Source: Thysanoteuthis rhombus
Taxonomy: Eukaryota; Mollusca; Cephalopoda; Oegopsida; Thysanoteuthidae
Assembly: GCA_963457665.1 (NCBI GenBank)
Contig: OY735211.1
Span: 39,100,217 to 39,164,216 of the forward strand
Direction of reading: 5' to 3'
DNA length: 64,000 bases
Under the pieces are notes generated by a model. That model was not told the origin of the DNA. It was given only the letters and a program-made list of their open reading frames with translations, and ran no database searches. The translations under genes were made by a program, and so were the position numbers. Below are positions 1-64,000 of this stretch, in pieces. The first letter of the stretch is position 1. Each line of letters begins with the position of its first letter.

Positions 1-3000
1 TGTAGGCACCGTCGTTGGTACACTTGTTGGCTCATTGGTTTGAATAGTTGTTGGAATTGTTGTTGGTACAGTGGTTGGAATAGTTGTTGGTACAGTTGTA
101 GGTATTGTTGTTGGAATCGTTGTTGGCACGGTTGTTGGAATTGTTGTTGGTACAGTAGTAGGAACTGTCGTCGGAACTGTTGTTGGAATTGTTATTGGCA
201 CACTGGTAGTAATTGTTGTTGGCACAGTGGTTGGAATAGTTGTTGGTAAAGTTGTAGGTATTGTGGTCGGAATTGTCGTTGGCACAGTGGTTGGGACTGT
301 GGTTGGCACAGTGGTTGGAATCGTTGTTGGTACAGTAGTAGGAACTGTCGTCGGAACTGTTGTTGGAATTGTTATTGGCACACTGGTAGTAATTGTTGTC
401 GGCACAGAAGTTGGAATAGTTGTTGGTACAGTTGTAGGTACTGTGGTTGGAATTGTGGATGGCACAGTGGTTGGGACTGTGGTTGGAATAGTTGTTGGAA
501 TTGTTGTTGGTACAGTAGTAGGAACTGTCGTCGGAACTGTTGTTGGAATTGTTATTGGCACACTGGTAGTAATTGTTGTTGGCACTGTGGTTGGAATAGT
601 TGTTGGTACAGTTGTAGCTATTGTGGTCGGAATTGTCGTTGGCACAGTGGTTGGGACTGTGGTTGGCACAGTGGTTGGAATCGTTGTTGGTACAGTAGTA
701 GGAACTGTCGTCGGAACTGTTGTTGGAATTGTTATTGGCACACTGGTAGTAATTGTTGTTGGCACAGTGGTTGGAATAGTTGTTGGTACAGTTGTAGGTA
801 TTGTGGTCGGAATTGTCGTCGGCACAGTGGTTGGGACTGTGGTTGGCACAGTGGTTGGAATGGTTGTTGGTACAGTAGTAGGAACTGTCGTCGGAACTGT
901 TGTTGGAATTGTTATTGGCACACTGGTAGTAATTGTTGTTGGCACAGTGGTTGGAATAGTTGTTGGTACAGTTGTAGGTATTGTGGTCGGAATTGTCGTT
1001 GGCACAGTGGTTGGGACTGTGGTTGGAATAGTTGTTGGAATTGTTGTTGGTACAGTAGTAGGAACTGTCGTCGGAACTGTTGTTGGAATTGTTATTGGCA
1101 CACTGGTAGTAATTGTTGTTGGCACAGTGGTTGGAATAGTTGTTGGTACAGTTGTAGGTATTGTGGTCGGAATTGTCGTTGGCACAGTGGTTGGGACTGT
1201 GGTTGGCACAGTGGTTGGAATCGTTGTTGGTACAGTAGTAGGAACTGTCGTCGGAACTGTTGTTGGAATTGTTATTGGCACACTGGTAGTAATTGTTGTC
1301 GGCACAGAAGTTGGAATAGTTGTTGGTACAGTTGTAGGAATTGTGGTCGGAATTGTCGTTGGCACAGTGGTTGGGACTGTGGTTGGAATAGTTGTTGGAA
1401 TTGTTGTTGGTACAGTAGTAGGAACTGTCGTCGGAACTGTTGTTGGAATTGTTATTGGCACACTGGTAGTAATTGTTGTTGGCACAATGGTTGGAATAGT
1501 TGTTGGTACAGTTGTAGGTATTGTGGTCGGAATTGTCGTTGGCACAGTGGTTGGGACTGTGGTTGGCACAGTGGTTGGAATCGTTGTTGGTACAGTAGTA
1601 AGAACTGTCGTCGGAACTGTTGTTGGAATTGTTATTGGCACACTGGTAGTAATTGTTGTTGGCACAGAAGTTGGAATAGTTGTTGGTACAGTTGTAGGTA
1701 TTGTGGTTGGAATTGTGGATGGCACAGTGGTTGGGACTGTGGTTGGAATAGTTGTTGGAATCGTTGTTGCTACTGTAGTAGGAACTGTCGTCGGAACTGT
1801 TGTTGGAATCGTTGTTGGCACTGTTGTTGGATTAGTTGTTGGTAAAGTAGTGGGCAATGTTGTTGGTACAGTTGTAGGCACCGTCGTTGGTACACTTGTT
1901 GGCTCATTGGTTTGAATAGTTGTTGGAATTGTTGTTGGTACAGTGGTTGGAATAGTTGTTGGTACAGTTGTAGGTATTGTTGTTGGAATAGTTGTTGGTA
2001 AAGTAGTGGGAACTGTCGTCGGAACTGTTGTTGGAATTGTTATTGGCACACTGGTAGTAATTGTTGTTGGCACAGTGGTTGGAATAGTTGTTGGTAAAGT
2101 TGTAGGTATTGTGGTCGGAATTGTCGTTGGCACAGTGGTTGGGACTGTGGTTGGCACAGTGGTTGGAATCGTTGTTGGTACAGTAGTAGGAACTGTCGTC
2201 GGAACTGTTGTTGGAATTGTTATTGGCACACTGGTAGTAATTGTTGTCGGCACAGAAGTTGGAATAGTTGTTGGTACAGTTGTAGGTATTGTGGTTGGAA
2301 TTGTGGATGGCACAGTGGTTGGGACTGTGGTTGGAATAGTTGTTGGAATTGTTGTTGGTACAGTAGTAGGAACTGTCGTCGGAACTGTTGTTGGAATTGT
2401 TATTGGCACACTGGTAGTAATTGTTGTTGGCACTGTGGTTGGAATAGTTGTTGGTACAGTTGTAGCTATTGTGGTCGGAATTGTCGTTGGCACAGTGGTT
2501 GGGACTGTGGTTGGCACAGTGGTTGGAATCGTTGTTGGTACAGTAGTAGGAACTGTCGTCGGAACTGTTGTTGGAATTGTTATTGGCACACTGGTAGTAA
2601 TTGTTGTTGGCACAGTGGTTGGAATAGTTGTTGGTACAGTTGTAGGTATTGTGGTCGGAATTGTCGTTGGCACAGTGGTTGGGACTGTGGTTGGAATAGT
2701 TGTTGGAATTGTTGTTGGTACAGTAGTAGGAACTGTCGTCGGAACTGTTGTTGGAATTGTTATTGGCACACTGGTAGTAATTGTTGTTGGCACAGTGGTT
2801 GGAATAGTTGTTAGTACAGTTGTAGGTATTGTGGTCGGAATTGTCGTCGGCACAGTGGTTGGGACTGTGGTTGGAATAGTTGTTGGAATTGTTGTTGGTA
2901 CAGTAGTAGGAACTGTCGTCGGAACTGTTGTTGGAATTGTTATTGGCACACTGGTAGTAATTGTTGTTGGCACAGTGGTTGGAATAGTTGTTGGTACAGT

Positions 3001-6000
3001 TGTAGGTATTGTGGTCGGAATTGTCGTTGGCACAGTGGTTGGGACTGTGGTTGGCACAGTGGTTGGAATCGTTGTTGGTACAGTAGTAGGAACTGTCGTC
3101 GGAACTGTTGTTGGAATCGTTGTTGGCACACTGGTAGTAATTGTTGTCGGAACAGAAGTTGGAATAGTTGTTGGTACAGTTGTAGGAATTGTGGTCGGAA
3201 TTGTCGTTGGCACAGTGGTTGGGACTGTGGTTGGAATAGTTGTTGGAATTGTTGTTGGTACAGTAGTAGGAACTGTCGTCGGAACTGTTGTTGGAATTGT
3301 TATTGGCACACTGGTAGTAATTGTTGTTGGCACAGTGGTTGGAATAGTTGTTGGTACAGTTGTAGGTATTGTGGTCGGAATTGTCGTTGGCACAGTGGTT
3401 GGGACTGTGGTTGGCACAGTGGTTGGAATCGTTGTTGGTACAGTAGTAAGAACTGTCGTCGGAACTGTTGTTGGAATTGTTATTGGCACACTGGTAGTAA
3501 TTGTTGTTGGCACAGAAGTTGGAATAGTTGTTGGTACAGTTGTAGGTATTGTGGTTGGAATTGTGGATGGCACAGTGGTTGGGACTGTGGTTGGAATAGT
3601 TGTTGGAATCGTTGTTGCTACTGTAGTAGGAACTGTCGTCGGAACTGTTGTTGGAATCGTTGTTGGCACTGTTGTTGGAATAGTTGTTGGTAAAGTAGTG
3701 GGCAATGTTGTTGGTACAGTTGTAGGCACCGTCGTTGGTACACTTGTTGGCTCATTGGTTTGAATAGTTGTTGGAATTGTTGTTGGTACAGTGGTTGGAA
3801 TAGTTGTTGGTACAGTTGTAGGTATTGTTGTTGGAATCGTTGTTGGCACGGTTGTTGGAATTGTTGTTGGTACAGTAGTTGGCACTGTTGTTGGTACAGT
3901 TGTAGGAATTGTGGTCGGAATTGTCGTTGGCACAGTGGTTGGGACTGTGGTTGGAATAGTTGTTGGAATTGTTGTTGGTACAGTAGTAGGAACTGTCGTC
4001 GGAACTGTTGTTGGAATTGTTATTGGCACACTGGTAGTAATTGTTGTTGGCACAGTGGTTGGAATAGTTGTTGGTACAGTTGTAGGTATTGTGGTCGGAA
4101 TTGTCGTTGGCACAGTGGTTGGGACTGTGGTTGGCACAGTGGTTGGAATCGTTGTTGGTACAGTAGTAAGAACTGTCGTCGGAACTGTTGTTGGAATTGT
4201 TATTGGCACACTGGTAGTAATTGTTGTTGGCACAGAAGTTGGAATAGTTGTTGGTACAGTTGTAGGTATTGTGGTTGGAATTGTGGATGGCACAGTGGTT
4301 GGGACTGTGGTTGGAATAGTTGTTGGAATCGTTGTTGCTACTGTAGTAGGAACTGTCGTCGGAACTGTTGTTGGAATTGTTATTGGCACACTGGTAGTAA
4401 TTGTTGTTGGCACTGTGGTTGGAATAGTTGTTGGTACAGTTGTAGCTATTGTGGTCGGAATTGTCGTTGGCACAGTGGTTGGGACTGTGGTTGGCACAGT
4501 GGTTGGAATCGTTGTTGGTACAGTAGTAGGAACTGTCGTCGGAACTGTTGATGGAATTGTTATTGGCACACTGGTAGTAATTGTTGTTGGCACAGTGGTT
4601 GGAATAGTTGTTGGTACAGTTGTAGGTATTGTGGTCGGAATTGTCGTTGGCACAGTGGTTGGGACTGTGGTTGGAATAGTTGTTGGAATTGGTGTTGGTA
4701 CAGTAGTAGGAACTGTCGTCGGAACTGTTGTTGGAATTGTTATTGGCACACTGGTAGTAATTGTTGTTGGCACAGTGGTTGGAATAGTTGTTGGTACAGT
4801 TGTAGGTATTGTGGTCGGAATTGTCGTTGGCACAGTGGTTGGGACTGTGGTTGGCACAGTGGTTGGAATCGTTGTTGGTACAGTAGTAGAAACTGTCGTC
4901 GGAACTGTTGTTGGAATTGTTATTGGCACACTGGTAGTAATTGTTGTCGGCACAGAAGTTGGAATAGTTGTTGGTACAGTTGTAGGTATTGTGGTTGGAA
5001 TTGTGGATGGCACAGTGGTTGGGACTGTGGTTGGAATAGTTGTTGGAATTGTTGTTGGTACAGTAGTAGGAACTGTCGTCGGAACTGTTGTTGGAATTGT
5101 TATTGGCACACTGGTAGTAATTGTTGTTGGCACTGTGGTTGGAATAGTTGTTGGTACAGTTGTAGGTATTGTGGTCGGAATTGTCGTTGGCACAGTGGTT
5201 GGGACTGTGGTTGGCACAGTGGTTGGAATCGTTGTTGGTACAGTAGTAGGAACTGTCGTCGGAACTGTTGTTGGAATTGTTATTGGCACACTGGTAGTAA
5301 TTGTTGTCGGCACAGAAGTTGGAATAGTTGTTGGTACAGTTGTAGGTATTGTGGTTGGAATTGTGGATGGCACAGTGGTTGGGACTGTGGTTGGAATAGT
5401 TGTTGGAATCGTTGTTGCTACTGTAGTAGGAACTGTCGTCGGAACTGTTGTTAGAATCGTTGTTGGCACGGTTGTTGGAATTGTTGTTGGTACAGTAGTT
5501 GGCACTGTTGTTGGTACAGTTGTAGGAATTGTGGTCAGAATTGTCGTTGGCACAGTGGTTGGGACTGTTGTTGGCACAGTGGTTGGAATCGTTGTTGGTA
5601 CAGTAGTAGGAACTGTCGTCGGAACTGTTGTTGGAATTGTTATTGGCACACTGGTAGTAATTGTTGTTGGCACAGAAGTTGGAATAGTTGTTGGTACAGT
5701 TGTAGGTATTGTGGTTGGAATTGTGGATGGCACAGTGGTTGGGACTGTGGTTGGAATAGTTGTTGGAATCGTTGTTGCTACTGTAGTAGGAACTGTCGTC
5801 GGAACTGTTGTTGGAATCGTTGTTGGCACTGTTGTTGGAATAGTTGTTGGTAAAGTAGTGGGCAATGTTGTTGGTACAGTTGTAGGCACCGTTGTTGGTA
5901 CACTTGTTGGCTCATTGGTTTGAATAGTTGTTGGAATTGTTGTTGGTACAGTGGTTGGAATAGTTGTTGGTACAGTTGTAGGTATTGTTGTTGGAATCGT

Positions 6001-9000
6001 TGTTGGCACGGTTGTTGGAATTGTTGTTGGTACAGTAGTTGGCACTGTTGTTGGTACAGTTGTAGGAATTGTGGTCGGAATTGTCGTTGGCACAGTGGTT
6101 GGGACTGTGGTTGGAATAGTTGTTGGAATTGTTGTTGGCACAGTAGTAGGAACTGTCGTCGGAACTGTTGTTGGAATTGTTATTGGCACACTGGTAGTAA
6201 TTGTTGTTGGCACAGTGGTTGGAATAGTTGTTGGTACAGTTGTAGCTATTGTGGTCGGAATTGTCGTTGGCACAGTGGTTGGGACTGTGGTTGGAATAGT
6301 TGTTGGAATTGTTGTTGGTACAGTAGTAGGAACTGTCGTCGGAACTGTTGTTGGAATTGTTATTGGCACACTGGTAGTAATTGTTGTTGGCACAGTGGTT
6401 GGAATAGTTGTTGGTACAGTTGTAGGTATTGTGGTCGGAATTGTCGTCGGCACAGTGGTTGGGACTGTGGTTGGCACAGTGGTTGGAATGGTTGTTGGTA
6501 CAGTAGTAGGAACTGTCGTCGGAACTGTTGTTAGAATTGTTATTGGCACACTGGTAGTAATTGTTGTCGGCACAGAAGTTGGAATAGTTGTTGGTACAGT
6601 TGTAGGAATTGTGGGTGGAATTGTGGATGGCACAGTGGTTGGGACTGTGGTTGGAATAGTTGTTGGAATCGTTGTTGCTACTGTAGTAGGAACTGTCGTC
6701 GGAACTGTTGTTAGAATCGTTGTTGGCACGGTTGTTGGAATTGTTGTTGGTACAGTAGTTGGCACTGTTGTTGGTACAGTTGTAGGAATTGTGGTCGGAA
6801 TTGTCGTTGGCACAGTGGTTGGGATTGTAGTTGGAATAGTTGTTGGAATTGTTGTTGGTACAGTAGTAGGAACTGTCGTCGGAACTCTTGTTGGAATTGT
6901 TATTGGCACACTGGTAGTAATTGTTGTTGGCACAGAAGTTGGAATAGTTGTTGGTACAGTTGTAGGTATTGTGGTTGGAATTGTGGATGGAACAGTGGTT
7001 GGGACTGTGGTTGGAATAGTTGTTGGAATCGTTGTTGCTACTGTAGTAGGAACTGTCGTCGGAACTGTTGTTGGAATTGTTGTTGGCACAGTTGTTGGAA
7101 TTGTTGTTGGTACAGTAGTTGGCACTGTTGTTGGTATAGATGTAGGTATTGTGGTTGGAATTGTTGTTGGCGCAGTGGTTGGGACTGTTGTTGGTACAGT
7201 AGTTAGTACAGTTGTAGGTATTGTGGTTGGAATTGTCGTTGGCACAGTGGTTGGGACTGTGGTTGGAATAGTTGTAGGAATCGTTGTTGGTACCGTAGTA
7301 GGAACCGTCGTCGGAACTGTTGTTGGAATTGTTGTTGGCACAGTGGTTGGAATAGTTGTTGGTACAGTTGTAGGTATCGTAGTTGGAATTGTGGTTGGCA
7401 CAGTGGTTGGGACTGATGTTGGAATAGTTGTAGGAATCGTTGTTGGTACAGTAGTTGGTACAGTGGTTAAAACAGTTGTTGGTACTGTAGTGGGAACTGT
7501 CGTTGGAACTGTTGTTGGAATTGTTGTTGGCACAGTGGTTGGAATAGTTGTTGGTACAGTTGTAGGTATTGTGGTTGGAATTGATGTTGGCACAGTGGTT
7601 GGGACGGTGGTTGGAATAGTTGTTGGAATTGTTGTTGGCACTGTTGTTGGAATAGTTGTTGGTAAAGTACTGGGCAATGTTGTTGGTACAGTTGTAGGCA
7701 CCGTTGTTGGTACACTTGTTGGCTCATTGGTTTGAATAGTTGTTGGAATTGTTGTTGTTACAGTGGTTGGAATAGTTGTTGGTACAGTTGTAGGTATTGT
7801 TGTTGGAATCGTTGTTGGCACGGTTGTTGGAATTGTTGTTGGTACAGTAGTTGGCACTGTTGTTGGTACAGTTGTAGGAATTGTGGTTGGAATTGTTGTT
7901 GGCACAGTGGTTGGAATTGTTGTTGGTACAGTAGTTGGCACAGTGGTCGGAATAGTTGTTGGTACTGTAGTAGGCACTGTCGTTGGAACTGTTGTTGGAA
8001 TCGTTGTTGGCACAGTGGTTGGAATAGTTGTTGGTACAGTTGTAGGTATTGTGGTTGGAATTGTTGTTGGCACCGTGGTTGGGACTGTGGTTGGAGTGGT
8101 TGTTGGAATCGTTGTTGGTACTGTAGTAGGAACCGTCGTCGGAACTGTTGTTGGAATCGTTGTTGGCACCGTTGTTGGAATTGTTGTTGATACAGTAGTT
8201 GGCACTGTTGTAGGTACAGTTGAAGGTATTGTGGTTGGAATTGTTGTTGGCACACTGGTTGGAATTGTTGTTGGTACGGTAGTTGGCACAATGGTTGGAA
8301 TTGTTGTTGGAACAGTTATTGGTACTGTAGTAGGAACTGTCGTCGAAACTGTTGTTGGAATTGTTATTGGCACACTGGTAGTAATTGTTGTTGGCACAGT
8401 GATTGGAATAGTTGTTGGTACAGATGTAGGTATTGAGGTCGGAATTGTTGTTGGCGCAGTGGTTGGGACTGTGGTTGGAATAGTTGTCGGTACAGTTGTA
8501 TGTATTGTGGTTGGAATTGTCGTTGGCACAGTGATTGGGACTGTGGTTGGAATAGTTGTAGGAATCCTTGTTGGTACCGTAGTAGGAACTGTCGTCGGAA
8601 CTGTTGTTGGAATTGTTGTTGGCACTGTTGTTGGAATTGTTGGTGGTACAGTAGTTGGCAATGTTGTTGGTACAGTTGTAGGTATTGTGGTTGGAATTGT
8701 TGTTGGTACAGTAGTTGATACAGTGGTTGGAACAGTTGTTGGTACTGTAGTGGGAACTGTCGTTGGAACTGCTGTTGGAATTGTTGTTGGCACAGTGGTT
8801 GGAATAGTTGTTGGTACAGTTGTAGGTATTGTCGTTGGAATTGATGTTGGCACAGTGGTTGGGACGGTGGTTGGAATAGTTGTTGGAATTGTTGTTGGCA
8901 CTGTTGTTGGAATAGTTGTTGGTAAAGTAGTGGGCAATGTTGTTGGTACAGTTGTAGGCACCGTTGTTGATACAGTTGTTGGCTCAGTGGTTGGAATAGT

Positions 9001-9296
9001 TGTTGGTACTGTCGTAGGCACCGTCGTTGGTACAGTTGTAGGTATTGTGGTTGGAATTGTTGTTGGTATGGTAGTTGGCACAGTGGTTGGAATAGTTGTT
9101 GCTACTGTAGTAGGCACTGTTGTTGGAATTGTTGTTGGTACAGTAGTAGGCACTGTTGTTGGTAAAGTGGTGGGTATTGTGCTCAGAATTGTTGGTGGCC
9201 CAGTGGTTGGAATTGTTGTTGGTATGGTAGTAGGCACTGTTGTTGGTACAGTAGTTGGAATAGTTGTTGGTACCGTAGTTGGAATCGATGTCGATT
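1..9296 (-). CDS. Mucin mega-exon (Pro-Thr-Thr-Ile/Val repeats), partial, runs off left edge
   Basis: Read on the minus strand, this stretch is one open frame of at least 3,098 codons made of four-residue units PTTI/PTTV (12 bp each). Such a Thr/Pro backbone is the known substrate for mucin-type O-glycosylation, so a secreted gel-forming or glycocalyx protein is inferred. No stop codon was found in this frame by eye, and all unit counts between landmarks are multiples of 12 bp, so there is no frameshift. The proposed acceptor is CTATTCTGGCCACAG at 9311-9297, and the exon then starts in phase 1, the same phase as the 13,303 donor upstream (GAG A + AA TCG gives E-K-S). The exon start reads STSIPTT. 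Rare non-repeat motifs such as IQTNEPTSVPTT and PTTITTSVPITIPTT punctuate it. There are no Cys and almost no charged residues. The 3' splice donor or stop lies outside the window. Strand and coding status rest on frame, phase and analogy to the 49.3-54.5 kb exon. Confidence 0.8.
1..9296. repeat. 12-bp tandem array with 180-bp and about 1.3-2.2-kb higher-order repeats
   Basis: The base unit is 12 bp (plus strand GTTGTTGGAATT / GTAGTTGGTACA types). A 180-bp (15-unit, 60-codon) higher-order repeat is plain: the same line recurs at 181, 361, 541, 721, 901, 1081, 1261, 1441 and 1621. A larger repeat is marked by GGCTCATTGG at about 31, 1903, 3751, 5911 and 7723, with a degenerate form near 8983, giving spacings of 1872, 1848, 2160, 1812 and 1260 bp. 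All of these are multiples of 12, so the coding frame is kept. Copies are nearly identical in the left four superunits and more diverged to the right of about 7.0 kb, which suggests recent amplification toward the left. Confidence 0.95.
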
Positions 9297-9439
9297 CTGT
9301 GGCCAGAATAGTTGTAGTTATTGTGTGCATAAATGGTTTTGAATACATTAATACACAAAGATATATAATCATGATCACCACATATGTATATATATACATT
9401 CAATTTTGATTTCGTGACATCCACTGAATCCATAGCTTA
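9297..9439. other. Intron start between mega-exon and Penelope-like element
   Basis: AT-rich sequence upstream (on the minus strand) of the proposed mega-exon acceptor. It carries the pyrimidine-containing tract and TAACTAC-like branch-point candidates. No coding signal of its own is visible; minus-strand Asn/Tyr-rich frames reading through here are shadows of the array. Confidence 0.5.
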
Positions 9440-10820
9440 CCCAGACCCTTACATATACTCAGACAAGAAAAGACACCTCGAAACTACTCCCTACACTACA
9501 CCCACAATTACTTCCACTCTTAATCTGCCGATCTAGCACACCTAAAATGAAGCCTAGCATTTTCACTAGCCCTTAGAACTAGATGAATTTGCTGTACAGA
9601 TAGTGAACTCAACAGACATAACCATAAATTAGTACGATATTTCACTCAACGAGGATATCTACTAGATGATACAAAAAGCCAAACAACTAGAAGACCCAGG
9701 GTTAATCACTTAAGCTCTCCTACAATAATAAACCCGACCACATACCACTTATAACCACCTTATACAACAGATTCCCACCCTTAGCACATATTATCAGTAG
9801 GAGATGGAACATTCTCACCATCAAAACAGATTTATGTTGCAACCACCTTAAGTCCACCAACACCTTCACGAGCACTTGTACCAAAGAGAGTTACCACATA
9901 TACCATAGCACTAACTGTCGTAATAAAAACATTATATACCTTCTAGAGTGCAACAGATGCAAGTTCCGAGTGGCAATTTAACATCAGACTCAAGGATTGC
10001 AGACACAGGATCAAATCACAATTCAATCACAGCCCACTTCCCGTAAAACTACACTTTCGCACATCCGGCCTCAATTTCACCATGGACGCTATTTTTATTA
10101 TCATTCAAAAAATAGAAAAAAATCCACCAATCGACATAACTAAAGTTCTAGAAAGACATGAGGATGTGTGGATCAACAAACTCAAAACTCTGTATCCTAA
10201 TGGACTCAACACCAAACTCAATAACGCTACTCACACAGATCTCTAATTCACAAAATACCTACTGACAATATCCTCATACCCACATCTACCCCCTTTCTCC
10301 GCTCAGATACATTCAATACTGTGAGCTTCAAAGTCACTCAGACCCATAGGAAAAATCCACCTTAGCCAGTCATACCAATTTTTCAAATCATAGCCAACAT
10401 ATTCTTTATAACTTTTAAGGTTGATACCTATGTAGCTCCTTAACCTCATCACCCCTTCATTTACACTATCCTTAACATACCCCAAAAATCTAGCTCCACG
10501 TCACTTCCCTCCTACCCCGACACACTTTGCCCTCTTCAAGACCAACTGGTGCTGCTTAACCAAAGACTTCTTCACTAGCTGGACTTTCTCTCACACAGCA
10601 GGATGCTTCCAGCAGCCTTTATAAAATATTTTACCCACAAGGCATAGCTCCTGTTAGTGGAATCTTGTTCCACATGGGAACTTTAAACCCTAAAAACACA
10701 TACTCACTCAGCACACACCACTGAAGATAGGAAAAAATCCTGAAATATAACATCTAAGGATTAATAAACCTTACTTCTGAACGCTTTACTCCCGAGTCTA
10801 TCTCACTCTTTACAGTTCAT
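9440..10820 (+). mobile_element. Penelope-like element, decayed 3' part with GIY-YIG endonuclease traces
   Basis: Around 9928-9978 the plus strand reads NIIYLLECNRC, the start of the GIY-YIG endonuclease domain of Penelope-like elements (in the family this is typically YLLECxxCxxxYVG). Near 10,151-10,230 it reads HEDVWINKLKTLYPNGLN, matching the family's conserved C-terminal WIxxLxTxxPxGLN block. The region between is broken in frame and stop-ridden. Downstream, 10,721-10,745 has a hammerhead-like core (separate entry), a motif known in the terminal repeats of these elements. Base composition (A/C-rich) differs from the flanking AT-rich intron. The 5' boundary is uncertain. The element lies antisense to the mucin gene. 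Confidence 0.7.
10717..10750 (+). ncRNA. Candidate hammerhead ribozyme core of Penelope-like element
   Basis: CTGAAGA (10721-10727) fits the CUGANGA core with A at the variable position. A short stem follows, AGGA (10729-10732) with TCCT (10738-10741) across an A-rich loop, and then GAAA (10742-10745). This is the order of the conserved hammerhead core. Stems I and III cannot be drawn with confidence, so cleavage activity is not claimed. Confidence 0.35.
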
Positions 10821-10829
10821 ATTATATAT

Positions 10830-11470
10830 ATGTATATATATTTGTATATTTAATTTGACTCAACAAACGAAGATCTAGGAGGTTTTCTTACATCTTTGAA
10901 GGACTTGAACCAGTAGGGCTTCTACATTAATACCCTAAGAGTCTGCACAATCAAGTTTCAAGGTCAGGTGCATCAACTACAATGCCAACCCCACATTTCA
11001 AACCAAAGGTTTGCAAGCCATGCCTGCTGAGGTGGAAAAATGGCAGCAGTGTCTCTTGATCATCGGATTTGCTGGCGTTTCCTTCTTGCAATCTCTTGAG
11101 GTCTGCTATCCCTTTAGGGGAGTATTCCAATAGTATGGTAGGATCATAACACTCTACAGTAAGCAGATGTTACAGCTGGCTTGACAGGTCTGCTGTCCCT
11201 TCAAGGAGTAACCCAAGGGTACAGCTACCAATGCCTGAACTGGCTGTAGAAGCCTACCACTTTTTCAGAGAAGTAAGCTGACAGGATGACAGCAGACCGA
11301 GGTTCATGTCAAGGACCCATCTCCATAGTTGTTCACAGTATTTTTCTCTCTTCTCTCCTTATTATTCCAACATGCATTTCAAACAGACAGACCACTGAAT
11401 TTTTTTATATCAAGGAGAGAAAAGTAAGATTAATAGTTGCTGAAAAAATTGTTAAATTCAAAACTTAACT
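10830..11470. repeat. Unclassified interspersed repeat remnant, relatively GC-rich
   Basis: This block is clearly richer in G+C than its surroundings. It contains an internal duplication about 89 bp apart (GGTCTGCTATCCCTTTAGGG near 11,098 and GGTCTGCTGTCCCTTCAAGG near 11,187). No domain is recognised in the short ORFs, so I treat it as an old repeat insertion. Confidence 0.4.
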
Positions 11471-11471
11471 C

Positions 11472-12125
11472 CAATGAGTCTGCTGGGTATAACAGGGCGA
11501 GGAGTCACAATTAAGGGCGCTATGAGCAAATAACAATTTCGCATTCTTTGACTAGACTTTTACCTTTTATCTGACCCCCAACAAAAAACACTAAAGTTGT
11601 CTTTTTGTTGATAATACCTATTGCAAAAAAGAGAAGATATAAAATTTTTTTCAAAAACCCCCAAAACAATAGGGGATGTCCTTTAGATGAGATAGAAGGC
11701 AAAATCTAGCCAAACAATGCAAGTTTTGTGGTTAACTCTTTATAGTTGTTGTTGTTGTTGTTGATCCTCCTCATGCTTTGGTCGTAGCGCCAACATGGTA
11801 CGATGTTGGCGCCTGCACTCGAGATGTGGAATGTAAATCTGATGGATCGTGTTAAGAGATAAGATGGGAAGAGATAGCAAAAGGTGAGCTTTCGTCATTC
11901 ATAGTACTGGCATTGGAGTCAAAGCGGAGTAGTCTGATCTGCTTGAAGAGAGAGAGAGTAGCCAGCAACAATTACCAGGACTAAAAGCGTAACCAACTAG
12001 GGATGCTGGTGCCAATAAGCATTGGACCATGTGTGTCCACAGCTTTTAAAGGTGTTGTCAGAGGAAGTGACGTTTTTGATATCTATCTTAAAGAAGGATT
12101 TCGTATTTAATTCTCAACTACACAA
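11472..12125 (+). repeat. Unclassified interspersed repeat, copy A
   Basis: Shares long diverged blocks with 44,300-45,020: AGAGATAGCAAAA, GGCATTGGAGT/GGCGTTGGAGT, GATGCTGGTGCCAATAAGC versus GGTGCTGGCACCAATGAGC, GGAAGTGACGTTTTTGATAT versus GGAAGTGATGTTTTTGATAT, and a GCTATGAGCAAA/CTACATGAGCAAA block. Copy A lacks about 400 bp present in the middle of copy B. It includes a (GTT)n tract near 11,748-11,763 and a perfect hairpin at 11,787-11,812. No coding region is recognised; it could be a non-autonomous element. Confidence 0.6.
11787..11812. repeat. Perfect 10-bp inverted repeat (hairpin)
   Basis: GCGCCAACAT (11787-11796), a six-base spacer GGTACG, then ATGTTGGCGC (11803-11812), an exact reverse complement. 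It lies inside repeat copy A, directly after its (GTT)n tract. Confidence 0.85.
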
Positions 12126-13302
12126 GATTGTTCCTTACTCCAAACTGTAGCTCCTACCTATACAGCAAATTCATTGTGGCTAGGTTTTGAATTTGATAAT
12201 TTGTCACTATCTATCAATCTTACTTTTCAAGTGACTAAATTTTCCATTCTAGTTCAACATTTTCTTTTTAGTTAATATATATATATAGATATAGATATAG
12301 ATATATATAATTGTAAGAGAAACTTTAAGATTCTTTAATTTTATTCCGAAAATTGTTTCTTCAGTTGTAAGAATTGTCAATCAATTAAAATGCATTAATG
12401 TTTGGAGAGATAGGTAACCAAAAGCAATGGATCCAATCTTGGTCAGTTTGAGGGATCATTGTATTGATTGGAACCAGGGAAAGGGAAAAACATTTGGCTC
12501 TAGTCCATTTGACTGACTGATAGGTAGTTGGGTGGGTAGGAATATCAAACTTTGAATGCCATACACAAATTGTTCAAGTATATTAATTGAATCGCACAAT
12601 CCGGTGTTAGTACCGGCAAGAAAGTGGTTCTTTTCCAACCATGTATATAAGAATACTTTATTACTTCGGATAACCATTCAAGCCACGTGTATTTTGGTGT
12701 GTATTGGAACCCTAGGATAACCCGTAAAGACACCCATAAATTGTTGAACTGCATAAAACAGTCATCAAGAATATGAAATCATTGTAATAAAATAACACTA
12801 CTTTTCAAAGAGAGGAAAATTAACAAAAAAGTTAAATAATGTTTATCTCTTATTTCTTACAATGTATGATAATACATATATTACAATATTCTATCTGATA
12901 ATTGAAAGTGTTCTTTAAAAAAAGTATTCGATAAAAGCTTGATGTTTTACAACCCGGAAAATTGAACTTTAAGGTTAGCGGAAAATAATTTTCTAATTCT
13001 TTGGGTGAAGATGTGGGTAGAGAATCAAATCAAAGAAGTTTTTCCTGTATAATTAGCATTCTTGAAGATGATATCATAAGTTTGTTGGCATGCAGTCTGA
13101 AATTAAAACCTACTCAACGGATTTGATATTCATATGGATGAACATAAATAGAAATGACATGAAAGATTAGTCATGTCTATTATTATACTTACTTTAATAT
13201 TTCCAAATATTTTATCCACATCTTATACTCCATGAATTACATCATTTTATTCAAAATTGATATCAACAATCAAAATTCAAGAAATATATCAAATATACTC
13301 AC
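12126..13302. other. Intron, AT-rich, no feature recognised
   Basis: AT-rich sequence with a short TATATAGATATAGATATATA microsatellite near 12,276-12,308. Two overlapping minus-strand ORFs at 12,456-12,754 show no recognisable domain and no supporting splice sites. It lies between the proposed donor at 13,302 and the mega-exon acceptor at 9,297. Confidence 0.4.
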
Positions 13303-13435
13303 TCTCTTTCCCACAAAGCTTGACACTGAGTTCTATCTTCACTTTTTTCCCGCTTTTTTTCTTCTTAATCGTAATTTCAAGCATTTCCAATTCAACTAAT
13401 TGTGGTAATTTCACTGTAGACCTTGGTTTGACATC
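13303..13435 (-). CDS. Exon: C-terminal half of Cys-flanked F5/8C-like domain (copy 2)
   Basis: A 133-bp exon, phase 0 in and phase 1 out. Acceptor TTTAATTACAG ends at 13,436; donor GTGAGT starts at 13,302. It encodes 44 residues beginning DVKPRSTVKLPQ and ending KIELSVKLCGKE, then the split codon A|AA into the 9,296 mega-exon. The closing V-x-I-E-L-S-V-x-x-C strand resembles the end of F5/8C (discoidin) domains, which finish with a hydrophobic strand and a Cys paired to the first Cys. It has exactly the same length and phases as the exon at 62,431-62,563 and aligns to it without gaps (16 of 44 identical, including P4, T7-V8, LPQ at 10-12, IELSV and the Cys). The Lys-rich centre (IKKKKSGKK) is its own feature. 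Probably extracellular. The family assignment is inference. Confidence 0.85.
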
Positions 13436-14113
13436 CTGTAATTAAATCAGAGTGTCACACAAAGTCATTCAAATATATCTGATATGATCTGGCCATATTA
13501 TTTAATCATTCGGGAACAAGTCAAAATTGACCTTAAAAGACAAGAAGAAATGCAAGATAGTGACAAGTTTTTCAATTTGTATTTATTTCAGTAGATGAAG
13601 TATTATCAATCATTATTATTGATTTTTGCTACTATTCAACTTTATCCTGATTTTTGTTGCTTTCTATCACAACTTAACTAAGGCTGGGTACTGTTCAGCA
13701 TTGAGTAAATGAATAAACAGCATGCATTTGAATTCTCACCAGGAACCTATTCTTTATTCTGATTTGTGCTATTGATTGTGCTATTCATTCATACCCTGAA
13801 AATCAACAACAACAACAAGATGAAGGTAAATAGTTGCAAAAGTTGATGACAATGAAATGCAAGTTTTTATCCAATATATTTTATTACGTATATATTCGCA
13901 CACTTTTGCACATTTTTTTTACAATTTTTCCATATCATAATTGTTAAGATGAACAAATTCTTTTTATATATTAGCTAATAATTTGATTTGCATGTTTGTT
14001 ATAACCACATAAAACATTTTCAGTTCACTTTCTTCACAAAACAACACTCACACGCATATTATCATACAATGTATAAAAAGATATACCATTTATGTGAAAA
14101 GCATCTTACTCAC
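13436..14113. other. 678-bp intron splitting the F5/8C-like domain
   Basis: Phase-0 intron on the minus strand, GTGAGTAAG at the 5' end and TTTAATTACAG at the 3' end. AT-rich, with a short (CAA)n near 13,806. No gene is seen inside; a plus-strand ORF at 13,988-14,233 overlaps the exon in antisense and is not supported. Confidence 0.7.
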
Positions 14114-14382
14114 CATAAATATTACAACTGTACCATTCACAAAAGTTGCTTTCAAATCATAAGAACGGACATTTATTGGTTGTACAAGTCGTGCACTAAC
14201 AGGAACTTTTGGATCATTGATAATCACTTTTAGGCTTGGATTGGTATCCTTTCTTTTAAATTTGAACTTTTTACCGCCAGCAACTATGTTTTCAATTTTT
14301 CTTTTATTGGTTGATGGAATAATATCCACATTACCATCTTGAAGATTTTCCTTTGTAATTTCCTCTTCATGGTAACATATCT
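14114..14382 (-). CDS. Exon: N-terminal half of Cys-flanked F5/8C-like domain
   Basis: A 269-bp exon, phase 1 in and phase 0 out. A strong acceptor (TATTTCTTTTTTCTGCAG, ending at 14,383) and a consensus donor GTGAGTAAG at 14,113 bound it. It encodes 89 full codons starting ICYHEEEITKEN and ending NGTVVIFM. With the next exon it makes a domain of about 129 residues from Cys to Cys. The block PSLKVIINDPKVPVSARLV then VRSYDLKATFVNGT parallels the F5/8C pattern (W-L-x-V-D-L plus K-V-T-x-V ... V-T-S-Y-x-L-x-Y-S-x-D-G), including the likely core strand order; the usual Trp residues are missing. It follows the 49,327 donor in phase (G + AG gives E), so the reading is ...HASTT-E-ICYHEEE. It is separated from that exon by about 35 kb of element-filled intron; linkage is inferred from phase and architecture. 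Confidence 0.8.
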
Positions 14383-15470
14383 CTGCAGAAAAAAGAAATA
14401 ACTAATAATCAGCATCTTCTATAGAACATAATGCAAGTCTTAATAAAGCATTTCAAAACGTAGGACTGATTCTCAAAAATCCTTCAATAACAACCAAGCA
14501 ATCCTTTAAGTATCCCAAATAGTATCCAAAGATAGTATCCACATATTTATGGATATTTAACTAATAGCTAATAATCTTACATCCATATGGATCATTAAAC
14601 ATGGGCATATATCTTGATGGCCACTACATATCAAGAAGATCAAGAAGTGTGAAAAGTTATCATCTAAGTAAAATGGGCTGATTTCCAGTTTTCAAGTAAT
14701 CCTTGCTGCTCATCTGCATGATGAAGTTGATGTGAAATGGTAAATATTGATAAACTTCAAGTAAGCATCACCAAATCAACTCATCATATCTTGGATATTC
14801 CTTGTAATATTTGTATCATGTAGAAACCGAACAAATTGCATTTGTTTATACTATTTACATTAAAAGAGTAAAACACTTTCATGCTAGAATACAAGTTTAA
14901 CCATATCTATGTGTATGTGTGAATGTATGCCAAAAGCATAAACATATCAGTTCTATCATTGGTAATTCATACAAATAACAAATATGTGCAGATTCATTCA
15001 TGTATAAATGCATGTATATAAAAATTGAATAATTTCATTCTAATCTTCTATCTACTAGTATGAAGTAATAGATAAAATAGGTACAACTGTATACTTATTT
15101 GATATCTTTCGATAATAATCATGTCATAATAGTCAAAAATTACTCCGTTTTTATTCCAATGTTTCTATATGCGTTTCATTATTATGTAAGCAGTTTCTGC
15201 TATGTATAGCTTCTATAGATACAAGCAACATTATTCTGTTAATTGTGCCAACACAAGGTCTCTATTGAAAGAAGATAACAATTTCATAAATTGTTGTGGC
15301 AATCCAGAAAAGAGGAGATTGGGTTTACCAATATAGCTGAAATAATTATATTCCAGTGCCCTTTAATATATGCACTATACCATTATCGATAAACAGTTTT
15401 ATTGAACTCCCAGCCTATTTGTTAGACTTCTTTTGATAAGAAGAAATATAAGAATAATGTCTTTTGAAAG
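14383..15470. other. Intron, AT-rich, no feature recognised
   Basis: The start of a roughly 35-kb intron of the mucin gene. No ORF, RNA gene or clear repeat is visible apart from AT-rich simple sequence. Confidence 0.4.
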
Positions 15471-15474
15471 CACA

Positions 15475-16180
15475 AAATGGCTATCATAAAAAAACAGTTT
15501 TCATAAAATAAGTTAAAATTCCAACCAGAATTGTTTAAAATGTGGAAAAAGTGTGAAACCTGGTAATTTATTACAGTTGCTCTAATAACATCAAAATGGC
15601 CCCCATGAAAGAAAAAATTTTCTTACATTAATTGAAATTTCAACCAGAGTTGTTCAAATTTTGAAAAAGATATGAAACCTTCAATACTGATGTCCTTTCA
15701 ATGCTCTCTCATCAGAGAAAAGAACACATATGATCTAACTAAAACTGCTGCCATCATCTTGATTGAAAATGGCCCGTTTAAAAATACAAAATTTGTAGTG
15801 AGCAATCATTGAAATTTCAACCAGAATTATTCATAATTTGAAAAAGATGTGGAACCTTCTTCACTGGTAGATAATTTGATGCTCTTTCATTTGAAAGGTT
15901 GCATACAATCTGATTGAAACTGCTGCCATCATCTTGATTTAAAATATCCATGATAAGGAGAAAAAAAATTCAATACATCGTAATAGATTAGGGGAAAAGT
16001 GTTGAATCTTTTTTAATTTTCTCTTATCTGGAAAAAGGAATTACGTGATTTGACCGAAAATACCACCAAGATCTTGATTTAGAAATGCTTGCAATGAAAT
16101 ACACGATTTGTGATATGGATTAATTGGAATTACGACCAGAATTATTCAAAACACGGAATAAATGTGCAAACAAGATACAC
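15475..16180. repeat. Diverged tandem repeat, about 125-310-bp spacing, four units
   Basis: The core AAATTTCAACCAGAATTGTT, followed by a TTGAAAAAGATGTGAAACCT-like stretch, recurs near 15,520, 15,645, 15,815 and 16,125. The companion block CTGCTGCCATCATCTTGATT occurs near 15,744 and 15,920. Units are strongly diverged with indels, so this is old. Confidence 0.7.
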
Positions 16181-16199
16181 ACGATCTATCAAGAACTGC

Positions 16200-17124
16200 A
16201 GCAGCCAGCTTCATTCTAATTTGTGTTTTTTAAGTTAAATAAAGTTTGCTACTGTTGTAACCAAGTATTTCAATTCATTATATCTATCACAACAGTCATT
16301 TTGAAAATGAGGACACTCAAGATGAATGGTTCCAAACTGGGTGTCCGCAAAGGTATTACAGGTGATCTACTAGCTTGTTGGGTAGGTGATCCTAGAAAAA
16401 TCCTGTGGTCCATGGGCTAATTCATTTAAATATAAAGGGGTCTTTGGAAATAATTATATTTGAAAACCCAGTATTGAGCCATGAGTCAAACTTGGTTATG
16501 GGTACGGTACAATTTCAAATCAAAGTCATTTTAAATGATAAAAAATCCTATGCATTATTCTGCTTACTGGTACTGCTGTTTTCTGATTATTTATTTCTCC
16601 TCTTGCAGCTTTTTACATAAAAAACAATTGAGGTAAAGAAGGCTAATTGCTGTCAACTATAATCAAACGAAATTTAAATTTTCTCCCTCTCCATCCGTTA
16701 ATACAATATAATGAACAAGGATAACATTGAAAGAGAGTGCGTGTATGCTCAAGTAATGATCATATTTTAGTTGACAATGTTGAAATTGACAACATCTCTT
16801 GTTTGATTTGCTAATACTTTCATGCTAGCATATAGGTTCAACCTATGTGGCTGGATGTGAGTATGTACAAAAAAAGCATTATTATATATGTTCTATCCTT
16901 TATAAATGTTACATAGATGTATATATCCATGCATATACAAAGTTCAATTATTTGATTCTAACCTACTCATATAAAATCATAAAGAAAAATAGAAACAACA
17001 ATCGTACTTATATAATATCACCCATTAAAAATTACCAAACATGTGTCAAACATTAATCAGTTATAGGTGTAATGTTTCTATCTTGTGTTATGTGGAAACA
17101 GTTTTTACTATGCATAGCTTCCAT
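16200..17124. other. Intron, no feature recognised
   Basis: AT-rich sequence with short unrelated ORFs in both strands. None has a recognisable domain, repeat or splice context. Confidence 0.4.
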
Positions 17125-19152
17125 ACATGCTAGGGACACCACAGTCACTAGACATGCTAAAAGCGCACACTCAATTTTTCAAGCTTGAACTGATAAATAG
17201 ATATGAGCTTCTTACTGAACCAGAGAAGCGCAACACTAACATCAACAGATTCAACAACAAAATAACAACCTCTCCTATTGGAGTAGCTACAATGTTTAGA
17301 CCAAAGAGCTTACAAACCATCAGTAAAATCATAGGTGAAAACAAAAATCTCATGGAAAAATGCAGAAATCTCAAGCCACCAAGAGAAAATTAAAGCAACC
17401 ATTTAAATAAAATCATCCAAAAGAGACAATGAGAAGACAAAAAAGATACATGACAGCAATCATTGAAATAAGTCTTGGGAAAAGACGGGGCTTCAAAGCT
17501 ATTGAGAAAAATCTTAATACAGGAAAGATACAAATAACAACTCTACTTGAAGAAGGTGTAGACCTAACAACAGCCAGAGACCAGATTATTGAACGTGCCC
17601 AAGAATTCTACCAAAAACTCTACCCTTCCAAACAACAACGAGGATATGTACAATGCGAGCAATCAGTTCAAGGACTTCCCAGAAGTTACGCCATGGGAAG
17701 TGAAACAAGTAATCAAACAAACAAATACAGAAGAGCCCCTGGAGCAGATAACATCTCCATCAATCTATTCACAAGAGCTGGTAAGGTCATCACCAGGAAA
17801 GTGGCCATTTTATTCAACTTGTGCCTAAAACAAAGAAGAGTCCATGAAGACTGGAACACTGCAATCATAATGCTGTTACATTAAAAAGGAAACTCAAAAG
17901 ATCTCAATAACCACAAACCAATAAGTGTACTCAACTGCATCTACAAACCCTTCACCAAAGTTATACCAACCGAATCACCAAAACGCAACACAAAAACAAA
18001 CCACGGAACAAGCTAGCTTTAGAAGAATCTACTCAACCATGGACCATATCTATGCAATAAATCAACAAAAAGAGAAAGCAGCAGAATATAAAACGTCACT
18101 CATGGTAGCATTAATTGACTTCAAGAAGGCCTTCCATTCAGTAGAAATTCCCAAGGTCACTGATGCTATCACTCAAGGTGTGTGTATGTATGTATATATA
18201 TATATGAGTATTGCAACATAAATACTGTCAGAGCAGCTACTTTATCAGGCTACACAAAGACCCTTCCAGCTCAAAAGGGGTAAGAAGGTGAAATCAGCCG
18301 ACACAAACTCTTTACAGCCTACCTCAAGATGATTTTCCAAAACCTAGACTGGAAAAACAAAAGAATCAGAATACTTAAGTAACCTTAGATTAACAGACGA
18401 CATCATCCTTTAAGTAGAGAACCTTCAGAACCTCCAACTATTGCTAGACGATCTGAATGAAGAAAGCAAGAAAGTTGGCCTTCACTTGAAGTCTAGCAGA
18501 AAAAAAGTATAGTGCGACAATCATGTTTGAAATAAACACACAACAATTAAAAATACAAAACTGGAGAAAGTAGACCACTACATCTACTCAGGACAATGAA
18601 TCTCCATGAAATCCTCAAAAGAAGAAGAAATCAAGCAAATTATCACTTTAGGATGGTAAATCTTCTGAAGAGCAAGAACAAGAAAATCCCATTATTTCTA
18701 GAAAGAAGGGTATACAACCAATGAATACTCCCGATAGTTACCTATGGAGCTGAAACATGGAACCTAACCAAGAGACTGACCCTCAAACTGAGAACCATGC
18801 AACATGCAGATGAGAGAATTATGCTTAACATTACATGGAAAAATCACAAGACAGCATAATATATTAGGAAAAAAGCAGGAGTCTGAGACATCATAGAATC
18901 CTTTAGGAAACTCAGATGGCAATGGGCTGGTCATGTCGCAAGATTGGTAGTCAACCAATGGACATCACAACTCACAACATGGATCCCTAGAGATCAAATG
19001 CAGAACTGAGGCCGACAGAATATGAGATGGCAAGACGAACTGGACAGATTCATAAAATATTGGCCCAACAATACCCACGATAAAGAAGTGTGGTGAATCC
19101 TGGAGAAAGTCCAATGACACACAATAAAAGACTGATGATGATGATGATGATG
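17125..19152 (+). mobile_element. RTE-type LINE, 5'-truncated and decayed (copy 1)
   Basis: Plus-strand fragments follow the order of an RTE-like endonuclease/reverse-transcriptase protein. There is a linker (NRFNNKITTSPIG near 17,240-17,280), a pre-RT region (RAQEFYQKLYP near 17,600), then RT blocks WNTAIIMLLH (17,850-17,880), a STMDHI-x-AINQ block (about 18,036), IDFKKAFHSVEIPK (about 18,114-18,156) and an RT box near 18,390-18,410 reading LTDDIIL, which still has both catalytic Asp residues. It ends in the family 3' end AAAAGACTGATGATGATGATG at about 19,126-19,151, a short trinucleotide tail typical of RTE elements. The endonuclease domain is missing, and frames and stops interrupt it throughout. 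It is antisense to the mucin gene. Confidence 0.8.
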
Positions 19153-20099
19153 GAAACTCATAGAGAATTTGAATATCATTGAAGGTAAAACCTGTTGAGA
19201 AAAAGAGCATGTTAACATGTTCTAAGGTAAAAATCAACAAGTTTTACAACAGAAAATATTTCTATATAATCATACTTGTGTGTGTATTTTTATATAATTG
19301 TACAGAGTGTATGGATGTATAGAAATGAATACTCATTAAATATTTTTCATTTGTACATTTATCTCACTGTGCATATGTAACAGCAAAATTGCGGAACTAG
19401 TGATTTTGAGAAATTCTAGATCATTCAGTGATTTCATGAAATCCGTAGTTCCACAATCAGTATAGTAATGGTTAACAAGCTTTTTATGCTGACCATTATT
19501 AATGTAATTAGTTTGATACTCACTGGGTGCCACAGACTAAATCAAACTTAGTAGATATCAATAAAAATATTTACAATATATAAACAGCTCAGTTTGATAT
19601 AGGACCACAGCAGTGAGGCGCCCGGTGAGGATTGATCAAATTACAGCAGTAACGGTCAGAATTGTAATGGAAGATATAGCATCCCCTCAGTTTATCAGTT
19701 TTCAAGTTCTGAGGTCTTCCAGAGCATTCTATGCCCATGAGCTCAAAATCTCTTTTTTAAAACTTCGCAAGCCATTTCCTCCATGTGTTTGCATACATAC
19801 TGCATATTTACCATAAGCTTCAGTGATACATTGCCCTACTTCAACTGCAATGTAAATTATCAACTTTTTGCAAACAATTATTAAAGAGTATACACATATA
19901 AGCAATAAAGAGCAAAGTAAACTTGAAGGAGAGCCTAAAATTTTCTTAACATAGTGCAAAAAATGACACAGGGTGTTCCATCAGGCAGTTACACCTGCTG
20001 ACAAGTGCTTAATATTGATTGTTTGTTGTTGTTGCTGTTGTTAATGGACAGCTTTTGAATAAATATACTTCAGAACAAATGAATGTCTGAAAGACTTCA
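19153..20099. other. Intron, no feature recognised
   Basis: AT-rich sequence; a (TTG)n-like tract lies near 20,020-20,042. No coding or repeat family is recognised. The exact start of the following Gypsy fossil is not visible. Confidence 0.35.
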
Positions 20100-23000
20100 G
20101 CTTATTCCAGATTCAAAATCGGGAAAGATTGAAATGGTCAGAGATGATGAACGAGTAAAGTCACAAATGGTTTAAATACAAAAAAAGCACATCAACAAAA
20201 TAAAACTGAGCAGAAAAATGCACCCCAAGTCACCGAAAAGAAAAGAGTTGGTCATAGACTTCAAAGTCATAAGAGGTATGATAGAAATTGCTGTCCAACA
20301 AAAGGGAAAATATGATAAAAAATACAGGAAAATGAATCATTTCTCTGCATCTGCAAGACAAAAATAAAAAATGTTTGTGAAATACAGCAAGAAAACAGTT
20401 GATATTTTTTGAGTTCGGTAAAACAAGGACAAACGAAAAGAAAGACGGATTCATGGTACAAAAAAATTTTGAATCTGTAACACACATAAATATGATTGGA
20501 TGTAGAATATATGAAGTTTTAAAAAATAAGCCTCCCTGAAAACAGCATTTTAGTATGTGAAAGAAAATTCATAACTTCAACAGAAAATAAAGGTTTAGAA
20601 ATTCACGCTTGAAATATTTGTGATTGAAAGCCAGGGTACTGAAAATTCATTGTCAAAAGAGAGAGCACTTGAAATGGGTCTCATATTTATCGTTGATGAA
20701 ACGAAAAACGACATATTTGACACTTGGAGGTTGTAAGGAAAGAAAATCAGTAAAGATCTGCTTGAAAGAAAAAGCAAAATATTGAGTCAATATAGCTAGG
20801 CAGATTCCATTTCCCATTTTACTCAAAGTAAAATCAGGACCACAATGACTGGAGCATAATGGAATCATTGTGAAAGTCACACAACCAACTGACTGGTGTG
20901 CATCGATTGTTCCAGTCCGGAAGAAAAATGGAGACATATGATTCTGTGTTGATTTGGAAGAATTGAATCAAGAAGTTAAGATATATCGTATAAAAAATGT
21001 TATATGTTACTAAACTTGGATGATATAGCACTGAAACTGCAAGAAACTACCACATTCTCTAAATGCCCAATATGGTTTTCAGCAAATTCCTTTTGAGACA
21101 GTCGTTTACTAGCAACTTTCATCACTCCTTTCAAACGTTATTGTTTTAAACAAATGCCTTTTGGAATCACATTAGCTGTGGAAGTGTTCCAATCACTAGA
21201 GAATTTGAATGGAGCAGATGTCATAATTGATGATATTTTGGTGTATGGTAAATCTACAGCAGAAAAGGATGAGGTATTGGAGGAAAATTAAAAAAACTAT
21301 CAAGCAAGATGGCCTACATCAGAATTGCCTGTTCCTACATCAACAGCAGAACTGAGACCTGTTATTGTTATGATAATGTATCTTGGGAGATTTTCGTCAG
21401 ATTTGTTAAATACCATTCAGTTTATGATATAACTGCTTAAAAAAGATATAGAGTGGATGTGAGATCAACCCCAAGTTAATGCATTTATAAAAATATAAGA
21501 ATTGCTCTTGAAGGCACCTATTTTGTCATTTTATGACCCGTCAAAACACATCATTGTTAGTGCTGGTGCAAGCAGTTACAGATTAGGTGCAACATCATTT
21601 CAACACGTAAAGGGTGAAAGGAAACCCGTAGCTTTTGCCTCATATGCCCTGTTACTAACAGTAAGAAATTATGCTCAGATTGAAAAGGAGAGCCTAACAG
21701 CAGTCTGGGCCAGTGAGAAATTCAATCATTATATCGCAGGACTCGAATCTTTTCAATTGCATACCATTCACAAGCCTTTAGTCCCCTTGATAAATACACA
21801 GACATTACATTAAACACCACTGAGATGTCAAAGATTGCTAATGAGCCTATCACAATTCAACACTGTCACCGAACATGTTCTAGGGAAACTACTTGTAGTT
21901 CCTGATACTCTCTCTTGTGGTCCCATGAGATGGAAGCACAGGGTTATTCATAAATTTTGTTGTAGAAACTATACATGCATCTGATAAACACTCCAAGAAA
22001 TTCAAAAAGCCACCCTTGCCAACCTTATTATGCAAAAAGTGATTAATTTTACACATAATGGATGGTCAACAAAAAAAAAAGTATCAAGGAAGAGGTTAAA
22101 AACCTTCTTTTTCTTATCGGAACATTGACTCAGAAAGAATTATTATTCTATCAGCATAGAATTGTAATCCCCCCAAAATTATGAGCTAAAGTCCTTCACT
22201 CAATACACATTGGCCATAGGGGTCTGGACAAGTGCAGGGATCAGTTTAATTCTTCAGCATGGTGGCCAGGAATATTGCAAGAAATTGAGAGCATGGTGAA
22301 AAAACATAATTTTTGTAATCAACACCATCCTGAAAATCAACATGAAACCTCTTAAACCAACAACTTCATATGACAGACAATGGCAAAGAATTGGCACTGA
22401 TTGGTGTACATGATATAGACAGAAGTACTTAGTCGATGCTGACTATTTTTCATGGTACTTGGAAATTTAACATATCTTTTTAGTAACCAATACAAAAGTA
22501 ATTGGAAAATTAGAAAAAAAATTCTTGCCATTTAGGGTATTCTAAATGAAGTTGTCAGCGACAATAGAGGTCAGTTTGTGAGCACTACTTTTGGAGATTT
22601 TGTGAAAAATATGGATTCATTAACATCACTACAAGCTGTCATTTTCCACAAGTAAATGGGAGGATAGAAAGTGGTATGAAAATAACTAAAAGACTTCTAA
22701 AACAGCCCGATATTTTCCTTGCGCTGATAACATACAGACGTACTCCTATGTTAACCACAGGAGCAAGTCCTGGCAGAATTAATAATGGGAAGGAAAATTA
22801 GAACCACCCAGACAAATTGGAATCTACATGGTCTGACTTACGAAAAGTCAGGAAAGACGATGAAGAACAAAAGTCAAGGATGAAAAGGAAGTATAATAAA
22901 AACTCATGGTGTTTGTTCATTCCACCCACTTGAAGTTAGTGATAAAGTGAGCATCAAAATTGATCAAGAAAAATCGTGGGACACTATAGGACTAATAAAA

Positions 23001-23170
23001 GTGATTGATTCAAGAAATAGAACATATATTGAGCAAACAAAGTATGGAGATCTCAGGCGAAATAGAAAACATATTTTATCTGTGGGAGATGAGAACTGTA
23101 CAATTTCAAAATCAGATATAAAAAGGCTGTATGGTGAAATCAAATACTGTGAATTCACCCTAAAATAATG
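20100..23170 (+). mobile_element. Ty3/Gypsy LTR retrotransposon fossil (pol), copy 1
   Basis: Old, heavily broken plus-strand pol region with many breaks. Parts recognised in order: reverse transcriptase at about 20,850-21,290 (an IVPVRKKNG block and an IIDDILVYG box), RNase H at about 21,500-21,815 (GATSFQ and KPVAFASYALL blocks), and an integrase-like part at about 22,150-23,160. The wording of the RT is closest to the K02A2.6/mag-type Gypsy proteins found in many invertebrates. Paired terminal repeats were not found by eye, so the ends are approximate. It lies antisense to the mucin gene within its large intron. No age estimate beyond 'old' can be given from one copy. Confidence 0.75.
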
Positions 23171-24830
23171 CCAGATCATAACATTCTTTGAAAATCATTA
23201 AGAATTTCATAACATTACACACAGACACACACTCTCAAAAAATCAAACAGATACAAGTATATAAAAAACAAAGAGAGTAATGGAAAGGTAAGAGAAAGAG
23301 AGAAATAGATAGTATTTGCATAGAGATTGAAAAAAAGAATTAGACCATTTCAAAAGGAAATCAAATATTTCAACATTTTCTTGCTCAACATTCATGAGTG
23401 ATAAGATGCAATACTTACTCTCGAGATTTAAGACACAAGTATGCTAGAAAAGTGTAATGAAACATGGTTGCTAAAGAAAAAAAGTTTATATTTAACATTT
23501 TCAATTATAGTCATGGGAAATTTGTAAAAAATCGTTAAATTTTTATCTACCATTAGAATTAGATTTCACAAGAAGGCTTGCCTGCCTCAAAAATCAGCAT
23601 TAGAAATCTTGTTCATTACCAGGGTCCAAACACTGGCCTCCAACATCAGTGAGAATTATGTAACTACTTCACCCCAAGTAGTCTTGGTATATGACTTAAG
23701 CATTTATTTTATTGTAAAATGAAATATTAGAATGAGGGGATTTGAGTGATGAGACAGAGAAACTGACAAGATTTATGCACAAGAATGAAGTGACAGATAT
23801 TTTGAAAACAGAATACTCCACATGTACGTTTTTCTCAAATGAAATTCCAACAGAAAATATTTCTATTGGCTATCATCACACATAACCACAAACTTCCTTA
23901 TGTATAATCAGTTTCTATTTACTTTGAGTTATTTTTCTCTCCACCATATCAATGAATGAATAGTTAAAATTTTGGGCCATTGCCTAGTTGAATATATTGG
24001 TCAAAAAGAAAATAAGATTTTCTGACTTGTATTTAGGTGTTGGTTGTGGAGGAGCGGCTTTGATATCTATTTCCTTAGGTAAAAAAAAGATTTTTATACA
24101 ATGGGGAATTAATTGTAGATGGTGGCCAGTTTGAAAAAATTTTTAGAATAATAGGAAACTGGGTTAGGTGGTCAACCTAGAAAGTGACAAGAAGTGATCT
24201 GATTTTGGAGGCATACCTTACAGACATCACCAAATATAGGCAAGACCATAGCTAATTCGACAGCCAGGAGACAAAAAAATGTATGTTTTTTATCTCAATT
24301 AATAGAAGTATGCTCAGACAAATAAATCCATGTGGGGAGACCTCCTTCTCCTCCACTGGACAATTTTTAACCCCATTCTAATTCAGAACAATTTATTAGC
24401 ATTATACTGATAACATATGACCTCCTAATGTACTACTTGACTTATGTATATTTTGAGATTCAACCAATTTGATGAAATTCAATTTTACCATTTTGGTATA
24501 AAGACATAAAACAAAAGACGATATTACTCACATGAAAGAAATAAAGAGATTCCCACTTCCCACTTTGAATCCACACAATACATGAAGGTAGTGAACAGGA
24601 ATAGGAGAAGAGGAAGAAAAACTCAATCTTCTTGCACTTATTTTTGATGCAAGGTTAGCTTTTCGCATTAGAAGCATGGGAGTTGCAAGAAAGGTAGATA
24701 AACCTTGAGTGAAAGAAGTCTGAGTGCTGTAAGGAAAGTAGGTAAACCTTTAACAGAAGATTGAGAAAAATGAATTAGCCACTCAACGGGTCAGCATCCT
24801 TCATATTAAACACAGTGTGTCATTTTAGAG
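23171..24830. other. Intron, no feature recognised
   Basis: AT-rich sequence after the Gypsy fossil. No ORF with a recognisable domain, no clear repeat and no splice-bounded frame were seen. Confidence 0.4.
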
Positions 24831-24908
24831 GATGAAGGGTCAATCCCTGTTTTTACATCAACTAGACAAACTTACAAGTAATTGTATTGGAAAAATCATA
24901 AGAGAACC

Positions 24909-24910
<2 letters not shown>

Positions 24911-24946
<36 letters not shown>

Positions 24947-24984
24947 TTCTCTGTCTGTCCGTCTGTCTCTCCCTCTCTCTCTCA
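24911..24984. repeat. (CT)n / (CTGT)n microsatellite
   Basis: Alternating CT with imperfect CTGT units over about 74 bp. It produces the Leu/Ser-repeat plus-strand ORF at 24,832-25,059, which is not a gene. Confidence 0.95.
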
Positions 24985-25099
24985 ACCTTATATGCTGGTT
25001 TTTTGACAATTAAAGCACCTAAATCAAAAAGAATGATGACTGTGATTATTTTGTTATGAATGAGCCAACATCTAACAGAGTAAAAATGAGAATCTGAAC

Positions 25100-25870
25100 A
25101 TAGCCAGTGTGGTTAACTGTTGAGATAAATACTTATTTCACAAAATTTAACACTCAGGATATTTTTAATAGCATCATTTCCATCAATCTTTTGAAATAAT
25201 TTCTTTTATTTTTGTCACTGATGAATTTTGTGAAAATTTTCTGGCTGACTAGGTCAAGCTTTCTATTACTAAATAAAAAGCCAGTGTGGCTAACTGTTGA
25301 GATAAATACTAAATTAGTATTTTAGGCTAATATTTCAATAGAGTCACCTTACACATAAACACATACACCTGAACACACAAGTACAGAAAGTGAAAAATAT
25401 AAACATACTAATTAAATCTATAAAAATTTGAGAAAAAATGTCTGATGAAATATTCTTCAGCCTAAAAAAAAGCATTTAAAGTGATTACATACCAGGATCA
25501 AAGTACATAAATATTAGCAGTAATTATAAGGAAACAACTTCCAATGAACTTTAAATGAATATTATTGATGTTTTCATTTATAAACATGGAAAACTCATCA
25601 TAGGACACATTTCCCTGTGTACTCAGAAGCTAAATGAGTACACTCCAAGCTGTGTAATTTGGGTGGAATATTAGTTAGTAGTATGGAGCCTTACTCTGGT
25701 CTATATATATATATGGCATACATTAATTTGATTAAATCAAAGTGTACAATGTATAAGTTATATGTTTATTTAGAGTCTTATTCACAGTGAATATTTCTTT
25801 GAATAAATCAATGTAGAGAATGTAAAAGTTACTTGTTCATTTAGAGTCTTATTCACAGTAAATACTTCTT
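25100..25870. repeat. Two short duplications in intron
   Basis: GCCAGTGTGG[T/C]TAACTGTTGAGATAAATACT occurs near 25,100 and 25,281. A second pair spaced about 89 bp, sharing TTTAGAGTCTTATTCACAGT, occurs near 25,770 and 25,839. Both look like local tandem duplications of different ages. Confidence 0.75.
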
Positions 25871-25989
25871 ATTATGGCATGATATAGTAATGAACTGTTA
25901 TGAACACCGTGCTGCATTACAAAGTGCATGGTGGCCTGGTTGGGTTGACATAGACTAAACTTTGAGTTAAACTTATAGGGTCAATTAAG

Positions 25990-27610
25990 GTCAGAAGATA
26001 GCATGGACAGAGAAGTATTTGTTGATAGAAATTCCATTAAATGTATTAAAATGAGACACATGAAACCCGGAATTCACTGCGCATGGTGTTACCAGATAGT
26101 TAGCCAACAATCTAGTAGTGATACATATACAGAAGTAACCTTAATCAAATGTCAGTGCAGTAGGGAAAAAATTATGATTGCTTAAGCTCTAATCAGGTAT
26201 GGACCCTTGTTATTGGTTTGGTGAGTACACATTAAACACAAACATGAATCTTTGTACTTCTAAAGTATCAAACAGCGAAAAAACTGTTGAAGAAGATGAA
26301 CTGCCAGCAAGAAAGTTTTGATTGACCTTCAGTGCCAGCAAGGTCAAAGCCTGTTTTGCCAAAAATATGTATCCTTTGTCAAAAGGAAAATAATTGTGGT
26401 GTGCAGGGTCCCTGGCAAGAGAAAAAGAGAAAACCTCATCAGATGTTCAATCATAGATGCAGTATATTTGAAACAAGCTGCAGCAGACAGTGGAAAAGAA
26501 GCACTGCTCATGTAGATAAAAGATTGAGATTGTGTGGCAATTGAGGTGAGGTGTCACAACTCAATCTACCCCAACTTTACCTGCTACTTGACCAAACTAA
26601 CTAATGCAGAAAACATAAGTGAAACATCAAATACGCAAGTATTTAAGGTCTTTTCCAAGACAGTGCAGACCTGAATGGTTGAGGATAAGGAGATCATAGG
26701 GTTCAAAAAGCTGAATGAATTGTTCATCAAGCAAATTAAGGAAACACACAGAGTTGATGTAAGATCATATAAGACAGGGTATCTCCTCAAATTAAATCAC
26801 AAAGGGACATTGTATATGCAAATGACATTCAAACATCTGCTCTTCTGGGGGAAAAAATAGTGCTTCAAGTAGAACAGACTCAACAGAAAACAACACAGAT
26901 GTACCATCTCAAATAGATCAAAATAAACAGGCCAGTGTAACATGTTTATGATGGCTATTGAGCTGAAAAACACAATTAGACGGGTCAAATTTTCTCTGCA
27001 ATGATCATCAACCGCATTGACAAGGCATCTGAAGAGCCAGATATAGATGGTGTATGTATCTGCACTTGTACCACAGAAAGGTTCTCTCCATTTCACAGGA
27101 CATTATATCCTTGGCTTTTACAGGATGGACATTAATGCCAAAGCACTTCTATCATCCTATGGCTATGCAGTACCTGTCTAGATATGTCTAGCTGATCAGT
27201 CTTGAATGGTTTCAGACGCTGTGTTTTCAACTCAGTTCTTCTAGTTCATGATAAAGCATTTGCTGAACAAGAGATCAGTCATGGAGAATATTCTCTTCCA
27301 TCCAGCCAAGTATTCCAACAACTTTGTCATGAGATAATAATGACTTTGATGAGGAGATATTATCTGGACATTGAACAACCCACAACACTGGCAGTGCCAA
27401 TTCTTCTACAAATTATGTTCCTCTAACACTCCAGATTCAGCTGTGAAGATAACAAGAAAAAGATCAATGTTGTTACCAGAAGTGAATCTGGCAGCATACT
27501 CTGAGGGAAAGAAGACAGGTTCAGAGCCATGTGCTGAACATATTTCACTCCTTCAGTCTGATGATGCACCTTTGTTGCAAAATCCTATGAAGCTTGACCT
27601 AGCCTACTAA
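25990..27610 (+). pseudogene. Decayed ORF of an interspersed protein family (Cys-motif N-terminus), unclassified
   Basis: Several plus-strand frames together resemble a protein family that I recall as highly repeated in marine invertebrate genomes and that has no settled name. A C-x-x-C motif near 26,370 (PKICILCQKENN) is followed by a basic stretch. Then comes a degraded 'YHxxCYxxFTxxLxK'-like block near 26,550-26,600 and a helical block ELFIKQIKETHRVDVRSYK at about 26,714-26,770. More open plus-strand frames at 27,202-27,610 may be the C-terminal part. Breaks are frequent, with no single ORF above about 80 codons. Whether the family is a DNA transposon or another mobile gene is unknown to me. 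It could be unrelated fragments; the similarity is from memory only. Confidence 0.4.
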
Positions 27611-27624
27611 ATGCTGGAATACCT

Positions 27625-28110
27625 CACTTTCCATTTCTGGCTATAACTATTCATGCATAATACTTACAAATATACATTCTAAGAAAGCTGATGAAAATTT
27701 TTTCTTACAATGTGTGTTTGTTTGTATCTTCCCAAGGAATCTATACTACATCGATGAGTACCATACAGTACACATATTCTTAAAAGATGCTAGAACTAGC
27801 TTCTACATTTTGGCTAAAAAATTTCATGTATGATAGATACAAAATAACGAGATATACTTTTAAAAAATTGACAAAATTTCCATTCTAAAGACATATACAT
27901 GTATATACCTTCACCACTAATTAAACCCACAATCCATAGATTGTGGACTAGAAAGTACTTGTTAAATGTTGTAATACCTAAAATGCTTTAGTACCTACCT
28001 TCAGATTTTTGGCTATAACTTATTATGCCTAAGAGATAAAAATATATAAGTAATGCTGTTAGAAAACTAATGAAATTTCCTTCTCAAAGATATGTATACG
28101 TATATATGTT
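27625..28110. repeat. Diverged tandem repeat, about 190-bp unit, three units
   Basis: The block TTGGCTATAACTTATTATGC (and variants TGGCTATAACTATTCATGC, TGGCTAAAAAATTTCATG), followed by an ACAAAATA-like stretch and then GACAAAATTTCCATTCT-like sequence, recurs near 27,640, 27,811 and 28,009. Confidence 0.65.
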
Positions 28111-29599
28111 CACAGGGGATTTAGGAGTCTTTGTGTAGTCTTTTTTTAAAAAGTTTTACCACTTCACTCATGCTGTGACAAACCCCACTTCAAAAGAACA
28201 CAAAACCGCAAATACATCTCAGTTTAAAAAGACTTCACTGACTACAAAAATGTAATAATGAATTTGTGTAACAGGTATTATTGGCAAAATATAAATGTAT
28301 CTAGAAGACAAATATAAGAATTTGACCATAAAATGTATTCTTGGGTAATGGTAAAAAAACTAGAAAAGGTGTATCTAAAAAATGTCCTTAGATTTGCTAT
28401 TCTTTTTTACAAATCTTCTCAGTTTTGAAACAGAACTCAGGTACAAAGTTGACTATATTTTACACCACAAGGTGCAGAATTTAATTGTAAATAAAATAAA
28501 TGTCAGCGGGCCTCTTGGATTGGGTGCTAGTAGGGTATAAGTAAACCATCATGTCTTATTTCAAAAATTTAAGCATCTTTAAATATGCATTCTCCCTCAT
28601 TTGCAACATTTACACTTGTGAAAAAGAGTATTTTGTTCTGAACTCTGCAGGCTAAAAGCATTCATTCGCTACCCTTTCTGTAGGACACTAAATAAAAAAT
28701 CTGAAGGAATATTGATTTCTGGGCCCATGGCATATCATGTTCATATTTGTGTGTATAATCAATCAATTGTATTATTGGATGTCCATTTATTTGCTCAATT
28801 ATGTCTTTTTGCTTGGAATTGAATTATCAAATTTTTTTAAAAAATGTCTTGCATGTATTTCTTTTGGCTGTATTCTACTGTTATATTTCACTGAAGTTAG
28901 AAAAAAAATACATACACTTCATTCCAATGATTACTCAAATTGGTCAATTTCTACGAAGAAACATATACTGGAGAATTCATCTTTCAAGGGCAAACCAAGC
29001 CGTTAAGAGCAATACTCATTCTTGACAAATCATACAATTGGGATACCAATACCACTTTAAATTGGCAAACCCCAACTAAGAAATTTCCACAAACTCTGTA
29101 CAATTAGCCTGTCCTTTTCCCACAAAAATTCAATCCTATTAAAAAAGAGGAATAATTCTTCAACTAAAATAATTGGAATTTAAACTTACCCTTTTATTCA
29201 TTAGAAACATTTTTAAAACGCTTATTTTTATATTCAAGCATTTAACAGCATAGTAGAGAATGAATACCAGCCAAAAAAAAAGAAAAAGATAAGAAAAAAG
29301 GAATTAAAATTCAACACCGCAGTTACCAATATCAACAGAAATTACACGCATACAACTACCAAAAATTTGAAAATGGTGGAATGGAGACCACATGCATTTT
29401 TCTCAAAGAGATACCCACCAGCCAGCAATAAAAAAGGCGGTATGGAGACCGACCAGGTGTGTTTTTACAAAACAGATACACACCAACAAACTAGCGACTC
29501 ACTCTCCAGGAAATCAACAAAATATTTCAAACAAGACCAATAGCAACAACAAAAGCAACTAATGAATGAACCTGGAAGCAATAAAAGACAATGAACAAC
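28111..29599. other. Intron with one dispersed repeat
   Basis: AT-rich. About 28,858-29,027 is homologous to 38,462-38,650: both end in a GGAGAATTCATCTT block followed by an AGCAATACTCATTCTTGAC / AACAATACTCATTCTTAAC block. Nothing else is recognised. Confidence 0.6.
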
Positions 29600-32500
29600 A
29601 TGAAAAAAGCCACATGCAATACATTTCAACATTCGTATAATAACAACTGCATGTCACTACAAAACTGATGGATCTTTTTTTATAAATGATTATTTAAAGA
29701 TAGTTGATGAATATAGATCAGAGGATACTCAGGTGCAACATGTTACAATTAAAATGCCAGAATTTATAGATACAGCAGTGAATGGCTGGTTTTCCATATG
29801 TTTCAGCAACTAAATTTTCTCCATTATTGCAACATTACCCGCAGAAGTTGTTGCAAAAATTTTCTTTGAGTGTTAGATCCTCAAGAATATGATGATTTAA
29901 AACAAGTTATTCTATCATCTTATGAAAAGACAAAGCCTGAAATGCTGGACAAGTTTATGAAGATAACTACAATTGGTGGACGTCCATCAATTTATTTACA
30001 AGAAATGTTACCGCTCGCAAATCATATTAGTATCAGTGAAGAAATAGTACATAATTTTTTGCAAGCATTGCTTTCATATATAGCATCTATCATTGCTTCT
30101 CAAAAAAAACCTGTCCCCTTTTCAGGCAAACTAGTTGATGAGCTAATGCCTTTATTAAATTGAAATTTCACCTTTGCTGTAAAACAAGAACAAATACTGT
30201 CATACTCATGTAATTATAGTAAAGATATGCAGCATCCACAATAGAAAGGAAATAATCACATAAGAAATACAGTACCAGTAGGACTTGGATCATACAGTAC
30301 AGACCAAGGACCTAGAATAAGCACAGCTTATATCTATTATGCCAACAAGGCAAAAAACAAGTAAACCTTAGTGCAGATAGCCCAAGAAACAAAGTAATCT
30401 TCAAATGTTACCCAATTCCTGACCACCAATCCCTGTTCCCAGTGACGTGGAAAACTAATGAATCAGCTCCTGGAAGTCATTTGTCAGATTAAGGGCTATT
30501 AAATAGAAATTAATTAATGACACTGGTGCTAGTATTTCTTTATTACCTATTTCTCTCATGAACTGAATTGTTTTGAACCCTATTCTCATATCAATCTCAG
30601 CCACCACTGGCAAGAAAATAAAATGTCATGGACAAGCAAATCTGGAGATGGAAATTCCTTGTTTAAGAATATCTTTCAAATGGACTTTTATCATCAATGA
30701 TGTCATGAATCCTTTCTTAGGATTTGATTTTTACAGAGAAAAAATTCAACAGAAAATACCGTGGAGTTTATCGCAGAATAGATACAGATAGTAATTCTTC
30801 AGTTTTTGCAAGAACAAGAGAAATTTCTGCTGAAAAACTAAAGCAACACGAGTAGAATTTTAAAAACTTTAGAATTCCGGAGTGATATCTACTTCTGAAA
30901 GTAAACTGACAAGTCCACTTCACCACATGACAAAATTTGACAGTAGAAATCAATGCTGTAGTGATTATCATGCTCTGAATAGTATTACAAAAAGTGATTG
31001 ATATCCAATACCAAAAATCAATTTGTGTACCTCTGAACTTACAAACAAACAAAGTTTTTCAAGAACAAACTTAACTTCAGCTTACCATCAGATGAAGATT
31101 CATCTTGATTAAAACAACAGTAATTACACTTTTCAGGCCGTGTGAATATGATCATATACTTTTCAGATTAAAATATGTGACAGCAACATTTCAACACTTC
31201 ATGGACAAGATGAGTCTGATGCGGACTGTGTATTTAGACAATATCCTTGTATTCAGTATTAATGGGAGAGCACATAAGAATGAATTGGATTGTTTAAAAT
31301 TTCTGATGAAAACAATTTTAAAATTTCTCTGTCAAAATGTACCTTTCATGTTTCTAATTTGGACTTTGGGGGTTATAATGTGGGTGCAAAAGGACTTTCA
31401 CCCACTGATGAAGAAATCAATGAGTTGAAATTTCTTCCATACCCCAAAGTTTCTAAGAGTTTCAGTAGATTATTAGGTATGAAGGATTTTGGTGGTAAAC
31501 TTATTCCTAATTATGCCAAAATTGTAGTACTTCTGTCTAATCATCTATGATTCTTTCCCAGCTGTCCTTTCAAATCATGTAATAACAATAATAAAAACTC
31601 CTTTAATAGTATCATGCAACATCTTTGTAATGCAACTGCTTTAGCCTACACGCAATCTGAAATCACTGACTATCGATTGGTTACTTGGTATAATGCAGCT
31701 TTCGGTGCAGTATGACCCCAAGTAATAGATGGGATACCCATTCTTATTGGTTTCTTTTTCAAAAAAGTTGACACAAACTCAAACAAAGTATTCCACTTTC
31801 GGCAGAAAGTTGCTAGCAGCCTATCTAACTGGGTTTCACTTTTGCCACCTCATTGAAAATCACCATGTGATGTCACTGACAGACCTTAAGCCACTATGCA
31901 CTTTTCATAGTTGAATTTCATCAAAATCAGATTGCCAGCAATCTCATTTATATGACCCCATCACCTGATCATATCTTTAACAAGACCTAGTGTTATTATG
32001 CTCACTTCTAAGACGAGGAGGAGGAGGAGAGATATCAGGCGCAGGAGGGGGTCTTCTAAAAGTGACTCCTAACTTAATTGGAACTTCTGCTTCGTTGAAG
32101 TGATTTTGGAATTAATATTGATAGTTTGGTAACTTCAAACCATATAGATGGCAAATACCTAAATACCTCAGATTTGTAGATGACATTGTCCTTTCACAGA
32201 AAACCTTCATGACCTCGAACTAATGCAAGACAAACTGAATGAAGAGAGCAAAAAACTTGGCCTTCGCATGAACTTCAGCAAACTAAAGGTCATTTTCAAT
32301 GAACATGTCAAAGACAAACTCAACAGGTCTGGCAAATCCTGGGAAAGGTCTATGTCCAATGACGGATGATAAAAGACAGATGATGATGATTCACAGATTT
32401 TCCATCCGTTGTTTCAATCATTTTTTGTTCAGTCTTGAATGATTCAATGGGAATATTTCTGGAAATTTTGCAACATGCAATGAAAACCAGCATTATAGAA

Positions 32501-34300
32501 AATATGCTGCACAGTATAAACAAAACCTAAGAAATTCAGAAAATCATAAATGCATACATATATATACATAATATAAACTAGCATGGACATTTGACAAAAA
32601 GTGATGTGTAAATAAAGATGTCTTGAACTTGTCATCTATTAATTTTATCATAGTAATCTGTTATTAGTAAGAAAAAAGATTGTAGAAAATTATCAACTGA
32701 AAATTATCTATGTATTCATATTATGAAAATTTAAACCGTGAGATAATCATGGTTGAAAATTTGTTTATGCTTGCAAATGGTATTTTAGACATTAAACACT
32801 TTTTCAAATCATTGTACTTTAGTTTAATGAAATTTATGGTTTTTGTTAATTGACTGTATAGTTTTTACTGTGATCATTTATTTATTTGTACACTTGAAAT
32901 TCAGGAATAGTGAAGTGTTTGCTTCTCAAAAGGTTTATAGTACAATATTTATAGCTATTTGGGACTGAAATGGTTGGAAGTCAGCAAAATTTATTCATGA
33001 ATTTACCGTATTCACAACCCTTCTAACCCCCATGAATGGCAAGGGATAACTGAAGATGTCTATAATTTGCCAGAAATCATTGAGGCACGATCTAATGATG
33101 AAGAAATCAAATCTTCCACTAACTTTGAAGAATTTCCACAGTAAGGTAATAATTCTAAGATACTACGTGATATCTCCACTCCTTATCCTAAAACTTTTTG
33201 TATGAGGAGATTTGTGAAAATCAATTTTCGATAGCCATCATTCATTGTCTCATGGTATTGGATCATCTATAAAGTTAGTTGAATTCTGATACTATGGGCC
33301 AAGTATAGATAACTCTATCAAAAAAGTTTGTATTAGGTGAGCATCTTGCCAACAGTCAAAGATTAATAGCCGTACAAATTCTCCTATTCAAAATTTTGAA
33401 TCACCTTCACTAAGTTTTCAAACTGTCCGAATAGGTATTGTTAGACCACTCACTTCAGTCTGTAATGATTCAGATCTGTATTTAAGCCCCTATAAATATC
33501 TTTTGGCATGAATGAACCACTCAATTTGTTGGATCGAGGCTAAACCATCAACTGAAATTACCCCACAATCAGTAGCTAAAGCTTTTATAAAGACATGAAT
33601 TACAAGATTTGGTGTTCCACTTGATATCGTTACAGATAGCAGAAGTCAATTTGAAAGTGAGTTGTTTTTTAGGATTATCAAAAATTATAGCTTTTAATAG
33701 ATTGAGAATGACTGTTTATCACTCACAAGGCAATGGTTCAATAGAGAGAACACCCAAAGCAAATGAAACAGCAATTATAGCTTGTAAGAATCATGGCTCT
33801 CAGCATTTTCCAATAATACTCTTTGGTATATGCAGTACACTTAATGAATTACATTTCTCACTCTCTTATACTGTAACTGGTTCCTCAATATTAATTCCTC
33901 CACTGTTGATCAGTCCATCTGATATAATGAAAGATGATTCATTAAACAGTAGTTCACTAAGAATATGCGTAAAACCACAATTTGATCTCAATGACTCTTC
34001 AAAGGGAAATTCTCTTCCAACTGAACTTATGTCATGATAAAGTACGCCTTAGAGTTGATTGTATTAAGGAACCTACCAGGTTCTCCATTGTTCACCAAAA
34101 CGTTTCTTCATAGAGATGTACGATAAAATACATAATCAAGTATCTGTGGACATACTGAGGCCTCATGTTCAAACATTCATAAATAAAAGTATTTTTAAGA
34201 ATAAAAATAACAAATATTCTACAGATAGTACTTCAAACAATGACAGTTTATACACAGATAAGTGGGATACAAGTGTTTAAAGACAAACGTGCAATAATAC
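29600..34300 (+). mobile_element. Ty3/Gypsy LTR retrotransposon fossil with gag and pol traces, copy 2
   Basis: Old and broken in many places, plus strand. Parts in order: gag-like region at about 29,700-30,165, aspartic protease region at about 30,500-30,800, reverse transcriptase at about 30,900-31,550, RNase H at about 31,600-31,920, and integrase with tail at about 32,950-34,300. The combination resembles CsRn1-like Gypsy elements known from flatworms and other invertebrates, but the clade call is weak. An RTE LINE fragment sits inside it between the RNase H and integrase parts (separate entry), so that insertion came after this element. No terminal repeats were seen by eye. It is antisense to the mucin gene. 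Confidence 0.7.
32125..32391 (+). mobile_element. RTE-type LINE 3' fragment with internal deletion (copy 3), nested in Gypsy fossil
   Basis: Starts in the RT palm (RFVDDIVL-like at about 32,175-32,200), runs through LNEESKKLGLRMNFSKLK (about 32,236-32,290), then jumps directly to the 3' end (GGAAAGGTCTATGTCCAATG ... AAAAGACAGATGATGATGAT). The roughly 550 bp that separate these blocks in copy 2 are missing. The match to copies 1 and 2 and the shared 3' tail make the family clear. Confidence 0.75.
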
Positions 34301-35435
34301 ATACAATTCTAATTTAGATGACAAATTGAGTATTGTTAGCTCCTGTAATTCTTATGTAAATTATCTTTTATCACTATTTTATCACTATTCAAAAATTGCT
34401 TCGCAATTTAGGTAGAAACTATTGCAGTAATATTCAAATTATAAAGCTCAGTATATCTATGAAAAAAACAAAACAAAACAAATTTATCATTCAAAAAGAT
34501 GCATTTTTTCTCAATGTTATCAGTAGCAGTAAAAATTAATTTTTTCCTGTGTCCAAATTCAACAAAAAAAAACTTTTGTATAATTTTTTTAGGTTTAGAA
34601 TATGAAGTTTACAACAAATTTAGTATAAATATAGACCTTTTCACAAAGCTAGGATCATAGCTCGTTTACTTTATAAAGGAGTGCAAAAGAAACTGTAGCA
34701 CTTCATTTCGAGTTGTGGGCCATCTATTTTCAGTAAAATATGTTTTAAAATAATTTTCTCTTCTTCTCTATCAACATGCGTTATGTTCATTGTGTGTACA
34801 ATCAATTGCATTATTGTTATTCTATAATACAGATGCTCCTTTATTCGTTCAATTACATTCATTTGTTTGCACATGAAAATGACTTGAAAATTGGAAGGTG
34901 AAGAGAAAAACTCAAGAGATAGATATTACTCATACAAACATTCTTTTGTTTGTAATTGAATGATTATAACTATTATTGAGAGTCTATCTCTCCTTTAGCA
35001 AAGTAAAAAGAAAAATTCAAATTTTTTTCCAAAGAAATCCCCCAAACCCACATTGTGCAGCAAGAACCAGAGAAGTACAACAGAATTTGCCATATTTTTC
35101 AATTATTTATTCATGTACTTCACTCATTTGTTCAGCTGTCTCAAATTTCACAGTCTGTGGACTTGAACCAAGTTAAAAACTTAATGTATAAGAGAGAGGT
35201 ATGCTCAAGCTTAAACTATCATCTGGCTGATGAGCAAGGTACAAATCCATCAGACGTGTAAGTAATCCACCAGTAAAAAGCTGGGCCCTGTTATAGACGC
35301 AAGTAGGCTAAGATAGGATATTAGCTGGGCTGGTTTATCCAGATAGATCACATGGACGACATAAGATGAAATGAAATGGAAAAAAAACCCCTCTCAAACC
35401 TTCACTCTTAATCCTTTATCTTTCATCATCTACAG
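34301..35435. other. Intron, no feature recognised
   Basis: AT-rich sequence between the Gypsy fossil and RTE copy 2. No recognisable domain in the short ORFs. Confidence 0.4.
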
Positions 35436-38400
35436 TGCTGCGTACATCAAGGCCTGTCTGCTACTCACCAAGAACAGATAGAATGGGTGCTACAAACCGG
35501 TGGAACTTGAAGGCCACTCCTAACGACATCAGCAGTGATCACTCCACCAGACCCCCTGCCAACACGTGATGGGACAGCGTGGCAGGGCATGGCCCAATAC
35601 TTCCCATGATCTGCACACTGAAAGTTATACCCACTGTCCCTGCTGGGTCCTCAGTCCCAAAAGGCCAAGCCACATCACTCACTTTGGGTGGGGCCGATGT
35701 GCTCCAACAGCAACTACCCAAACACTACACCAGGAAAATGCCTGTTCTTGCTGGGCCATTAGTACCAAAAGGCCCAGCCGCATCACTTGTCTTGGGTGCA
35801 GAACTAATAGAATTGAAAAGCAAGCATCTCGTCCACAACTACAGAAGAGAGAAAGTTAAACAAATGGAGTGGACTTTCTCACCTATAAAGATCAAAAAGA
35901 CAACATGGTAGCTTTCACAGCTATCTTAAATCGCATAGCCAGTGTCACTATACAACTCTCAAAGAGGTACAAGCTAAAATGTCATCCAAGTCTACGCTTC
36001 CACTTTGCAATCAACAAAAGAAGAAATCAACAACTTCTATAATGACTTGAAGTCCTAATTACAAGATAACAAAAAAAACTTCAACATCATCATGGGAGAT
36101 TTCAATGCACAAGTAGGACAAGGAAACAAACGTTGCATTGGAGAATTTATATACAGAAGATGGAAAGAGAGAGGGAACACCTTGTAAACTTTGCAACTGC
36201 AAACAAATTCAAAATTATGAATACATACTTCAAAAAGAAACCCAATAGAAAATGGACTTGGAAGAACCCCAACCATGAAACCAAAAAAGAAATAGACTAC
36301 ATTTTAACAGACAAAAGCCCCACCATCAAAGATATCCAAATCCTAAACCAAATAAACAGATGAAGTGACCATAGAATGGTCAGATGTAAGATGCTAGTAA
36401 ACACCAATAAAGAACGCACAAAAAAGTTCCACACTGAACCGCAACCACAAAATATACCAAATGGACTCACCCAACCCTTCAAGCTAGAATTGAAAAATTC
36501 TTTACTGATGAAAACGACACCAACATCAACGAGCTCCACAGCAAAATAACAACCTCTCTAGTAGAAGCTGCCACTACATTTCAACCGGAACAAACAAACC
36601 ATTAGCAAAATCTCAGATGAAACCAGGAATCTCATTGAAAAGTGGAGAAACCTCAAACCACCACCAACAACAAGGGAAAAAACAGAGGAGACTGAACTAA
36701 ATAAAACAATCAAAAAGAAACTAAGAGAAGACAAGAGAAGGTATATGATAACAATTATTGAAACCGCTCTCGAAAAGAGTTGGGCTTTAAAGCAATAAAG
36801 AAAGCTCTCAGTATAGGACAGAAACAAATAACTAGCATACTCAAAGAAAATGGAGACATAACAGACAGAGACAGAATTGTCGAAACCGCCCAAGAATTCT
36901 ACTAAAAACTCTACTCTTCAAGACATGGACAACTAAGCAATGGCCAGAATATGCAAGACGCTGAAAAATCAGTTTGCGGACTTCCCAGAAGTTACACCAT
37001 GGGATATAAAACAAGCCATCAGATAAACAAAAAAAGGAAAGACCCTGGACTAAATAACATCACCATCAATCTACTCAAAAACGCTGGTAAGACCGTCAAC
37101 AAAAAACTAGCGAATCTGTTCAACTTGTGTCTAAAACAGAGTAGAATCCAAAAAGACTGGAACATGGCAATCATAATGCTTCTACATAAAAAAGAAGACC
37201 CCAAAGACCACAACAACTACAGGCCTATAAGCCTACTCAACTGCGTCTATATACTTTTCACAAAAATCATCACCAACACTAGATGAAAACCAACCACGGG
37301 AACAGGCTGGATTTAGAAAAAATTACTCAACCATGGACCATCTTCATTCTATAAATCAGCTGGAAGAGAAAGCAACAGAATACAAAATGCCACCTGCTAT
37401 ACCATTTATAGACTTCAAGAAGGCATTCGACTCAGTAGAAATTCCATGGTCATGAAGGCCATCACTCTACAAGATGTAGCCACTGTATACATCAAAGTAC
37501 TGCAATATATATACAGTCACAGCAACTCCTTTATCAGGCTACATAAAGACTCTGAACCCTTACAACTCCAAAAAGGAGTAAGACAAGGTGATACTAGCTC
37601 AGCCAAACTCTTCACAGCCTACCCTGAGACGATCTTCCGTAAGCTGGACTGGGAGAATAGAGGAATCAAATAGACGGCAAATATTTGAGCAACCTCTGAT
37701 TTGCAGACAACGTCGTCCATTTTGCAGAGAACCTATAAAACATCCAACTAATGCTAGATGAACTAAACAAAGAAAGCAAAAGAGTCGGCCTACACATGAC
37801 CTTTAGTAAAACAAAAGTCATATGCAACAATCACATCAAGAATAAGGACATGGTTGTCAAAATTAAAGATGCAAAACTGGGGAAAGTAGACCATCACATC
37901 TACCTAGGACAACAAATCTCCATAAAACCCACAAAGAAGAAGAAATCAAGCAAAGAATCACCCTAGGATGGCAAGCCTTTGGCAGAGCAAGCTCAACCTT
38001 CGAAAACAAGATGATCCCAATAATCCTAAAAAGAAGAGTATGCAACCAATGCATTCTCTCCATAGTCATTTATGGAGCTAAAATATGGAACCTAGCAAAG
38101 AGACTGACCCGCAAACTGAGAAGCATGCGACTTGTGCATGAGAGAATCATGCTCCACCACTCATGAAGAGAACACAAGACAGCACAATATATCAGGAAGA
38201 AAACAGGAGTCAGAGATATCATAGAATCTATTAGAAAACTCAAAATGGCAATGGCAGACATTGGCAGACAATTGATGGACATCATGACTCACAACATAGA
38301 TCCCCTGAGGCCGGCAGAATACAAGACGGAGAGACGAACTAGACAAATTCAGGAAATACTGGCTCCGTGATGCCCATGATAAAGAAATTTGGTGGATTCT

Positions 38401-38456
38401 AGGGAAGGTCCATGTCCAACAACTGACGTTAAAAGACTGATGATGATGATGATGAT
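35436..38456 (+). mobile_element. RTE-type LINE, near full length but broken (copy 2)
   Basis: About 3.0 kb, close to the usual 3.2-3.3-kb length of RTE elements. A G+C-rich 5' region (35.45-35.85 kb) has a tandem pair of about 110 bp (AAAGGCCAAGCCACATCACT near 35,659 and AAAGGCCCAGCCGCATCACT near 35,769). The endonuclease half is visible: QVYASTLQS (about 35,990), MGDFNAQVGQG (about 36,091-36,125), RKWTWKNPNHETKKEIDYIL (about 36,247-36,306) and SDHRMVR (about 36,366). The linker and RT follow: KKEDPKDHNNYRPISLLNC (about 37,189-37,246), a STMDHLHSINQ block (about 37,330), FIDFKKAFDSVE (about 37,408), KGVRQGDTSSAKLF (about 37,574) and the catalytic box at about 37,699 reading FADN instead of FADD. 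There are several stops and frameshifts. It ends with AAAAGACTGATGATGATGATG. Antisense to the mucin gene. Confidence 0.88.
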
Positions 38457-38461
38457 CTCTC

Positions 38462-38650
38462 AGTTGTATTTCCTTTGCCTGTATTCCATTGTTGTATTTG
38501 ACCAAAGTTATATCCAAACATTACAAACAAAAATACATTCACTTCATCCCAATGGTGACCTAAACTACTCCATTTCTACAAAGAAATGTACATCGGAGAA
38601 TTCATCTTCAAAAGCCAAACCAAACCATTAAGAACAATACTCATTCTTAA
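38462..38650. repeat. Dispersed repeat homologous to 28,858-29,027
   Basis: Shares GGAGAATTCATCTT and an AACAATACTCATTCTTAAC-like 3' block with the 28.9-kb copy, plus a similar CTGTATTCCA/CTGTATTCTA start. It directly follows the RTE copy 2 tail, so the LINE either landed beside or inside this repeat. Confidence 0.65.
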
Positions 38651-40325
38651 CTCAACTCATCACTATATTTCTTCCTATATTCATTTTATAGCCTGAATTT
38701 TCAGTGTTTAGCATCCCTCCTATTATATTAGTTCATTAGTCAATAAAATATTTCAATATATTTTTCGAAAAAAAAGTGTTTTATGGTCCAGCAAATATGG
38801 CATTAACGCTGTTTATAAAATTATCACTACATTCATTGCCACCATCACATTAACTAATAAAAGCAGTATTAGCAGGGATTACACTTCCTCTCTCTCTACT
38901 TTCTATATATTCAGATGTTTTCCTTCTAAAATTTCTCTTTAGGTAACAAAGTTCATTGAAACTCAATAAACAAGTTCATTTTATGAACCTCTGTATTTAT
39001 TTCTTCTCATATTTCTTTTTCATTATTTCTGTTTCATTCCAATCAATCTCAATATATCTTAACTCAATTTCCTTCAGCTTGAGCACTATAAAACAACTTA
39101 AGGTAATCCTGTTATAAGAATGGCATGAATAAGTACTGAAATTTTAACAATAACAACCAAATTTTATTTGTCCATTAATTAGAGATTATACTCAGGATTT
39201 TTACATCTATCTATTCTTTTTGTAAATATGTCTGATATGTCCAACAGATAAGATTCTGGAGATAATAACACAAAGATATATCATGATTTATCTCAAAAAG
39301 TAAATAAAATCTATTTCTTTTCGCAATATTGAGTAACTTTTCTTGAAAGAATAACTAATGATTTAAACTAACTAAAATTAGCTATTATCTCTACCTCCAC
39401 TCTTATCTCACTCCTTGATTGTATCTCTTCATTCTCTCCATCATCCCATCCAATCTTCATTGCCACGTTCTTGTTTTTATCTAAACGTTATACGAACATG
39501 AATTAGTTTCAGATGCAAAGAAGGGATGCATGAATATTTTCTACTGCATCCTTTTTTTTAATCTTTCTTTTACACTATCTTTCCACAAAGAATTTTAACA
39601 TATCCCAGTTTTACTGCATTTCCATTTGCTCATTGTCTCATGATATCCAGCCAGCAAACCTATCATTCTCTGTCTTTCTTTCATCTCTATCCCATCCTCC
39701 TTCCCTTTATTTGCGTTTTTCACTAGCTTTCTTATCTCCTACCTTTTTCTCCCTCTCTTCCCTCTGATTTCCTTCGCTTTTCCTAATTCCTCCACGCTTA
39801 ATATCATTCTCAGTCAGAAAGCATAGGAAGGCCTGAGATCAAGTAGGAACAGAAAAATACATGGGATTATATGTGTTCTAATACAAGTTTGTTCATAATG
39901 AGAATACAAATGAGGATGTATATTAGTTCAGTAACATGGGTCCTGCATAATCTTCTGGTGAATCATTATATATTTCAGGCTTTTCTTTTTCAAGCAAAGT
40001 TGGTAAAGGTTCAGCTTGATTAAAATGTTTAAAAATATTTGACTAGTTAAACAGGTAGATAAATAACATATTGACATAATATCCTCTACAATTAACAGCC
40101 TCACACCCATGACTGAATTATCAAGATATTTGAGATACATGTATCTCATGTATTCTCATGATATAGAGTACCAGCAAAGTTCATCTGAAATACCTAAAGC
40201 ATTCAGGACAACAAAAACACAGACAATCCTTGTAATCATTGTATTTCTTTCAATCCATATTTTTTTAACATGATTTAGTTCTCACAACAGATTTAAATGC
40301 TGAAATTAATACCTCCAAGGTTCAC
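38651..40325. other. Intron, pyrimidine-rich on the plus strand, no gene recognised
   Basis: AT-rich, with a marked excess of T and C over A and G on the plus strand at about 38.88-39.80 kb (many CTCTCT, TTTCTT and CATC runs). No coding signal or repeat family is recognised. Confidence 0.45.
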
Positions 40326-40344
40326 ACTTTAAATTCTTTTTTGA

Positions 40345-40560
40345 CAGTGGCTTATCTAAGGTGTGGCAGGCATGGCATGTGCACCGGCACAACCTGAAGG
40401 AGGCGCCTTTGAGCAGTCTCTATTGAAGTAAGACATGCCATTTCTGATAGTGAAGAAGGAATTTTCTTTGGATGTATAATCTGTCTTTGATTATGAAGGG
40501 TGAGAAGCATTAACATGGCCAGATTGTTAAACCACACATAAGTTATTTGTTAGAAATAAG
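40345..40560 (-). mobile_element. Possible hAT-type transposon end fragment
   Basis: CAGTGGCTTATCTAAGGTGT followed by a GGCAGGCATGGCATGTGC block resembles the CAGTGGCGTAGCTAGG-type ends and following GC-rich stretch common to hAT elements with ZMYM1-like transposases. This is a match from memory; no second end or transposase was found. Confidence 0.3.
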
Positions 40561-41372
40561 TTTTTTCTTAGCACAATTTAAAAGGAAAAAAATAACTTCT
40601 GATTGTAAGAAAAAATGAATTGTACAGTGTAATGAATTGAATTTACTTTCATGTAATTTTCATTGTGTTTAGTGTGTGAACTTGAATAACTTTTAAACAA
40701 TTTCCACTGCATTTTGATTAATGATATTCACACAGCTCACAAATAAAATACAGAGACAATTTCTCAACAGCCCAATAGGTTTTATGATAAACTCATAGGA
40801 ACTTCTTTTGAATTAAAAAAAAAATAAAACAGTTCTGGTTAGTCACTCAATAGAAACCATCATATGTATTTTGGCAGCATGTTGTGTAGGGGGTGATCAA
40901 TCAAAAAAATTGAAAAAGGAGTGATGAATGAATAAGTTACTTCTTTGCCTTTTGCTGGGCATTGATCATTAAAAAAGTCTGAATTTTCAGAAAACAAGTG
41001 GAAACAAACCATGGCATCAATTTATCATACAGTTGCATTGCAAATTGAATCCCCACTAAAATCCTGTTCAAAGAAGGAATTTTCAAAAAATAAAAAACTT
41101 ATTTTGCAGATATAATCAGGAGTAAATGTTTTAGTTTTCAGCTATCTAGCTACATTGGTGGGGCCTGTATGCATGATACATACTTAGCCAGCTGGACCAA
41201 CATAAAAACTGATAGAAACCCATGTTGACAGTTTATAATATTGGTGGTATTGGCAGAGTTTGGAAATTTGGTATTTACTTACTACTGTATCTACACCTCA
41301 TGTAGAAGTAAGCATGTGCAGATATATTTCTCACCAAGTATTTGACCAGCCTTCTGATGTTTAAGATAGTGT
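40561..41372. other. Intron, no feature recognised
   Basis: AT-rich; nothing recognisable in either strand. Confidence 0.4.
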
Positions 41373-41764
41373 ATGCCCCTAACCAAGAGACTGACCCTCA
41401 AACTGAGAAGCATGCAATGTGCACATGAAAGAATCATGCTCAACCTCACATAAAGAGATCACAAGACAGCACAATATATCAGGGGAAAAAAAGGAGTCCA
41501 AGATATCATAAAAACAATTAGAAAACTCAAATGGCAATGGGCTGGTCATGTTGCAAGAATGATAGTCAACCGATGGACATCATAACTGGCAACATGTATC
41601 CCTGGAGATCACATATATAACCAAGGCCAGCAGAATACAAGATGGAGAGACGAACCAGACAGGTTTAGAAAGTATTGGTACTGCAAGGCCTATGATCGAG
41701 AGATCTGGTTAATCCTGGAGAAGTTCTATGTCCAATGACAGACAATAAAAGACTGATGATGATA
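41373..41764 (+). mobile_element. RTE-type LINE, 3'-end fragment (copy 4)
   Basis: Matches the last roughly 390 bp of copies 1 and 2: a CCAAGAGACTGACCCTCAAA block, AAATGGCAATGGGCTGGTCA, and the tail AATAAAAGACTGATGATGAT. It is closer to copy 1 (18,765 onward) than to copy 2 in several blocks. 5' truncation is the usual outcome of incomplete LINE reverse transcription. Antisense to the mucin gene. Confidence 0.85.
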
Positions 41765-43690
41765 CTGTTTGCAACCTAGCACATGTATAGTAATGTATAA
41801 ATGCTATCTAAAAGAAGGGCAAACAAATTAATGTTGCACTAAAGAAAGTCTGTAAGCATTCAGAATACAAACTGATCATGAGATATTCAAAAGAAACAAT
41901 GTCAGATAGATTATTACTAGTTTTCAATCATAATTTATTGTATCAATGATTTCTACAAATAAAAATATGAATGCTTCACACAAAAAAATATATTATCAAT
42001 AAAAAATCAAAAATCAAGATAATGAGAATAAATCTGTAAATTTTATCTTGTAATGAATGCCTAACATATCCAGGTCAATACTTTTTTCTGTGTTCATTTA
42101 TCTTCCTTCCCATTGTTAATGTTGACAATACCTTCTTCTTTATCGATATTGGATGACAATTTATGTCAGATATTCATGACAATAATTTCCTACATCTCTT
42201 TATAGAAAATCTCAATAGCATAGCATCTATCTGGATGCTAAATTCCATTATGCTGATAATATCAGTGCATATTATGTTGAATGTTTCAAAAGCTTTTCAC
42301 ACTTCTATAGAAATATTATTCAAATTGTAAAGCAGAAGATAGTAAATGAAAAATAATCATTTTTTCAGTGATTTAGCAAAAATAATAAGAAAAAGATTGT
42401 ACATTATGTTGTAAGAAAATTTGCATCAATTGAGGAAACAACTAGTGTTGTTGCATTAGCTTGAAACAAAATAAGCAGAATTTATGAAGCAACAAGATAA
42501 TTTGGGAAATATAAAAACTAATGGGTATAAAATGCCATTTAGGGAACAAAACATTAACTGCAATAATATGATTGTAATGGGTCTGTACTCACTTTAACAT
42601 GAGCTTAGATCAAATTTACTCTCACCTATGAATTTGAAACCTTGCTAATTTATGATTAGTAATTTCAAAGTATTTCTAAATTTCTGAATGCAGTTGACAA
42701 AGTGAAATCAGTACAAAATCCAGACAGTGTTTCTAAGTGGGACCACCTAAAGTTTGCATTTCTCCAAAACTAAACTACCAATCAAGAAAAACATGACTAG
42801 AAATTGTGTATGTTCTAGAATTAAAATTGAAGAACTAAGGAAAGCCATAACATGCGGTGACTTATTCAAATCTGGCAAGGCAGTCCATATATTGAGGGAG
42901 AGATGAAGTGCAAATTATCGACAGGGAAAACAATTGGGGAATACGATGCCTGAAGTAAACAGCACTCATAATTTGTTCAGTCAAACCACTTAACCGACCA
43001 AGCATTGATTTAAATAGCACCTGAGAATACCTCATCAAAAAGGTCATTTCACAAAAAGCATACAGGTCATCCAATGTGAAGGAAATAACTCAGAATTTGA
43101 TACCAAAACACAATCCTGAAGCATAGGAATGTATGTATAAAAAACTGATGTGACATATCCAGTCAAATCAAGTATGTGTTGTGGGAAGTGATTCCACGTT
43201 CTAAAACCACGGACACCGGGCGATGGCCAGGAGGTACATGGTCAAAACATTGTTAACCAATGAACATATAGACAAGACAATAGTCTAACCATAAACACAA
43301 TAATTAATACACCCCGCCTAACAAAACTTAGACAAGAATTATGTTAACAATTGTCACCCTCCTTTTTCTACACGCCAGTGGTAACATTGGTTATTTTCAA
43401 TCACAATGATAACAGTTTATGGCAACATTTTAATTTACAAACATAATCTAGTGATCTTGATTTTTAGTTTTTGAAAGAATTCCTAAATGAAGAAATAAAA
43501 TTCTTGTAGTAACTCAAGATGCTCTGAAAAAGTTGATTTCCTAATCCTGCTAGAAGTGATTTGATCAAACAGAAAATGCAATCATTTGATTCTAGTCAAC
43601 TATATACAAATATAAAATTGTGAATATAGAATTCATAACAGAATTGAATATTTTTAATAAAAAACAAGGGGCATCTACCTAGCATCAATC
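41765..43690. other. Intron, no feature recognised
   Basis: AT-rich. About 43,140-43,330 is locally richer in G+C (for example GTGGGAAGTGATTCCACG near 43,180, an imperfect palindrome) and may be another repeat remnant. A 70-codon minus-strand ORF at 42,862-43,074 has no recognisable domain. Confidence 0.35.
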
Positions 43691-44182
43691 AGCTTTTTCA
43701 GAAAGGTATTCCCAAAGTCGTTCAATTACCTCACTGAAGGTCTTTCCTTAAAGGATTATCAAATATCTATCATTATGATATCATATACAATGCTTTGTCA
43801 GGAGCAATGTTTAGCAAACTCACAAGGCACACTGATACAGATTTTGTTAGAGGTTTGATTCAGGATATCATAACAGCTCCCACAAATACAGGTAACAATG
43901 ACAACACCATACCACTGAGATATAAAAGAGGCCCCGCCAAAAAACTAGTGTTGGATATATCCATGTTCGAAAGTGAACTGCTTGTAAAAATTAATGGTCT
44001 GGATAGTTCTAGAAGTTCTCATCGAGGAATGGGTAGCACATAGATGTTGGAGACAAAAGATTTTGCTTCCATGTGGTTTTGCGTTAGCAATGATGTCACT
44101 GGAGATGCTGAAGAAGGAAGGGAGATTTATGGAGAGAATGCATGCCAAGTATGAACCTGAGTACAGAAACGAAACAAAGTAA
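43690..44182 (+). pseudogene. Unidentified protein-like ORF fragments
   Basis: Two overlapping plus-strand frames look protein-like: one with SGAMFSKLTRHTDTDFVRGL and a RYKRGPAKKLVLDISMFESE block, the other with LLPCGFALAMMSLEMLKKEG and RFMERMHAKYEPEYRNETK ending at a TAA at 44,180. The mixed composition (charged and hydrophobic residues, few low-complexity runs) is unlike the intron background, and the switch of frame near 44,040 suggests decay. I do not recognise the family. It directly precedes repeat copy B and could be its coding part. Confidence 0.35.
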
Positions 44183-44299
44183 AAAGACACATACAAGTAT
44201 TTGGATGGACAAATAAAATGTATATTTAATATAGGAACATTAATGACAGATAACAAATGAAAATGAAATATATATAATGATAACATTGATATGATCAAT

Positions 44300-45020
44300 C
44301 ATGTAAAGAGATAGCAAAAAGTGGGAACTTCGTTGTCATAGATAGTATAGGCGTTGGAGTAGAAGTTGAGGTGTCTAAACTGCTTTTGAATCTATAAGGT
44401 TTGGAGCATACCAAGGAATGGTTATGGGGACCAGGTTCAGTGTGTATGCCAAATTGCCAAGTTGGATGTGCGACTTAGAGGCTATTCTCTGATAATGGTA
44501 GACACTCAATGGACAAACCACGAAAGATAGAGAACATGGAGTTTTATTCATGTAAAGAGAATTAGGAAAGATCATTGTGACAATCAGATAGTAAAAAGCA
44601 TTGCCATTTCATTCATGAGAGTGAGAGGTGTATATGTGCTTGGAGTATGTGGTGAGGACACGGTTGCGTAGCTTTGCATATGTGACATGCCTCAACATCA
44701 GTGAACTGAAATGGGCAAAGTTAGTACAGAGGTTGATCATGGTGGAAAAATGGTTGGGATCCAATCAGCCAGGAGGTTGGAAAAATGATACCAATCTTAG
44801 GGAGAAGGAAAGAGAGGGAAAGATTAACTGGCAACAAGTGCTAGGACAAAAAAGTGTAACCAGCTAGAGGTGCTGGCACCAATGAGCGATTGACCACATG
44901 CATCCAGGGCTATAGGGGTTGTCGTAGGAAGTGATGTTTTTGATATCTAGCTAAAAGAAGGGTTTCATAATTAATTCCTAACTAAAAGTATAGGGGCACT
45001 ACATGAGCAAACAACAACAA
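44300..45020 (+). repeat. Unclassified interspersed repeat, copy B
   Basis: Longer relative of copy A (11,472-12,125). Shared ends (AGAGATAGCAAAAAGTG, GGCGTTGGAGTAGAAG; GTGCTGGCACCAATGAGC, GGAAGTGATGTTTTTGATAT) flank about 420 bp (44,400-44,820) that copy A lacks. No known domain is seen in it. Confidence 0.6.
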
Positions 45021-45862
45021 AATACACATCCCACCCACAGACAAAGGGAGAGGGATAGTCATAATGGATATCCAGACCCACAACGGCAAAATTACATCTT
45101 ACAAATGACAACACTTATAAGGTGACCAATAGATCTTTCCTATAAAAAGAGACCAACAAATTCAATAAATCCCTCAAGAAAATGTTTAAAGACCAAAACA
45201 ACACATGAACTAGGCTTATAGAATACCATCATAGATCACCCAAACTATATGGTCTACCAAAGACACAAACTCAACATCCCATAAGACCCGTTGTGTCAGG
45301 GGTAGGTAGCATGTCCCAACAAAGTAGCTAGAGTACAAGCAAAGATTTTAATCTATCTACTGGAACAGTTAGCACCTCACATCTCAAAAATTCAGAAGAC
45401 CTTATAGACAAAATCAAAGACATAGATATGAGTATAATCCTATAGCCAGTGTAGACATCACCTCACTATATACAAATATCCCAGTTAAAAAATGCCTTCA
45501 TTTTCTCAATTATCACCTTGAGAAATCTAACATCAAACTATCCTTACCCATCAACAACATTATTAGATTATGTACACTTAAAACGAACCTATGTTTCTCT
45601 GAATCTAACTATGCTATTTACAAACAAAAGTAGGGTTACCCATGGGGTCCACCTCAGTGAGTTGCTTACCTGTCTCCTTTTGGAATTTCTTGAATCAGGC
45701 CCTTTTAAAAGCATCATACCTAACATCAACTTTTTCTGATATATTGATGATGCCCTATTCATACCCTCAACACCTAAAATTAGAAGACCTAGTTACACAA
45801 CTCAAGCATTGCTGTGAATTTCACATATGCCAGATATCTCTAATCATTCGTAAAATGTAATT
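45021..45862 (+). mobile_element. Penelope-like element, decayed reverse transcriptase
   Basis: Plus-strand fragments in the order of a Penelope-like RT: a DKGRGIVIMD block (about 45,036), KLYGLPKTHKLNIP (about 45,245-45,285), HLKNSEDLIDKIKDID (about 45,381-45,427), DITSLYTNIPVKKCLHFL (about 45,455-45,510), a GYPWGPP block (about 45,635) and YIDDALF (about 45,740-45,760), the catalytic box with both Asp residues. Frames change between blocks and stops occur, so it is dead. Antisense to the mucin gene. Confidence 0.85.
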
Positions 45863-45929
45863 CATAATATTTGTATTATATTATCATGTTATTCTTCATA
45901 AGCCATCAAAATTGTAAAATGAAATTATT

Positions 45930-46255
45930 TTTTGAGAAATTTAATTTTTTCCCCTTTTAAATGGCTAATGGATAAATAAAGACAACATTCATCGGCAAAA
46001 AAAGACCAAAATGAAAAATAAGATAAATGTAAATCAACAGATTTACGTAAAGCTATTCTTGGATTTCTTTTGCAATATCTTGGGACAATTAATCTTGATT
46101 CATCAGCACTTGCTATTTCTGTTATTTTAATATCTTTCATTCGCGCTATAGATTTAAAGTCTACAAAACACCCTTTGAATGCTGTGAATAACTCATTGTC
46201 TTCTGTATGTTTTATTGATAACACGTGGAGATTGATCCTAACTGTAGAATGATTT
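45930..46255 (-). pseudogene. Unidentified protein-like minus-strand ORF
   Basis: An open frame of about 100 codons in the same strand as the mucin gene, containing TEDNELFTAFKGCFVDFKSI, KDIKITEIASADESRLIVPR and YCKRNPRIALRKSVDLH. Composition is protein-like rather than random AT-rich sequence. I do not recognise the family. No clear splice acceptor or donor bounds it, and no Thr/Pro repeat occurs, so I do not add it to the mucin gene. It may be a fragment of a mobile gene or of a processed host gene. Confidence 0.35.
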
Positions 46256-47440
46256 AGTTCATTATTAAAGAAATGAAACTAAGAAATCAGTTTCTTTATT
46301 TTGAAATTCTGAAATCACCTCATATATTATGGTGATGGCTGCATTTAGTTGAACCGCGTTAATCTAAATTCACATTAAAGTAAACGGCATTAATCAAGGC
46401 AAGAAAAGCAATCATCTGATTATAATCAAAGAAATCATTAAAAATCATGACATAATTGTAAAAAATGAACCTGGTAGAGGCACAACTCCAATTTCTACAT
46501 TATTGAAAGATTCTATCCATTTTCAGAAATCGGAAGAACCAAAATTAAAATAGCCAGTTGAGCATCAACCAAAACAATCAGCATAAGATCAAAGGTTTGG
46601 TTCTACTTGGCAAAGCCAATTAGGCATAGGTATTTTGGCATTAAACCTACTTTGGAGTCTACCTATTTAGTGATAGGGATTATGATGTCATTATTCTCTA
46701 AGTAAATGTGTCAGTATGGACAGTTCTAGTGGAACAGAATCACAATATTTTTTTTTGATTTAGGGCAAAAATATTACCAAATTTTTATACTTGTGTATAA
46801 CCCCCTATACTGATCCTGATTTTTATACTAAATTTCACACATTACATGCAAGTAGATACGATATGTTTTTTGAGTTGTTGATACAAAATATACCTGATAA
46901 AGTTATTTTTAAAATTGCAAGATATCAAATGTAATCTTCCTGTGGTAATAGTATTTTCAATAAAATAAGCAATATTCTTATATGAAACTGTTCTTAGATT
47001 TGATAACCTAGTTGATGCTATCAAGTACCTGAAGAGCATTGCTCATGGACTGAACAGATTTTTTTAGGGATTAACAGAATTAATGTTTTTATTCTTTTAA
47101 TAGAGTTATATCGGGGTTTTGAAATTTCACCATTGAATAGGAGTTTGAAACCAGGCTTCCAATCAATAAATTAAAAACTGCAAAATAAAGTTTAATATTT
47201 CTTTGTAAACTTTTTAGCTTTTGTTTTTACTTTTGTACATAAAATTAGTTATTCTATAGATATTCAAAATTCAATAAATTTAACAAATTTGAAAATGTTT
47301 CTACAGCCTTTTCTGTTAATTACCAAGTGATCTGAATCAGGGCTTCTCTCAATATACAATAATTTTAAAGAAATAAATAATGTTTCTGTTACATTTTTTC
47401 TAAATTTATTTAAATAGTAATTTTCTCTCAATAATAATTT
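46256..47440. other. Intron, no feature recognised
   Basis: AT-rich. Short plus-strand protein-like words near 46,440-46,640 could be gag-like, but nothing is recognisable. Confidence 0.35.
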
Positions 47441-47444
47441 TCTC

Positions 47445-48598
47445 TCATCATCATCATCAGCAGCAGTCTTTTAACATCCATTGTTGGACATAGACCTTCC
47501 CCAGGATCTGCCACGTTTCTCTATCATGGGTGTTGCAGAGCCAGTATTTTCTGAATTTGTCCAATTCGTCTCTACATCTTATATTTTGTTGGCCTCGGTT
47601 TCACATGTGATCTCTTGGGATTCATGTTGTGAGTCATGATGTCTACCGGTTGTCTTTCACTTTCGCAACGTGACCAGCCCATTGTCATTTGAGTTTTCTA
47701 ATAGATCCTATGTTATCTCTGACTCCTGTTTTCTTCCTGATATATTGTGCTGTCTTGTGTTCTCTTCATGAGTGGTGGAGCATGATTCTCTCATGCACAA
47801 GTCGCATGCTTCTCAGGTTGCGAGTCAGTCTCTTTGCCAGGTTCCATATTTTAGCTCCATAAATGACTATGGAGAGAATGCATTGGTTGCATACTCTTCT
47901 TTTTAGGATTATTGGGATCATCTTGTTTTCGAAGGTTGAGCTTGCTCTGCCAAAGGCTTGCCCTCCTAGGGTGATTCTTTGCTTGATTTCTTCTTCTTTG
48001 TGGGTTTTATGGAGATTTGTTGTCCTAGGTAGATGTGATGGTCTACTTTCCCCAGTTTTGCATCTTTAATTTTGACAACCATGTCCTTATTCTTGATGTG
48101 ATTGTTGCATATGACTTTTGTTTTACTAAAGGTCATGTGTAGGCCGACTCTTCTGCTTTCTTTGTTTAGTTCATCTAGCATTAGTTGGATGTTTTATAGG
48201 TTCTCTGCAAAATGGACGACGTTGTCTGCAAATCAGAGGTTGCTCAAATATTTGCCGTCTATTTGATTCCTCTATTCTCCCAGTCCAGCTTACGGAAGAT
48301 CGTCTCAGGGTAGGCTGTGAAGAGTTTGGCTGAGCTAGTATCACCTTGTCTTACTCCTTTTTGGAGTTGTAAGGGTTCAGAGTCTTTATGTAGCCTGATA
48401 AAGGAGTTGCTGTGACTGTATATATATTGCAGTACTTTGATGTATACAGTGGCTACATCTTGTAGAGTGATGGCCTTCATGACCATGGAATTTCTACTGA
48501 GTCGAATGCCTTCTTGAAGTCTATAAATGGTATAGCAGGTGGCATTTTGTATTCTGTTGCTTTCCCTTTCAGCTGGTTTATTGATTGGAGTAACTGTA
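47445..48598 (-). mobile_element. RTE-type LINE, 5'-truncated (copy 5), inverted relative to copy 2
   Basis: Reads on the minus strand from the RT domain (FIDFKKAFDSVE near 48,520) to the 3' tail (TCATCATCATCATCAG on the plus strand at 47,447-47,462). From about 47,720 to 48,560 it is almost identical to copy 2: the proteins at 48,259-48,486 and 37,446-37,673 are the same over 75 residues, and the next one differs at one of 71. It shares copy 2's FADN box and both stops around it (a TGA directly before F-A-D-N and a TAA after A-E-N-L). The last roughly 280 bp are clearly more diverged. The only oriented element sense to the mucin gene. Confidence 0.85.
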
Positions 48599-49326
48599 AA
48601 ATTATTGGATCCACCTTAAAATTTAATCAATTTTTCTTTAGGGCATGGCTTACCCTTTAAAAGAATGAATGATTATATATCCGTATCAGAAAAAAAAAAA
48701 TGAAGGACCAGCTCCAAAATACAACTAATTATTCCTCATAATGTGGCCTACTCTTCCAGTAAATTACTGAATGGATGCAACAGGATATTGCAGTGGAGAC
48801 TGCAATCATCTTCTGGAATTCTTCAAAATGCAGTTAATGCATCAAAAAGAATATTGATCATGTTGATGTTGTGTTCACAAAGGAAAAAAAATGAACAGGC
48901 AAAAACTTTGAATTTTCAGTGGAAATCTTGATATTTTTTGTGTATGGGGTTCAAGGTAGAACCCTGCTTACATTTTGACCAGATGTCTAGTTCTGAAGTG
49001 CCCACGTGGAACTGCAGGGTTCAAGTCACAGGACGATGCAACCATCACAAGTGTTAAGTCAAATAGATTATTTTACTTAATTTCATCAAAATTCTTTGAG
49101 ATCCTTTGAATACATAGTGTAATGTGGACACATGGCAACAATGCAATGGAGGTAACTATGATGGATGCGCCCCAAAATTCAATCACTTCCATTCTATAGA
49201 AGGTGTGCAACATTTACCAATATTTATGGAGAGACAGACAGAAATAAAGATCAAAAAACAGACATCTCTGACAATTTCATCAACAAACGTGAAAATTGGA
49301 ATCAATATGTAATTAATGATAAATAC
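48599..49326. other. Intron next to mega-exon donor
   Basis: AT-rich, nothing recognised apart from the donor GTATTT beginning (minus strand) at 49,326. Confidence 0.5.
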
Positions 49327-52300
49327 CTGTTGTTGACGCATGTGTGGGTGGAGATGTTGGTGTAGTTGTTGGAATTGTAGTTGGTATGGTTGTTGGAATT
49401 GTAGTTGGTACTGTTGTTGGAATTGTAGTTGGTACTGTTGTTGGAATTGTAGTTGGTAGGGTTGTTGGAATTGTAGTTGGTACCGTTGTTGGAATTGTAG
49501 TTGCCACCGTTGTTGGGACTGTAGTTGGTATGGTCGTTGGAATTGTAGTTGGTATTGTCGTTGGAATTGTTGTTGGAACTGTAGTTGGTACGGTCGTGGG
49601 AATTGTAGTTGGTATGGTTGATGAGATTGTATGTGGTATGGTTGTTGGAACTGTAGTTGGTATGGTTGTTGGAACTGTAGTTGGTATGGTTGTTGGAATC
49701 GTAATTGGTATGGTTGTCGTGATTGCAGGTAGTACAGTCGTTCGGATTATTTGTTCTATGGTTGGTAGAGTTGTATTTAGTACTGTTGTTGGAATAGTAG
49801 TTGGTATGGTTGTTGGAATGGTAGTTGGTATGGTTGTTGGAATCGTAGTTGGTATGGTTGTTAGAATTGTAGTTGGTATGGTTGTTGGAATTGTAGTTGG
49901 TACAGTTGTTGGAATTGTAGTTGGTACTGTTGTTGGAATTGGATGTGATATGGTTGTTGGAATTGTAGTTGGTACAGTTGTTGGAATTGTAGTTAGTACA
50001 GTTGTTGGAATTGTAGTTGGAACTGTAGTTGGTATGGTTGTTGGAACTGTAGTTGGTACTGTTGTTGGAACTGTAGTTGGTATGGTTGTTGGAACTGTAG
50101 TTGGTATAGTTGTTGGAATTGTAGTTGGTACTGTTGTTGGAATTGATGTTGGTATGGTTGTTGGAATTGTATGAGGAATGGTTGGTACAGTTGTTGGAAT
50201 GGTAGTTGGTACGGTTGTTGGAATCGTAGTTGGTATGGTTGTTGGAATTGTAGTTGGTATGGTTGTTGGAATTGTAGTTGGTATGGTTGTTTGAATGGTA
50301 GTTGGTATGGTTGTTGGAACTGTAGTTGGTATGGTTGTTGGAATTGTAGTTGGTATGGTTGTTGGAATTGTAGTTGGTATTGTTGTTGGAATTGTAGTTG
50401 GTATGGTTGTTGGAATTGTATGTGGTATGGTCGTTGGAATTGTAGTTGGCACAGTTGTTGGAATTGTAGTTGGTATTGTTGGAATTGTAGTTGGCACCGT
50501 TGTTGGAATTGTAGTTGGTACAGTCGTTGGAATTGTAGTTGGTATGGTTGTTGGAATTGTAGTTGGTATAGTTGTTGGGATTGTATGAGGAATGGTTGGT
50601 ACAGTTGTTGGAATGGTAGTTGGTACGGTTGTTGGAATCGTAGTTGGTATGGTTGTTGGAATTGTAGTTGGTATGGTTGTTGGAATAGTAGTTGGTACAG
50701 TCGTTGGAATTGTAGTTGGTACAGTTGTTGGAATTGTAGTAGGTACGGTTGTTGGAACTGTAGTTGGTATGGTTGTTGGAACTGTAGTTGGTATGGTTGT
50801 TGGAATCGTAGTTGGTATAGTCGTTGGAATTGTAGTTGGTACTGTTGTTGGAATTGTAGTTGGTACTGTTGTTGGAATTGGATGTGATATGGTTGTTGGA
50901 ATTGTAGTTGGTACAGTTGTTGGAATTGTAGTTGGAACTGTAGTTGGTATGGTTGTTGGAACTGTAGTTGGTATGGTTGTTGGAATTGTAGTTGGTACAG
51001 TCGTTGGAATTGTAGTTGGTACAGTTGTTGGAATTGTAGTAGGTACGGTTGTAGGAACTGTAGTTGGTATGGTTGTTGGAACTGTAGTTGGTATGGTTGT
51101 TGGAATCGTAGTTGGTATAGTTGTTGGAATTGTAGTTGGTACTGTTGTTGGAATTGTAGTTGGTACTGTTGTTGGAATTGGATGTGATATGGTTGTTGGA
51201 ATTGTAGTTGGTACAGTTGTTGGAATTGTAGTTGGAACTGTAGTTGGTATGGTTGTTGGAACTGTAGTTGGTATGGTTGTTGGAACTGTAGTTGGTATGG
51301 TTGTTGGAACTGTAGTTGGTATAGTTGTTGGAATTGTAGTTAGTACTGTTGTTGGAATTGATGTTGGTATGGTTGTTGGAATTGTATGAGGAATGGTTGG
51401 TACAGTTGTTGGAATGGTAGTTGGTACGGTTGTTGGAATCCTAGTTGGTATGGTTGTTGGAATCGTAGTTGGTATGGTTGTTGGAATTGTAGTTGGTATG
51501 GTTGTTTGAATGGTAGTTGGTATGGTTGTTGGAACTGTAGTTGGTATGGTTGTTGGAACTGTAGTTGGTATGGTTGTTGGAATTGTAGTTGGTATGGTTG
51601 TTGGAATTGTAGTTGGTATTGTTGTTGGAATTGTAGTTGGTATGGTTGTTGGAATTGTAGTTGGTATTGTTGGAATTGTAGTTGGCACCGTTGTTGGAAT
51701 TGTAGTTGGTATTGTTGTTGGAATTGTAGTTTGTATGGTTGTTGGAATTGTAGTTGGTATAGTTGTTGGGATTGTATGAGGAATGGTTGGTACAGTTGTT
51801 GGAATGGTAGTTGGTACGGTTGTTGGAATCGTAGTTGGTATGGTTGTTGGAATTGTAGTTGGTATGGTTGTTGGAATAGTAGTTGGTACAGTCGTTGGAA
51901 TTGTAGTTGGTACAGTTGTTGGAATTGTAGTAGGTACGGTTGTTGGAACTGTAGTTGGTATGGTTGTTGGAACTGTAGTTGGTATGGTTGTTGGAATCGT
52001 AGTTGGTATAGTCGTTGGAATTGTAGTTGGTACTGTTGTTGGAATTGTAGTTGGTACTGTTGTTGGAATTGGATGTGATATGGTTGTTGGAATTGTAGTT
52101 GGTACAGTTGTTGGAATTGTAGTTGGAACTGTAGTTGGTATGGTTGTTGGAACTGTAGTTGGTATGGTTGTTGGAATTGTAGTTGGTACAGTCGTTGGAA
52201 TTGTAGTTGGTACAGTTGTTGGAATTGTAGTAGGTACGGTTGTTGGAACTGTAGTTGGTATGGTTGTTGGAACTGTAGTTGGTATGGTTGTTGGAATCGT

Positions 52301-54477
52301 AGTTGGTATAGTTGTTGGAATTGTAGTTGGTACTGTTGTTGGAATTGTAGTTGGTACTGTTGTTGGAATTGGATGTGATATGGTTGTTGGAATTGTAGTT
52401 GGTACAGTTGTTTGAATTGTAGTTGGAACTGTAGTTGGTATGGTTGTTGGAACTGTAGTTGGTATGGTTGTTGGAACTGTAGTTGGTATAGTTGTTGGAA
52501 TTGTAGTTGGCACCGTTGTTGGAATTGTAGTTGGTACTGTTGTTGGAATCGATGTTGGTATGGTTGTTGGAATTGTATGAAGAATGGTTGGTACAGTTGT
52601 TGGAATGGTAGTTGGTATGGTTGTTGGAATTGTAGTTGGTATGGTTGTTGGAATTGTAGTTGGTACAGTCGTTGGAACTGTAGTTGGTATGGTTGTTGGA
52701 ATTGTAGTTGGTATAGTTGTTGGAATTGTAGTTGGTACTGTTGTTGGAATTGGATGTGATATGGCTGTTGGAATTGTAGTTGGTATGGTTGTTGGAATTG
52801 TAGTTGGTATGGTTGTTTGAATGGTAGTTGGTATGGTTGTTCGAACTGTAGTTGGTATGGTTGTTGGAACTGTAGTTGGTATGGTTGTTGGAATTGTAGT
52901 TGGTATAGTTGTTGGAATTGTAGTTGGTATAGTTGTTGGGATCGTAGTTGGCACCGTTGTTGGAATAGTAGTTGGTATGGTTGTTTGAATGGTGGTTGGT
53001 ATAGTTGTTGGAATCGTAGTTGGTACGGTTGTTGGAATTGTAGTTGGTACTGTTGTTGGAATAGTTGTTGGAACTGTAGTTGGTATGGTTGTTGGAATTG
53101 TAGTTGGTACAGTTGTTGGAATTGTTGTTGGTATGGTTGTTGGAATTGTAGTTGGAACTATAGTTGGTATGGTTGTTGGAACTGTAGTTGGTATGGTTGT
53201 TGGAATCGTAGTTGGCACAGTTGTTGGAATTGTAGTTGGCACCGTTGTTGGAATTGTAGTTGGTACTGTTGTTGGAATTGATGTTGGTATGGTTGTTGGA
53301 ATTGTATGAGGAATGGTTGGTACAGTTGTTGGAACTGTAGTTGGTACGGTTGTTTGAATCGTAGTTGGTATGGTTGTTGGAATTGTAGTTGGTATGGTTG
53401 TTGGAATTGTAGTTGGTATGGTTGTTGGAATTGTAGTTGGTACAGTTGTTGGAATTGTAGTTGGTACAGTTGTTGGAATTGTAGTAGGTACGGTTGTTGG
53501 AACTGTAGTTGGTATTGTTGTTGGAACTGTAGTTGGTATGGTTGTTGGAATTGTAGTTGGTACAGTTGTTGGAATTGTAGTTGGTACTGTTGTTGGAATT
53601 GTAGTTGGTACTGTTGTTGGAATTGTAGTTGGCACCGTTGTTGGAATTGTAGTTGGTACTGTTGTTGGAATTGATGTTGGTATGGTTGTTGGAATTGTAG
53701 TTGGTATGGTTGTTGGAACCGCAGTTGGTATGGTTGTTGGAATTGTAGTTGGTATGGTTGTTGGAATTGTAGTTGGTATGGTTGTTGGAATTGTATGTGG
53801 TATGGTCGTTGGAATTGTAGTTGGCACAGTTGTTGGAATTGTAGTTGGTATGGTTGGAATTGTAGTTGGCACCGTTGTTGGAACTGTAGTTGGTATGGTT
53901 GTTGGAATCGTAGTTGGTATGGTTGTTGGAATGGTAATTGGTATAGTTGTTGGAATCGTAGTTGGTACGGTTGTTGGAATTGTAGTTGGTACTGTTGTTG
54001 GAATCGTAGTTGGTACAGTTGTTGGAATTGTAGTTGGTATGGTTGTCGGAATTGTAGTTGGTATAGTTGTTGGAATCGTAGTTTGTATGGTTGTTGGAAT
54101 TGTAGTTGGTACGGTCGTGGGAATTGTAGTTGGTATGGTTGTTTGAATAGTAGTTGGTGTAGTTGTTGGAATTGTAGTTGGTATAGTTGTTGGAATTGTA
54201 GTTGGTACTGTTGTCGGTATGGTTGTTGGAATTGTAGTTGGTATGGTTGTTGGAATTGTAGTTGGTACAGTTGTTGGAATTGTAGTTGGTTTGGTGGTTG
54301 GAATTGTTGTGGGTATTGTTGTTGGAATAGACGTGGGTACAGTTGTTGGTATAGTAGTCGGTGTGGTTGGTCGAACTGTAGTCAGTATGGATGTTTGAAC
54401 TGTAGTTGGTATGGTTGTTAGTACAGTCGTTAGAAGTGTAGTCGGTATGGTTGTTGGAAGTGTACTTGGTACAGTTG
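49327..54477 (-). CDS. Mucin mega-exon of 5,151 bp (Pro-Thr-Thr-Ile/Val repeats)
   Basis: A single open minus-strand frame. The acceptor is CATATTTCAAACATAG ending at 54,478 and the donor is CAACAACAG|GTATTT at 49,327/49,326. The exon is 5,151 bp (1,717 codons' worth) and symmetric, phase 1-1. It starts ATVPSTLPTTIPTT and ends TPTSPPTHASTT. The body is PTTI/PTTV with rare variants: IPHTIPTT, ISHPIPTT, IPTIPTT, IQTT and one non-repeat stretch near 49.7-49.8 kb (VLNTTLPTIEQIIRTTV) containing an N-x-T sequon. No Cys. Thr makes up about half of the residues, the composition of heavily O-glycosylated mucin domains. The frame continues past both splice sites, upstream to an ATG at 54,544 and downstream to a TAA near 49,313, but the flanking sequence is not repeat-like and the splice sites are good, so I place the exon ends there. 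Confidence 0.87.
49360..54460. repeat. 12-bp tandem array with about 1.2-kb higher-order duplication
   Basis: The plus-strand unit is GTTGTTGGAATT / GTAGTTGGTATG. The landmark TTGTATGAGGAATGGTTGG (or a close variant) recurs near 50,167, 50,584, 51,384, 51,774, 52,574 and 53,304. The alternating spacing of about 400 and 800 bp shows a roughly 1.2-kb block (50,167-51,384) duplicated almost exactly at 51,384-52,574. Edges (49.36-49.8 and 53.7-54.5 kb) are more diverged than the centre, as expected for unequal exchange. The array family differs from the left one in its common variants (more TATG, fewer ACTGTCGTCGG units). Confidence 0.92.
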
Positions 54478-56780
54478 CTATGTTTGAAATATGAAATAAT
54501 TGAATATAATAATTTTCATTATGTTTTGATTTTATATGCAACATAGATTCATGAAATCATTTTAAACTTTTTTATATTGTGTTTTGACTTGAATACAAAA
54601 TATTCCCTCCAAAATTGCATATCCCTCGTATGTCATATAAATGCAAAATGATCATGTTTAATGTATTTCAAATCATCTGGTACATGTTTTGATCCTTTTT
54701 TTATGCACTAAAAACCCTTAACTTTAGAACTTGGCTAAGTTACAGCACAAACTATACCATTGATGTTCCTATTTTCGTTTGATGAAATCATCATCGCATC
54801 ACCAGTCCTGAGGATTATACTTTTGATTTCTCCTTTGTGACATCAAGGTATTGTTAAATACATAAAAAATATTCTTAAATGTTATATAACAGGCAATAAT
54901 CGATTAACTTTCCATTACATTAAATACATATTTGTGCAACTTGAATGATTTGTTGTTTATCACATGTCATTATTTATAATTTAATCAGTATTTTATTGTT
55001 GTTATCAAAATAATCAGAAATTCATTTTAGGAAACTAATTACTCAAACATTATATATTTTTTAAAAAACCTTAACCCAAAGCAAAATGATAATGATTTCT
55101 ACTAATATGTTTTATAATGTCCTGAGTATATCCAATGTGACATTATGTCAAGTTATTCAGTAATACTTGAGCACAGAATGCTTTACTTTACCATGTATTA
55201 TGCAATGTATTTATATAGTTTGATGCAAACATAACATTTGAACTCAATGCACAATGTTATCCAAGTGTAGAATTTGTAATTAAGAAAAATCCTTATTATT
55301 TATGAAAGAATGAAAGTAATATAAAAAAATTCATTGATCAACCTAATTATTTTTCCTTTTTTTTTTTCTAAAAAAAGGGTGTATTGGCTTTATCATAATT
55401 TATTTATTGGTTCACTGCTGGTAAATTAAGTGAATACCTTCTGCCACCAGAATAAGGCACTTGGAGACTGACTTCCAGTATCAAAATGAGGCTCTCATCA
55501 AGTAACTTCCATTATGGCTATGACGAGTATGGGATTTTATGGACATTTATAGACATTTCTATGAGGAGTATCATTGATAAATTTGTTAGTTACTGATGAT
55601 TGTTAATATCATATGGAGCCCCCCCTAAAACATTTCTATAGCACGTGTTCATGGGAATACGACAACGAAGATCTAAAAAGAAAGATATTTATTCCAAGAC
55701 AACTTTTCAAGAATACCTTGAAAAGTTTATTACCATCATATAGATTTTTTTAAAGTATCCCTTAATCAATAAGATTCCCTGGAAGTTGAAATGCAGAATA
55801 TTTTCATAGTTTTCCAAATAATAAGAGATACCAAAGAATATTTACTCTATTTGACAGAGATCAGATCAAATAATAGTTTGAAGAAGAAAGATTCTTTTAT
55901 ATTTCAAAATGATTTAAAAATGAATAGAAAAGAAATGTGAGTCAAAGAGGAAATTTTTACTGTAGTTTCCTGTAGAAATGTAACTTCCTAATTTTGATTT
56001 AAAATAGCAATAATTATTACAATTGATGTTGATTTATCTAAACTTTTGTCATCGAAAATATTCATAGAAAATACACCTATTCATTCATTGTACTACCATC
56101 CATAAATCTATAGATTGTAACCATTTCATATAAAAAAATACTCAATAAAACATAATGCTTGTCAACAGCATTGAAAAGATCAAGTGATTTTTCTTAGATT
56201 TAAATAATGCTATACCTATTATCCAAATTATCACTGAAAGTCATCTGAATATTTTATAGATGATATAAAAGTGCATTAGTGTGCATGCATGTGTGTGAAG
56301 GAAAGAGAATTGATTCTATATCAAATCACATAATGCTTCCCAGGTCACACTCTCAGATTCCACTTAAAAAATCACAGGTACTCCTATACTAAACTTATGG
56401 AGAAATACAAAATATTAGGTCTGTAACACTAATAGTTTTAAAATCTAAAATCCTAGAGATCCACTCAATTTCATGCATTTTGCTGAACGAACCTTTCCAT
56501 CTAATCTCTGACTTTTATAGCTTCTTTGATAGGGCATGAAGAACTTCGAAATTTTGTGAGTAAGGCTTTCAATAACATTCAGAATTATAAGCAGATCAGG
56601 TGTATTTTCTGTAATTTCACCTCTACAAGGCTCTGAAAATTACCAGAAATCACAAATGTAAAAAGGCGATGTCCACTTTGAGAGTTCCTCACTCACACAG
56701 TATGCTGTATAAAGATCTTATAGTTTTTTTTCTATCATTCATAACATAATAGGTCATGTGTATGCAGTAACCATACTTAT
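54478..56780. other. Intron, AT-rich, no feature recognised
   Basis: Low-complexity AT-rich sequence upstream of the mega-exon acceptor. No splice-bounded frame, repeat family or RNA gene was recognised. Confidence 0.45.
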
Positions 56781-56789
56781 AACTGTTTT

Positions 56790-58065
56790 AGGAGTATCAG
56801 AATGATTGTTCGAAATGTGCTCAATTTTGGTCCCCCAGGGATGGGATTGAAAAAAAACTTTTTTCCTGGCCTCAAAGAGGAGCATATATGCAAATTTTCA
56901 AGTCTTTACATTGTACATGGTGTTCTGTGTCTGCAGCTGATAGATTGATTGATAGTACCTGCCCCCTTCCCTGTGCCAAGTCCAGACACGACAAAAGTAA
57001 TAGTGCCTATCGCTCTACAAACCATTTGTACCACAGCAACCTACCCTCCTTTTCCTCTCTGTACCTTACTCCTGCCAAAACCAGGAATAAAATTTATTGG
57101 GCAAAAATGTCTGAATTGTCAAAAAAAAACAAGTAAGAATTCCATTGGACACAAACTAAGGGACAAATTTTGGAAAAACTTACATTGCAGATCGAACCCG
57201 CCTCTGAAATAACTAGGGTGAGGTAGGGGATTAAAAAAAACAAACAATTTCTCTTGTTCCCCAAGAGGATTATGTGTGCAAAGTTTCAAATCTCTACAAT
57301 GAACTGTATGTTTTGTGCCAGTTGATGGGAAAAGAAATGGTACCAACCACTTTACCATTTGTATGACAACAACCTCCATCCCCTCAGTTTATTCAAAATA
57401 CATTGAAGATATAAGATAGATAGGTAAACAAGTATGAATTACAGTGGACACAAAATAAAGGTTCAATTTAAGATAAACTTACGTTGCAGATTGAACCCCC
57501 TTTTAAAAAGCTATTCAGGGGAAATTTAACAAAAAAATATTTTTCATGGTCCTTGAGAAGAATTTGTGTGCGAAATTTCAAGTCCTTGCAATGAACAATA
57601 TGTTCTGTGCTAAGAGCTAATACATAGATAGACAGATAGTACCTAATCCACTCTTCTATACCAATTCCAGGTACATAGAAGATGGTGAAAATTAAAGCTT
57701 TTACAAAAATAATAGTACTTAACACTCTACTATCCATTTGTACAACAGCAACCTGCTCCCTGCCCTGTCCACGTGCCTCTCTTGTGCCCCTCTGTGTTCT
57801 CCTTGTGCCAAGTGCAGATACACAGAAAATTATTCGGCTGAGAACACTACAAATGTAAATTCTGTTGGACATAAATTAGGGGAGCAATTTAGAGGAAACT
57901 TACATGGCAAATTGAATTCCACCAAGAAAAAACAATCAAAAGGTGGATCTTTTTAAAAACAAAAAATCATTTTCCCTCATTCTTGAGAGTAGCACGTGTG
58001 CAAAATTTCAACTCTCAATGAATGGTGTGGTCAGTGTCAAGGGCTAATTCATAGTGTTTACTTAA
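56790..58065. repeat. Diverged tandem repeat, about 290-430-bp units, at least three and a half units
   Basis: The block TGTGTGCAAAGTTTCAAATC and its variants recur near 56,890, 57,274, 57,565 and 57,990, followed each time by a GTGTTCTGTGTC/GTTCTGTGCTAAG-like word, a CCATTTGTACAACAGCAACC-like word and a TTGGACACAAACTAAGG-like word. Two overlapping ORF pairs in it (near 56,888-57,212 and 57,468-57,956) only reflect this repeat. Confidence 0.8.
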
Positions 58066-58242
58066 TATAAGAATCCCCTAAACCTGAAAACATTGTTGGA
58101 ACTTGTTGTCTCAGAGCTGGTGGTGGTTAATAGCTGAAAATAAAGATATTTTTTGCCAAAATTCAACTATTATTTCATAAATTTCTCTCAACACTTTTCA
58201 AATAATTTCATTAGAAATTCATTTAATGTGTATCAATAAATC

Positions 58243-59013
58243 CGTAGCTTCAGTTGCAGTTTTCAATCTGAACCAATGTGCAGCTTTCTTGATTTGTTTT
58301 CAGCCCGAATGAATGTGCAGCTTTCTTAATTTGTTCTCCATCTGAACCAACATGCAGCTTTCTTCATTTTTTCAATCCCAAACAATGTGCACCTTTCTTA
58401 ATTTATTTTCAATTTGGACAAATGTGCACCTTTCTCACTTTGTTTTCAATCTTAATCATTGTGCAGCTTTGTCAATTTGTTTTCAATCTGAAACAATATG
58501 AAACTTCCTTAATTTCATTCCAAGCTGAGTCAAGGTGCAGCTCTCTCAATTTCTTTTCGAGCTGAGACAATGTGCAGCTTTCTTGATTTGTCTTCAATCT
58601 AAACCAATGTGCAACTGTCTTAATTTGTTTTCAAGTTGAACTGATATAAAGCTTTCTTGATTTGTTTTCCATTTGAACTAATGTGCGGGTTTTCAATCTG
58701 TTTCCAATCTGAACCAATGTGCAGCTGTCTTGATTTATTTTCAACCTAAATAAAAGTGTAGCTGTATAAATTTGTTTTTGATCTAATCCAAGCCTCTTTC
58801 TCAATTTATGATCAATCTGAGCTAATGTGCAGCTTTTTTTATTTATTTTTGATGTGAACCAATGTGCAATTGATTAAGAAAGCTGCACATTTGTTCAGAT
58901 CGAAAACATATCAAGAAAAGGTGCACATTGCTTTTTCAATTTTATTTGTTTTCATTCTGAACCAGTGTGCAACTTCTTTGATTTGGTTTCAATCTGAACC
59001 AGTGTGCAGCTTT
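58243..59013. repeat. Minisatellite, about 37-bp unit, roughly 20 diverged copies, with an inverted segment
   Basis: The consensus is built on AATGTGCAGCTTTCTTGATT then TGTTTTCAATCTGAACC. Copies are about 37 bp with many substitutions and small indels. Between about 58,868 and 58,930 the unit is in the opposite orientation (AAGAAAGCTGCACATT), then the forward orientation resumes. Confidence 0.88.
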
Positions 59014-59822
59014 AAAAAAAGACAGCAATGACATTAGAGTTCATAGTTTTATTGTTAAGTTGAAAATGAGGCGATGGTTTGAAGGTCTTTTATCCTCATA
59101 ATTTCAACAAGATAGACTAGTAAATGACGGCATGAATTTGTTGATTATACCTGATGTTGAGTTTGTGAAGTTAAAAAGCTTTACTCAAGTTAATTCAATC
59201 TTGAAAGTTGTTTGTTGAAAAGATGTTTCTAATTAAGATTGAGTCATCTTGATACCTTCTCCAGGGTCCCCAAATCAGTTTAGCCAACAAAAAATATTTC
59301 GGTGATAGTTTAATTTTAAAAAGTGCTTAATTTGAAAAATAGCCTAAAATGGCAAAATGGGCCCAAAAGATGCTTTAAATGGTCAAATAGTGGCCAAAAT
59401 GTTTATATACACATGCTGATTTATTGCTTTTTTGCACTGACAAAGAAAGAAAAGTGCTAAATTAGCAATACTACCCTAATTAAGGAGTGCATCAATTGCT
59501 TCTGATGATGTGTTAGTAATTTTAACCAGGGTTTTGATTGACTGGTCGTCTGTCCAATTTATCAGTGGAAGGACCTCTTAGAAGGGCCACAACATCAATA
59601 TCACCTGGTGATAAAGTTCTAGTGTCCAACAACTTTCTCCTTTCAAGTGTGGTCAAATGTATTCAGAGAAAATAATTTACACATATTCACTTTAGGGCTA
59701 AATTAATTAGGTTAGCTACTAAATTGATAATGTTACTTATTAAGTCAAAAGTGAAGAAAAAACTTTACTCAGTAAAAGATTTTTTTTCTGACTGGATTTG
59801 TAGAAAAATGAGTCAAACCTAC
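59014..59822. other. Intron, no clear feature
   Basis: AT-rich. A 46-codon minus-strand open frame at about 59,524-59,661 (HLTTLERRKLLDTRTLSPGD then DIDVVALLRG) looks protein-like but ends in TAA, has no good acceptor and is not recognised; possibly a mobile-element scrap. Confidence 0.35.
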
Positions 59823-59861
59823 CTTCTGTCGTAGGAATAAGAGTTGTAACACTAGGAGTAG
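59823..59861 (-). CDS. 39-bp Thr/Pro mini-exon of the mucin gene
   Basis: Bounded by acceptor ATCTTCTTCACAG (ending at 59,862) and donor GTAGGT (starting at 59,822). Symmetric phase 1-1, 13 codons' worth, reading (x)TPSVTTLIPTTE(G). It fits between the 62,431 donor (ATA A + CT gives T) and the 54,477 acceptor (G + CA gives A), giving ...CQEI-T-TPSVTTLIPTTE-A-TVPSTLPTT. Same Thr/Pro character as the mega-exons but without tandem repeats. Short length makes it the least certain exon. Confidence 0.7.
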
Positions 59862-59990
59862 CTGTGAAGAAGATCATAAGAAGTTCAATAAATAATTCCA
59901 TTCATAAGAGATTGAAAATGCAAATGTTATGGCTACTTTGAGTCTTAATCGGAATTATCATTTTTCTGTTTGCTTTTTCAGTAATTTTAG

Positions 59991-59995
<5 letters not shown>

Positions 59996-60030
<35 letters not shown>
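59996..60030. repeat. (TA)n microsatellite
   Basis: About 17 uninterrupted TA units. Confidence 0.97.
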
Positions 60031-60034
<4 letters not shown>

Positions 60035-60439
60035 TTAATCTAATTCACAATAAATAATTTGATACACAAACAGTTGAAAAAAAAAAATGCAAGATGCAGC
60101 GCATCTGATTCATATTACTTCCATATGTGACCTTGAAGAATAATTTGTATTACTGGTAACCTGTTTAAGCAGCTAAAGGCTTTATGAAAAAAACAGCCAT
60201 TTGCTTTGTGCATCATGGATGTCATTAAACATAGTTTTTATAAAAGATAAAAGGGGCTTTGAGGGGGTTTCTATTTATTACATGACCATAATGCTGAATT
60301 GGACCCCCAGTGTCTTGTTTCTAATAAGGAAACGCTGTGATGTCATTTTAGAAAGCTTATTCTGTCCACATTTATTCCTTGAAATTTTTCTTACTTGACT
60401 TCATATTGAAATCACACTACTTTTTACAAGTTCTTTTTC

Positions 60440-60600
60440 TTTTATAGGTGTCAAATTAAAATCATAAGATTAGCTCTCAATTTTGCTTTTAGTTGTCAAA
60501 ATTGGTTGTAATTTTTTTACTTTTAGGGGAAAAAATCAAGGAATAGATTTTTTTTCACTTTCAGGGGTCAAAATCAAGAGGGAATATGAACATTTAAAGT
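60440..60600. repeat. GGGGTCAAAATCAAG repeat, block 1
   Basis: About three diverged units of TTTCAGGGGTCAAAATCAAG with T-rich spacers. The same unit is found again at 61,555-62,060, so one older array has been split or seeded twice. Confidence 0.75.
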
Positions 60601-60949
60601 AACTAAATTTGGTATATATAATTTTAAGGATAACATTTCAAACAAAATAATATTCTCTGTTTTATTCTTTCGTTTTTTTAAATTTTTAACACTTAGATTA
60701 ACTTTACATGAGATTTTTACGATAATTTTTTTCCATGCAGAAAAAAACTTCTGTGTATTTACTGTTAATATCTATCTATTCATTTACTCTGTTTACATTA
60801 TCATGTTCATTGACAGAATAATTTCAGCAGTCTATACTATATTTTTGTTGGAAAAACAAATCTATTAAATCTTTCAAATCATAAAAATATTTTGATTTTA
60901 GTATTATTTACCTATGTCAATGCAATTGAAAAGAGGTATATAAATTTGG

Positions 60950-61420
60950 TTTCATCTGTCCATTGATCTGTCTACACAATACCTCTAAAAATACTGAATG
61001 AATTTCAATTAAATTTTGTAAAATGATGAGCAATTGGGTGAGATAGAGACAGCAAAATTTGGGGGTGAATCCAGGAAACTTTTTTCAATTGAGAGATATT
61101 TTTCCAGTTTTCTTGAAAATCATATTTATGCTCAAGCTCATGAATGTCCACACAATATCGTAAAAAGTTCTCTATCTTGATAGGCTTTAGCTAAAGAGAG
61201 CTGATTCAATTTTGGTGTGGTTCCACACACAATTATCTCCGCAACATCATTGATTTATGTCACAAACACATAATATTTCATGTTTGTCCACACAATATCT
61301 GTAAAAGTTCTTTATGAATTTCAATGATATTGTGTGGAAGAGTGGACAATAAGCTATGGAAGAACTGATTACATTTGGGGTTGGATCCATACACAATTAC
61401 TCTCCCTGACAGTAGCATTA
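60950..61420. repeat. Diverged tandem repeat, about 130-190-bp unit, three units
   Basis: TGTCCACACAATATC(T)GTAAAA and following ATGAATTTCAAT blocks recur near 60,970, 61,147 and 61,287, each followed by a TTTGGGGTTGGATCCA-like word. It lies between the two GGGGTCAAAATCAAG blocks. Confidence 0.75.
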
Positions 61421-61554
61421 GTAAAGTTATGTGCTCTCTGAGTGCTTTCTTGTTTTTTATTCTTAAATTTAAGAATTGAAAGTAACTTGTATTAAACTTA
61501 ATGGACTTTTTTTGTATGACTTCATTTTCTCACAACACTAATTTTTGGTAAGCT

Positions 61555-62060
61555 CTCATTTTTCCAATTACCAGGGATTGAATGTTAATCAAATTATATG
61601 AAGGGAACCTTTACTTTTTCATTTAGGAGTCAAAATCAAAGAGATTTTTTATTCAAAAAAAGGTTCAAAATTAAGGAATTTTTTCCCCTCATTTAAGGGT
61701 CAAAATCTAAGTGGAATTTATTTTTTCCAATTCAAAATTCAAAGTTCTTTCACACTTAGGGGTCAAAATTAAGGTGAAGATTTTTTCCCACTTTTCCTAG
61801 GTCAAATTCTGAAGGCTACTCTTTTTCCAATTTTTATGGTTGAAAATTAAGGGAGAATTAATTTCATTTTTAGGGGTCAAAATCAAGTTTCTTTCCTTGG
61901 TGGCAAAATTGTGCTAGAATTTTTTACTTTCAGTGGTAGAAATCAAGGGCAATTTGTTTTTTTCTGCTTTTAAGGGTTAAAATTGGGATGGGGGAAATTT
62001 TTCTTCTGCTTATGTTGTCAAAAGCATTAGGGAACTATTTCTCTCTCTCAAGGGTTTACA
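61555..62060. repeat. GGGGTCAAAATCAAG repeat, block 2
   Basis: About eight to nine diverged units, spaced roughly 50-60 bp, of TTAGGGGTCAAAATCAAG with T-rich spacers. Confidence 0.8.
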
Positions 62061-62430
62061 GCAAGGGGAAACAGTGTTGTTATATTTGCATTTTTTTTCC
62101 CCTGTAGAAAACACCAGGTATTACTGCTAGTATTATATAAACTCCAATTAATAGTAACAATAGCAATGCCATTGTTAGTATCTTTTTCTTTTTTTTTTTT
62201 ACATGTAACAGTAATCATAGGACTTAATTCTCTCCCTAATGATCATTTCAAGTGTATATTTTTTTTTAAATTTTCACAATTGAAAATGTTTCAAGCAACT
62301 TTTTCCTTGAAATATTATGTGGTAACTTTACTAAATGTTTTTAAACTTAATTATGAAGTGAATATTTCTTCTCATAGAAATGAAAAATTGAATAAAGTAT
62401 GAAAACTTACTTAACACAATAAATACTTAC

Positions 62431-62563
62431 TTATTTCTTGACATCCTATAACACTGAGCTCAATCTCAACATCTCTTAGGGAATCAGTCTTTCGCAAATC
62501 TATTTTAATCTTTATAATGCTTGAATTTTGTGGCAAATATACAGTTTGATCTGGTGAAATATT
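62431..62563 (-). CDS. Exon: C-terminal half of Cys-flanked F5/8C-like domain (copy 1)
   Basis: A 133-bp exon, phase 0 in and phase 1 out. Acceptor ATTATACTTTCCTTCAG ends at 62,564; donor GTAAGT starts at 62,430. It encodes 44 residues starting NISPDQTVYLPQNSS and ending VEIELSVIGCQEI, closing with the I-E-L-S-V-I-G-C strand that is close to the 'RVELLGC' end of F5/8C domains. Same length and phases as 13,303-13,435 and an ungapped alignment to it, so the two are paralogous units of one protein or of tandem genes. Its partner first-half exon is not found between 62.6 and 64.0 kb and presumably lies beyond the right edge. It feeds in phase into the 59,861 mini-exon. Confidence 0.87.
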
Positions 62564-63078
62564 CTGAAGGAAAGTATAATCAAATTAGTACATGTGTAAG
62601 AAAAAATCTGCATTGCTAGATTCAATAAAGAAAACAATAAAGAGGTCAAAGGATGTCAAAAGTCAGAATCAAATTTTTGAAAATATCAAATATAATTTCA
62701 ACTAGAAAAGTGTATTTCTGGGAGAAAATTTGATGCTTCACAACCATTCAAATTCATGTTACATTACATAAAAGTTACATGAATAAAGAATTTTCACTTC
62801 TTTAATTTATGCGTATGGATCACAGCATGTTTTTTCTTTCTGAGTTATACGGTAAATGAACAAAAAATAAATGGCAAAATTTTTGCCGAAGTCCTACTCT
62901 GGATTATTCCTGTTTTGTGTTATTTGGTTGGTTAGATTAATAGCTCAGGTATCATTCCACAAAGGTGGGTTTATGGTTTACGGATGTCCTGGAAATATAA
63001 TGACAGGACGAAGGAATGACTATGAGATCAGCTTTGTCTCTAGTGATATCAAACGTTTTCTAGGGGTATTTTAAGGAA
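62564..63078. other. Intron, no feature recognised
   Basis: AT-rich; a 67-codon plus-strand ORF at 62,871-63,074 has no recognisable domain. Confidence 0.4.
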
Positions 63079-63324
63079 ATGGCACTAAAAAGCATAATGC
63101 TGAAACTTTCTGCCTGCCTGAGATATGTGGATGATACTTCCATATTCAGGCTTCACCAGGAAGATTTGAAAGCACTATTAGACCATATGAATTCACTGAG
63201 TTTATACAATCAGTTCACTGAGGAAGAAGTGGATAAAAAATTACCCATACAGAAGAGGGATCCAGGACTCTTGTATACCATAAGCCACCCCCTCTCTGGA
63301 GTTGACTTTACTTTCCCCTTGTGA
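63079..63324 (+). mobile_element. Penelope-like element, reverse transcriptase fragment
   Basis: An 81-codon plus-strand ORF with the catalytic box RYVDDTSIF near 63,121-63,147, then LKALLDHMNSLS and QFTEEEVDKKLP. This is the Penelope-like order RYVDDTF...FLxHLNS...FTxExExxxLPFLDV. Only this segment of the RT is present; the flanks do not continue the protein. Antisense to the mucin gene. Confidence 0.8.
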
Positions 63325-63519
63325 CAGCAATGAACCTCACCAAAATTAGAATCCTTCAAAGCTACTGAGGAGGCTGAAATTAGGAATGCAATCTCATTTC
63401 ACCCTACTAGATTTATAAAGAAAAATAGGAGTCACTCAACCCTCATTCCCTATAGTCTACCTTTTTTTCCAGCTTATACGTAGACATGAGGTAGTAGGAG
63501 AAATGTTTTGTTTTCATTT

Positions 63520-63880
63520 TTTTAAATTTTGTCTAGTGGCTGGAATATTTGTGTTTTCTATCTATGTATCGGTCATTTGAACAGTCATTAGGAGTAGAAA
63601 CCTGAAATTTGGCTCACACACTTCCCTCAATAAGTAGATATTATTATTCTTTCTCAAGTTTTTGTTATGTTGGTTTTTCAAATTCAGTCTAGTGGCTGAA
63701 ATCATTTCATTTCTTTATATATGTATGTCTTACATGTATTCCTCTGATCGTTCATTGTAAAAATTTAATGAGTAGAGAAAACTATTTCTTTTGTTTTTTG
63801 GAAATTCGGGCTTGTTGCTGAAATAGTTGTGTTTTTCTATCTATGTATTTGTCATTTGTACAAGCTATACCAAATGGAGG
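63520..63880. repeat. Diverged tandem repeat, about 120-160-bp unit, three units
   Basis: CTAGTGGCTGGAATATTTGT, CTAGTGGCTGAAATCATTTC and CTTGTTGCTGAAATAGTTGT begin near 63,533, 63,692 and 63,809. Each is followed by CTATCTATGTAT-like words and preceded by a T-rich tract. Confidence 0.7.
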
Positions 63881-64000
63881 TAGGGAGCTGAAAATTCAAA
63901 CATTTACTTCATGATATGTTTAGAAAAATGGTTAAAGTCATTTGAGCTTCAATCAGAGTGGAGTTTGACCCTAAAGCAGCCATGCTTGACATGAAACTTA

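Follow-up and report, generated by a model that had tools for sequence, protein, structure and literature searches.

A minus-strand locus with predicted giant Pro-Thr-Thr exons and a repeated two-cysteine domain, resembling genes of very large mucin-like proteins

Described mucins and the mucin-like character of the locus

The repeats of the human mucins MUC2 and MUC6 are hard to assemble and annotate, and the exons concerned are giant (MUC2 exon 30, 8,793 bp; MUC6 exon 31, 12,294 bp) (PMC6269512). The repeat domain of MUC2 consists of 55.5% Thr and 21.7% Pro, and its CysD domains sit inside the giant exon (PMC6269512). In chicken gel-forming mucins PTS and CysD domains alternate; in that work mucins were sought by PTS plus VWD or SEA, with the PTS domain in a single large exon (PMC1552070). 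Drosophila mucins were defined by PTS repeats alone, range from 300 to 23,000 aa in size, and many of them harbor a PerA domain (PMC2515642).

In this study, a stretch of 64,000 nt (the window) was analysed, and its minus strand carries predicted exons of a very large mucin-like (slime-type) animal protein. Such a gene would encode a secreted, mucin-like protein built of repeated modules, each module comprising a ~134-residue domain that has a cysteine close to either end and is encoded by two exons (269 and 133 nt), and then a giant exon of Pro-Thr-Thr-Val/Ile repeats. The giant repeat exons are similar in scale to those of human MUC2 and MUC6 (PMC6269512), and the alternation of PTS blocks with a small domain resembles the chicken gel-forming mucins (PMC1552070). 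In contrast to gel-forming mucins, the domain exons (A, D1, D2 and the joined D1+D2, see below) gave no VWD, CysD or cystine-knot match, and the repeat unit is a tetrapeptide with a 60-aa super-repeat. Whereas the CysD of MUC2 lies inside the giant exon (PMC6269512), the domain found here has two exons of its own, and unlike the many Drosophila mucins with PerA (PMC2515642) it has no Pfam family above cut-off. PTS repeats make up 4,814 of the 5,007 residues of the chained fragment (a fragment, not the full protein), where the PTS-repeat definition of PMC2515642 asks for at least one third; under this definition the fragment is mucin-like. It is well supported that the locus is of a known kind, mucin-like, and carries an unclassified domain. 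Among the matches listed in searches of publications on the repeat motif and on mollusc, cephalopod, PTS-exon and giant mucins, nothing was recognisable as this gene, such motifs being seldom printed, and passages on snail mucus contained no parallel.

Exon chain and repeated module

Six predicted exons can be chained on the minus strand. The first, exon A (62,431-62,563; 133 nt; phase 0 in, 1 out), encodes the second half of a first non-repeat domain (44 aa, one Cys). It is followed by a mini-exon (59,823-59,861; 39 nt; phase 1-1) encoding TPSVTTLIPTTE, in which 8 of 12 residues are P, T or S, and by the first PTT exon, referred to as the right array (49,327-54,477; 5,151 nt), with ~1,716 residues of PTT[I/V] repeats and no Cys. 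Beyond a gap of 34,944 nt, exon D1 (14,114-14,382; 269 nt; phase 1 in, 0 out) encodes the first half of a second non-repeat domain (~90 aa, one Cys) and exon D2 (13,303-13,435; 133 nt; phase 0 in, 1 out) its second half (44 aa, one Cys). The second PTT exon, the left array, occupies 1-9,296 and runs off the window; it comprises at least 9,296 nt and 3,098 residues, organised in ~50 copies of a 180-nt (60-aa) super-repeat. Joined in phase, the six exons give 5,007 codons without a stop, while the remaining two frames contain 79 and 25 stops. Every boundary is AG/GT and the phases match throughout; the 3' end of the second PTT exon lies beyond the window. The other four introns measure 678 to 5,345 nt. 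The predicted chain has neither a signal-peptide exon nor a C-terminus, as the window holds neither gene end.

A preliminary description of this DNA had proposed the same six in-phase exons with good boundaries, and every coordinate, dinucleotide and phase was recovered, with splice strength being uneven. For scoring, a generic splice matrix was applied to the 11 splice sites, which were ranked against all AG or GT dinucleotides of the minus strand. Six sites fall in the top 2%, among them the acceptor and donor of D1 (each within the top 0.3%), and four lie between 2% and 6.2%, including the moderate 49,327 donor (top 4.0% of GTs). The acceptor of the first PTT exon at 54,477 is weak by this matrix (top 22.6% of AGs), yet the 87 nt upstream of it are free of AG. 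In gene order, the AG-free stretches before the acceptors are 42, 69, 87, 17, 41 and 125 nt long. The mini-exon was further evaluated by searching four minus-strand intervals and three plus-strand controls for phase 1-1 cassettes (10 residues or more). Each minus-strand interval yielded one candidate, with a P/T/S share of 0.67 for the mini-exon and of 0.30, 0.14 and 0.12 for the others, and the controls yielded none, none and three (best share 0.40). At these thresholds, the mini-exon is the sole phase 1-1 cassette in the 8-kb interval 54,478-62,430. The predicted intron between the mini-exon and the first PTT exon also contains a tandem array with a 37-nt unit (58,259-58,868 and 58,940-59,012).

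Exons A and D2 are both 133 nt long with identical phases (0 in, 1 out), and downstream of both lies a giant PTT exon whose acceptor is in phase 1. Over 41 aa, their products are identical at 39% of positions (E 1.9e-5 when the window was searched), and none of 20,000 shuffled sequences aligned as well (best score 52, compared with the actual 67). Identity at the DNA level peaks at second codon positions (0.59 vs 0.43 and 0.39). To judge by these comparisons, A and D2 are homologous and mark a module that is repeated, a domain with a giant PTT exon behind it. This module consists of the first half of the domain (269 nt), the second half (133 nt) and a PTT exon, to which the first copy adds the mini-exon. 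A second copy of D1 was not found in the window (best other match E 0.35); the first domain is therefore expected to have its first half beyond position 64,000.

The domain itself, with one cysteine near each end, resembles no described family closely. Pfam searches at E up to 10 with exons A, D1, D2 and the joined D1+D2 gave matches below threshold only (for A, DLEC1 Ig-like at 0.038; for D1, DUF1829 at 0.085). NCBIfam, a library of bacterial and archaeal proteins, returned no family for two queries, and the PDB sequences gave one weak match (titin, E 0.16). VWD and SEA had no Pfam match in the domain exons, nor in the 29 of 95 other open frames (at least 70 aa, outside the arrays) that were scanned, the gene ends being beyond the window. 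A possible discoidin-like fold was considered from the C-terminal strand pattern, which ends in Cys. An AlphaFold prediction from the single D1 sequence alone reached a mean pLDDT of 42 and was discarded.

Coding signal of the repeat arrays

Together, the arrays comprise 1,716 (right) and 3,098 (left) residues, that is 4,814. Ser plus Thr account for 48.5% of the right and 49.7% of the left array, Pro for 23.7% and 23.0%. Both arrays are devoid of Cys and nearly devoid of charged residues (K, R, D, E; 6 in 1,716 right, 8 in 3,098 left). They tile into 428 (right) and 773 (left) 4-aa units; when the left array is tiled into 51 stretches of 60 aa, these match their own consensus by 88% on average. 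Neighbouring 180-nt stretches of the left array are 67-80% identical in the first twelve comparisons, near the exon start, and 70-99% identical in the later ones; by this pattern, parts of the array appear to have been amplified recently. Each array is predicted as a single exon without interruption (5,151 and at least 9,296 nt); a one-gene model would have two such exons and a PTS-like mini-exon. The Thr-rich rods would carry O-glycans, adopt an extended shape and hold water; the small domains would interrupt them at intervals and may serve to bind or cross-link partners. It had been claimed previously that at least 4,800 residues are substrate for O-glycosylation. The residue count stands, and we infer the glycosylation itself from composition.

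None of the 15 codons for Pro, Thr, Val and Ile lies one change from a stop codon. Therefore, a long open frame in repeats of this type is cheap, and the arrays might in principle be non-coding minisatellites, or part of a plus-strand gene that encodes TVVG repeats. When the observed differences were randomly re-placed in the distinct units, 37 of 500 runs for the left and 62 of 500 for the right array were free of stops. Re-placement in all units, which are copies of each other, introduced on average 18.7 (left) and 6.6 (right) stops, compared with none observed. Openness alone is thus weak evidence for coding. The left array had been described as open throughout in its minus-strand frame, and indeed no stop interrupts this frame between 9,399 and the window edge.

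Third-position excess and frame-keeping are stronger evidence for coding than openness. Third positions account for 203 of the 287 differences between distinct 12-nt units in the left array and for 129 of 199 in the right, where one third is expected. In this count, units with more than five differences were dropped, which kept 99 of 103 distinct units on the left and 66 of 67 on the right; with no unit dropped, the shares are 217 of 311 and 130 of 205. A frame-free search for CCNACNACN placed all occurrences in one nucleotide frame (626 of 626 left, 366 of 366 right). In the left array, every one of the 625 motif spacings is divisible by 12. Of the 365 spacings of the right array, 11 leave the 12-nt register, all 11 being multiples of three, and these shifts represent few independent events (about four sequence contexts). 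Across 50 pairs of neighbouring 180-nt stretches of the left array, dN/dS amounts to 0.24 in the PTT frame, compared with 1.12 and 3.88 when the other minus frames are read; for the right array (24-nt neighbours in 6 of 12 register segments) the values are 0.35 for the PTT frame and 0.55 and 1.92 for the others. For the left array only, the plus-strand TVVG frame has a dN/dS of 0.23, as low as that of the PTT frame, because both frames place the variable bases third. However, the TVVG frame is interrupted by 5 stops in the left and 14 in the right array, and the non-repeat exons are on the minus strand, homologous and in phase, so that it was rejected as a single coding frame. Given in addition the third-position excess and frame-keeping in the PTT frame, we attach hardly any credence to non-coding or plus-strand arrays, and the coding reading of the minus-strand exons, both arrays included, is well supported. 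The practical point is that in PTT-type repeats an open frame proves little, and third-position variation and frame-keeping say more.

If the minus-strand arrays are coding, the left one could also begin a gene of its own. Directly after a stop, an in-frame ATG is present at 9,399 (9,397-9,399, minus strand), followed by a hydrophobic leader before the array (mean Kyte-Doolittle up to 3.2 over 9 residues). D1-D2 would then be the end of an upstream gene, and reading through the 13,303 donor indeed meets a TGA within five codons. By eye, however, the leader is coded by TA-rich sequence and has no basic n-region. Moreover, the phase-1 donor of D2 fits the 9,296 acceptor, repeating the order of the first module, and 125 nt upstream of this acceptor are AG-free. 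We therefore regard this start, a third possible gene start that was absent from the preliminary description, as very unlikely, and retain the splice from D2 into the left array.

The gap between the two halves

The preliminary description combined all exons into one giant mucin gene. The data above bear out that the exons code on the minus strand, that the composition is mucin-like, that the exons chain within each half and that the half-domain exons are homologous, while the joining of the two halves into a single gene has partial support. The 35-kb jump (49.3 to 14.4 kb) had already been named as the weakest link, and it depends mainly on one phase match: the phases at the 49,327-to-14,382 junction agree, with a chance of one in three. 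Also already considered were two tandem paralogous genes, and this alternative keeps its place: the first minus-strand mucin-like gene would end in or after the 5.15-kb PTT exon, and the second would start in the 35-kb gap, where a signal-peptide exon would be joined by splicing to D1 at 14,382.

Several observations count against one gene. The gap far exceeds the four other introns and contains retroelement-like copies. The 49,327 donor is only moderate, and the open frame of the 5.15-kb exon closes at a stop (49,315-49,313) that starts 12 nt past the exon end, so that a terminal exon is possible there. Two signal-peptide-like first exons of phase 1 are present on the minus strand of the gap (35,529-35,469 and 29,632-29,503) and none on the plus strand. 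Downstream on the minus strand, the interval from 49,312 to 46,800 contains seven AATAAA/ATTAAA sites, the first at a distance of ~0.7 kb, and the paired exons are old duplicates by their identity of only 39%. However, both first-exon candidates are weak by eye, hexamers of the AATAAA/ATTAAA type are common in AT-rich DNA and the seven sites have no computed chance level, and if a terminal exon ended a few residues past the array, no domain would follow that array. In favor of one gene count the in-phase chain, the sole mini-exon cassette, the homologous 133-nt exons and the fact that a profile search recognised no further module copy in the gap. The profile of A and D2 (two sequences) gave one gap match on the plus strand (34,360-34,536, E 0.046), which is below the inclusion threshold and was taken as chance.

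From DNA alone, we rank one gene as somewhat more likely and two neighbouring, tandem genes as possible but on balance doubtful. Both modules would thus most likely belong to one gene, with a 35-kb intron between them that is rich in retroelement-like sequence. That the locus is a single minus-strand gene for a secreted, modular mucin-like protein with O-glycosylated rods and punctuating domains is the explanation that we moderately favor; exon anatomy, coding-like variation and module homology are observed, and we infer the single transcript, secretion and mucus function along with glycosylation. It is tempting to speculate further that a single gene of more than 62 kb represents an independently assembled giant mucin architecture, in which giant Cys-free PTT[V/I] rods (more than 4,800 residues, their frame still running on where the window stops) alternate with an undescribed domain of two cysteines, which replaces VWD/CysD as punctuating or cross-linking unit, a proposal that as a whole we consider rather unlikely. 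The locus offers exact junctions for testing and a non-repeat domain whose peptides can be sought by proteomics.

Of the 75 open frames of 70 aa or more located entirely inside the gap, Pfam covered 23, and a host gene there is possible. Pfam identified an RNase H at 21,499-21,810 (E 5.2e-19) and, below cut-off, a reverse transcriptase match at 17,925-18,218 (E 2.7e-5). Rfam (at gathering scores) and ARAGORN gave no matches. Plus-strand frames at 9.7-10.2, 29.9-34.3, 45.4-45.9 and 63.1 kb we assume to be retroelement-like by their motifs; Pfam named none of those among them that it scanned. In style, the retroelements would suggest a mollusc, perhaps a cephalopod, as the source of the DNA. The plus-strand open frames at 21,499-23,165 and 29,870-34,277 are likewise retroelement-like in appearance, the parts beyond the RNase H being putatively named by their motifs. 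Related retroelement-like copies occur on the plus strand at ~17.2-19.1, 36.5-38.4 and 41.4-41.8 kb, and a further one at 47.5-48.6 kb is inverted. Four of the five copies in the gap with strand support are antisense to the gene, which is not significant; antisense is the favored retroelement direction in introns of human genes (PMC3517506). In addition, two interleaved families of degenerate ~64-nt repeats, with four copies each, were observed at 15,507-16,242. Finally, a 903-nt retroelement-like segment is present in opposite orientations at 37,342-38,244 and 47,688-48,590 with 99% complementarity, and this inverted pair appears to be a recent duplication or insertion.
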